Positions 1 to 41,070 of a stretch of DNA of 41,070 nucleotides are shown here, piece after piece. Position numbers and translations under genes: made by a program. Positions within the stretch are counted from its first letter, which is position 1. The number at the start of each line of letters is the position of its first letter. Under the pieces are notes generated by a model. It was given only the letters and a program-made list of their open reading frames with translations, had not been told where the DNA came from and searched no databases. The DNA is from Spirochaetota bacterium (lineage in GTDB: Bacteria; Spirochaetota; UBA12135; COTS27; JAFLEE01). The stretch covers positions 1-41,070 of the forward strand of contig JAFLEE010000047.1 of the NCBI GenBank assembly GCA_017302015.1, given 5' to 3'.

Positions 1-183
1 GTGCTGCATGCTCTTTCTTGAGCCCGGGGCCTCGAAAGGTTGCGCTCCAAAAGGGCCGGGGCGAATCGCATATTGGGAGTGGGGTCTGGGGGGGATGGAG
101 GGCGGGGCGGACATGGCTTTGTTTCCCAGAATCCGATCCCCTCGGAGAACACGAATTTTTAGGGGGTCGGCCGCGATCGATCG

Positions 184-189
184 TAGAAT
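184..189 (+). promoter_or_regulatory. Candidate -10 box close to the start of the hydrolase gene
   Basis: TAGAAT lies 8 nt before the ATG at 198, and no Shine-Dalgarno sequence is visible between them. No good -35 element is seen. It is one of several start-proximal -10-like hexamers in this window, and the weakest in spacing. The preceding 183 nt hold no gene I can recognise. Confidence 0.3.
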
Positions 190-197
190 TTACCGAT

Positions 198-737
198 ATG
201 AAGCCCCTAGCCCTCGTCGTGGTGGACCTCCAGGAACGGCTCCTTCCCGTGATGCACGAGAAGGAAAGGCTCCTATCGCGGTGTCGCTTACTCCTAGGGG
301 GACTGACGGCCCTGGAAATCCCGACGCTGGCGACCCAGCAATATACGAAGGGCCTGGGGCCAACCGTCGCGGACCTCGCCCAGCTGCTTCCCCATTTCGA
401 TCCGATTGAAAAAACGGCCTTCTCTTGCTTCGGAGCTCCCGGGTTCCCGGAGCGGCTTAAGGCCACGGGTTGCCGCAGAGTCGCCCTCTGCGGCATCGAG
501 GCCCACGTCTGCGTGCGCCAAACGGCCCGGGATCTTTTGGCCGCGGGATACGAGGTCGATCTGGTGGTGGATGCCGTATCCTCCCGAGCCCCCGCCGATC
601 TGGATGCGGGCATCCGCCGGATCCTCGCCGAAGGGGCCAGGCCCGCCAGCGTCGAAATGATCCTCTTCGAGATCCTGGGCGATGCGAAGCACCCCCTCTT
701 TAAAGACATTTCGCGCCTCGTGAAGGAAGCGGGCTGA
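198..737 (+). CDS. Isochorismatase-family cysteine hydrolase
   Basis: A 179-residue single-domain protein of the isochorismatase-like hydrolase superfamily. These cytosolic enzymes cleave small amides or vinyl ethers, for example nicotinamide or ureidoacrylate. The triad is visible as D10 in VVVDLQ, K72 in EKTAF and C105 in the GIEAHVCV segment that carries the usual cis-peptide. The ATG at 198 starts directly at the first beta-strand; longer readings in frame add non-homologous sequence. The length matches the short YcaC-like subgroup, whose true substrates are mostly unknown, so I give no specific reaction. It converges on radA with 20 nt between the stops. There is no Shine-Dalgarno site, but a TAGAAT box lies just upstream. 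Confidence 0.85.
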   Translation: MKPLALVVVDLQERLLPVMHEKERLLSRCRLLLGGLTALEIPTLATQQYTKGLGPTVADLAQLLPHFDPIEKTAFSCFGAPGFPERLKATGCRRVALCGIEAHVCVRQTARDLLAAGYEVDLVVDAVSSRAPADLDAGIRRILAEGARPASVEMILFEILGDAKHPLFKDISRLVKEAG

Positions 738-757
738 GATCCCCGGAAGGGGCCGCC

Positions 758-2092
758 TCAAGGCTTTGCGCTTGCGTTCACCAGGGCGACCAGATCGCCC
801 AGGAGTTTCACGGGGTGGACGGCCCAATCCCCGTTCCCGGCGGCGCGGAATGAGCCCCAAGGTTCCAGCTCGCGCAGGCGGGCTTGGGCGTCCCGGACCG
901 GGCGGATGCGCCCGTTGAGGCCGACCTCGCCCAGGAAGAGGAGCGTGCGGGGGAGGGCCACGGACCGCACCGCGGAATAGAGGGCCGCGAGGATCGCCAG
1001 ATCCATCGCCACATCCTCATTCCTCACCCCCCCGGTGACGTTGACATAGAGGTCGAGGTTCCCCACGCTGAGGCCCGTGTAGCGCTCGAGGACCGCGACG
1101 AGGCGACCGAGTCGGTTGGGGCTCACGCCCTCGGCGCTGCGGCGGGGAAGGGCGAGGGGGGAGGCGACGCCCAAGGCCTCGATCTCGGAGAAGAAGATCC
1201 GCTTGCCGAGGAAATGCGGGTAGAACGCCGTGCCGACGGAGAGGGCTTCGCCGCCGGCGGCGTCCGGCGCGGCGAAGACCCGCTCTTGGGTGGGTCGTAG
1301 TCCCACCGAATCGAGGATGAAGACGGCGGCGGTGTCCGTCGGTCCGAAGCGGTTCTTGAGGGGACGGATGACGCGCAGATCCTGGAGGCCGTGGCCCTCC
1401 TCGCTCTCCATGAGGAGGGTGCCGTCGACGACGTGCTCGAGGAGTTTGGGCCCGGCGATTTCGCCGCCCTTGGTGATGTGGCCGGTCAACAGCATGGTTT
1501 TCCCGGTTTCCTTGGCGAGGGTCACCAGGCGCTGGGCGCAGGCGCGCAGTTGGACGGCGCTCCCCGGGGGATGGGGAAGGCTATCGTCGGTGAGGGTCTG
1601 CACCGAATCGATGAACACCACCGGCCAGGCGGGATCGGAGAGCACCGCTTCGAGGGCCCCGAGGCCCGTCTCCGAGACGAAGTGGAGGCGGGCGCCGTCG
1701 ATGCCCAGGCGCGCGGCGCGCTGGTTGACCTGGGAGGGGGTCTCCTCGCCGCAGACGTAGAGGACCGGCACCGGGAGCGAGGAGGCGAGTTGGAGGAGGA
1801 GGGTGGACTTCCCGACCCCGGGCTCACCGGAGAGCAGGTAGACGGACCCCTTGGCCCATCCGCCCCCGAACAATTGGTTGATTTCAGGGAGCGCGAATTG
1901 GAAACGGTCGTCCCCTCCCAAGGGGACCTTGGCGGCCGGGGTCGGCACGAGCGCGGCCGGCCGAGCTTTCCGGCCGGGGGCCTTGCTTTCGCGGAATTGG
2001 GCGAGGGTATTCCACGCCCCGCAGGAGCGGCAGCGCCCCTCCCATTTACTGTATTCGGCGCCGCAATCGCCGCAGACCCAGAGTTCGGCCAT
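758..2092 (-). CDS. radA: DNA repair protein RadA/Sms
   Basis: A 444-residue RadA, a RecA-related ATPase that drives branch migration during recombinational repair. The N-terminal zinc finger has C7, C10, C21 and C24. Walker A is GEPGVGKST at 89-97. The RadA-specific KNRFG motif is at 246-250, followed by the Lon-protease-like C-terminal domain, which contributes to DNA binding rather than proteolysis. Length and domain order are normal. It is the last gene of the mre operon, 9 nt after mreD, with an AGGA element in the gap. Coupling of radA to mreBCD is a local arrangement with no obvious functional link. Confidence 0.97.
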   Translation of the reverse strand: MAELWVCGDCGAEYSKWEGRCRSCGAWNTLAQFRESKAPGRKARPAALVPTPAAKVPLGGDDRFQFALPEINQLFGGGWAKGSVYLLSGEPGVGKSTLLLQLASSLPVPVLYVCGEETPSQVNQRAARLGIDGARLHFVSETGLGALEAVLSDPAWPVVFIDSVQTLTDDSLPHPPGSAVQLRACAQRLVTLAKETGKTMLLTGHITKGGEIAGPKLLEHVVDGTLLMESEEGHGLQDLRVIRPLKNRFGPTDTAAVFILDSVGLRPTQERVFAAPDAAGGEALSVGTAFYPHFLGKRIFFSEIEALGVASPLALPRRSAEGVSPNRLGRLVAVLERYTGLSVGNLDLYVNVTGGVRNEDVAMDLAILAALYSAVRSVALPRTLLFLGEVGLNGRIRPVRDAQARLRELEPWGSFRAAGNGDWAVHPVKLLGDLVALVNASAKP

Positions 2093-2101
2093 CGGGAAAT
2101 C

Positions 2102-2626
2102 CTAGCGCCGGGACCGCAGCGGCGAGTTCTCTTTCGCGCGCAGGGAGAGCCAGGCGACTCCGCTCATGAAGAGGAAGAAGGGGAACGCCAGGACCGTGGT
2201 GAAGATGATCTCCGGAAGGGCCGCATGCTGCACGAAGGCGAAGGCCTGGAAGCGGTCCCAGGTCCACACGCAGAGGGCGGTTTCCAACGCGCACTTGAGG
2301 GAGGAGAGGACGAGGGTCCAGACCAGGAAGACGGGGAGGAGGCGGAAAGAAAGGGCGCGCTGGAGGGCCGCCGCGGGGAGGCAGGCGAGGAAAAAGACGA
2401 GGGTGTACGTGCCGAAACGCGCGTTGGAGAGCAGATCGGCGGCGAGGCCGGCGACCGCGGGGACCCAAAGCGCGCCGGGGAGGGGCAGCCGCATGGCGGC
2501 CCAGAAAGCGACCAGGAGGGCGAGGTTGGGCCGGACTCCGGCGATTGTGCCCATCGCATGGACCATCGGGAGGGACTGGAGGAACACCGCGGCGATGGAG
2601 GCCAGCGCGAGGCATGCCTCCCTCAC
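2102..2626 (-). CDS. mreD: Rod shape-determining protein MreD
   Basis: A 174-residue very hydrophobic protein with about five predicted membrane segments, placed directly after mreC with an ATGA overlap of stop and start. MreD is the inner-membrane partner of MreC in the elongasome that guides lateral peptidoglycan synthesis. Sequence conservation in this family is low, so the call rests on size, hydropathy and position in an mreB-mreC-mreD order. The C-terminus ends in a short basic tail. The start overlapping mreC implies translational coupling. Confidence 0.9.
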   Translation of the reverse strand: MREACLALASIAAVFLQSLPMVHAMGTIAGVRPNLALLVAFWAAMRLPLPGALWVPAVAGLAADLLSNARFGTYTLVFFLACLPAAALQRALSFRLLPVFLVWTLVLSSLKCALETALCVWTWDRFQAFAFVQHAALPEIIFTTVLAFPFFLFMSGVAWLSLRAKENSPLRSRR

Positions 2627-3480
2627 GGCGGGGGTGCCTCTTCACGGGTGAGGATGAAGACCTCGTCGAGGGTGAAAAAATTGATGTGGGGCTGGCAATA
2701 CGTCTCTTGGAAGAGCCCGAAGCGCTTGCGGATGACCTCGGTGATGCGCCCGATGAAGATGCCGCGGGGATACTTCCCGCCCGTCCCCGCGGTCACGAGC
2801 ACGCGGCCTTCCAGGCGCTCCAGGCGCCGGTCCAAATATTCCACGGAGCAGGAGAGGTTGGCGGGGGCCTGGCCCCGCAGCAACCCGGCATCGCCCGTGT
2901 CCTCCAGCAGCACGCCCACCTGGCAGCGGGGGTCGATGAGGGTGAGCACCCGGCAGGTGTCGTATTCGGCGTCGTAGACTTTCCCCACGAGCCCGAGGAT
3001 GCCGTCGGTGAACCCGAGCACCGGGTCGCCCTCGCGCACCGATTGGGCGTGGCCGACATCGAGGGTGAGGGTGGTGAAGAGGTTCTGGGGATCCTTGAAG
3101 AGGATGCGGGCGGGGACGTTCTTCCAGGGCAGGCGCTTGCGGTAGCCGAGGGCGCGGGTGAGGTCATCCTTCTCGCGCCGCACCTGCTTCAGTTCGTCGT
3201 GGATGTATTGGAACGCCAGGAGTTCGCGGCGTGTTCGGGTGAGTTCGAGGCGCAGCGCCCCGAGTTCACGGGCCTGGTCGGCGCTGAAGGAAAGCCGGCC
3301 GCTCACCCAGCCGAAGCCCTTCACGGCGGGCCAAGCCGCCACATGGGCCGCGGCGCGGAGCGAACGGCCGAGGGCGGGGAACGACCCGGAGGCGGCGAGA
3401 TAGAAGAAGAGGAGGACGGCGAGGGTCGCGCCGCCGAAAAGGAGGGAGGTGCGGTGCCGCCGAAGGAATGGGTTCGCCAT
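2623..3480 (-). CDS. mreC: Rod shape-determining protein MreC
   Basis: A 285-residue bitopic protein: a short basic N-terminus, one membrane anchor near residues 12-32, a coiled-coil region about 75-110, then the periplasmic beta-rich MreC core (about 120-270). MreC links the cytoplasmic MreB filament to the periplasmic cell-wall synthases. The GDPVLGF and VLTLIDPRCQVGV segments are typical of the core. It follows mreB by 16 nt and overlaps mreD by 4 nt. The length is ordinary for the family. No penicillin-binding protein 2 or RodA gene follows, unlike the common mreBCD-pbp2-rodA order. Confidence 0.95.
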   Translation of the reverse strand: MANPFLRRHRTSLLFGGATLAVLLFFYLAASGSFPALGRSLRAAAHVAAWPAVKGFGWVSGRLSFSADQARELGALRLELTRTRRELLAFQYIHDELKQVRREKDDLTRALGYRKRLPWKNVPARILFKDPQNLFTTLTLDVGHAQSVREGDPVLGFTDGILGLVGKVYDAEYDTCRVLTLIDPRCQVGVLLEDTGDAGLLRGQAPANLSCSVEYLDRRLERLEGRVLVTAGTGGKYPRGIFIGRITEVIRKRFGLFQETYCQPHINFFTLDEVFILTREEAPPP

Positions 3481-3496
3481 GGCCGGCCGGGCCCCG

Positions 3497-4540
3497 TCAG
3501 ATCTTCAGGTATTCGCGCTTATGCCCCATCGTCTTGATGAGGCCCAAGTAGATGCCGCAGCCGTTGACCACGCAGTGGAGCGGATCCTGGGCGACGATGA
3601 CGGGCACCCCGGTCTCGTCGCTCAAGTGGTTCTTGAGGCCCCGGATCAGGGCCCCGCCGCCGGAGAGGACGATCCCGCGCTCGATGATGTCGGCGGCGAG
3701 TTCGGGCGGGGTCTGCTCGAGGGCGGCCTTCACGGCGCCGATGACGAGGCCCAGGGGCTCCTCGATGGCGTCGCGCATCTCGGCGCGGGTGATGGGTTGG
3801 GTGCGGGGGAGGCCGCTCATGGGGTCGCGCCCCTTGACCTCGTAGGTCTCGTCGCCCTTGAAGTTGTAGACGTCGATGAACTCGATCTTGATGTTCTCGG
3901 CGGTGGTCTCGCCGATGATCAGGTTGTGGTTCTTGCGCATGAACTCCTGGATGGCCTTGTCGAACTCGTCGCCGGCCACGCGGATGCTGTTCTCGACCAC
4001 CATGCTGCCCAGGGAGATCACGGCGATCTCGGTGGTGCCGCCGCCGATGTCGACGATCATGTTCCCGGCCGGCTCGTCCACCGGCATGCGGGCGCCGATG
4101 GCCGCGGCCCGCGGTTCTTCGATGAGGAACACTTCGCGCGCGCCGGCCTGCTCGCAGGATTCCTTCACCGCGCGCTTCTCCACCTCGGTGATGCCGGAGG
4201 GCACGCCGATGACGATGCGCGGCTTGATCAGGTTGCGGCGCTTGGAGACGTTGTGGATGAAGTAGCGGATCATCTTCTCGACGATGTCGAAGTCGGCGAT
4301 GACCCCGTCGCGCATGGGGCGCACGGCCACGATATTGCCCGGGGTGCGGCCGAGCATGCGCTTGGCCTCCCGGCCGACGGCGAGGACGCGGTTGGTGGTC
4401 TTCTCGATGGCGACGACGCTGGGTTCGTTGAGCACGATGCCCTCGCCCTCGACGTAGACGAGCGTATTGGCGGTGCCGAGGTCGATCCCGAAATCGTTCG
4501 AGAACACCGACAGCAATTGGTTCATCTGGTTGCGGAACAT
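3497..4540 (-). CDS. mreB: Rod shape-determining actin homologue MreB
   Basis: A 347-residue bacterial actin, the usual family length. The phosphate-1 motif is [13 protein letters not shown] near residues 16-28, and the adenosine and phosphate-2 motifs appear as [11 protein letters not shown] and [11 protein letters not shown]. It polymerises under the inner membrane and orients cell-wall synthesis. The reading frame stays open well upstream of 4540, but the sequence before it is not MreB-like. The ATG at 4540 has a GGAG site 5 nt upstream, so I use that start. It follows the TPR gene by 17 nt and precedes mreC by 16 nt. Confidence 0.98.
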
Positions 4541-4557
4541 GAAGTCTCCGGGGGGAA

Positions 4558-5457
4558 TTAGAACATGCGCGCCAAGGATTGACGCAGCACGAGGTTGGTC
4601 TGGGATTTGAGGAGGGCCTCGTACACGAGGGTGCGGGCCTTGTAGATCTGGTTGTTCTGGAAGAGGAAGGCGCCGTAGTCGGAGATCCATTCGGTATCGT
4701 CGGGCATGCGGTGGAGAAGGTAGAGGTAGACGAACTGCTTCTCCTCGGGCAATTGGAACTCGCCCAGGAGGTTGAGGAGGAGTCGGGCGGTGCGCCGCAG
4801 GGACGGCCCGTTGGGCACGGTGACGAGGAGGTCCTTGAGTTCGCCCTGGGCGCGCAGTTTCTCCCCCCGGGCGAGGTCCACGAGGACCTTGCGGATGCGG
4901 TACTCGGGTTCGTCGGGGTGCAGGGCCACGAGGCGCAGGGCGTGGGTCTCGGCGTCGTTGAAACGCTTCTTCGCCAGGCACATCGTGTAGAGGAGTTCGG
5001 AACGCTCCGCCTCGAGGGCCGCGGGCGGGCGGGCGCGGCCGAGGGCCTGGATCCCGTCGAGGTAGGTGTCGGGGCCGAGGTTGAAATAGGCGAGTCCCCG
5101 GGCGTATTCGTAGGCGACCCCGGAAGAGAACCAGGAGCGGCCCAGTTCGGCGGTCGCTTGGAGCACCCGGTGCCAACGGCGGGGGGAATCTTCCATCATG
5201 CCGAGGCGGCATTGGAGCTCCACCTCGAAGGCCAGGGCGCGCGAGCGGGGGCCCCAGGTTTTGAGGATGCTCCCGAGGCGGGCCTCGCTCTCGGCGTAGG
5301 CCTTGCGCTCGAAGAGCGCGCGGGCATCGGCGAGGGCGCGCTGGAAATTGATCTCGTAGAGCGCGCGATAGGAGAGCCAGGGGATCGCCGCCAAGGCGAA
5401 GAGGATCCAGAGGAGGGCCTTCGGATCGATTTTCTTGCGGATGACGACGTGCTCCAC
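4558..5457 (-). CDS. Membrane-anchored TPR-like protein upstream of mreB
   Basis: A 299-residue protein of no named family that I recognise. A single membrane segment lies near residues 14-32 ([15 protein letters not shown]) after a basic N-terminus. The rest is alpha-helical with degenerate tetratricopeptide-like units, for example around 40-70, 120-150, 155-190 and 250-290. Such proteins usually act as scaffolds. The start is a GTG placed one base after the stop of the previous gene, so its translation is probably coupled. Its position between a membrane PH-like protein and mreB suggests a role in cell-shape control, but that is inference from neighbours only. Confidence 0.75.
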
Positions 5458-5458
5458 C

Positions 5459-6076
5459 CTAATGGTCCTTGAGGAAGACGTGGTAGATGAAATCGCTCAC
5501 CAATTCGGGGTTCTCGATGGCGAAGGCATGGCAGCCCTCGCGATCGAAGAGGATCAGGTGGCCGAACTTGACCTTGATCTCGGTGATCTCGGACCAGGCG
5601 ACCTTATTGCGGCTGCGGACGTTCTCGAAGAGGAGCATGCGAGAGGTGAAGAAGAGGCGCCCCCGGCCGATATTCTCGAAATCTTTCAGGCTTTGGGCGT
5701 CGGAGAAGACCAGATCGATATTGACGTTGCGGACCTGGGTGGTGAGGGGGAAGAACCAGTATTGGCATTTGAGGTAGAAGTGCAGGAGTTCGCCGGGTTC
5801 CAGGGGGATGACCGTCTTTTTCCCGTGGACGACGGGCACCATCATGACGTCCCGCTCCCCGACCATCTGATCGCGCTTCATCTCGTCGATGCGCCGGCGG
5901 AAAAAATCGCGGGTGTTGGTGAGATAATTGCGCACCGCGAGCAGGTAGAGCACCAGCAGCATCATCACCACGGCGACGGTCGCCAAGATGAGAAGGAGCG
6001 CCAATGTGTTGGACTGGGCGACGACGGACGTCAGTCGTCCCAGCAGGGAAGCCAGGAAATTGGAGAACACGTCCAC
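5459..6076 (-). CDS. Membrane protein with a PH/GRAM-like C-terminal domain
   Basis: A 205-residue protein, function unknown. After an N-terminal stretch there is one strong membrane helix near residues 21-47, then a basic linker (RRRIDEMKRD) and a soluble domain of about 140 residues. Its end (GRLFFTSRMLLFENV, then a strand-rich part and an alpha-helix) looks like a bacterial PH or GRAM fold; this is my reading of the pattern. I choose the GTG at 6076 because GATAAT ends 7 nt before it. A second GTG at 6070, with AGGGG 5 nt upstream, is a close alternative. A longer reading to an ATG at 6184 would run into the divergent gene. It is first in the mre operon. Confidence 0.7.
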   Translation of the reverse strand: MDVFSNFLASLLGRLTSVVAQSNTLALLLILATVAVVMMLLVLYLLAVRNYLTNTRDFFRRRIDEMKRDQMVGERDVMMVPVVHGKKTVIPLEPGELLHFYLKCQYWFFPLTTQVRNVNIDLVFSDAQSLKDFENIGRGRLFFTSRMLLFENVRSRNKVAWSEITEIKVKFGHLILFDREGCHAFAIENPELVSDFIYHVFLKDH

Positions 6077-6083
6077 CCCTAAT

Positions 6084-6089
6084 ATTATC
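6084..6089 (-). promoter_or_regulatory. Candidate -10 box for the mre operon, start-proximal
   Basis: GATAAT on the minus strand ends 7 nt before the GTG at 6076. This predicts a transcript starting at or next to the start codon. No convincing -35 element is present at 16-18 nt spacing. Confidence 0.4.
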
Positions 6090-6164
6090 CTGAAAAGCGT
6101 CTTTTTTGGGGTCTCAGGAGGAAGTTGACAGGGGAGCGATGGTGCGTTTTTTGACAAAAACAGG

Positions 6165-6170
6165 GATAAT
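6165..6170 (+). promoter_or_regulatory. Candidate -10 box for the steroid-reductase-like gene
   Basis: GATAAT lies 5 nt before the ATG at 6176, with no Shine-Dalgarno sequence between. Two TTGACA hexamers lie upstream (6125-6130 and 6151-6156), but neither is at a standard -35 distance from this box. The element predicts a leaderless mRNA. Confidence 0.4.
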
Positions 6171-6175
6171 GGACC

Positions 6176-6934
6176 ATGGGACACGGGTGGTTTTTCTGGT
6201 TTCTCACCTCTTGGACGGCGCTGGGGGGGATCGTCTTCGTTCTCCTGTTATTCATCCCGGCCCCTTATGGGCGATATGATCGAAAGGGATGGGGCCCCGA
6301 ATTACGCCCCCGAACGGCCTGGCTCCTCATGGAGGCCCCTGCCTCCCTCCTCATGCTCTTCTATTGGGCCACTTCACGGAATCCCTTCCACCCGGTTTCC
6401 CTGGTTTTTATCGCCATTTGGCAGAGTCATTACATCTATCGCGCGTTTATATACCCTTTCAGACTGCCCGCCGGTAGCCACGCCATGCCCCTTTCCGTCG
6501 TGCTCTTCGGCCTCGTCTTCAATGGGGTGAACACCCTCATGAACGGCTACGGGATCTTCTGGGTGGGGTCGATTCCGGACACCACCTGGTTCCTCGATTG
6601 GCGTTTCCTGCTCGGCCTGGCGTTCTTTTTCTTAGGGATGTACGTCAATCGGCGGGCCGATGATCTTCTTCGAACGCAGCGCACGGCCCAACCGGGGAAA
6701 TATTTCATCCCCCAGGGCGGGCCGTTTCGATGGCTTTCATGCCCGAATTATTCCGGTGAGATCTTCCAGTGGTGCGGTTGGGCGATCCTGACTTGGTCCT
6801 GGCCGGCCGGGACCTTTGCGCTCTGGACGTTCGTGAACTTGGGTCCGCGGATTTTCAGCCATCATCGATGGTATCGGGCGACGTTTCCTGGGTATCCGAA
6901 GGAGCGGAAGGCGTTGGTGCCTTATTTGTGGTAG
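6176..6934 (+). CDS. Steroid 5-alpha-reductase-like membrane oxidoreductase
   Basis: A 252-residue polytopic protein with about six or seven membrane helices, matching the steroid 5-alpha-reductase family (SRD5A, related to DUF1295). These enzymes use NADPH to reduce the delta-4 double bond of 3-oxo steroids. Residues known in the human type 2 enzyme have counterparts here: E53 (MEAPA) for E57, H85-Y86 and R89 (HYIYR) for the Y91/R94 segment, N158 and D162 (NRRAD), N191 and E195 in NYSGEI, and H229/H230 in FSHHRWY. The C-terminus YPKERKALVPYLW strongly resembles the animal enzymes. Length is near 254. No sterol genes are nearby, so the natural substrate is open; another enone lipid is possible. 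The gene stands alone and is divergent from the mre operon. Confidence 0.85.
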   Translation: MGHGWFFWFLTSWTALGGIVFVLLLFIPAPYGRYDRKGWGPELRPRTAWLLMEAPASLLMLFYWATSRNPFHPVSLVFIAIWQSHYIYRAFIYPFRLPAGSHAMPLSVVLFGLVFNGVNTLMNGYGIFWVGSIPDTTWFLDWRFLLGLAFFFLGMYVNRRADDLLRTQRTAQPGKYFIPQGGPFRWLSCPNYSGEIFQWCGWAILTWSWPAGTFALWTFVNLGPRIFSHHRWYRATFPGYPKERKALVPYLW

Positions 6935-7045
6935 GGGACTCACGAAAAAGGCTAATATCACAAAATAGCCCACGAAACACGAAAAGTTTCACATACCCAA
7001 ACCCGCGAGCCCCCGCCCAATGCGCCCGCTTCGACCTCTCCCCGC

Positions 7046-7924
7046 TCACCCCATGATCTTCTGCAATTCCGCAAAAGTCGCCTGAATATCCGACTTCACG
7101 GTCTCCACGGTTCCCGTCAAGTCGCATGCCTTGAAATCCACGGCGCTGAAGGCGTGCGGCGGGCTCATGCGGGTTTCTCCGCTGGCGCCGACGGCCTGGT
7201 GGATGCAGACCTGGTTGGCCTTCCCGACGATCGTGACGAGTTTTTGGTGGGCCAGGTGGGCCTTCGGAAGCAGGTGGGGTTTGTGGTGCCAAGCGATGGC
7301 GAGGCGGAGTTCGTCGGGGAGATTCCAGGCATCGGCCAGGTAGAGGCCCACATCGCAATGGCTGAAGCCGAAGACGGCCTCTTCCTGCTCGAGCAGCAGG
7401 GTATTGGTTCGGTCCGCCGCGAGCAGGGCCTTGGTGAAGTCTTCCGTGAGGTGCTGGGAGAGCACGAGGCGGCCCACGTCGTGGAGCATCCCTCCCAGGA
7501 AGCAGCCTTCGGTGTCTTTCACGTCGAGCACCTGGGCGAACCGGCGAGCCGTGAAGCCGACGCCGAGGGAGTGGACCCAAAATTGGGCGGGGTTGAACAG
7601 GGTGGAGGCCTTAGTTTGGCCGAAGGCCCGCACCACGGAGAGCCCGGAGAGCAGGCTCGCGATCGCCCGCAGCCCGAGGAAGGTCGCCGCAGACTTGATG
7701 TTGGTGACCTTCACCCTTAGCCCGAAGGCCGCAGAATTGACCAGGCGCAGCAGGCTCATCGTCATGGCCGGGTCGGAGGAGAGGATATGGGCGATGTCGT
7801 CCATCGACGATTTCGGGTCCTGCAGGAGCTTCTGCAGTTTCCCGTAGAGGAGGGGCATCGAGGGGAGTTTGTCCATCCCCTGAAGTCGCTCCGAGATGAG
7901 GGCTTGGGTGCGTTCTTCCAACAT
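7046..7924 (-). CDS. HDOD-domain signalling protein
   Basis: A 292-residue protein consisting almost entirely of an HDOD domain (about residues 15-215), a catalytically degraded relative of HD phosphohydrolases found in signalling and regulatory proteins. Typical segments are LPSMPLLYGKL, ILSSDPAMTMSLLRLVNSAAFG and GGMLHDVGRLVL. A C-terminal tail of about 75 residues is unassigned. HDOD proteins often act in chemotaxis, two-component or cyclic-di-GMP circuits through protein contacts. No partner domain is fused here. It lies 25 nt after the flavoprotein gene on the same strand and could be the end of that operon. A TAAAAT box at 7941-7946 may give it its own short-leader transcript. Confidence 0.9.
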   Translation of the reverse strand: MLEERTQALISERLQGMDKLPSMPLLYGKLQKLLQDPKSSMDDIAHILSSDPAMTMSLLRLVNSAAFGLRVKVTNIKSAATFLGLRAIASLLSGLSVVRAFGQTKASTLFNPAQFWVHSLGVGFTARRFAQVLDVKDTEGCFLGGMLHDVGRLVLSQHLTEDFTKALLAADRTNTLLLEQEEAVFGFSHCDVGLYLADAWNLPDELRLAIAWHHKPHLLPKAHLAHQKLVTIVGKANQVCIHQAVGASGETRMSPPHAFSAVDFKACDLTGTVETVKSDIQATFAELQKIMG

Positions 7925-7949
7925 GGCAAATGAACGCCCTATTTTAACC

Positions 7950-8576
7950 TCATTGCCGGGGCGCTAGGGGCGGCCCCGATGCCCGGATCATGATTTTTTT
8001 AGCGGCGTCCCCGGCCGCGGTCAGCCAATTTTCCCGGTCCTTCGGCGTACTCGTGATGATCGGGCCGAAATTGATCCGGTCGAACGACGGGATTCCCAGG
8101 AACCCGGCGATGGCTTTTCTCCAGAGGCCTTCGAGCGGATCGCCGTAACGAGCGGTTTCCACATCATCGGGGGTGTTGGAGGTGTTGAGGACGAGCATGA
8201 AACGGGCCTTGAGGAGCCCGATCGGCCCTGGGATGCCCTTCGCATCGGGGCCGAATCGATAGGCCGTCCCCGCGCGCAGGACCCTGTCGAGCCACCCCTT
8301 CAGGATCGCGGGAGGTTGTCCCCACCAATTGGGGTGGATGAAGACGAGCCCGTCCGCTTCGAGGATTTCGCCCTCGTGCCGGGCGATTTCGGGCGGGAGC
8401 GCGGGATTTTTATTGGAAAGCTCGTTGGCCGTGAACACGGGGTCGAATCCCTCGGCGTAGAGGTCATTCAGCCGCGCGCGATGGCCCTCGGTTTCGGCGG
8501 CGGCAACGACCGCGGCGGCGAGGGCATGGTTGAAACTTCCCGGGTTCGGGTGGGCGAGGAGGATGGAGACGTTCAT
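7950..8576 (-). CDS. NAD(P)H:quinone oxidoreductase-like flavodoxin-fold protein
   Basis: A 208-residue member of the Flavodoxin_2 family (NQO1/MdaB/KefF type), soluble FMN- or FAD-dependent two-electron reductases of quinones. Visible features are the N-terminal strand and loop MNVSILLAHPNPGSFNHAL, the FIHPNWWGQPPAILKGWLDRV segment that forms the flavin site and dimer contact, and the later GPIGLLKA and LNTSNTP parts. It follows the SDR gene by 15 nt on the same strand. Its place at the end of the cytochrome c assembly operon is consistent with a role in redox or quinone balance, but this is inferred. The bases before the ATG are CCTCCT rather than a Shine-Dalgarno site. Confidence 0.88.
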   Translation of the reverse strand: MNVSILLAHPNPGSFNHALAAAVVAAAETEGHRARLNDLYAEGFDPVFTANELSNKNPALPPEIARHEGEILEADGLVFIHPNWWGQPPAILKGWLDRVLRAGTAYRFGPDAKGIPGPIGLLKARFMLVLNTSNTPDDVETARYGDPLEGLWRKAIAGFLGIPSFDRINFGPIITSTPKDRENWLTAAGDAAKKIMIRASGPPLAPRQ

Positions 8577-8591
8577 AGGAGGCGGGCCCCT

Positions 8592-9581
8592 TCAAGACGG
8601 ACGACCGAGGAAATGGCCGCGGATCCATGCGATCTGGTCGGCGAGGGTTTCGTCCATCGGCCGGGTCCGGTAGCCGAGTTCCCGGGTGGCTTTCTCGTGG
8701 CTCATCTGGTAATTGGTTCCCAACGTATAGATGGAATACCGGGTGAACGCGGGCTTGCGCTTAAGGAGCGCGGCGCCGGCCTCGAAGAAGGGCGCCGCCC
8801 CCACGGCGAGCCAACGCGGCATTTTAAGCAGGGGCCGGCGGACCCCACCATGCTTCTCGATATACCCCATCAGATCGCCCACGCTGAGGGGTTCGCCGGT
8901 GAGGAGATAATTTTCGCCCCGCCGACCCTTGTCGGCCATCAAGCAGAGGCCCTTGGCGACATCCCTAACGTCGACGAAGTCGTAGCCTCCGCCGATCCAG
9001 GCGGGCAGGCGACCCGCGAGGGTATCCGCGATCATCTGCCCCATATGGGTCGGCCGCGGTTCGTAGGGGCCGATGATGCCCGAGGGGTGTGCCATCACTA
9101 GATCGAGGCCGGCCTCGGCGGCTTCCATCGCGGCGCGGGCTCCCTCGGCCTTCGATTTCGCGTAGGCGCCGTGCACGAGGTCGGCGGAGAACCTCTTCTC
9201 TTCGACCAGGGGGGTGCCGAAGGGGGTTTCGGGCAGCGCATGGACGGAACTGGTGTAGATGAGCCGCTCCACGCCGGATTCCCGGCAAGCCTGGCAGACC
9301 TTGCGGGTGCCTTCGGTATTCACCTCGGCGAGTTTCTTCCACCCGCCCGTGGCGATGGAGACGACGGCGGCGAGGTGGTAGACCCGCCGGACGCCCTTCA
9401 TGGCGGCTTTCAACGAGGCGAGGTCGCGGATATCCCCGGGGACGGCCTCGGTGACGAACGGGGCGAGGTCGGGCGCCAGCGGCGTACCGCGCAGGAGGAC
9501 GCGGACTTTTTCGCCCCGCGCGCCCAATTCGCGCAAGAGCGCCGCGCCCAGGTGTCCGGTGGCCCCGGTGACCAGGTTCAT
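8592..9581 (-). CDS. NAD(P)-dependent extended SDR (epimerase/reductase family)
   Basis: A 329-residue extended short-chain dehydrogenase. The nucleotide-binding motif is TGATGHLG near residues 5-12. The catalytic Tyr-Lys pair is YAKSK, with the preceding Ser in IYTSSVHA. HPSGIIGPYEP is the usual substrate-side segment. Relatives include HpnA, dihydroflavonol 4-reductase and 3-beta-hydroxysteroid dehydrogenases, so the substrate could be a polycyclic or isoprenoid lipid or a sugar nucleotide; the sequence does not decide. Its start overlaps the TraB gene by ATGA, implying coupling. Only the upstream cytochrome c genes give context. Confidence 0.9.
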   Translation of the reverse strand: MNLVTGATGHLGAALLRELGARGEKVRVLLRGTPLAPDLAPFVTEAVPGDIRDLASLKAAMKGVRRVYHLAAVVSIATGGWKKLAEVNTEGTRKVCQACRESGVERLIYTSSVHALPETPFGTPLVEEKRFSADLVHGAYAKSKAEGARAAMEAAEAGLDLVMAHPSGIIGPYEPRPTHMGQMIADTLAGRLPAWIGGGYDFVDVRDVAKGLCLMADKGRRGENYLLTGEPLSVGDLMGYIEKHGGVRRPLLKMPRWLAVGAAPFFEAGAALLKRKPAFTRYSIYTLGTNYQMSHEKATRELGYRTRPMDETLADQIAWIRGHFLGRPS

Positions 9582-11047
9582 GGCGACGGCCTCGTCTGGT
9601 TCGGGAGACCCGGTTTCGGCCCCTGGCGCAGGATGAAGATGCGTCGATTCGTGGGCCCGGCGCCATCGCTATTGCTCCCGAAGAACTCCAGGGTGGTATC
9701 CCCCGAGACCTCCACGCTTGCGCCTTGCGCGTCGAATCCGGTCCAAGGGGATCCATTGGTTCGGAAATAGCCCCGGTCGCGGTCGACCCCGAGGCGAAGT
9801 GCGAAGACCGCGTTCGTCGCGAGGCTTTCCTTCGGGCCCGAGACGATGCTCACGATCGGCGCCTTGCTCTGGGGTTTGAAGACCTTCACGAGTACGGGGA
9901 GGATGGCGAGGTTGCCCGCCGCGCTCCCGAGGGAGGCGAGGATCCACACCAGGAGCACGCGGGTGATGCGGTTCCGGTACCAGCCCTTCACGGAAGACGC
10001 GTCGTCGCTGAGCGCGGTGAAATCGCTCACCTTGGGTTTACGGATCCACGCCTCGGTGAGGCTGGAAAAGAGCGCCACGCCGCCGCGTACGAACAAGCCC
10101 ACCGGGGCCGCCGCCATGGCGACGAGGATCGTGAGGGGATGGGCGAGGGCGATCGTCGCCCCGAGCGCGGCGCCCGCCATCTTGCACGCCAGCCAAAAAC
10201 CCACGTTCCCCACGGTGATGTGCCCCCGACCGGTGAGGATGGCGTAGGCGAACACGGCACCGATGGCGATCGGGACGCTCCATGCCAGCACCGTCCAAAT
10301 GGGGAACGTCTTGGGGATGGTATCGAGTTCGGAAAATCGAGCGCTCCCGGCGGGCGTCGCCAAGTGCTTAAGCACCCCGGGAAGGTGCCCGGCGCCCAGC
10401 ACCGCGACGGTGACCTTTCCCGCCTTTTCGTGGATCCGGCCGGCCAGGTATTCGTCCCGCTCGTCGATGAGCACCCGCTTGGCCTCGGGAAGTTGGGCGC
10501 CCATCTCCTCGAGCATGGCGTCGAGGGCGTCGCGCTCTTTCAGTTTTTCGATGTCGGCCTCTTTGGCCTCTTCCCCGAAGCCCCCGATGAGGGCCCAGAG
10601 CAGCTTCACCTGCCCCTTGAAACCCGCCAGCACCCAGAGGCGGCGCAAGGTGGTTTGCACGTGCCGGTCGACCACCGCGAGGTTGGCTCCCTTCTCCCGG
10701 GCCAGGGAGACGGCCTTGCGCATCTCATCGCCCGGCTTTGTGCCGGTCTCTTGGGCGAGTTTTTTCTGGTAGCCCGCGAGCAGGAGGTGCCCGGCGAAGA
10801 GGAAGGTCTTTCCGCCTCGCAGGATCTTGACGATGTCGAGGTCTTCGAAGGGCTTCGGGTTCTCGAGGGTGCGCAGGCGGTCTTCGTCGAGTTCGACGCA
10901 TACGGTGTCGGGGGCGAGTTCGGCGAGGGTGCGCGCGACTTCGGCGATGGAGCCTTCGCCCACGTGGGCGGTGCCGACGAGGACGACCACCCTCCCATCG
11001 TCGAGTTCGATTCGGTGCACGGAAGGGCGGAGGAGGGAGACGTTCAT
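9578..11047 (-). CDS. TraB/PrgY family membrane protein with an extra C-terminal domain
   Basis: A 489-residue protein. Residues about 1-240 are the TraB/PrgY/GumN domain, with GTAHVG near the N-terminus, VCVELDEDR, and GAGHLPGV near 215-225; these conserved His and Glu residues suggest a metal-dependent hydrolase or peptide-binding role. Membrane helices follow between about 245 and 410. The last 70 residues (about 415-475) are extra: short strands with YFRTNGSPWTGF and TTLEFFGSN. They look like a chitobiase/hexosaminidase C-terminal or FN3-associated module, often appended to extracytoplasmic proteins. PrgY, the namesake, blocks self-response to a peptide pheromone. Start and stop both overlap neighbours by ATGA, so it is embedded in the cytochrome c operon. 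Confidence 0.85.
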   Translation of the reverse strand: MNVSLLRPSVHRIELDDGRVVVLVGTAHVGEGSIAEVARTLAELAPDTVCVELDEDRLRTLENPKPFEDLDIVKILRGGKTFLFAGHLLLAGYQKKLAQETGTKPGDEMRKAVSLAREKGANLAVVDRHVQTTLRRLWVLAGFKGQVKLLWALIGGFGEEAKEADIEKLKERDALDAMLEEMGAQLPEAKRVLIDERDEYLAGRIHEKAGKVTVAVLGAGHLPGVLKHLATPAGSARFSELDTIPKTFPIWTVLAWSVPIAIGAVFAYAILTGRGHITVGNVGFWLACKMAGAALGATIALAHPLTILVAMAAAPVGLFVRGGVALFSSLTEAWIRKPKVSDFTALSDDASSVKGWYRNRITRVLLVWILASLGSAAGNLAILPVLVKVFKPQSKAPIVSIVSGPKESLATNAVFALRLGVDRDRGYFRTNGSPWTGFDAQGASVEVSGDTTLEFFGSNSDGAGPTNRRIFILRQGPKPGLPNQTRPSP

Positions 11048-12900
11048 TCAGGACCCCGGGATTGAGCGAGACGAGCGTGGGCGAACCAGGCGCCGAAGAG
11101 GATGAGGAGCGTCTGGAGGGACCCGTAGGCATAGAGGGCGGCGCGCGCGCCATCGGAGAAGCCGTAGGCGTGGAGCCCCACGCCCAGGAAATTGACGCCG
11201 AACCAGGCGAAGCACACCACCAGGATCCCCGCCATGCTCGCGGCCGCGAAACCGGTTTCACGCACCCAGCCGACGAGGCGGGCGTGGAAGATCATGGCGC
11301 TCCAGATCACGATGAGGAGGGCACCGTTCTCCTTGGGGTCCCAGCCCCAGAAGCGGCCCCAGGATTGGTCCGCCCACACGCCCCCGAGGATGGTGCCCGT
11401 GAACGTGAAAAGCAGGCCGAAGGCCTGGGTGCCGTAGACGAGTTTCGCGGTCTGCGCGGCGGCGGCCGCCCGTCCCCGGATGGCCTGGACCATCCAAACA
11501 TGGCCGAGGATGCCCGAGAGCACCACCCCGGCGTAGCCGATCGTCACCGCCAGCACGTGGGTGGAGAGCCAGAAATTGCTGTCGAGCACCGCCACGAGCA
11601 CGCGCAGGGTGTCGCCCTCGGTGGCGAAACGGCCCGCGAGGAAGAGGAAGCCCGTCCCCGAGATCGCCCCGACCAGGAGCCCGAGGCGATTCCCCAGGGT
11701 CCGCTCCACCAGGAGCGAGACGGCGACGATGACGGCGGCCACGAACAGGAACGTTTCGTAGAGGTTCGTCACCGGCGGCCTCCCGGTGATCGCCATGCGA
11801 GCGGCGATCCCGCACGCGTGGAGGAGGAGGGCGAGGAGGATCACCCCCCAGGCGACCGTCACGAGGCGGCGCGCGCGGGGTCCGATGAAAAGCCAAGACA
11901 CCATGAGCAGGAGGAAGGCGGCGATATAGAGGATGCGGGCGTTCGCGAATGGCGAAATCAAGTTATAGGCCACTTCCAACTTAAGAGGCGGCGTCACCCC
12001 CGCGGATTTGCAGACGGACGATGCCTCTTGGCGCAGGCCATCCGCTTCCCGTTGGAAGGCGGCGTCATCGGAGGAGATCCACGCGGCGCGCAATCGCGAG
12101 AGGCGATGGATGGAGAAGAGCAGGTTCGTTTCGGAGATGCCCGCCGACAGCAGGGGCCAGGGGCTTTCCCAACGCAACCCCTCCTTGGTTTTCACGGGGA
12201 GGACCGGGAGGGAGAGGGCGGCGCCATTTCCCGCCATCTGGCGCATGCCCTGGGCGGCGAGCATGACTTCGGTGGAAACGTCGCTGCGCTCCAGTTCCGT
12301 CATGAGGTTGGGGGCGAGGTCCCGCAGCTCGAGCCAGGAGCAGGCGGTCTGGTGGGAGGGCAGGCCCAAGCGGGCCCGGACGGAGGGTTCGGAGATCACG
12401 AGGGTGGGCGAGGGGGCCGCGAACAAGAAGGCGGTCTGGAGTTCGAGGTACTGGTTCACGTTCACATAGAGGCGCGCTACCCCCTTCTGCACGGGGTCGC
12501 GCTCTTTATCCGGGAGGGGGGCGATGCGGCGATAGAGTTCTTGGAGGGCCGGGAACGACGGCTCCAATTGCTTCAGGGAATAGCGCAATGACGCCTCGGC
12601 GGGCACGCCCAGCGCCTCGGTCACTTGGGGATTTTCGACCCTGAAAATCTTATCGTCGGCGGCGCTCTCGGGATCGAAGAAGACCCGGGCGAGCCATTGG
12701 ATGGCCGGCTTTCCCGCGAAAGTTTCCCGGGCGGAAAACTGCAGGAGTTTGCCCCGGGCGAAGGTGTCGAGGGGTTTGATCCGGCCCTCATCGAGGATCG
12801 CGATGGCGCGGAAGGAGCTTAAGGAAACCTTCCCTGCGGGGACCTCCGAAGCGAAGGCGACCACGGCCAGGAGGAGCAGGGCGGATAGGCCGCGGATCAT
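11044..12900 (-). CDS. ccsA: Cytochrome c assembly protein CcsA/ResC
   Basis: A 618-residue system II cytochrome c biogenesis protein. The N-terminal half begins with a signal-type helix and an extracytoplasmic region with DEGRIKPLDTFARGKLL, seen in long CcsA versions. The C-terminal half has about eight membrane helices and the tryptophan-rich haem-handling motif WGRFWGWDPKENGALL. With ResB it forms the synthase that exports haem and attaches it to CXXCH apocytochromes. It overlaps resB upstream and the TraB gene downstream by ATGA. No CXXCH cytochrome gene is in this window, so its clients are elsewhere. Confidence 0.93.
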   Translation of the reverse strand: MIRGLSALLLLAVVAFASEVPAGKVSLSSFRAIAILDEGRIKPLDTFARGKLLQFSARETFAGKPAIQWLARVFFDPESAADDKIFRVENPQVTEALGVPAEASLRYSLKQLEPSFPALQELYRRIAPLPDKERDPVQKGVARLYVNVNQYLELQTAFLFAAPSPTLVISEPSVRARLGLPSHQTACSWLELRDLAPNLMTELERSDVSTEVMLAAQGMRQMAGNGAALSLPVLPVKTKEGLRWESPWPLLSAGISETNLLFSIHRLSRLRAAWISSDDAAFQREADGLRQEASSVCKSAGVTPPLKLEVAYNLISPFANARILYIAAFLLLMVSWLFIGPRARRLVTVAWGVILLALLLHACGIAARMAITGRPPVTNLYETFLFVAAVIVAVSLLVERTLGNRLGLLVGAISGTGFLFLAGRFATEGDTLRVLVAVLDSNFWLSTHVLAVTIGYAGVVLSGILGHVWMVQAIRGRAAAAAQTAKLVYGTQAFGLLFTFTGTILGGVWADQSWGRFWGWDPKENGALLIVIWSAMIFHARLVGWVRETGFAAASMAGILVVCFAWFGVNFLGVGLHAYGFSDGARAALYAYGSLQTLLILFGAWFAHARLAQSRGPE

Positions 12901-14042
12901 CGGGCCTCCCGGCGACGGATCCGACCCACGAGCATGATCCCGAAATGGATGAGCATGCCGAGGAAGAGGAGGACCGAGGCGAGGTAGGGGACGATCCGCC
13001 CCCCGTTCTTCACGACCGCGAAGACGGAGACGGGCACGCCCTCCTCCTCGGAGTAACTGGATTGATAGACCGTATAGTCGGCGAACCGCAGGGGTTCATT
13101 CATGCGGATGAGCACCTCCCGGGAGAGGCGCGGCTCGCTGAGTTGCACGCGGCTCTCATATCGGCGGGCGACGGCGGTTCCCGGGTGCTCTTCCTTCGTA
13201 AACCGCTTGAGCGCCAAGCTCGCCGGAAGGGGATGGCGTTTGCGCCTCAGTTGGATGGTTTTCTCCCCGAGGTGCAGGGGGGAGGCTTCTCCAGCCCAAA
13301 GGAGAATCTGGTTGGTCGCCCCCGCCGCGAGGACCGTGAACTCCCCTCCCGGCAGATCTTGGGCCGGATCGGTCTGCTGGGCGGCGGCCGAGAGGCCGGT
13401 GAAACCCGAGGCGGATTGGGGACCGGAGGGCGGCGCCTCTATGTTCGGCATGGCATTTTGGAATAGGCGCCGCGGGATCAAGGTGAGCGCGGCGTCGGGG
13501 AACACCACCGCCTTCCCGCCGAGGAGTCGATCGGTATCGATGGCTTCCACCGCCCGTTTCTCGGGGAGGCCATTCGTCGCCTGGGCCCTCTCCGTCCACA
13601 CGGATATTTCCCAATTCCGGTAGTCGGAGGTCAGGTTCGAACGTTCGCCTTCTTTGAGCGAAAGGAAGGATTCGACGGCCTGAAAATGGGTGATGCCCCC
13701 CCCGGCCAGGAGCACGAGGAGCCCCCAATGGATGAGGATGAGCCCAGTCTTCTGCGCGCGGTAGGAGAGGCGCAGGACCGTCACGAGGAGAAGGCTCACG
13801 AAGAGGTAGGCGAGTACGAGTTTCGCGCCGGGGAAGGGAAAGAACCCGCCGGAGACGAAGAACCATGAATAGAAGAACCGCTGTTGGCTCGCCCAAAGGC
13901 CGTGCTCCACCTGGTAGAGGGTGCCCCAAAGCGTCAGGAGAAAGAGCAGCAGCAGCGCGAGGATCTGCAGGCGCAGGTCGAGGAACCAGCGGATCACCGG
14001 GAGGCGGCAGGCTCGGGCGCGCAGGGTTGCGAGGCGATCCAT
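12897..14042 (-). CDS. resB: Cytochrome c assembly protein ResB/Ccs1
   Basis: A 381-residue ResB-like partner of CcsA in haem ligation. Membrane helices lie near residues 17-37, 60-85 and 95-115, followed by a large extracytoplasmic region and a last helix near 350-375 (IVPYLASVLLFLGMLIHFGIM). It is shorter than the 450-550 residues common in Ccs1, as in several ResB variants paired with long CcsA. The frame extends upstream to 14108, but the ATG at 14042 sits one base after the previous stop and starts a normal basic N-terminus, so I prefer it. TLWGTLYQVEHG and HWGLLVLLAGGGITHF are family-like segments. Confidence 0.9.
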   Translation of the reverse strand: MDRLATLRARACRLPVIRWFLDLRLQILALLLLFLLTLWGTLYQVEHGLWASQQRFFYSWFFVSGGFFPFPGAKLVLAYLFVSLLLVTVLRLSYRAQKTGLILIHWGLLVLLAGGGITHFQAVESFLSLKEGERSNLTSDYRNWEISVWTERAQATNGLPEKRAVEAIDTDRLLGGKAVVFPDAALTLIPRRLFQNAMPNIEAPPSGPQSASGFTGLSAAAQQTDPAQDLPGGEFTVLAAGATNQILLWAGEASPLHLGEKTIQLRRKRHPLPASLALKRFTKEEHPGTAVARRYESRVQLSEPRLSREVLIRMNEPLRFADYTVYQSSYSEEEGVPVSVFAVVKNGGRIVPYLASVLLFLGMLIHFGIMLVGRIRRREAR

Positions 14043-14043
14043 C

Positions 14044-14601
14044 TTAGTTTCCCGGCCGCAGGCTGCGCGCCAGCGCATTGAAATCGGCCTGGATGCCGCG
14101 GAGGGCACTGGCCGAAGCGCTCGCCTTCAGGGTCAACACGAAGTTCGGCCCCTGGGCGTAGGCGATCAGCATCGTCGGGGCGCCTTCCCGGGTGAACGCG
14201 CTCAGGTCCAGCAGCATGAGGGGCCAGCCGCCCCAGGTGGTTTCGTTCGAGAGGGATTCGATGAATTGCTGGACTTCCAGGTTCCCCGGGGCGACGCCGA
14301 GTTGGCCGAACCAGCGGCGCAGGTTGGCCTCGAAACCTCCCCCATCCCCCGGAAGACGGGCGAGGGCGACTTCGACGGCGCCCGGGGCGCGGAAGGCCTC
14401 TAGGCGCATCCCGCTCCCCCCGAGCCTTTCCCAAGCGGCGGGAGGCGTAAACTGCACGAGGGGGGCTCCGGCGCGCGCGCCGGGGCCCCGGGGGAGCGCG
14501 CCCGTTTCTTCGATATATCGGCGCACGCCCTCGGGTTCCCGCGAGCACGACAGCGCGAGGAGAAGCGTGGGAAGGAGCAGGGCGAGGAGGCGGGACCGCA
14601 T
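14044..14601 (-). CDS. Lipoprotein of the cytochrome c operon
   Basis: A 185-residue predicted lipoprotein: basic N-terminus, hydrophobic core, and lipobox LALSC with C19 as the lipidated residue. The mature part carries a repeated family pattern I recognise from proteins encoded beside ResB/CcsA in other bacteria: FTPPAAWERLGGSGMRLEAF, then a segment on GDGGGFEANLRRWFGQLG. No enzymatic motif is apparent. It is followed after one base by resB and preceded by 16 nt after the nuclease gene. Probable location is the periplasmic face of a membrane, with a role linked to cytochrome c assembly by association only. Confidence 0.8.
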   Translation of the reverse strand: MRSRLLALLLPTLLLALSCSREPEGVRRYIEETGALPRGPGARAGAPLVQFTPPAAWERLGGSGMRLEAFRAPGAVEVALARLPGDGGGFEANLRRWFGQLGVAPGNLEVQQFIESLSNETTWGGWPLMLLDLSAFTREGAPTMLIAYAQGPNFVLTLKASASASALRGIQADFNALARSLRPGN

Positions 14602-14617
14602 GGGGGATGCGCCCGGC

Positions 14618-15214
14618 CTAATTGTCCAGGCCGATCAGTTGATTGATCTGCTTCCGGATCTTATCGGCGTCTTCGAAGCGCTCTTCCCGCACCGCCTCAT
14701 CGAGGGCCTTGTGGAAGACGCCCAATTGGTCGTTGAGTTTCTTGGTGATGCCCATGTCCGCGCCGGCCTTGGGGGTTTCGCCCCCGGCTTCCTCGGGGGC
14801 GAGGAAGACGCCGTGGTCGGCGAGGAGTTTGTCGGCGACGAAGATCGGCGCCTCGTGGCGCAGGGCGAGGGCGATGGCGTCGGAGGGGCGGGCGTCGAGG
14901 GAGCGGAGGGTCTTATCGCTCCCCTTCAGGGCGTACTTCTTCTGCTGGATGACGAGCACCGCGTAGAAGGTCTCGTTCTTGATTTCGGTGATCTCGACTC
15001 GGACGACCTTCCATTCGGCCTCCTTGAGGACGGCGGCGAAGAGGTCGTGGGTCATGGGGCGCTTTCCGGCCTGCTTCAGCAGGATCGTGGTGATGGCCTG
15101 GGCCTCCACCGGCCCGATGAAGATGGGCAGCACCCGGTCGTCGCCCTCGCGGCGGAGGAAGACGACGAAGCCGATGTCGGTGATGGAGATGTTTTTGATG
15201 CGTACTTCGATCAT
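14618..15214 (-). CDS. Bifunctional nuclease family protein (DUF151) with UVR motif
   Basis: A 198-residue protein. Residues about 5-135 form the BFN/DUF151 domain, with VLPIFIGPVEAQAI and the signature LDARPSDAIALALR. Members of this family have been described as DNase/RNase enzymes. The C-terminus (about 160-195) contains a UVR-like helix pair, EAVREERFEDADKIRKQI, as in UvrB/UvrC, a common fusion for this family. It follows panC by 27 nt. TATATT at 15224-15229 lies 9 nt before the ATG, with an AAGG element in between, so it may have a second promoter with a very short leader. Confidence 0.92.
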   Translation of the reverse strand: MIEVRIKNISITDIGFVVFLRREGDDRVLPIFIGPVEAQAITTILLKQAGKRPMTHDLFAAVLKEAEWKVVRVEITEIKNETFYAVLVIQQKKYALKGSDKTLRSLDARPSDAIALALRHEAPIFVADKLLADHGVFLAPEEAGGETPKAGADMGITKKLNDQLGVFHKALDEAVREERFEDADKIRKQINQLIGLDN

Positions 15215-15241
15215 GCGCGCCTTAATATAGTCCGGGGTGGG

Positions 15242-16075
15242 TTAAAATTCCAAGTTGTCGATGAGGCGGGTCTTGCCGAGATAGGCGGCGGCGAGGGCCA
15301 CGCAGGCGTCCCCGGCGACCGCGCGCTCGGAGAGCGTTTCGGCGGCCCGGATTTCCAGGTAATCCACCTTGAAGCCGGAGGCCTCGAGCGTTTGGCGTCC
15401 CCAATGGGTGAGCGCCTCGACCCGGGTCTCCTCCCGGGAGTGCGCCCTTCGACGCATTTCGGCGAGGGTGCGGTGGAGGGCCGGCGCGGCCTCCAATTCA
15501 CCGTGGGTGAGGTAGCTGTTTCGGCTGGAGAGGGCCAACCCGGAGGGAAGGCGGACGGTGGGCCGACCGAGCACCTCCACGGGGAGGTCGAGATCCTGGG
15601 CCATGCGGCGGATGAGGACGAATTGCTGGTAATCCTTCTTGCCGAAATACGCCCGCGTCGGCCGCGTCCGCTGGAACAGTTTGAGGACCACGGTGAGGAC
15701 GCCGTCGAAATGCCCGGGCCGCGACCTGCCGCAGAGGATGTCGCAGGACCCGCGATTCACCACCCAGGTCTCGGTGCCCTCCCCGTACATGTCGCGGGCG
15801 TCCGGCGCATAGAGGAGATCGACCCCGAGCGCTTCCAGGTTCCGCCGGTCGCTTTCGAAATCCCGGGGATAGCGCGCCAGATCCTCCGTCGGGCCGAATT
15901 GGGTCGGGTTTACGAAGATGGAAACGGCGGTGAGGTCGTTGGCGCCGCGGCTTTCTCGGACGAGGGAAAAATGCCCCTCGTGGAGATAGCCCATGGTGGG
16001 CACGAAGCCGAGGGTCTTCCCCCCGCATGCGTCCCGCCAGGCGGCCAATTCGGCCCGGGTCGCGACGATTTTCAC
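15242..16075 (-). CDS. panC: Pantothenate synthetase
   Basis: A 277-residue PanC, which condenses pantoate and beta-alanine using ATP in vitamin B5 and CoA synthesis. Motifs are PTMG at 26-29 and HEGH at 32-35 (the HIGH-type ATP site), KKDYQQ at 146-151, and the SSRNSYL segment at 183-189. The start is a GTG at 16075 whose MKIV beginning is the standard PanC N-terminus. There is no Shine-Dalgarno site. Instead, the stop of an 18-codon upstream ORF overlaps this GTG. panB and panD are not in the window. Confidence 0.97.
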   Translation of the reverse strand: MKIVATRAELAAWRDACGGKTLGFVPTMGYLHEGHFSLVRESRGANDLTAVSIFVNPTQFGPTEDLARYPRDFESDRRNLEALGVDLLYAPDARDMYGEGTETWVVNRGSCDILCGRSRPGHFDGVLTVVLKLFQRTRPTRAYFGKKDYQQFVLIRRMAQDLDLPVEVLGRPTVRLPSGLALSSRNSYLTHGELEAAPALHRTLAEMRRRAHSREETRVEALTHWGRQTLEASGFKVDYLEIRAAETLSERAVAGDACVALAAAYLGKTRLIDNLEF

Positions 16076-16128
16076 GCGGCCACCGGGGCGCGCGGGCTTT
16101 CTGCTGGGGGGAGAATCGACGAGGCCAT
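16072..16128 (-). CDS. Candidate 18-residue leader ORF coupled to panC
   Basis: ATG at 16128 opens an 18-codon ORF (Met-Ala-Ser-Ser-Ile-Leu, then rich in Pro and Ala) ending in TGA at 16072-16074, inside the GTGA that also contains the panC start. A TGC-TATAAT element ends 6 nt before the ATG, so the mRNA should begin at the A of this ATG. The peptide has no run of a regulatory amino acid, so classical attenuation is not obvious. Delivery of ribosomes to the panC GTG is the simplest role. The panC homology begins only at the GTG, so this is not an N-terminal extension. Confidence 0.5.
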   Translation of the reverse strand: MASSILPPAESPRAPVAA

Positions 16129-16134
16129 CGGGAA

Positions 16135-16143
16135 ATTATAGCA
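16135..16143 (-). promoter_or_regulatory. Extended -10 promoter of the panC operon
   Basis: Minus-strand TGC-TATAAT: an exact consensus -10 hexamer (16140-16135) with an extended TGn. The ATG at 16128 follows after 6 nt, which places the expected transcription start on the start codon. There is no -35 match at 17 nt, as often seen with extended -10 promoters. Confidence 0.6.
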
Positions 16144-16218
16144 CAAGGCCATGGAATCCCCGGCCAAAGCGGGCGTGGGAACCCTTGCAACCCCGGATCC
16201 GCCGAAGCGGCGCTCGGG

Positions 16219-17880
16219 TCAGGCGGCGAGGTTGGCGAGGGCCTTGCGGCTGCGGGCGTCGAGGCCGGTCGGATCGAAGGGGGTTCCCGGGCGCAGCCAG
16301 GCTGAGAGGCGCCGGGCCACGCCGACCCAGGCTTCCTTGCTCTTCTGCGGGTGGATCTTGCGGAACAGGGTGAAGACGCGCTTGGCGAGGAAGGCGAGGT
16401 CCAAATCCGCTCCGCGCTCCAGGAGGTCGAGGATGCGGTGGATCTCCTCGTCCCGAGTCTTGGGGAGGACCGACTTGAGGTTTTCCTGGAGGGCCTCCAG
16501 CATATCGAGGGGGAGGGGCTCGTAGATCGACTTGAAGGCCGCCCCGACGCGCAGGCGACGGTCGATGGGCAAGCGTACGACGAGGGGGATTTCCCCGTCG
16601 CGGAGTTCCAGGTGGTCGAGGGGAATCGGGTCGGAGAGCATGCCCGCAAGGCGGCCGAGCACCAGGGCGCGGCGCAATTCCGCGAGGTCCCCGCTGCCGG
16701 AGGCGGCGTGGGTATCGGCGACGAGCACGAACTCGAGATTCTTGTTCACCGTGGTATTACATTGGCGACCGCCGCGGAAGCGCACGTAGGCGGCCGTGAC
16801 CAGGCGCACTTTGCCCCGGGTGGCGAGGATCTCGGCCATGGCCTCCACGGGGATGAGGCCGTCGGTGGAATAGCTCACCAGGATGTATTTCGCGCGGATC
16901 CGGGCGACGAGGGCCCTGAAATCGGCGAGGGCGGTGGCCTTGGAGCAGAAGCGGCTCTTCGTCTCGGTCCAATCCTTGCGGATGGCGCTCTTGTCGGTCT
17001 TCTTGCCGTCCTTCCAGAACGATTTCTCCACCGGGGGTCGGTCGTTGCGCACCACGGTATTGAGGAGGTGGTAATTGCTCCCGTACTGGTGCTGGTTATA
17101 TGGCGGGTCGAGGTAGGCGATCTCCGCCTCTTCTTCGATCTGACCCGCGAGGGCGAGGGCATCGAGGCGCGTGACCGAACCGGGGCTCGCGTTTTCGGGT
17201 AGGCGCGGGCGCGTGAGGGTCACCGGATGGAGGATGCGCCCGAGGGCGTCCGCCCCCAAGCCGCCGAAGCCCTGGTGGAAGCCCTTGAAGACCCCGGAAG
17301 TATTGGCCCGATTGGAGGCCTCTACGAGCAGGAGCGCCAGGAGGATCTTGCGCTTCTTCGCCGTTTCGGCGCCTTCGCCCTCGGGATAGCGGCGGTCGAT
17401 CTCCGCGCGGATATTGTCGAGGCGGATGCCGTTGGCGCGGGTGTAGAAAAGGCGTTCTTTTTCGATATCCGGCTTGGTATCGTCGGCGGGGCAATAGAAC
17501 TCGCTTAAGTAGGCGTCCTCCGGGCGATAATCCCCCAGGCGGTTGAGGTCCCCCAGCACCCGGTCGATGCCGCCCTCATCGGCGAAGACGTTCAAATCGC
17601 TCTCCTGATAGCCTAGGAAGGCTTCATTGAGGGCTTTGCTATAATCTTCCCAATCGTTGGCGTGTACGCTAAAACCGAGGCTGCGCGCCAGGCGCGCCAC
17701 CACGCCGGTCCCCGAAAAATAGTCTACGAACAAGCCCCGCCGGTCCACCGGCACGCTCCCTTCCTCCTCCACCGTGCGGATCGCTTCGGCGATGAGGGGC
17801 AGCAATCGACGCTTATTGCCGATGTAGGCGAAGAGATGGGATTCCACATATTCGGGATCCCAGGCATAGGGAAGGGGCAT
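16219..17880 (-). CDS. D12-class adenine-N6 DNA methyltransferase with long C-terminal extension
   Basis: A 553-residue protein whose first ~385 residues match D12-type (Dam-like) adenine methylases. FAYIGNKRRLLPLI (17-30) and FSGTG (55-59) form the AdoMet site, and the catalytic DPPY is at 258-261, followed by NQHQYGSNYHLLNT. The remaining ~165 residues are helical and unassigned and may bind DNA. Methylases of this group modify the N6 of adenine in a short palindrome or asymmetric site. No restriction endonuclease gene lies beside it, so it is either solitary and epigenetic or a fused type IIG-like enzyme, though no nuclease motif is visible in the extension. It is a single-gene unit between panC and an intergenic stretch. 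Confidence 0.85.
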   Translation of the reverse strand: MPLPYAWDPEYVESHLFAYIGNKRRLLPLIAEAIRTVEEEGSVPVDRRGLFVDYFSGTGVVARLARSLGFSVHANDWEDYSKALNEAFLGYQESDLNVFADEGGIDRVLGDLNRLGDYRPEDAYLSEFYCPADDTKPDIEKERLFYTRANGIRLDNIRAEIDRRYPEGEGAETAKKRKILLALLLVEASNRANTSGVFKGFHQGFGGLGADALGRILHPVTLTRPRLPENASPGSVTRLDALALAGQIEEEAEIAYLDPPYNQHQYGSNYHLLNTVVRNDRPPVEKSFWKDGKKTDKSAIRKDWTETKSRFCSKATALADFRALVARIRAKYILVSYSTDGLIPVEAMAEILATRGKVRLVTAAYVRFRGGRQCNTTVNKNLEFVLVADTHAASGSGDLAELRRALVLGRLAGMLSDPIPLDHLELRDGEIPLVVRLPIDRRLRVGAAFKSIYEPLPLDMLEALQENLKSVLPKTRDEEIHRILDLLERGADLDLAFLAKRVFTLFRKIHPQKSKEAWVGVARRLSAWLRPGTPFDPTGLDARSRKALANLAA

Positions 17881-18194
17881 AGGACATTAACGGTCCGATG
17901 CCCGGGGGCGGGGAGTAGATCGCCGCCGCGGGGCACTTGGGGAAAAGGGCTAAGGTTCCCGTGCCAGGGGGCTTTAGCGAAAAATGCACATGGAATCGGG
18001 AAGAAAACCACTCAAGGGGAAGGGACCCTGCCTCAGGCGGGCACAGGCCGTTGCGTGGCCATCAGGAAGCGTTTTCCCCATCGGGGAGTTCCCGGAGGAA
18101 GGGCAGGAGGAGGAGGAACGGAAGGGCCGCTCCGTCGTCCGACGCGGTCGTCTGCGAGGCGGGCCGTTGTTTGTGTTTGTCGGGCGTCCGAACG
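17881..18194. other. 314-nt region without a supported gene
   Basis: No convincing gene lies here. It should hold the methylase promoter; GTTAAT sits 5 nt before the methylase ATG at 17880. The middle is purine-rich, with GGAGGA repeats around 18093-18120. Open frames across it have poor codon patterns and run through the terminator hairpin that follows. Confidence 0.5.
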
Positions 18195-18220
18195 AAAACC
18201 CCCGGTGGTCCGGGGGTTTT
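18195..18220 (-). terminator. Intrinsic terminator after the sigma-factor operon
   Basis: Perfect 11-bp stem (AAAACCCCCGG / CCGGGGGTTTT) with a TGGT loop. On the minus strand it lies 21 nt past the stop of the small membrane protein and ends in TTTTC. The stem is symmetric, so it could also work on the plus strand. Confidence 0.85.
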
Positions 18221-18240
18221 CTCTTTACGCGATTTCGCGC

Positions 18241-18621
18241 TCATGGAGCCTTGGTGCCCTCGCGTTCCTTCATCCAGGTTTCGAAGTCGGCGCGGCCCTT
18301 CTCCTTCCACCATTCGCCCCAGGCGCCCCGGCCCGCCCACGGGCCGTGCATGCCGTGGTCCATGGGCCCATGGAACTTCCGGTGGAATCCGCGGCCGAAA
18401 CCTCCGAAGAGGATGCGCGCGAGGATGAGGATGCCGACGGCTTGCCAGTAGGCGAGGTGGGGCCAGCCGAAGAGCCCGGGAACGAGGGCGTTCCACAAGA
18501 GCATGAGGAGGGCGCCGACGGCGGCGACGAACCCCGCTCCGAGGAGGGTGCCCCCGAGGATGCGCGGGAGCCAGAAGCGCGGGCCGCGACCGCAGGGATG
18601 GTGGTGAAGTGGGTGATGCAT
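18241..18621 (-). CDS. Small His/Met-rich membrane protein paired with ECF sigma factor
   Basis: A 126-residue protein with two membrane helices (about 18-43 and 55-75). A His-rich N-terminus (MHHPLHHHPCG) and a His/Met-rich segment after helix two (HRKFHGPMDHGMHG) could bind metal ions. The helix sequence WNALVPGLFGW...YWQAVGILILARILFGG belongs to a small family I know from genes next to ECF sigma factors in several phyla; its function is not established. The C-terminus is charged and rich in Trp (WGEWWKEKG). A strong AAAGGAG site lies 6 nt before the ATG. It follows the sigma gene by 37 nt and is closed by a terminator. It may act as an anti-sigma factor or metal sensor, by inference. Confidence 0.8.
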   Translation of the reverse strand: MHHPLHHHPCGRGPRFWLPRILGGTLLGAGFVAAVGALLMLLWNALVPGLFGWPHLAYWQAVGILILARILFGGFGRGFHRKFHGPMDHGMHGPWAGRGAWGEWWKEKGRADFETWMKEREGTKAP

Positions 18622-18658
18622 GGGATTCTCCTTTGGTGGTCGTTTGGCGATGGGTGGA

Positions 18659-19216
18659 TCAATGGGCGAAGGGGGAGGGCACGCCCATGGCTTCCAGTTC
18701 CGCCCTCAGGCGCCGGATCGCCCGGTGCTTGCGGGAGAGCAGGGTGCCCAGGGGTTCCCCCGTTTCCCGGGCGATGGCCTCATGGGTCTCGCCGCCGAGT
18801 TCGACCCGGCGAACGAGTTCCCGGTCGGCGCTCGGGAGGGTGAGGAGGGCGGCCTCGAGGGCGGCGAAGAGTTCCTCCTCCTCGAAGCGATCGGCGACCG
18901 AGGCGCGGGGATCGGCGACCCAATCGCCGGGCCTCATGCCGTCGGCATCGGGGGTATCGAGGGACGCGGCCTGTTTTTTGCCGCGGAAGAGGTCGGTGAC
19001 CCGGTTGCGCAGGGCGCGGAAGAGGTAGGCCGAAACGTCCTCCACCCGCTGGGCGAGTTCGCTGTCGGCGGTCACCGCGGTGAGCACGTCCTGTACGATG
19101 TCCTCGGGGTCGAGATGGGGCCGCTGGCCGAATAGGCGCCGGGCCATCCCCAGAAGCCGCGGTCGGAGTTCTCGGCTGGCGGTTTCGAGCTTCATCTGGG
19201 GGTTGCGGGCGTCCAT
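18659..19216 (-). CDS. ECF-type RNA polymerase sigma factor
   Basis: A 185-residue group 4 sigma factor. Region 2 spans about residues 15-85 (RPHLDPEDIVQDVLTAV, then ALRNRVTDLFRGKK) and region 4 about 115-170 (ALLTLPSADRELVRRVEL and a helix-turn-helix ending in LLSRKHRAIRRLR). ECF factors direct polymerase to stress or envelope promoters and are usually held by a membrane anti-sigma. No classical zinc anti-sigma gene follows; the next gene is the small His/Met-rich membrane protein. A metal exporter gene precedes it by 29 nt. An inverted repeat TCCCCC/GGGGGA lies immediately before the start. Confidence 0.92.
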   Translation of the reverse strand: MDARNPQMKLETASRELRPRLLGMARRLFGQRPHLDPEDIVQDVLTAVTADSELAQRVEDVSAYLFRALRNRVTDLFRGKKQAASLDTPDADGMRPGDWVADPRASVADRFEEEELFAALEAALLTLPSADRELVRRVELGGETHEAIARETGEPLGTLLSRKHRAIRRLRAELEAMGVPSPFAH

Positions 19217-19245
19217 TCCCCCAAGTAGACGGGGGACGACCGGAA

Positions 19246-20121
19246 TTATTGCTTTTTTTTCCGCGGGGGGGCGACGGGTTCCATGTGCATGGTGACGTCG
19301 ATCCCCGGGAAGATGGCCTGGAGTTCGGCCTTCAGCAGATCGGTGAAATCGTGGGCGCTCACGAGGGTCGCGTCCCGGGCGAAGAGCACGTGCAGGTCGA
19401 TGAACCGGTAGGTGCCCGAACGCCGGGTGCGCAGTTTATGGTAATTCACCCGGTGGCGGTTGAGCACCTCCTCCACCTGGCGCAATTCTTCTCGGTCGAA
19501 GCCGCGGTCGAGGAGCGGCGCGAAGGCCTTGAGGAGGAGTTGGACGGACTCGCGCAGGATGAACACGGCGACCAGCATGGCGATGATGGGATCGAGCCAG
19601 GGAAGCTTCAGGAACCAGATGCAGGCGAGGCCGGCGGCGACCCCGAAGGAGGTGATCACATCGGCCTTGAGGTGGAGCGCGTCGGCCTCCAGGGCCATGG
19701 ACCCGGTGGCCCGGGCGGTGCGGTAGAGCACGCGTGAAACGAAGAGGTTCACCACCCCGCTGGCGAGCATGACGGCCATGCCTAGGGGGAGCGCGCGGAC
19801 TTCGCTGCCATGGCGCAATTTGGAGACGGCCTCGTAGATGATCCACGCGGCGGCCACGAGGATGAGGAGCGCTTCGACGACCCCCGAGACGTTCTCGATT
19901 TTGCCGTGGCCGTAGGGGTGGTTCTTGTCCGGCGGATTGTCGGAGATGCGCACCGAAATGAAGGCGATGATCGCCGCCACGAGGTCGAGGGTCGAGTGGA
20001 TCGCCTCGGAGATGATGGAGACGGACCCGCTGAGGATCCCCACGATGATCTTGAGGGTGATGAGGAGCGAGTTTGAGAGGATGGAGAGCGCGGCGGCTCC
20101 GGTTTTCGCCTGATGTTTCAC
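19246..20121 (-). CDS. Cation diffusion facilitator metal exporter
   Basis: A 291-residue CDF family proton-coupled divalent metal exporter of the inner membrane, with six predicted helices and a C-terminal cytoplasmic dimer domain (about 210-285). The transport site residues are H42/D46 in helix 2 (IHSTLD) and H150/D154 in helix 5 (LHLKAD), a His/Asp pattern. The loop PPDKNHPYGHGK is the family signature. Residues alone do not fix Zn, Fe or Mn. The GTG at 20121 has GGAG 5 nt upstream, so I prefer it to a longer reading from 20151. It heads an operon with the ECF sigma factor and is divergent from mntP. Confidence 0.92.
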   Translation of the reverse strand: MKHQAKTGAAALSILSNSLLITLKIIVGILSGSVSIISEAIHSTLDLVAAIIAFISVRISDNPPDKNHPYGHGKIENVSGVVEALLILVAAAWIIYEAVSKLRHGSEVRALPLGMAVMLASGVVNLFVSRVLYRTARATGSMALEADALHLKADVITSFGVAAGLACIWFLKLPWLDPIIAMLVAVFILRESVQLLLKAFAPLLDRGFDREELRQVEEVLNRHRVNYHKLRTRRSGTYRFIDLHVLFARDATLVSAHDFTDLLKAELQAIFPGIDVTMHMEPVAPPRKKKQ

Positions 20122-20188
20122 GGGGACTCCACGGGCAACACCGCGGCCCATCAGCGGGGACGCGGCAGATTATTGGGGTGGAAGTCCC

Positions 20189-20219
20189 GCCGCCTGGAGG
20201 CGGCTGCTTTGGGAGAAGC
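20189..20219 (+). repeat. Two small hairpins between the CDF gene and mntP
   Basis: GCCGCC-TGGA-GGCGGC (20189-20204) is a perfect 6-bp hairpin with a 4-nt loop, followed by GCTT-N6-AAGC (20206-20219). They lie in the 208-nt divergent region, about 110-140 nt before mntP. The sequence does not show the yybP-ykoY manganese riboswitch core as I know it. An unknown structured leader or a binding site is possible. Confidence 0.35.
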
Positions 20220-20329
20220 CCGGCCTACGTGAACCTGATCTTCCAGTCTACCTATTTTAATACCGGCAGGTCGGTCGGTCAAACCGCTGGCGCAGATCGT
20301 CCGGACAGGCGATCATCGGGGCCCTTCCT

Positions 20330-20896
20330 ATGCCGCTTCTGGAAATCCTGCTCATCGCCCTCGGTTTGGCCATGGATGCCACTGCCGTCAGCCTCGGCGT
20401 CGGCACCACCGTCTACGCCTCCAAATTGCGATCCCGCGTGCGTTTGGCTTTCCACTTCGGCCTCTTCCAATTTCTCATGCCCGTCATCGGCTGGTTGGGC
20501 GGGTCCATCTTTTCCGCCTATATCCAAGAGTTCGACCATTGGGTCGTCTTCGGCCTCTTGGGCATCGTCGGAGGTAAGATGATCTATGAGGGGGTCTGCG
20601 GGGAGGGCGAGCGCCCCAGCCGGGACCCCAGCAAGGGCCGCACCATGGTGATGCTTTCCCTCGCGACGAGCCTCGACGCCATGGCCATCGGGGTGAGCCT
20701 CGCGCTCCTGAAAGTCGATGTCTGGTACCCCGCGGCGGTCATCGGCGTGGTCACCGCGCTCCTATCGTACTTCGGCATCACCCTCGGGCGCAAACTCGGG
20801 GAACGATTCGGAAAACGCATGGAGATCGTCGGCGGCGCGGTGCTCATCCTCATCGGCGCACGCATCCTCCTGCAGCATCAATGGGGGATCGGCTAG
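20330..20896 (+). CDS. mntP: Manganese efflux pump MntP
   Basis: A 188-residue, six-helix inner-membrane protein of the MntP family, which exports Mn(II). The two internal repeats each carry the conserved Asp in a helix: GLAMDATAVSLGVG (D16) and ATSLDAMAIGVS (D115). Length matches the Escherichia coli protein. It is divergent from a CDF exporter and an ECF sigma operon, which suggests a metal-homeostasis locus. The next gene, the M42 peptidase, is 216 nt downstream. There is no clear Shine-Dalgarno site at the ATG. Confidence 0.93.
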   Translation: MPLLEILLIALGLAMDATAVSLGVGTTVYASKLRSRVRLAFHFGLFQFLMPVIGWLGGSIFSAYIQEFDHWVVFGLLGIVGGKMIYEGVCGEGERPSRDPSKGRTMVMLSLATSLDAMAIGVSLALLKVDVWYPAAVIGVVTALLSYFGITLGRKLGERFGKRMEIVGGAVLILIGARILLQHQWGIG

Positions 20897-21112
20897 GGCG
20901 CGGCCACCGCTCCCATCGAGTCAGGCGGACCGAAGCAGCCTTCGGACGGCTGAGGCGGTTTGGATTTTGTTCGCGGCGAGGAGCCGCTAGGCGAGGGCGA
21001 ATCGGAATCCTGCGCCGTAGAGGACGGGCCGGGCGTTCACCGGAGACGCCTGTCGAATCGCCCCGGTTCCGAAGGGCCTATTCCATTCGAAAATGGGCCG
21101 AGGAAGGCGCCC

Positions 21113-22234
21113 ATGGAAACGATCGCTGACGTCCTGGAGCGGGTTTTCGCCCAGCCCACGGCCCCCTACCGGGAAGCTTGGGTCGCCGATTGGGTGACTC
21201 GCGAACTGACCCGCCTGGGAGTTCCCCACTGCACCGACCGCTACGGCAATCTCTTCGCGGGATGCGCATCCCCCCTGGCCCTGGCCCGCAGCAAGAAAAT
21301 AATTCTGGTGGCCCATATGGACCATCCCGGCTTTCAATTGGTACGGGATCTCGGGCGGGGAGTCTGGCGGGCGAGATGGTTCGGCGGATTCCCCCCGAAA
21401 ATGACGGGCGCGCGCGTCGCCATCCATCATCCCTCCTACCCACGGCGCGTGTGGAAGGGCGCCATCTTGAAGACCATGATGGACCGACGTCGACCCTTTT
21501 TTAAGATTCGTATCACCGGCGACGGGGAAGGCCTCGACCGAAGCTGTTTCGGGGGATTTGATTTTCCCCATTTTCAACGCCGTGGTACGCGGGTGTACAC
21601 CCGGGCCGCCGATGATTTGGGCGGCGTCGCCATGATCCTCGCATCGATTGCGCGTTTGCCCAGGCGCCTCCGGGGCGCCACCGCTGCGATCTTCTCGCGA
21701 GCCGAAGAAGTCGGGTTTCGCGGGGTGCTGGGACTATTACGCGACGGCCGAATCGGACCCAATAACGCCGTGATTTCCATCGAGACGAGTCGGGCCTTGC
21801 CGGGAGCGGTGCATGGCCGCGGGCCCATCATCCGCTTGGGGGACCGAAGCCGCGTCTTCGATTCCGGGGTGATCGCCCGATTGGACGCCGCGGCCGCCCG
21901 TCTGAAAAAAACCAGCCCTTCATTCCGGTACCAACGACGCCTCATGGACGGAGGAACCTGCGAGGCGACTCCGTTCGTGTTGGCCGGGATCCCCGCGGCC
22001 GGCCTCGCGCTTCCTCTCGGGAATTACCATAACGAGCGGCCGGATGGCCGGCCGGGGGCGGAGTACATCGATGTGCGCGACCTGGAAGGCGCCGTGGCTC
22101 TTTGCGTCCAATTGGCCAAGGACCTCGCGGCCGGTCGGGATCCTTCCCGGGATTTGCGCGACCGACTCCGCAAGGGGTTCTTGCGCGACCGGCCGAGGCT
22201 CCTGGAAAAAACCGCTTTTCGGTCGCGATCCTGA
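21113..22234 (+). CDS. M42-family metallopeptidase-like protein
   Basis: A 373-residue member of the M42/M20 co-catalytic aminopeptidase group (deblocking aminopeptidase, FrvX type). Metal and catalytic residues are present: H68 and D70 in AHMDHPG, D168 in AADDLGG, E198/E199 in RAEEVGFRG, E224 in SIETS and H306 in NYHNE. Sequence identity to well-known M42 enzymes looks modest, with an unusually basic protein and a longer C-terminus. The ATG at 21113 has AGGAAGG 5 nt upstream; the frame continues upstream without homology. It converges on a phosphoesterase gene with a 10-nt gap. Confidence 0.88.
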   Translation: METIADVLERVFAQPTAPYREAWVADWVTRELTRLGVPHCTDRYGNLFAGCASPLALARSKKIILVAHMDHPGFQLVRDLGRGVWRARWFGGFPPKMTGARVAIHHPSYPRRVWKGAILKTMMDRRRPFFKIRITGDGEGLDRSCFGGFDFPHFQRRGTRVYTRAADDLGGVAMILASIARLPRRLRGATAAIFSRAEEVGFRGVLGLLRDGRIGPNNAVISIETSRALPGAVHGRGPIIRLGDRSRVFDSGVIARLDAAAARLKKTSPSFRYQRRLMDGGTCEATPFVLAGIPAAGLALPLGNYHNERPDGRPGAEYIDVRDLEGAVALCVQLAKDLAAGRDPSRDLRDRLRKGFLRDRPRLLEKTAFRSRS

Positions 22235-22244
22235 CGGGGGGGGA

Positions 22245-23240
22245 TCAGCGAAGGCGCTGGGCGGCCTTGGAATGGGGGACGCGGATGGGGGCCCAATTGG
22301 TGAACGAATGTTCTCCAACGCGTTCGCGGACGGTGACGACGGTGGCCTCGCGGCCGACTTCGGCGACCATATAACCGAATTGATCCGCATGGCCGACATT
22401 CGAGACTTGGGGATCGCGATAGCCGCCTTGGCTCCAGGTTCGGATGGGGGCCCCGGCCCCCCCGGAGAGGAATTGCCAAAAGAGGCGCCCCGTGTTTTGG
22501 GGCACCGCCGCCACATCCAGCCAATGGTCGTGGCCGCAGAAATAGGCATCGGCCCCGGCTTTCGTGAGGAGTCCCACGAGGCCGTCGCGCTCCTCCCTCG
22601 ACTGGAATTTGTTCGAGCCCTGCGAGGTCCAACCATACCCATCCGGGTGGGCGGCCTTGCCCGCCAAATTGTAGAGGGGGACATGGCTGAAGGCGAAGAT
22701 ATGCGGGAGTTTATTCGTGGCAAGCAGCGAGCCGAGCCAGCGCGTATCGGTGCGCATGCGATTGGAACCGTACACATCGAGGGAGAGGAAGAGGTTCTCG
22801 CCGGCGGCGACGGCGTAGGTAAACCCCAACTCGGTGGCGGGGCCGTTGGCGGGAACGGGATTTTCGGCGAGGATCACCTCTTTCCACGCGGCGAGGGCGT
22901 CCGCGCCCGCCTCCACTTTCACGAGGTCGTGGTTGCCCCGGCACGGGTAGACGGGGATGCCGGCCTTGCGCAGGGGCGCGGCGAAGGTCTGGTTCCACGC
23001 CTTGAAATAGCGCACCATCGTCTCGTGGTCCTTCGGTCCGGTGACCAAATCGCCGGGGAAGAGGACCAGGGACACCTGATCCGTCAGCAGCCCGTCGCGG
23101 AGGTCCTCGAGCACGGCGCGGTTGATCCCCTCGTCGTTGCCGCGGCTGTCTCCGGCGACCGCGAAGCGGAAGTTCGGCGATTTCCCGGGATCGAGGGCGA
23201 AGAGGGAAGAGAGCAGGAGGAGGGCGGGGAGGGCGCGCAT
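22245..23240 (-). CDS. Secreted calcineurin-like metallophosphoesterase
   Basis: A 331-residue protein with an N-terminal signal peptide (MRALPALLLLSSLFA) and a metallophosphoesterase domain. The five metal-site motifs are all visible: GDSRG, GDLVTG, GNHD, the histidine in FSHVPL, and GHDH. Such enzymes hydrolyse phosphomonoesters or diesters using two metal ions; the substrate is not predictable here. Residues GGAGAP near the C-terminus are common in the purple-acid-phosphatase-like branch. GGAG lies 5 nt before the ATG. It probably acts in the periplasm. Confidence 0.88.
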   Translation of the reverse strand: MRALPALLLLSSLFALDPGKSPNFRFAVAGDSRGNDEGINRAVLEDLRDGLLTDQVSLVLFPGDLVTGPKDHETMVRYFKAWNQTFAAPLRKAGIPVYPCRGNHDLVKVEAGADALAAWKEVILAENPVPANGPATELGFTYAVAAGENLFLSLDVYGSNRMRTDTRWLGSLLATNKLPHIFAFSHVPLYNLAGKAAHPDGYGWTSQGSNKFQSREERDGLVGLLTKAGADAYFCGHDHWLDVAAVPQNTGRLFWQFLSGGAGAPIRTWSQGGYRDPQVSNVGHADQFGYMVAEVGREATVVTVRERVGEHSFTNWAPIRVPHSKAAQRLR

Positions 23241-23348
23241 GGGGACTCCGTGGGGGGCCCCGCTATTTTATCGTAGGTCTCGCGCGCGCGCTGCGTCAGG
23301 GGCGGGAGGCACGGTCCCGTTTTTGAGACCGTTCGGCGCGTCGCCGAC

Positions 23349-23966
23349 TCAGCGCATCATCTCCAGTTTTTCCTGGAGGATGAGTTCGTCCCGGGTATTG
23401 GAGGCGTAATCGATATAGCCTTCCTTGATGAGGTCCTGGAGGGTGCGCCGCACGTCCTCCCGGTCCATCCCCAGGAAATTATCCGCCTCGTTGAGGAAGG
23501 CGGCGGTGGTGATGCGCCAGCCCTTGAAGCCCTTCTTGCCGGATTGCTTGGCGTGGGCCAGAAGCGCCTCGGCGATGTGCTTGCGCCGGTCCTTGGAGAG
23601 GATCTCGGTGATCGTCTCGTTGGCCTCCCGAAGTTTCCGCGAAAGCAGGCGGATGATGCGGATGGCGAAGGCGGGGTTGGATTTGATGAGCAGCTCCGCC
23701 TGCTCCAGGCCGAGGGCGAGGCACTTGACCTCGGTCTTGGCGATGGCCGTGGCGCTGCGCGGCTTGGCGTCGACGACCGCCATCTCGCCGAAGATGTCCC
23801 CCTGGGCGAGGGTGGCGACGAGCTTCTGCGAGTTCTTGACCCGTAGGAAGATGTCGACTTCGCCCTGCAGGATGACGTAGAGCTTCGTCGCGCTCTCGCC
23901 CTCGCGGAAGATGACGGCCCCCGGGGCGACCCGGTAGCCGAATTTTTTGATGAGTTCGATATCCAC
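23349..23966 (-). CDS. Crp/Fnr-type cyclic-nucleotide-binding regulator
   Basis: A 205-residue protein. Residues about 5-110 are a cNMP-binding beta-barrel with the phosphate cassette GEMAVVDAKPRSATA, which retains Glu and Arg-Ser-Ala-Thr, so real ligand binding is plausible. A long dimer helix follows (about 110-135), and then a winged-helix-like C-terminus (AAFLNEADNFLGMDREDVRRTLQDL). The GTG at 23966 has GGAG 5 nt upstream; an ATG at 24008 in frame is the alternative. It is the last gene of the fliK-flgD-flgE run, 74 nt after flgE, and may control flagellar genes. That role is inferred from position only. Confidence 0.85.
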   Translation of the reverse strand: MDIELIKKFGYRVAPGAVIFREGESATKLYVILQGEVDIFLRVKNSQKLVATLAQGDIFGEMAVVDAKPRSATAIAKTEVKCLALGLEQAELLIKSNPAFAIRIIRLLSRKLREANETITEILSKDRRKHIAEALLAHAKQSGKKGFKGWRITTAAFLNEADNFLGMDREDVRRTLQDLIKEGYIDYASNTRDELILQEKLEMMR

Positions 23967-24040
23967 GTGAACTCCGGGGACGATCGGGAACGTCTTTCTC
24001 CCGATCATCCCTTATGCCTCATGTCCCGGCCCTATCCGCC

Positions 24041-25453
24041 TCAGCGTTTCAGGCGCAGGAGTTCTTCGAGCAGGGTGTCGGCCGTCGTGATGGTGCGGCT
24101 ATTCACCTGGAAGCCGCGCTGGGTGATGATCATGTCGGTGAGCTCGTTGGCCATGTCGACGTTCGACATCTCGACCGTGCCGGCCCGCACGCTGCCGGCG
24201 TTGACCTCGCCCGGCCCGTGGATCATCGCGCGGCCCGAGTTATTGCTCTCGCTGAAATAGCTCTCGCCGACTTTGGTGAGCCCGCCGGGGTTGGTGAAGG
24301 TGGAGACGGCGACGCGGCCCAGGGGGCGGCTCGTGCCGTTGGTGTAGCTGCCCGTGATCACGCCGCTATCGTCGATCTGGAAGCCCTCCAGGTAGCCCAT
24401 CTTGCGTCCGTCCTGGAAGTAAGCCTTCGTCGACGATTGGGAGGCGAACTGCGTGATGCCGTCGTAGAGCCCGGCGGTGCCGAGGGCGAGGGTGAGCGCC
24501 ATGGGCTCGCTCCCGGCGATGGTGTAGGAGAGGTTCACGTCCATCTTCTGGTTGGCGCCCTGGAGCGGGGTGGCCTGGGCGCCCGGGGCGACCGTGCCGT
24601 CGACGATGCTCTCCATGGCCCCCGCGCGGTTGAACTGGACGATGAACTCGTTGGTGGCGGCGTCGTTCTGGGCGTTCACCTTGGCCTGCACGGCGCCCAC
24701 GGTGCGCTTGTCGGCGTCGACCACCGTGACCGAGGCGCGCCAGCGGTTGTCCACGGCCTGGTTGGTGTTGGGGTCGACGAACTTGCGGAAGGTGATAGCC
24801 ACCTCCTGGGTCTGGCCGCGGCTATCGACGACGTTGATGCTGGTGCGCCACGAGCCTTCGATCTGCTGGGCCTCGTTGGCGTTGGGCGGCAGCACGGGGG
24901 TGAGGGCGTTCAGGTTCGAGTGGTAGTTCACGATCTTCGTCATCTTGGCCGGGTCCTTGGCGCCCACGGGGATGATGACGTCCTTCAGGTCGGCCTGGGT
25001 ATCGATGGCGACGCTGCCGTCGGGGTTCTGCACCGCGCGGAAGCCCTGGACGCGGAAGCCGTTGGCCGGGTTCACCAGGAACCCGTCGCGGTCGAGGCCG
25101 AAGGCGCCGTTCCTCGAATAGATCGTCTTCTCGCCGAAGCGCTCCACGAAGAAGCCCTCGCCCATGATCGCCAGGTCGGTATTGACCCCGGTGGTCTGCA
25201 GGGCGCCCTGCGTGTGGATGGTGTCGATGCTCCCGATCATCATGCCGAGGCCGACCTGCTTGGGGTTCACGCCGCCCTTCACGTCGGTGGGCCGCGAGGC
25301 GCCCGCGAGGCTCTGGGAAAGGAGGTCCTCGAAGTTCACCCGGCCGCGCTTGAAGCCGGTGGTGTTCACGTTGGCGATATTATTGCCCACGACGTCCATG
25401 CGGAGCTGGTGGTTATTGAGGCCGGAAACGCCGGAGAAGAGGGATCGCATCAT
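24041..25453 (-). CDS. flgE: Flagellar hook protein FlgE, spirochaete-like
   Basis: A 470-residue hook protein, the subunit of the universal-joint filament between rod and flagellin. The N-terminus MMRSLFSGVSGLNNHQ followed by DVVGNNIANVNTTGFK and GGVNPKQVGLG strongly resembles spirochaete FlgE. The C-terminal helix (VDMANELTDMIITQRGFQ) is also typical. Middle domains are between about 95 and 400. The whole protein lacks cysteine: at the place where Treponema has YACNL there is NYHSNL, so a lysinoalanine cross-link of that type is not possible. AGGAG lies 6 nt before the ATG. It follows flgD by 36 nt. Confidence 0.97.
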   Translation of the reverse strand: MMRSLFSGVSGLNNHQLRMDVVGNNIANVNTTGFKRGRVNFEDLLSQSLAGASRPTDVKGGVNPKQVGLGMMIGSIDTIHTQGALQTTGVNTDLAIMGEGFFVERFGEKTIYSRNGAFGLDRDGFLVNPANGFRVQGFRAVQNPDGSVAIDTQADLKDVIIPVGAKDPAKMTKIVNYHSNLNALTPVLPPNANEAQQIEGSWRTSINVVDSRGQTQEVAITFRKFVDPNTNQAVDNRWRASVTVVDADKRTVGAVQAKVNAQNDAATNEFIVQFNRAGAMESIVDGTVAPGAQATPLQGANQKMDVNLSYTIAGSEPMALTLALGTAGLYDGITQFASQSSTKAYFQDGRKMGYLEGFQIDDSGVITGSYTNGTSRPLGRVAVSTFTNPGGLTKVGESYFSESNNSGRAMIHGPGEVNAGSVRAGTVEMSNVDMANELTDMIITQRGFQVNSRTITTADTLLEELLRLKR

Positions 25454-25489
25454 GGGGGGCTCCTGGGGCTAGGGGTCGGGTCTAAAAAA

Positions 25490-25978
25490 TCAGGGACGGA
25501 GGGGGCTGGGGCGGAAGGCGGCGGGCGCCTCGACGGAGACGATGTCGGAGACCTTCACTTCCCGCGCGCCGACTTGGACGAGGGTCTTGCCGTCCTCGCC
25601 GAACGACAGGCGGGTGACCGTACCGCGCTCGACGCGCTGGGTCACGGGGTCGGCGTATTGCACATCGCGGCCGAGGAGGTTCTGGGCCTGCATGCGGGCG
25701 ATGCCGTCCGAGAGGCCGCCCACGCCCTTGTTCATGGAGACCATCTGCTCGAGGGCGGAGAACTGGGCCATCTGGGCCATGACCTCGTGGTTCTGCATGG
25801 GGTTCATGGGGTCTTGCTTGCTCATCTGGGTCGTGAGGAGGCGAAGGAAGGCGTCCTTGCTGACCTCGTTATTCTTCTGGTCGGCCTTCTTGTTGCCGAA
25901 GCGCTTCAGGTTATAGGTCTCGACGTCCTGCTTCAGCTTGATGAGTTGGTCGCCGGAGATTCGCGTATTGAGTTCCAT
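25490..25978 (-). CDS. flgD: Flagellar hook assembly protein FlgD
   Basis: A 162-residue hook-capping protein, needed for FlgE polymerisation. The conserved N-terminal part is VSKDAFLRLLTTQMSKQDPMNPMQ followed by QMAQFSALEQM (split here as two adjoining motifs around residues 38-75). The C-terminal part is short and beta-rich, as in spirochaete FlgD rather than the longer enterobacterial form with an FN3 insert. AAGGA lies 5 nt before the ATG. It sits 14 nt after fliK and 36 nt before flgE, the usual export-order arrangement. Confidence 0.95.
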   Translation of the reverse strand: MELNTRISGDQLIKLKQDVETYNLKRFGNKKADQKNNEVSKDAFLRLLTTQMSKQDPMNPMQNHEVMAQMAQFSALEQMVSMNKGVGGLSDGIARMQAQNLLGRDVQYADPVTQRVERGTVTRLSFGEDGKTLVQVGAREVKVSDIVSVEAPAAFRPSPLRP

Positions 25979-25992
25979 GGGGATCCTTGCCG

Positions 25993-27387
25993 CTAGGCGA
26001 GCACGTTCATGAGGCGGTCGGTGTAGCGGAAATCCACCCGCGCCCAGGCGGCTTCGGGCGCCCGCGCGTCCACCGTGACGCCGTGGGACTCTTGGTTCTC
26101 GCCACGCTGGGCCTGCTCGCTGCCCCGATGAGAGGTGCCGCTCTTCACGTCCACATCCAGGGCTTGGAAATGGAAGCCGGCGTATTCCAGGTGGTCCTTC
26201 AGGTCGGAGAGGTGGGATTCCAGGAGCTGCTTCACCGCTTCGGTCTCGACGGTGAGTTTACCGGTGAGCACCCCGCCCTCATCGCGGCCCAGGCTGATGG
26301 TCATTTTCCCCAGGTTCTCGGGCTGGAGTTTCACGGTGAGGGTTTCTCGGCCCTCGGCCACGGCCATGCGGATCTGCCCGGAAACGGTCTGGACGAACTC
26401 GGCGGGATGGGGCATGCGAACGTGGGCGATTTCGCCGGCTTTGCCCGTGCCGGGCAGGTGGGCCTTGAAGCCGCTTCCGGCGAGTTCGCTCCGCTCGCTG
26501 CGGGCGGCGTCGGAACCGCTGGCAGGCTTCTCGGCGACGGCCTGGCCTTCCGCTTGTTTGGCGGTCGGGTTCACATCGGGCGCGGCCTGATTGGAAACGG
26601 TGGCGAGGGATTCGAATTTGCCCTTGGGCATTTCCTTCTTTTTCGCGGGCGCGGCTTCGTCCTTCGCGCCGAGTTTGTCAGCTCCGTCCGTATGGCCGTG
26701 GGCGCCGGGCTTTGAAACAGGGGCCTTGTGGGTCGATTTATCCGCGCCGTGGACCGCGGGGGCATGGACGCCCTTCTCCGACCCGGTGCGATTTAACAGG
26801 CTGGCCCGGGCATCCGGATTCTTCGGGGCGGCGAGTTCTGGGGGGAGGGCTTCCCGACCGGCGATGCGGGCATCGGCGGTGAGTTTGGGGGTCGTTTGGC
26901 CATGGAGCGCTTCAAGGTTCGCGCCCTGTGGAAGGTCTTTTTTCTTGCCCTTCTCGGCGACGTTCGACTCTTCTTTGCCCCGGGGGAGTTCACCGGCTTT
27001 CTCGACGCGCCCCGGCGCCATGCGCCCATCGGCCGCCGCGCGCTGGAGGAGGAGCGCAAGGAGGTTTTCGCCTTCCGCTTTGGCGGCGCTTCCATCGGCG
27101 GCGGGAGTTTCCGCCTTCGCCTCTTTCTTTTCCACCGAACGTTCGGTTTCGGCGGGGAGGTCTCGGGCATCGGCGCGGCCGAAATCGCGGTCCTCGCGGC
27201 GGGTGTCCGAGGGGAAGCGCCCATCCCGGGGATCCTGGCTCATCGGGGCTTTCGCGGCGGAATCGGCCGCCTGGGCCCCCATCAAAAGGGAGAGAAAATC
27301 AGCGCCGTCCGGGGAGGACTTTTGCGTGCCGGAAATCGGCTCGCGCGTGTTTTCCGCGGGGGAGAGGGGGGAGAGAGCGGAAATCAC
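25993..27387 (-). CDS. fliK: Flagellar hook-length control protein FliK
   Basis: A 464-residue protein. The first ~330 residues are low-complexity and rich in Ala, Lys, Glu and Gly, as expected of the flexible ruler part. The conserved FliK C-terminal domain (about 345-435) contains TVKLQPENLGKMTISL and VETEAVKQLLESHLSDLK, which switches export specificity after the hook reaches length. The start is most likely the GTG at 27387, with AGGAGG 6 nt upstream; a TTG at 27390 is closer to the site. It is first in the hook operon and is preceded by a long structured intergenic region. Confidence 0.9.
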   Translation of the reverse strand: MISALSPLSPAENTREPISGTQKSSPDGADFLSLLMGAQAADSAAKAPMSQDPRDGRFPSDTRREDRDFGRADARDLPAETERSVEKKEAKAETPAADGSAAKAEGENLLALLLQRAAADGRMAPGRVEKAGELPRGKEESNVAEKGKKKDLPQGANLEALHGQTTPKLTADARIAGREALPPELAAPKNPDARASLLNRTGSEKGVHAPAVHGADKSTHKAPVSKPGAHGHTDGADKLGAKDEAAPAKKKEMPKGKFESLATVSNQAAPDVNPTAKQAEGQAVAEKPASGSDAARSERSELAGSGFKAHLPGTGKAGEIAHVRMPHPAEFVQTVSGQIRMAVAEGRETLTVKLQPENLGKMTISLGRDEGGVLTGKLTVETEAVKQLLESHLSDLKDHLEYAGFHFQALDVDVKSGTSHRGSEQAQRGENQESHGVTVDARAPEAAWARVDFRYTDRLMNVLA

Positions 27388-27464
27388 CAAGTACCTCCTT
27401 GTCCGGATACGGCGTGTTCGCCACGAGGGCGTCCGTCGCGGTCCCCCGGGGGGTGGGGCACGCG

Positions 27465-27508
27465 CCGAATTCCGGGAGCGTCCTGCTCCCGGGCATACTC
27501 AAATTCGG
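27465..27508. repeat. Nested hairpin upstream of fliK
   Basis: The inner stem CCGGGAGC-GTCCT-GCTCCCGG (27472-27492) is a perfect 8-bp hairpin. An outer 7-bp arm pair CCGAATT (27465-27471) and AATTCGG (27502-27508) encloses it with a 9-nt one-sided bulge. No T-run follows on either strand. It would lie in the fliK 5' leader if transcription starts upstream of it. Confidence 0.55.
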
Positions 27509-27658
27509 CGGACTTGGGATTTTCCCTCACACGTTTCGCCGTTAAAAAAGGCTAAAGGGCGTTTCGGGTATTTTGGGGGCCCGCAGGGAAGTTTTCTCGA
27601 GGTATTTCAAAAGACGGCCTTGGCGTGGCACCGACGTTTACCCCCCGTAAAATGGCGA

Positions 27659-27729
27659 CGAATTTCAACGATGGGGGGAATTCATCCGGCTCCTTCTTTG
27701 TATAGAGTGTAATCAAAAGTTGAAATTCG
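27659..27729. repeat. 11-bp inverted repeat overlapping the pfp -35 region
   Basis: CGAATTTCAAC at 27659-27669 and GTTGAAATTCG at 27719-27729 are exact reverse complements, 49 nt apart. The right arm contains the TTGAAA -35 hexamer of the pfp promoter. This could be a pair of operator half-sites bridged by a regulator. Confidence 0.5.
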
Positions 27730-27748
27730 GTCGGTCTTGTCGTATAAC
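27720..27748 (+). promoter_or_regulatory. Sigma70-type promoter for pfp
   Basis: TTGAAA (27720-27725), a 17-nt spacer and TATAAC (27743-27748). It predicts a start near 27755 and a leader of about 175 nt before pfp. Both hexamers match the consensus at five or four of six positions. Confidence 0.6.
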
Positions 27749-27823
27749 TTGTAGGACAGAGCCGGTTCATCCCCCCGCAACCAGAAGATCCCATCATCGC
27801 CTCCTGAGGATGCTTTGGCGGGG

Positions 27824-27846
27824 CCCGTTTTAGGTTTTAAAACGGG
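27824..27846 (+). repeat. Hairpin in the predicted pfp leader
   Basis: CCCGTTTTA-GGTTT-TAAAACGGG, a perfect 9-bp stem with a 5-nt loop, followed by TTTC. It resembles a weak intrinsic terminator about 84 nt before the pfp start and inside its predicted leader. Attenuation, or end-of-transcript use by an upstream unit, are both possible. Confidence 0.5.
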
Positions 27847-27929
27847 TTTCGTAGGGGAGGCCCTGCGTCTGTCCGTGGTCATCCAATAGGAAAATCGAAG
27901 CGCGCCCCGAATCTAGAAAGGAGTCTTCC

Positions 27930-29129
27930 ATGATCAAAGGCAATGCCCTCGTCGGCCAGTCCGGCGGCCCCACTTCCGTCATCAACTCGAGCCTCTGCGG
28001 GGTCGTCCAAAGGGCCCTGAAATCCGCCCAGATCGGCCGGGTCCTGGGGATGAGCTTCGGCATCGAGGGCTTCATGAAAGACGAGGTGGTCGATCTGGGG
28101 AAGGAAGATCCCGCCACCATCGAAGGCCTGCGCCGCACGCCGGGTTCGGCCCTGGGTTCCGCCCGGCATAAGGTGAAAGAAGAAGATTTCCCCAGGATCC
28201 TGGAGCAATTCAAGAAGTACGACATCCGCTATTTCTTCCTCACCGGCGGCAACGACACCATGGATACGATCCACCGGGTCGAGAAGTACATGCGCGAGCA
28301 CGGTTGGGAACTCTACGGGGTGGGCGTGCCCAAGACGGTGGACAACGACCTCTTCGGCACCGACCATACCCCCGGCTTCCCCTCCGCCGCGCGCTTCACC
28401 GCGCTCACGGTGCTGGAAGCCGGCCGCCTGGCCTGCGATATGCAGCGCGTCGACCGCTATGTGATCTACCAGAGCATCGGGCGGGAGGCGGGCTGGCTCA
28501 CCGCGTCCTCCGCCGCGGCGCGCCGGAAGGAGGGCGACGCCCCCCACCTCATCTATTGCCCGGAGCGCAAACTCAACCGGGAGAAATTCCTCGCCGACGT
28601 GAAGAAGACCATCGAGAAATGGGGCTTCGCCTCCATCGCCGTCTCCGAGGGCCTGCTGTGGGAAGACGGAACCCCCGTCTCCTCCGCCCAGACCAAGGAC
28701 AAGTTCGGCAACCTCGAGTTCGGCGCCATGGGAGGGGGCTCGGTGGCCCTCACCCTCCACAAACTCATCCACGCCGAGACCGGCTACCGGGGCGAGTTCC
28801 AGATCACCGAGTCGCTCCCCATGTCCGCCATCGACCGCGCCACGCCCGAAGACCTGGAAGAGGCCTATGCCTGCGGCGTGAAGGCCGTGGAACTCGCCGA
28901 AGCCGGAACCTCGGGGGTCATGGTGACCCTCGAGCGGGTTTCCAACGCGCCCTACCGCGTCCAGTACGGCACGACCCCCCTCTCCAATGTCGCCGTCCAC
29001 GCCAAACCGATGGACGCCAAGTACCTGAACGCGGACGGCAACGACGTGACCCCCGAGTTCCTGGAATACATCCGCCCCTTGGTGGGGCCCCTGCCCGAGT
29101 TCTCGGTGTTGAAGAAAATCCACGCCTGA
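27930..29129 (+). CDS. pfp: Diphosphate-dependent 6-phosphofructokinase
   Basis: A 399-residue phosphofructokinase that phosphorylates fructose 6-phosphate in glycolysis. Two diagnostic positions point to PPi as donor: the donor loop GGND at 106-109 has Asp where ATP enzymes have Gly, and PKTVDND at 134-140 has Lys where ATP enzymes have Gly. The first loop GQSGGPTSVIN is typical of the long PPi-type group. The reaction is reversible, so it can serve gluconeogenesis. A strong AAAGGAG site precedes the ATG by 6 nt. It is a single-gene unit with its own promoter. Confidence 0.93.
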   Translation: MIKGNALVGQSGGPTSVINSSLCGVVQRALKSAQIGRVLGMSFGIEGFMKDEVVDLGKEDPATIEGLRRTPGSALGSARHKVKEEDFPRILEQFKKYDIRYFFLTGGNDTMDTIHRVEKYMREHGWELYGVGVPKTVDNDLFGTDHTPGFPSAARFTALTVLEAGRLACDMQRVDRYVIYQSIGREAGWLTASSAAARRKEGDAPHLIYCPERKLNREKFLADVKKTIEKWGFASIAVSEGLLWEDGTPVSSAQTKDKFGNLEFGAMGGGSVALTLHKLIHAETGYRGEFQITESLPMSAIDRATPEDLEEAYACGVKAVELAEAGTSGVMVTLERVSNAPYRVQYGTTPLSNVAVHAKPMDAKYLNADGNDVTPEFLEYIRPLVGPLPEFSVLKKIHA

Positions 29130-29160
29130 GGCGGTCCGCCAGGATTAGCGGCGGCGCCTC
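29128..29160. terminator. Possible hairpin between convergent pfp and glycosidase genes
   Basis: GAGGCG (29128-29133) pairs with CGCCTC (29155-29160), and CCGC/GCGG inside them extend the fold. There is no T-run, so an intrinsic terminator is doubtful. It is the only structured element in the 46-nt convergent gap. Confidence 0.3.
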
Positions 29161-29175
29161 GAGGTTCGCCGTGCC

Positions 29176-31968
29176 CTAGTTTCCCGGCTGCAGATCGTCT
29201 TCTTTTTTATCCGAGAGGACGGGGAGCGGGGGAAGGCGGTCCACCACCACCGCCTGGGCCCGATGGGGCGCGACGACCGCGCTTCGCTCCTTCACGAGGA
29301 TTTCCACGAGGTCTCCTTTTTTCGCGGCCGCCGAGGCGGTGACCGTGAACTCGAAATTATGGCGCGAGAGCGGAGCCACCGTGGCCCGCGTCGAGGCGAG
29401 GTCCATGGTCCATCCGGGGGGCAGGACCACTTCAAGGTCGACGGGAAGCGGATGGGAGTAGGGATTCGCCACGCAGATGAGCGCGGGCTGGGCCCTACCG
29501 GGGATGAAATTATAGATGTCGCTGCGCAAAAGGCGCTTTAAGCTACGGAAGGCCAGCTTGGGACGATAGAGGGCGCTGGGGGTTTCCTTGGCGGCGTAGG
29601 CCGCCGCGGCCTTGAAGTCGCTTGCGATCCTCTGGGAGAGAATGGCGCACCCCGGCCCATCGCCTTCCTTGTCGAGCACCCGGGCCTGGTCCAAAAGCCT
29701 GGAGGCGCGGCTAGAGAGCCGCTCCGCATTGAGGAGGAGCGAGTTCTGCCTCGTTTTTTCCTGGATCATCCGGTTGAGCTCCCCGCCCCGGAGGGCCAGG
29801 GCTTTCAAGTCAGCGGGGGGATTCTGGCTTTCACCGCGGCGGGCCTGGAGGATGGCCAGATTGTCGAGGATTTCCAGGAGTTCCCCGCCCACGCGGAGTT
29901 CCTCTGAATTGGCCATGGCCCCCTCGCGGCGGGCGGCGAGACCCGCGCGGTATTGGAGGAGCGCGGCGAAATAAGGGGAGGCCGATGCGGGGGAGAGTTT
30001 CGGGAGCTCCGCCACCGCCTTAGCTCCCGCGGCGAATCGGGTTTCGAGTTCTGCGGCTAGGGCCCGGGCGAGGAGTTCCGGCGAGGGGTTCCACACGTAA
30101 AGCGGCTCGTTGCTCGCCACCTTGATTTCGCCTTTCGCCGCCATCCCATTACCGTGGTAGTCCTGGATCGAGAGCGCTCGCGAGGGGTCGACCGAAAGGC
30201 GCAGGGCTGAGGGGGCCAGGGGAACCAGCACCGCGAGAAGGTGCTTCTTGGCGGCGACGAGATAATAATCGACCCCATCCTGTTGGATGCGGCCGAGGGG
30301 GAGGGCGTCCCCCAGGTTCCTTGCGACGGCGGAATAGGCGGCGAGGTCGTCGGTGGGCGACCCATCGGGGGCGAAGAAGTCGGAGAACCCGTTCTCATCA
30401 TTATAGAGGAACACGCGTTCCACCCCGAGGAAACGGTGCAGTAGGGCTTGCTGGGTCAGGGGGCCGGCGCCCATGATGCGCCCGGTCTCCGTGTCCCAGA
30501 GGGGCAGATCGCGGCCCCAGGCCCAAAGGCGTTTTTTGATCACCGCCGGGTATTGGGGGAGGATGGGCCCGTAGGCGTGGTAATTGGCGATGTCGGTGAA
30601 GCGCAGGTAGCCCAATTCGAGGAGTTCGTCGGTGAGCCCCCGGTAGGTGAAGATGGATTCCCCCTCCTTCACCAGGCCCGTGTCGGTGGCCATGACCGCC
30701 ACGCCGGGGTCCTTCGCCTTGAGGCGCTGGTAATTCTCCCGGTAGAAATGGAAGAGTTCTCCGGGCGTGCCCCGCAGGCCCCGCCAGCGGTAATAACTCC
30801 AGGTCTCGTTCCACATTTCCCACACCCGGCCGGGGAAGCCCTGGGTCTCGCGGATGAAGGGCTCGACATAATGGGTGAACCAGGGGACGAGGTCGCGGGG
30901 CGGATAATATTCCAGGCCGTCGTAGGAGAGACGCTCGGCCTCGTAGGCGGTGGAATATTGGGGCGGGACCCCCTCGAGCACGAGCACGGGGTTGAGGCCC
31001 CCGGCCTTCGTGTCCGCCAGGGACGCTCGGGTCGTGGACCAATCGATCTCGCCCTTGGGGTTCTCGATGCGGTTCCAATAATATTCGGGGCAATCGTGGG
31101 AGCGGAGCCAGAAGATGCCGAGGCGCCGCCATTCCTCACCCGAGACTCCCTTCCAATGCACGCCGAAGGGGCTGGAGAAGCGGCTTTCGGCGGAGGCGGC
31201 GGGCACGTAGAGCACGCCGAGGTCGAGTTCCCCGCGGAAGGTGCCGCCCAAGGCGGCGAGTTCGGCCACCATGCGGGCGCGCCCGAAGCGGGCGGGCTTC
31301 GGCCAAGGCAGGGCCATTTCATTCGTCACCAGGCTTTCGCGCCAGGGGGCCCATTCGGTCTCCGTATTGCCCTGGGTCGTCCGAGTCCCCAGGCGCCATT
31401 TGAGGGCCCCCGGACGGGGCATGAGGTTCTGGACCGTGAGGGCCGGGGTTTCCGCGGGGCCGAAGATCCCCCGCCCGAGTCCGTGGGAGGCCACGCGAAA
31501 ATCGCTTTTCCCCAGTTCGATCTCGTAGAGGCGCACCCGATGGTCTTTCGCGCCCTTCTGGAATTCGATGCGCAGCCCGGATGTCTTTACGAGGGGGAAG
31601 GCGAGTTCGATGACCCGTTCCTGGTTGCCCTCGACTTTCGCCACGGCGACCCATGAATCGCCGCGGCGCACCTTCACGAGGAGGTCCCTTTGGGCGAACT
31701 CCTTGAGGTAGCCGGTGAGCACGACTTGGTTGAACTCGATCTCGGCGGGGAATTCGAGGCAGCACCACGGGGCGAGATCGTCCTCCGCGCTCACCCAACG
31801 GCTTTTTTGTCCGTCGTCTTTTCCCCCATCCACGAGATTGCTCGGCCCGAATTGGGCGTAGGCCGAACTGGAGGTGACCTTGGCGCCCCGGGCGAGGGGA
31901 AGGACCGCCGTTGCGGCGAAGGAAAAACCAATCAAGACGAGCAGGGAGAGTAGGGGGGAAACGGGCAT
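29176..31968 (-). CDS. Large secreted clan-A glycoside hydrolase with discoidin-like domain
   Basis: A 930-residue secreted protein with a signal peptide (about 1-22). Domains in order: an F5/8 type C-like carbohydrate-binding domain (about 25-152), a beta-sandwich linker (170-255), a TIM-barrel (265-560), a small beta domain (570-640), a long helical part (640-800) and a final Ig-like NEW3-type domain (about 825-905). The barrel shows the clan GH-A pair: acid/base E388 in MWNETW and probable nucleophile E494 in WDTETG. I cannot name a GH family; GH39/GH5-like enzymes are the nearest in pattern. It is likely to cut a plant or algal polysaccharide outside the cytoplasm. AAAGGAG precedes the ATG. 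A divergent AraC-type regulator probably controls it. Confidence 0.8.
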   Translation of the reverse strand: MPVSPLLSLLVLIGFSFAATAVLPLARGAKVTSSSAYAQFGPSNLVDGGKDDGQKSRWVSAEDDLAPWCCLEFPAEIEFNQVVLTGYLKEFAQRDLLVKVRRGDSWVAVAKVEGNQERVIELAFPLVKTSGLRIEFQKGAKDHRVRLYEIELGKSDFRVASHGLGRGIFGPAETPALTVQNLMPRPGALKWRLGTRTTQGNTETEWAPWRESLVTNEMALPWPKPARFGRARMVAELAALGGTFRGELDLGVLYVPAASAESRFSSPFGVHWKGVSGEEWRRLGIFWLRSHDCPEYYWNRIENPKGEIDWSTTRASLADTKAGGLNPVLVLEGVPPQYSTAYEAERLSYDGLEYYPPRDLVPWFTHYVEPFIRETQGFPGRVWEMWNETWSYYRWRGLRGTPGELFHFYRENYQRLKAKDPGVAVMATDTGLVKEGESIFTYRGLTDELLELGYLRFTDIANYHAYGPILPQYPAVIKKRLWAWGRDLPLWDTETGRIMGAGPLTQQALLHRFLGVERVFLYNDENGFSDFFAPDGSPTDDLAAYSAVARNLGDALPLGRIQQDGVDYYLVAAKKHLLAVLVPLAPSALRLSVDPSRALSIQDYHGNGMAAKGEIKVASNEPLYVWNPSPELLARALAAELETRFAAGAKAVAELPKLSPASASPYFAALLQYRAGLAARREGAMANSEELRVGGELLEILDNLAILQARRGESQNPPADLKALALRGGELNRMIQEKTRQNSLLLNAERLSSRASRLLDQARVLDKEGDGPGCAILSQRIASDFKAAAAYAAKETPSALYRPKLAFRSLKRLLRSDIYNFIPGRAQPALICVANPYSHPLPVDLEVVLPPGWTMDLASTRATVAPLSRHNFEFTVTASAAAKKGDLVEILVKERSAVVAPHRAQAVVVDRLPPLPVLSDKKEDDLQPGN

Positions 31969-32053
31969 GGAGGCACTCCTTTAGGGGCTGGGGGAATAGT
32001 GCGGCTTGTGGACGAACGCCGCAAGGAACAAAGCGGCAAAAAAGGTGGATAAA

Positions 32054-32070
32054 TCCGCAATCTATGCGGA
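32054..32070. promoter_or_regulatory. Candidate operator of the AraC-type regulator
   Basis: TCCGCA-N5-TGCGGA, a 6-bp dyad just upstream of the -10 box of the regulator gene, where a -35 element would be. A second dyad, TGCGGC-N12-GCCGCA, lies at 32000-32023 in the same divergent region. Both share a GCGG/CCGC core, so they may bind the same protein. Confidence 0.45.
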
Positions 32071-32077
32071 ATGGGTG

Positions 32078-32083
32078 TAGAAT
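32078..32083 (+). promoter_or_regulatory. Start-proximal -10 box of the AraC-type regulator
   Basis: TAGAAT lies 5 nt before the ATG at 32089. There is no Shine-Dalgarno site and no -35 match, and the dyad at 32054-32070 occupies that place. Confidence 0.45.
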
Positions 32084-32088
32084 CATCC

Positions 32089-32928
32089 ATGGGGATCATC
32101 GGGGAATCCTTCCTCTGGGCCGAGGGTCTCCTCGGGGCGCGGCTCTGCGTCCACGATTATCAAGACGCCCTGTGGGACCTCGTGGAGGTTCGCTTCCGCA
32201 AGCACGGTCACCCCCTTTGCGTGGCCGCCAAGGCGCTCAAAATACGCCATTGCCTGCAAGCGGACCAAGTCGCCGTGCGCGAACGGCTCCAAAGGGCGCC
32301 TGCTTTCTTCTGGAAGCGCTGCCATGCGGGGTACCTCGAGGCGGTGGCCCCAGTGCGGTTTCGCGGCCGCAATGTCGGTGCGCTCTTCGCCGGCCCCTGG
32401 TCGCCGCGATCCGCCTTGGGAAAGGCGCGCGAGGCCCTCGGGCTCCTCTCGCCGACGCCGAAAACCACCGTGGACCTCGGCCTTGCCGTGCTCGACGAGG
32501 GGGCCCTGGTTCAAGTCGAGCGGGTGCTTGCGATCCTGGCGGCCCTCCTCGAGCGGGAACTGGGGAATCAGCATTCCGCCCGCCCGGGAGGAAGCGACCG
32601 CCGCGCCGCCATCTCCAATTTCATCGAGCATGGATTCCACGATGAACTCCGCCTCTCCCAATTGGCCCGGGCACTGGGGCTCTCCGATTCCCGGGCGAGC
32701 CAATTGGTGCGCACCCTTTTCCGCGCCACCTTCCCCCAACTTGTCGCCTCCCGGCGCCTGGAATACGCCAGCGACCTGCTCCGGGAAACGGCCCTTCCCG
32801 TCGCCGCCGTGGCCGCCCACGCGGGGTTTCCCGACCCGCGCTATTTCCAGCGCCTCTTCCGACGCCGCTTCTCCCTAAGCCCGCGCCGCTACCGCGTCAA
32901 ATCGGGCCACCGACCCCGCTCGGTCTGA
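32089..32928 (+). CDS. AraC-family regulator with PocR-like sensor domain
   Basis: A 279-residue regulator. The N-terminal ~150 residues resemble the PocR sensory domain, with His/Cys positions such as HGHPLCVAAK, RHC and the segment FFWKRCHAGYLEAVAPV followed by GRNVGALFAGPW. The C-terminal ~105 residues form the AraC double helix-turn-helix (LARALGLSDSRASQLVR and VAAHAGFPDPRYFQRLFRRRFSLSPRRYR). It is divergent from the glycoside hydrolase, so control of that gene by a sugar or other ligand is likely, though inferred. The start at 32089 is favoured by the -10 box 5 nt upstream; an in-frame ATG at 32071 is the alternative. Confidence 0.88.
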   Translation: MGIIGESFLWAEGLLGARLCVHDYQDALWDLVEVRFRKHGHPLCVAAKALKIRHCLQADQVAVRERLQRAPAFFWKRCHAGYLEAVAPVRFRGRNVGALFAGPWSPRSALGKAREALGLLSPTPKTTVDLGLAVLDEGALVQVERVLAILAALLERELGNQHSARPGGSDRRAAISNFIEHGFHDELRLSQLARALGLSDSRASQLVRTLFRATFPQLVASRRLEYASDLLRETALPVAAVAAHAGFPDPRYFQRLFRRRFSLSPRRYRVKSGHRPRSV

Positions 32929-33040
32929 GCGTGCCGGGTCCCCGGCCTCGTTTCATCGGAAAATTCGACCTTGGCGCCCAGGGCGCTATCTTCTTTCCCA
33001 CCCGCCCGGCGAGCCGGATCCCGGGGCCTGGAGTATGAGC

Positions 33041-34534
33041 ATGGAGTTTCCCGAACTGACGGCATCCCGCGGCCCCGGCGGCGCGAAGGATTGCCTCGTG
33101 GTGTTCACCGGCCGCGACCGCCGCGGCGAGGTCCTCTTCCATGCCGATCGGCCGGCCGTGGAAGCGAAGGTTCGGAGCCTCGTGAAGAGCGGGGAGTACA
33201 CCGGGAAGGAAAACGCGACCCTCGTCCTACACCAACTGGACGGATGGGAGAAGATCATCGTCGCGGGGCTCCCCGAGAACAAGGCCGCCTTCCCCGGGGA
33301 AACCCTGCGTCGCTTGGGGGCCCAATTGGCGCCCCTGGTGGAGCGCTCGCCCGCCGTGGCCCTCGATCTGCTCGCGGCGCCGGAGATCTCAAAATCTTGC
33401 GGGGTGCCCATCGAGACCTGCCTCCGTTGCTTGGCCGAGGGCTTGCTGCTCAAAGCCTACCGGTTCAACAAGTATAAGAAGGCGAAGAGCGACGACAACG
33501 AGCGCCGGCGCCTCAAACGGGTATCTTTTTTAAGCGCCTCCGGGAAGGCGGCCCAAATCCTCGCCGAAACGGCCACGATCTGCGAGGGCACCGCCCTGGC
33601 CCGCGACCTCGTCAACGAACCCAGCAACGTGCTCAATGCCGTGACCCTCGCGGCCCGGGCCAAGGCTCTCGGCCTGGAGAGCGGTTTCAAGGTGACCGTG
33701 TTCGACAAGAAGAAGATCGAGCAATTGGGCATGGGTGGCCTGCTGGCCGTCAACCGGGGCTCGGCCGTACCGCCGCGGCTGATTATCGGCGAGCACCGGC
33801 CCAAGGGGGCGCGAAAGACCGTGCTGCTCGTGGGGAAGGGCCTGACCTTCGATACCGGCGGGGTCTCCATCAAGCCCGCCGCCGGCATGGGCGAGATGAA
33901 ATGCGATATGGCCGGTTCCGCCGCCGTGCTGGGGGCGCTCTTTGTGGCCGCCCGGCTGAAGCTCCCGGTGAACGTCATCGGGGTGATCCCCGCCACCGAC
34001 AATAAGACCGGCAGCAACGCCCAGAACCCGGGCGACATCATCACCCTGATGAACGGGACCACCGTCGAGGTCGACAATACCGACGCGGAGGGCCGGCTCG
34101 TGTTGGGCGATGCGCTCCATTACGGGATCACCCGCTTCGAACCCGACCTCACCATCGATCTCGCCACCCTCACGGGGGCCTGCGTCGTCGCCCTGGGGCA
34201 ATGGGCGGCCGGCCTCCTCACCAACGACGAGGCGGCGAAGGCAGCGCTCATGCGCGCCGGCGACGCCACCCACGAGCGCGTCTGGCCGCTGCCGATGTAC
34301 GACGAGTACGCCGAGCAACTCAAGAGCCACCCGGCCGACGTGAAGAACGTGGGAGGCCGCGCCGCCGGGGCCATCACCGCCGCCAAATTCCTCGAAAAAT
34401 TCGTCTCGGGAAAGCCGTGGGCCCACCTCGATATCGCGGGCCCGGCCTTCCTCGACGGCCCCTCCCATTACCTCCCCAAAGAGGGCACGGGCTACGGCGT
34501 CAGGCTCCTCACCGAGTTCCTCAAGGCCTTTTGA
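33041..34534 (+). CDS. pepA: Leucyl aminopeptidase (M17)
   Basis: A 497-residue cytosolic M17 aminopeptidase, which removes N-terminal residues using two divalent metals and works as a hexamer. Metal and catalytic residues are clear: K266 and D271 in GKGLTFDTGG, K278, D289 and the signature NTDAEGRLVL at 346-355 with D348, E350 and R352. The N-terminal domain (1-165) is variable, as usual. GGAG lies 7 nt before the ATG at 33041; an ATG two codons earlier is too close to it. Its stop overlaps the start of queG. Confidence 0.96.
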   Translation: MEFPELTASRGPGGAKDCLVVFTGRDRRGEVLFHADRPAVEAKVRSLVKSGEYTGKENATLVLHQLDGWEKIIVAGLPENKAAFPGETLRRLGAQLAPLVERSPAVALDLLAAPEISKSCGVPIETCLRCLAEGLLLKAYRFNKYKKAKSDDNERRRLKRVSFLSASGKAAQILAETATICEGTALARDLVNEPSNVLNAVTLAARAKALGLESGFKVTVFDKKKIEQLGMGGLLAVNRGSAVPPRLIIGEHRPKGARKTVLLVGKGLTFDTGGVSIKPAAGMGEMKCDMAGSAAVLGALFVAARLKLPVNVIGVIPATDNKTGSNAQNPGDIITLMNGTTVEVDNTDAEGRLVLGDALHYGITRFEPDLTIDLATLTGACVVALGQWAAGLLTNDEAAKAALMRAGDATHERVWPLPMYDEYAEQLKSHPADVKNVGGRAAGAITAAKFLEKFVSGKPWAHLDIAGPAFLDGPSHYLPKEGTGYGVRLLTEFLKAF

Positions 34535-35493
34535 GTTCCCCGGCGCCCCGACCGTTGGATCCCGGGGCCTTGGCAAGCGCCTTGGACCGCGCGGCCTCCC
34601 GCCTGGGGTTCGCCGCCTGGGGCGTGGCGGAGGCCCATGAAAGTACGGAGGCCCCCGCGCTCTCGGCCTGGCTCGACGCCGGCTACCACGCCGACATGGA
34701 TTGGATGGATCGCCATGCCGAGATGCGCGCCGATCCCCGCCTCCTGTTCCCGGGGTGCCGGAGCGTCATCATGTTCGCCGACTCCTACCGCGACCCCGAA
34801 GGCCACGACGGGAGCGTGGTGGCCCGCTACGCCTGCGGCAACGATTACCACCGGACGATGAAGGACCGCATCCACGAAGTCTGGGCCGAACTACGGGCCC
34901 TGGCGCCGGCGGCCAAGGGGCGGGTGGTGGCCGATAGCGCGCCCCTCATGGAGCATTATTGGGCCGCGCGCAGCGGCGTGGGCTGGGCGGGCAAGCACAC
35001 CCTCACCATCACCGAAGAGGCGGGTTCCTTCGTAACGCTCGGGTGCTTGTTGACCGATCTGGCGCTCCCGACCTCCAAGCCTTCGGTGGACCGCTGCGGC
35101 ACCTGCCGGGCCTGCCTCGATGCCTGCCCCACCGGCGCCATCGTGGCGGAGCGCCTCGTCGATGCCCGCCGGTGCCTCAGCTATCTCACCATCGAAAAAA
35201 AAGGCCCCCTGAGCGCCGAGGAGGGCGCCGCCCTCGGCGCTCGGGTCTTCGGCTGCGACGCGTGCCAAGATGCCTGCCCGTGGAACCAGACCCCGCGCTC
35301 CCATCGGGTCTTGAAACCCGCCGCCTACGGAAGAAGCATGGACCCCCGCGTCACGCCGGATCCCCGCCAATGGCTTGCCGAGTCATGCGCAGAGGAGAGC
35401 CTCTTCAAGGAGCGCCTCGGTGCAACGCCGCTTACGCGCATCGGACGCGACGGTCTCAAGCGAAACCTCGAGGCCAGTATAAGGCCTGCATGA
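34531..35493 (+). CDS. queG: Epoxyqueuosine reductase
   Basis: A 320-residue QueG, the cobalamin and iron-sulfur enzyme that makes the last step of queuosine in tRNA. The catalytic Asp is D135 in VVADSAPL. Two 4Fe-4S sites are visible: C189, C192, C195 and C199 in CGTCRACLDACP, and C242, C245 and C249 in CDACQDACPWN, with C215 nearby. The start is a TTG at 34531 whose TTGA overlaps the pepA stop, with AAGG 4 nt upstream, so the two genes are translationally coupled. The C-terminal HEAT-like part of long QueG forms is absent, as in many bacteria. Confidence 0.93.
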   Translation: MSSPAPRPLDPGALASALDRAASRLGFAAWGVAEAHESTEAPALSAWLDAGYHADMDWMDRHAEMRADPRLLFPGCRSVIMFADSYRDPEGHDGSVVARYACGNDYHRTMKDRIHEVWAELRALAPAAKGRVVADSAPLMEHYWAARSGVGWAGKHTLTITEEAGSFVTLGCLLTDLALPTSKPSVDRCGTCRACLDACPTGAIVAERLVDARRCLSYLTIEKKGPLSAEEGAALGARVFGCDACQDACPWNQTPRSHRVLKPAAYGRSMDPRVTPDPRQWLAESCAEESLFKERLGATPLTRIGRDGLKRNLEASIRPA

Positions 35494-35671
35494 AAGGCTC
35501 CTCCATAATGCCTCCAATGGTGGGCCACATCGTTTTTTATTGAATGATCCTTCCATATTCCGAGGGCCCGTTCCTCTTGTGTCTCAAAGACTCACTCGCA
35601 AGTATCAAGACGAATCTTCTTGAGAATGTGTAATCTTTTGTTGATTTTTCTTTTGTATTGAATCATTTTCC

Positions 35672-35684
35672 GATAACGGTTATC
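35672..35684. repeat. Short palindrome in the AT-rich region
   Basis: GATAAC-G-GTTATC, a perfect 6-bp dyad about one base, 16 nt before the longer palindrome. It may be a regulator site; the GATAA core recurs in the neighbouring repeat as CGATAA. Confidence 0.45.
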
Positions 35685-35700
35685 CTCGATCTGATTGGGA

Positions 35701-35725
35701 ATTTATCGAATTAATTTCGATAAAT
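35701..35725. promoter_or_regulatory. 25-bp palindromic operator candidate
   Basis: ATTTATCGAA-TTAAT-TTCGATAAAT: two perfect 10-bp arms with a 5-nt centre. It ends 4 nt before the -35 hexamer of the promoter at 35730, a position typical for an activator or a repressor at that promoter. No T-run follows, so it is not a terminator. Confidence 0.65.
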
Positions 35726-35729
35726 CGGG

Positions 35730-35759
35730 TTGATCGTGCGGGTCAATATCAGATAAAAT
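35730..35759 (+). promoter_or_regulatory. Sigma70-like promoter upstream of the LuxR-type gene
   Basis: TTGATC (35730-35735), an 18-nt spacer and TAAAAT (35754-35759). It predicts a start near 35766 and a leader of about 95-120 nt that includes the mini-ORF at 35843. Confidence 0.55.
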
Positions 35760-35842
35760 TAACTTCTATGGAAAGTAACATGGGTGAGACGAGTCCGTCC
35801 GAGTAACCCCTGTATCTACTGTCCACTTTGGAAGGATCCGAA

Positions 35843-35863
35843 GTGAACGAGTTCCCAATTTGA
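35843..35863 (+). CDS. Candidate six-codon mini-ORF before the LuxR-type gene
   Basis: GTG at 35843 has a strong GAAGGA site 6 nt upstream and reads Met-Asn-Glu-Phe-Pro-Ile, then TGA at 35861-35863. That TGA overlaps a TTG (35860) in frame with the regulator gene, as TTGA. If TTG is the regulator start, the mini-ORF would couple ribosomes to it, like the leader ORF before panC. Nothing else explains the strong ribosome site. Confidence 0.35.
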   Translation: MNEFPI

Positions 35864-35883
35864 CCCCGATCGACTTTCGTTCA

Positions 35884-36603
35884 ATGGATTCCGTTCTGAC
35901 TGCCATGCCAAATCCCGAATCGCTTTCACCCTGGACCGAACTGGTCATGGACGGCCTCATCCTCGTGGACGAGGACGGCACGATCATCGGTTGGAACTCG
36001 GCCATGGAGCGCATCTCGGGCCGGTCCGCGGCGAAAACCCTCGGCGTGCCGGTGTGGATCGTGCTCCACGAATCCATTCCCGCGGCGTTGCGCGCCAATA
36101 CGAAACTCGACGAATTGCGCCGGGTCGTGTTGAACGCGCTCAACACGGGCGAATTGCCCTGGACCCGGGGAGCCGAGCACCACCTCGAGGCGGTCGCCGG
36201 AACCCCGATGGCCCGGGTTCGACAGCAATTCATGCTCATCCGCACCGCCAAAGGCCATTCCCTAATGGTCACCGTCGCGCTGGCTTCCGACGAGGGCGGA
36301 AAAGCGGGGAAGGGGAGCCGCAAGCCGGCGGCCAGCAGTCGACCGGGCAAGGTTTCCATCGGGGCCCTCCGCAATAACCCCCTCCTGCTCGAGAAGGAAC
36401 TCACCCTGCGCGAGATCGAGATCGTCTCTGGCGTGCTCAGCGGAAAGCGCAATGCGGCCATCGCCGAAAAATTGGGGATTTCTGAGGCCACCGTGAAGCG
36501 CCACCTCGTCCACGTCTTCCGGAAGATGGGCCTGGGGTCGCGAACCGAACTCATCTGGCTGCTCCTCGCCCCCGGCAATTCGCTCTCCCGCCCGAAATCC
36601 TGA
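35884..36603 (+). CDS. PAS-LuxR transcriptional regulator
   Basis: A 239-residue regulator (from the ATG at 35884). An N-terminal PAS fold (about 20-115) has LVMDGLILVDEDGTIIGWNSAMERISG, here typical of PAS sensors; a linker rich in Gly, Lys and Ser follows. The C-terminal LuxR/GerE helix-turn-helix (about 178-232) has LTLREIEIVSGVLSG and ISEATVKRHLVHVFRKMGL. No kinase or receiver is fused. There is no ribosome site at this ATG; a TTG at 35860, overlapping the mini-ORF stop, is an alternative start. The next gene is a stand-alone HPt protein 69 nt downstream, which suggests a phosphorelay nearby. Confidence 0.85.
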   Translation: MDSVLTAMPNPESLSPWTELVMDGLILVDEDGTIIGWNSAMERISGRSAAKTLGVPVWIVLHESIPAALRANTKLDELRRVVLNALNTGELPWTRGAEHHLEAVAGTPMARVRQQFMLIRTAKGHSLMVTVALASDEGGKAGKGSRKPAASSRPGKVSIGALRNNPLLLEKELTLREIEIVSGVLSGKRNAAIAEKLGISEATVKRHLVHVFRKMGLGSRTELIWLLLAPGNSLSRPKS

Positions 36604-36660
36604 CCCCCGCCGCCGCGGCGCGGCGCAACCAAGCAGTCCGTCCCCGGCGTCGTCTCGGTG

Positions 36661-36666
36661 TACAAT
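36661..36666 (+). promoter_or_regulatory. Start-proximal -10 box of the HPt gene
   Basis: TACAAT lies 6 nt before the ATG at 36673, with six cytosines between and no Shine-Dalgarno site. It predicts a transcript starting at the ATG. No -35 match is seen. Confidence 0.5.
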
Positions 36667-36672
36667 CCCCCC

Positions 36673-37002
36673 ATGGAAACGGATACGGCGGGGGGGGGAG
36701 AGCGGCCCGTGGCGCGGGTGGATGCGGTGCTTCGGGATCTCATCCCCGAATACCTCCAGAACCGCCGCCTCGACGTGGCGAAACTGCGCGCCTGGGGGAT
36801 GGAAGGCCGGGGGGAGGAGATGAGGCGCCTGTTGCACCAAATGAAGGGCAGCGGGGGCATGTACGGCTTTCCCCGCATCACCGAACTCGCCCGGGCCATG
36901 GAAGCCCGGGTGGCCGCGGGGGAGGGCCCGATGATCGGCCCCCTGCTGGGCGAACTCGAGGCCTACGTGGATGGGGTCGTCGTGGAATACGTGGAGGAAT
37001 GA
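36673..37002 (+). CDS. Stand-alone histidine phosphotransfer (HPt) protein
   Basis: A 109-residue protein that is essentially one HPt domain, a four-helix bundle that carries phosphoryl groups between receiver domains in phosphorelays. The phospho-acceptor His is in LLHQMKGSGGMYGFP, close to the usual HxxKG-S/G pattern; the following helix is RITELARAMEARVAAGE. No hybrid kinase or receiver gene is in the window. It overlaps the thioesterase gene by one base. The start is set by the -10 box 6 nt upstream. Confidence 0.85.
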   Translation: METDTAGGGERPVARVDAVLRDLIPEYLQNRRLDVAKLRAWGMEGRGEEMRRLLHQMKGSGGMYGFPRITELARAMEARVAAGEGPMIGPLLGELEAYVDGVVVEYVEE

Positions 37003-37427
37003 TGCCCGCCTATGAGAAACCGGTGGTCGTGCGCATGCACCACACCGACGCCGCCGGGATCCTCTTTTTCGGGAAACTCTTCGAACTCGCCGACGAGGTG
37101 CTCGAGGAGGCGATGGAGCATTGCGGCCTGCCCCCCGGGGAGGCCCTGCGCCGGGGCTCCGAACTCACCCCCGTGGTCCACGCCGAGGGCGACTACAAGC
37201 GGCCCATGTTCCTCGGCTCGCGGCTTACGGCGCGGGCGCGCATCGAGGCCTTCGGGAACACCTCGCTGCGTTGGCGCATCGATTTCGTCGAGGCGGGCGG
37301 CGAAGTGGCCGCCACCGTGGGCCTGGTGCAGGTCCTCGTGAGCCGCAAGAACGGGCGGAAACTCTCGCTCTCGAAAGAAATCAGGGAAAAACTCGGGGCC
37401 ATCCTCGAGCCCGCGCCCGCCGCCTAA
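37002..37427 (+). CDS. 4HBT-family acyl-CoA thioesterase
   Basis: A 141-residue hot-dog-fold thioesterase of the 4-hydroxybenzoyl-CoA type. The catalytic segment is MHHTDAAGILFFGKLFELADEVLEE, read as H-T-D with the conserved Asp, and resembles 1,4-dihydroxy-2-naphthoyl-CoA hydrolases of menaquinone or phylloquinone synthesis, as well as YbgC. I cannot fix the acyl group. GGAGG lies 4 nt before the ATG at 37002; an ATG at 36999 is too close. Overlap with the HPt gene implies one transcript. The stop codon lies within the A-run of the following terminator. Confidence 0.88.
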   Translation: MPAYEKPVVVRMHHTDAAGILFFGKLFELADEVLEEAMEHCGLPPGEALRRGSELTPVVHAEGDYKRPMFLGSRLTARARIEAFGNTSLRWRIDFVEAGGEVAATVGLVQVLVSRKNGRKLSLSKEIREKLGAILEPAPAA

Positions 37428-37452
37428 AAAAAAAGCCCGGCGGGGGCCGGGC
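37426..37452 (-). terminator. Intrinsic terminator of the binding-protein gene
   Basis: On the minus strand, GCCCGGC-CCCC-GCCGGGC (7-bp stem, 37452-37435) is followed by nine T (37434-37426). It closes the binding-protein gene that ends at 37475. The A-run on the plus strand includes the thioesterase stop codon. Confidence 0.93.
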
Positions 37453-37474
37453 TCGCGGGTGGGGAAGGCCCCTT

Positions 37475-38257
37475 CTATTGGGCGATCTTCAAGTACTCGT
37501 CGTAACTGATGCCCTGGATGTACTTCGTCCAGACGTTTGAAAACAGGCCGCTCTTCGCATCACGGCGGGCTTCCTCCAAGAACTCGGTGAGCTTCAGGGC
37601 CAGGGTGGCCTGGGATTTTTCGACCCCCCACCCGATCATCTGCCGGGCGCTGATGGCCTTATGGAGGGATAACTCGTCTTCGAGGAGCTTCTCGGCGGCG
37701 AGGTTGGAGTCGAGGATGGTGACGGTGCCCTTGTCGGCCATGAGGTCTTTGATCTGGTCGGCGGTGGTCGCGCTGAAGAAGTACTTGAAGGCGACCTTGG
37801 CCTCTTTTTCCTTCTCTTGGATGCCGGCGTAGTAGGAGGAATCCTTGGCGACGATGATGGTCTCGTCGGCGAGCCGGGCGAGGGTGGTGAGGGGGATATG
37901 GCCCTTCTTGGTGACGAGGATCTGCTTGATGGCGAGGAACTCGACGAACTTCATCTTCTCGGCCCGTTCGGGGAGGATCGTCACGTTATCGCAGACGACA
38001 TCGGCCTCGTTGAAGAGGCCGGAGGTGAAATAATCGTTGAGGGTGCTCTTCACCACCAATTTCAGGGTGAGGCCCTGCTTCTTGGCGAAGGCCCGGGCGA
38101 GGTCGTAGTGGAAGCCCGAGTTCTTCTCGGGGGAGAGGACGCCCTCGCGCACGCGGATGGCGATGCGGAGTTCCTTGGAGGCGACGATCTCTTCCCAGGA
38201 ACGGGCCGCGAAAAGGGACGCGCACAGGAGGAGGAGCGGTAGGATGCGGTTTTTCAT
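37475..38257 (-). CDS. Periplasmic solute-binding protein, family 3 type
   Basis: A 260-residue protein with a signal peptide (MKNRILPLLLLCASLFAA) and a type II periplasmic-binding fold (SBP_bac_3), as in amino acid ABC transporters and the N-terminal part of MltF. Segments such as LRIAIRVREG, GFHYDLARAFAKKQGL and ADVVCDNVTILPERAEKMKFVEF are typical. No permease or ATPase gene is adjacent, so it may serve a distant transporter or a sensor. The start ATG lies 5 nt after a CATAAT box and has no Shine-Dalgarno site, which predicts a leaderless mRNA. Confidence 0.88.
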   Translation of the reverse strand: MKNRILPLLLLCASLFAARSWEEIVASKELRIAIRVREGVLSPEKNSGFHYDLARAFAKKQGLTLKLVVKSTLNDYFTSGLFNEADVVCDNVTILPERAEKMKFVEFLAIKQILVTKKGHIPLTTLARLADETIIVAKDSSYYAGIQEKEKEAKVAFKYFFSATTADQIKDLMADKGTVTILDSNLAAEKLLEDELSLHKAISARQMIGWGVEKSQATLALKLTEFLEEARRDAKSGLFSNVWTKYIQGISYDEYLKIAQ

Positions 38258-38262
38258 GGCTT

Positions 38263-38291
38263 ATTATGGCCCGAATTCAGGGGCCTTTCAA
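38263..38291 (-). promoter_or_regulatory. Sigma70 promoter giving a leaderless binding-protein mRNA
   Basis: Minus strand TTGAAA (38291-38286), exact 17-nt spacer, CATAAT (38268-38263), then 5 nt to the ATG at 38257. Both hexamers are close to consensus and the spacing is ideal, so this is the best single case for a leaderless transcript in the window. Confidence 0.7.
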
Positions 38292-38372
38292 GTGGTTTTT
38301 TCCCCCCGGTCCGGGGCACCCGAGGCCCGATGGGGGGACGTTCGGGCGCTCCCATGGTACAAAACGCCTGGC

Positions 38373-38454
38373 GCCAACGTGGTGGAATTGGTAGACACGC
38401 CAGCCTTAGGAGCTGGTGCCGCAAGGTGTGGGGGTTCGAGTCCCCCCGTTGGCA
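38373..38454 (+). tRNA. tRNA-Leu (anticodon UAG)
   Basis: A class II tRNA of 82 nt. The acceptor GCCAACG (38373-38379) pairs with CGTTGGC (38447-38453), followed by discriminator A. The anticodon stem-loop CCAGC-CTTAGGA-GCTGG gives TAG, reading CUA and by wobble other CUN codons. The long variable arm and GGTTCGAGTCC T-loop are normal. CCA is not encoded. A TACAAA element with TGG before it (38358-38363) may be its -10. Confidence 0.97.
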
Positions 38455-38500
38455 ATCGACGTCGGCTCCCGGCACGATCGGTTTTCCGAAATCGTCCGCG

Positions 38501-38529
38501 TGAACGGAAGGCCCTCCGCCTCCCGTTCA
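38501..38529. repeat. Hairpin at the end of the MEDS gene
   Basis: TGAACGG (38501-38507) pairs with CCGTTCA (38523-38529) around a partly self-complementary loop. It overlaps the stop of the minus-strand MEDS gene and lies 46 nt after the tRNA. There is no T-run on either side. Confidence 0.3.
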
Positions 38530-39105
38530 ATGCACCTTGAATAATTGGGTTCCCGCGGCCATATGGCTATGGCAGCCGACGACCTTGCGCTGGAAGCCCT
38601 TCCCGAAGGTGTCGAGGTCGTACTGGCAGAGGGCGACGCACTCGCTTTGGCTGATGATGGCGTGGGCCTCGGCTTCGTAGCGCCATAGTTGCTCCACCCC
38701 GGGGATCGGGAGCAGGGCCCAATTCACCTCGCCGGTGAGGCAGAGGTAGGGCCAGCCCTCCCGCGCGGTTTGCTCGATGAGGTGGACGAGATCGACCAAG
38801 GCTCGGTCGGCGCTGAAGAAACCGCCCTGAATATAGCTCTCATCGCTGCGAAGGGGAACGAGTTGGCCCCGGATTCGGAGGGTTTCGACGTCGTGGCCTT
38901 CCCGGGCGAGGGAATCCAGGATCCGCTTCGGGCCGAGATCATGGGTCACGAACACCGTCTTGGCGCCCTGGGCGAGCCCGCGGTGGAGGAAGGGGACCAC
39001 GGCGGCCATCTGTTCCCGCCGGGATTCATAGATCGAAATCAAGTGGTGGCCGGGTTCCAGGCTGTGGAAATCGGGCCGGTAAAATTCGCTTTTCTGGATC
39101 GCCAT
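38527..39105 (-). CDS. Stand-alone MEDS (DcmR-type) sensory domain protein
   Basis: A 192-residue protein that is a single MEDS domain, first described in methanogen and methylotroph regulators such as DcmR. The N-terminal GHHLISIYESRREQMAAVVPF, here split at the strand and helix, and GAKTVFVTHD are typical, as is LTGEVNWALLPIPGVEQLWRYE in the middle. In other proteins MEDS is joined to kinases, Spo0B-like or anti-sigma domains; none is fused here. It stands alone and is divergent from a secreted-protein gene, with promoters overlapping near 39171. It has no Shine-Dalgarno site at its ATG. Confidence 0.82.
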   Translation of the reverse strand: MAIQKSEFYRPDFHSLEPGHHLISIYESRREQMAAVVPFLHRGLAQGAKTVFVTHDLGPKRILDSLAREGHDVETLRIRGQLVPLRSDESYIQGGFFSADRALVDLVHLIEQTAREGWPYLCLTGEVNWALLPIPGVEQLWRYEAEAHAIISQSECVALCQYDLDTFGKGFQRKVVGCHSHMAAGTQLFKVH

Positions 39106-39150
39106 CGAAATTCTTATTACGAGAAGCCGGCCCGGGATGACCTAAGCCTC

Positions 39151-39179
39151 TTGTATGAAGTCTTCCCTCTATTATAAAC
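39151..39179. promoter_or_regulatory. Overlapping divergent promoters
   Basis: On the plus strand TTGTAT (39151-39156), 17 nt, TATAAA (39174-39179). On the minus strand an exact TATAAT at 39176-39171 overlaps it. They would serve the secreted-protein gene to the right and the MEDS gene to the left, and could not be used by two polymerases together. Confidence 0.45.
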
Positions 39180-39340
39180 CCAATCCCTGCCCGGGTCTTT
39201 ATGCGGGCATGGGACCTGAAACCCTGCGTTCGTTGCCCTGTTCGTTGGATTTGCCCGCCGGAATCCGGTGCTTGCCCGGAGCCTGGCGTAAAGCTCCTTG
39301 GGCGACTCCGGGGTGGAACCCATGGAATACTTGCCCCCAC

Positions 39341-40051
39341 GTGCGCGGCCTCCTCCTTTGCGTTCTTTCCATCGCCCTCGGCCTCCCCGCCTCGGGCCGG
39401 TCGGTCACCAATCATTACCAGATGGAGGTGCGCTACCAGCAGAAGCTCGTCGGCCATTCCCACGTCGCCCTCGCCGACCCGGGGAGCGCCCGGGAAGTGC
39501 TTCGAATCGAGATGGACGTGCGCGTGCCCCTCCCGTTCCGCAGCGTCGGGGTGCGCCGGGTGTCCGAGTTCGACCGCCTCCCGGACGGCCGCTGCAGCCG
39601 GTTCCATTGCCATTCCGTCTCCGATTACCAGGGGTTCAGCTTCGAGCGTTGGGCGACCAATGACGGGCGCAAGGTCGAGATCCGCTCGGTCTTTCCGGAC
39701 GGGAAGGCCGTTTCGCGCGTCTACTTCCTCGGGAAGGATTTCGACGTGGCCACGGGGTTCCGCCATCCCCAGATCCTGCGGCCCGAGGATCCCCACAAGG
39801 TCCTTCGCTTCCTCGATCTCCATACCGCCGAGGTGACGCGCCTCGACCAGACCCTGGTGCGGCGTTGGCTCCAGACGAACCAGGGCCTCGCCGAGCCCAT
39901 GAACGAGATCATCACCAAATGGTCCTGGGTGAGCCAGCGCTCCATCCGCTGGGAGGCCATCGACCTCCCGGTGACGATGGAGGTGCGCATCCCCTTCATC
40001 GGTACCACCACCACGAGCCTCGTCAGCCGCAGCGTCGCGGTCGGCCTCTAA
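39341..40051 (+). CDS. Secreted protein of unknown function
   Basis: A 236-residue protein with a likely signal peptide (VRGLLLCVLSIALGLPASG) from the GTG at 39341. The mature part is beta-rich with few cysteines and alternates strands such as NHYQMEVRYQQKLVGHSHVAL and MEVRIPFIGTTTTSLVSRSV. The pattern recalls DUF3108/DUF6134-like periplasmic proteins, but I do not recognise a named family. The frame is open to 39155; the extra N-terminal residues are not protein-like, so the GTG is chosen. There is no Shine-Dalgarno site, and a leader of about 155 nt is expected from the promoter at 39151. It is followed by a small protein 18 nt downstream. Confidence 0.7.
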   Translation: MRGLLLCVLSIALGLPASGRSVTNHYQMEVRYQQKLVGHSHVALADPGSAREVLRIEMDVRVPLPFRSVGVRRVSEFDRLPDGRCSRFHCHSVSDYQGFSFERWATNDGRKVEIRSVFPDGKAVSRVYFLGKDFDVATGFRHPQILRPEDPHKVLRFLDLHTAEVTRLDQTLVRRWLQTNQGLAEPMNEIITKWSWVSQRSIRWEAIDLPVTMEVRIPFIGTTTTSLVSRSVAVGL

Positions 40052-40069
40052 ACGGCCCAGGAGTCCGCC

Positions 40070-40270
40070 ATGCCCGATGTCTACAAGGTGAAGGTCGAGA
40101 ACGGGAACCTGAGCATCCAGAAGGCCACGGGGGGCTTTCCGCGTCAGATCGTCAGCGGCGCGGTCTCGGGGGTGATGGTCGGCGAGGAAGTTCACGTCAC
40201 CATGAAAGACGGCAAGGTCAAAGTCTACACCGTCAACGGCTTCTTCAAGCGGACGCTCCCGGGCAACTGA
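40070..40270 (+). CDS. Small protein of unknown function (66 residues)
   Basis: A 66-residue predicted cytosolic protein without cysteine, transmembrane segment or signal peptide. Strand-like stretches (VYKVKVENGNLSIQK, VHVTMKDGKVKVYTV) suggest a small beta-barrel. AGGAG lies 6 nt before the ATG. Its codons are GC3-rich like real neighbours, so I think it is expressed. The stop TGA abuts the stop of the convergent regulator gene. No function can be inferred beyond cotranscription with the secreted protein. Confidence 0.65.
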   Translation: MPDVYKVKVENGNLSIQKATGGFPRQIVSGAVSGVMVGEEVHVTMKDGKVKVYTVNGFFKRTLPGN

Positions 40271-41070
40271 TCAAAAAATGATCGGCCGCGCGGGAATGGT
40301 GGCGCGGCGGGCTCCCCGGGACGGATCGAGGAGGAGCCACTGCGCCTGGGCTACCAGGGCCGCCCCGATCTCCTCGAAGGGAATATCCAGGCTCGAGAAG
40401 GGAGGCGAAAAGCCCTCGGATTCGGGGATGCGGTCGTAGCCCAGGAGCCGGATCTCCTCGGGGATGCGCCGTCCGAGCTCCCGCAGGGTCCGGCCGGCCT
40501 CGAGGGCGAGGCGGTCATTGCCGCAGACGAGGGCATCGAAGGGGCGCTCCTTCCAGCAGGCCTCGAGGCGCTCGGCGAGGGCGCGGGGATCGGGGAGGCT
40601 CAAGACCCTTTGGGCGCGCCCGAGCGCCCCCAGGGTCTCGGCGAATGCGGCGCGCTTCCATTCGTCCTGGTCGGTGGCGTGGAACACGTCAAGAAAGACC
40701 GCGTCTTTTCCGCCCGAGGCGAAGAACCAGGCGAGGAGGGACCGATAGGGCCCCGCCGCCGAGAGGTCGACCCCGTGGCCTTCCCCCGCTTGGGCCCCCG
40801 AATAGACGACCAGGGGCAGGTTCCGCCGCCGGCATAATTCGATAAGTGGCGCATATTGTCGATCCGCGGTGACGAGGAGGACGGGCATGGGCCCCCCGCC
40901 GCAGAGGAGGGCCCCGAGGTCGGCCTCCTGCATCGAGGGGCGCACGAGGGTGAGGTTGAGCACGCAGCGCGCCTCGGTCGCCGCGGCGATGATCCCGCGT
41001 AGCAGCCGGAAATTGGCCCGGTAGTGGTCGGGGAAGGCGTCGTGGTCGAAGGCGTTGGCGTCGGGGATGA
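40271..41070 (-). CDS. LacI/GalR-type regulator, 5' part outside window
   Basis: The frame is open from the window edge (41070) to a TGA at 40271, at least 266 residues. It carries the sugar-binding periplasmic-binding-protein-like core of LacI regulators: FPDHYRANFRLLRGI near the edge, a strand PVLLVTADRQ, the loop ALVCGNDRLALEAGRTLRELG and GYDRIPESEGFSPPFSSLDIP toward the C-terminus. The N-terminal helix-turn-helix would lie beyond the edge, so a DNA-binding role is not shown here. A GTG at 40963 is internal to the homologous region and not the true start. Confidence 0.8.
   Translation of the reverse strand, partial: IPDANAFDHDAFPDHYRANFRLLRGIIAAATEARCVLNLTLVRPSMQEADLGALLCGGGPMPVLLVTADRQYAPLIELCRRRNLPLVVYSGAQAGEGHGVDLSAAGPYRSLLAWFFASGGKDAVFLDVFHATDQDEWKRAAFAETLGALGRAQRVLSLPDPRALAERLEACWKERPFDALVCGNDRLALEAGRTLRELGRRIPEEIRLLGYDRIPESEGFSPPFSSLDIPFEEIGAALVAQAQWLLLDPSRGARRATIPARPIIF

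Follow-up and report, generated by a model that had tools for sequence, protein, structure and literature searches.

Sequence-only reading of the window (the whole stretch of DNA that was analysed, 41,070 nucleotides) had placed seven hexamers resembling a bacterial -10 element shortly before start codons, and had predicted from them that some genes give rise to leaderless mRNAs. All seven hexamers are indeed found at these places; the distances given below are counted from the end of the hexamer to the start codon.

184..189, plus strand: TAGAAT -10 box, 8 nt before ATG 198 of an isochorismatase-family gene (198-737); a weaker case, at the window edge
6084..6089, minus strand: GATAAT -10 box, 7 nt before GTG 6076 of the gene 6076-5459, which forms a divergent pair with 6176
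6165..6170, plus strand: GATAAT -10 box, 5 nt before ATG 6176 of a steroid 5-alpha-reductase-like gene (6176-6934); divergent, 99-nt gap
15242..16075, minus strand: panC, pantoate-beta-alanine ligase, with a GTG start (Pfam PF02569, Pantoate_ligase, E 1.4e-96, residues 3-275)
16072..16128, minus strand: 18-codon ORF MASSILPPAESPRAPVAA, whose TGA overlaps the panC GTG 16075 by 4 nt (GTGA)
16135..16140, minus strand: TATAAT, 6 nt before ATG 16128 and preceded by TGC, which makes it an extended -10; probable panC promoter
32078..32083, plus strand: TAGAAT -10 box, 5 nt before ATG 32089 of an AraC-type regulator gene (32089-32928); divergent
36661..36666, plus strand: TACAAT -10 box, 6 nt before ATG 36673 of the gene of an Hpt-domain protein, ending at 37002
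38263..38268, minus strand: CATAAT -10 box, 5 nt before ATG 38257 of a solute-binding protein gene (38257-37475), with a TTGAAA 17 nt ahead of the box

The TTGAAA announced ahead of the last box is present, with its 17-nt spacer. Five of the proposed start codons (6176, 6076, 32089, 36673 and 38257) are good and 198 is plausible, but ATG 16128 is not a gene start: the frame that it opens is only 18 codons long, and panC starts at GTG 16075, 53 nt downstream, where a Shine-Dalgarno (SD) site is not seen. The TATAAT at 16135..16140 is the probable promoter of panC, not that of a gene starting at 16128, and the 18-codon ORF is possibly a leaderless leader ORF. ATG 36673 has a competing in-frame GTG just upstream, at 36658, and is the start only if the TACAAT box is a promoter. 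GTG 6076 additionally has an AGGA 11 nt upstream.

The boxes had also been said to precede, without exception, the first genes of transcription units. This holds for the divergent pair 6076/6176 (99 nt apart), for 32089 (divergent) and for 38257 (269-nt gap), so that first-gene status is clear for four of the six window genes; it is doubtful for 36673, whose same-strand neighbour ends at 36603, and the unit position of 198 cannot be judged at the window edge. The pair 6076/6176 (window 5459-6934) has the particularity that a single 99-nt divergent gap is common to two start-proximal -10 boxes, one on each strand.

The window is one contig of an assembly of 5.43 Mb in 165 contigs, with a GC content of 65% across the 1.51 Mb examined. 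A 39-base stretch of the 16S rRNA, used as a phylum signature, has matches confined to 12 loci, all named Spirochaetes or Treponema, and the best 16S identity among those 12 loci is about 79% (long alignments), which makes the source organism, as judged from its 16S, a deep Spirochaetota lineage. The anti-SD sequence is intact at the 3' end of the 16S.

The search for the motif before start codons, proposed in the sequence-only reading, covered 1111 gene starts in 1.51 Mb, or 28% of the genome. Genes were called with a self-trained hexamer coding model which is blind to the upstream sequence, and the chance expectation was obtained from dinucleotide-shuffled upstream regions (200 shuffles). 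TANAAT is found 5-8 nt before 48 of the 1111 starts, compared to 2.7 ± 1.6 in the shuffled regions (maximum 7 in 200), and 47 of these 48 genes lie outside the window. A lack of enrichment, which the sequence-only reading had named as a refutation, is thus not what the data show. The same test with TANNNT gives 105 genes of the 1111, versus 26 ± 5. By distance, TANAAT precedes only 3 genes in all at 0-4 nt, then 23, 7, 5 and 13 genes at 5, 6, 7 and 8 nt, for a background of 1.14 per position; the peak survives when the longest-ORF starts are used (21, 9, 1 and 10 genes at 5, 6, 7 and 8 nt). Over the whole genome, TANAATN5ATG has 93 matches, compared to 4 for the reversed-pattern control, and among 100 TATAATN(0-28)ATG places listed the spacing is 5 nt in 16, 6 nt in 6, 7 nt in 2 and 8 nt in 7. 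From the strict motif (about 5%) and from the TANNNT excess (7%), it appears that the leaderless class probably comprises about 5 to 7% of genes.

Two spacings are preferred, 5 nt and 8 nt, while 6-7 nt is less frequent (chi-square p = 0.001).

This genome also has SD tetramers (GGAG, GAGG or AGGA), most often 5-8 nt before the start, with 131, 199 and 128 genes at 5, 6 and 7 nt, which supports the earlier claim that two initiation classes coexist. An SD site at the usual distance occurs in none of the 55 genes of the strict set, compared to 39% of the other genes, but the hexamer occupies the place of the SD site and the two observations are not independent: a masked control expects just 0.7 of 55. 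The avoidance of SD sites was thus dropped as independent support.

Several properties of the boxes are those of promoters. Most of the 55 strict genes are either divergent or first in their unit. The ratio of first-in-unit to inner genes is 42:2 in the set and 613:292 otherwise (Fisher 1.7e-5). The TG of an extended -10 element is found in 11 of the 55 strict genes, versus 3.3% in the background (p = 1.6e-6). A -35 element with at least 4 matches out of 6 is present in 18% of the set; the background has 8% (p = 0.01), and among -10 boxes located 14-59 nt upstream the share is 36%. Since the -35 element is barely above background, and below that of the distant boxes, the main contribution comes from the -10 element, sometimes extended; the same has been described for Deinococcus-Thermus.

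It is very probable, on these grounds, that sigma70-type promoters with a start-proximal -10 element produce leaderless mRNAs in this organism, and that this class, mostly made of first genes of units, coexists with SD-led genes. The promoter would consist of TANAAT (often TGnTANAAT), with a weak or absent -35 element; 5-8 nt separate the hexamer from the start codon. Transcription by RNA polymerase would begin at the A or G of that codon, or within about 3 nt of it, the resulting mRNA would have neither a leader nor an SD site, and ribosomes would accept it via its 5'-terminal start codon. Against this proposal, a simple preference for a single start site does not predict the double peak at 5 and 8 nt and the low counts at 6-7 nt, and the same pipeline gives no such peak in G024, a relative of the same order, or in G042.

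The boxes could also be real promoters of genes whose true starts lie farther downstream, in which case the leaders of the transcripts would be short and the nearest ATG incidental. ATG 16128, with panC starting downstream of it, is such a case, and for some genes another start is available 12-30 nt downstream. An incidental ATG, however, would not confine the peak to 5-8 nt (48 genes, versus 3 at 0-4 nt). Moreover, in 41 of the 55 genes the reading frame offers no start codon farther upstream, and in several proteins of the set the Pfam domain begins near the N-terminus (peptidyl-tRNA hydrolase, residues 3-186, from profile position 1; MTHFR, 4-282; FGGY kinase, 5-250). As a general explanation, downstream starts are thus unlikely. 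It is still less likely that the AT-rich hexamer is a translation signal, acting through S1 binding or the avoidance of structure before the start, although non-SD genes have been suggested to use AT- or U-rich stretches around -10 as RPS1 sites (PMC5397173). What is seen here is one specific hexamer, with TATAAT as its leading form and with the TG of extended promoters; the bases adjoining the start are C-rich, not U-rich, and the hexamer is almost missing inside operons (at 5-8 nt, only 2 of 294 inner genes have it), although ribosomes would require a translation signal there as well. The reversed-pattern control can admittedly mislead in a compositionally biased genome, as it does in G042, where TATAATN5ATG has 114 matches versus 29 for the reversed pattern (about 4-fold), yet not one of the 7 sites inspected coincides with a called gene start and TANAAT is never found 5-8 nt before the sampled starts. 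Chance is nevertheless a next to negligible explanation here, given the gene-based dinucleotide shuffle and the location of nearly all of the genes outside the window.

Three relatives were analysed with the same pipeline, over 400 kb each. No excess of TANAAT at 5-8 nt is found in the 400 kb of G024 (same order, 39% GC; 3 observed, 4.4 expected), or in those of G042 (family f21, 52% GC; 0 observed, 2.4 expected); the test has less power in AT-rich relatives. In G006, another high-GC genome of the phylum (62.5% GC), TANNNT is clearly enriched at a spacing of exactly 7 nt: 18 genes versus 2.8 expected in 400 kb. Since there is no excess in G024 and G042 and the peak of G006 is at 7 nt, the leaderless trait, as predicted from these samples, has a patchy distribution among Spirochaetota: it is strong in the present genome, occurs at a different spacing in G006, and is absent in the sampled parts of G024 and G042. 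The -35 boxes of G006 have 4-6 matches in 13 of the 18 genes, and are far better than those of the window's genome. The reversed-pattern control was dropped as a phylum-wide measure of leaderlessness on account of its behaviour in G042.

The arrangement at panC is a weaker lead. The -10 boxes whose nearby ATG, GTG or TTG is out of frame with the next gene were collected; with strict hexamers, short ORFs whose stop has exactly 4 nt in common with the next start follow 7 of 23 boxes at 5-8 nt, the panC box among them, versus 21 of 225 boxes at other distances (p = 0.008; a post hoc, exploratory test). With the weaker TANNNT motif the excess of such overlaps is not significant (p = 0.13), and 4-nt overlaps often arise by chance because 43% of starts are NTGA. 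Comparable mini-ORFs with a 4-nt overlap are seen behind start-proximal -10 boxes in contigs C1, C24, C78, C87 and C89. As a tentative and rather doubtful proposal, some boxes may serve leaderless mini-ORFs (13-37 codons) with a 4-nt NTGA overlap, and termination-reinitiation would then feed genes such as the SD-less panC. In E. coli, a 5'-terminal AUG can begin a short ORF ahead of the main gene, with possible effects on the expression of that gene (PMC4965119). These 5'-terminal uAUG ORFs resemble the arrangement of 16128 and panC, but the E. coli main gene has an SD site, whereas none is seen for panC, whose start overlaps the stop of the short ORF.

Zheng et al. (2011, PMC3160421) predicted leaderless genes in 6 of 18 Spirochaetes genomes, with a mean of 3.9% and a range of 1.8-6.9%. 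The present case is similar in that a TA-like -10 signal adjoins the start codon of a minority of genes. It differs in that this deep lineage is outside the genera then sequenced, that the rate of about 5-7% is at the top of the range, and that the motif is TANAAT-like despite a GC content of 65%. In Leptospira interrogans, Zhukova et al. (2017, PMC5243855) found transcription start sites less than 10 nt from the start codon in about 440 genes, with the site at 0 or -1 in 184-244 of these. Both organisms belong to the same phylum, but the Leptospira starts were mapped by dRNA-seq in an AT-rich pathogen, whereas those considered here are sequence-based predictions for a distant, GC-rich relative. 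The earlier view that leaderless genes would be informative in the present lineage is thus weakened, since they had already been predicted in Spirochaetes and mapped in Leptospira.

Outside the phylum, Deinococcus-Thermus also has -10 boxes adjoining the ORF, an optional -35 element and leaderless mRNAs, but in about 30% of ORFs, compared to about 5-7% here (PMC12340547). In Mycobacterium tuberculosis, about a quarter of the genes with a primary transcription start site are leaderless, with a TANNNT -10 box and no conserved -35 element (PMC3898074). The TANNNT box is shared with the present genome, in which the share of leaderless genes is smaller, the hexamer is nearer to TATAAT, and an extended -10 element is found in 20% of the set, versus 7% of the TANNNT promoters of M. 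tuberculosis (PMC3898074).

The genome described here is a well-supported new example of leaderless genes, a mode known in other bacteria including spirochaetes, and the mechanism is not new. What it provides is a class of predicted leaderless genes, statistically firm, in a lineage deep within Spirochaetota. For annotation, gene finders trained on SD sites are prone to misplace such starts. The patchiness of the trait in the phylum bears on the origin of leaderless initiation, which could be a remnant of an ancestral state or could accompany changes in promoters and base composition.
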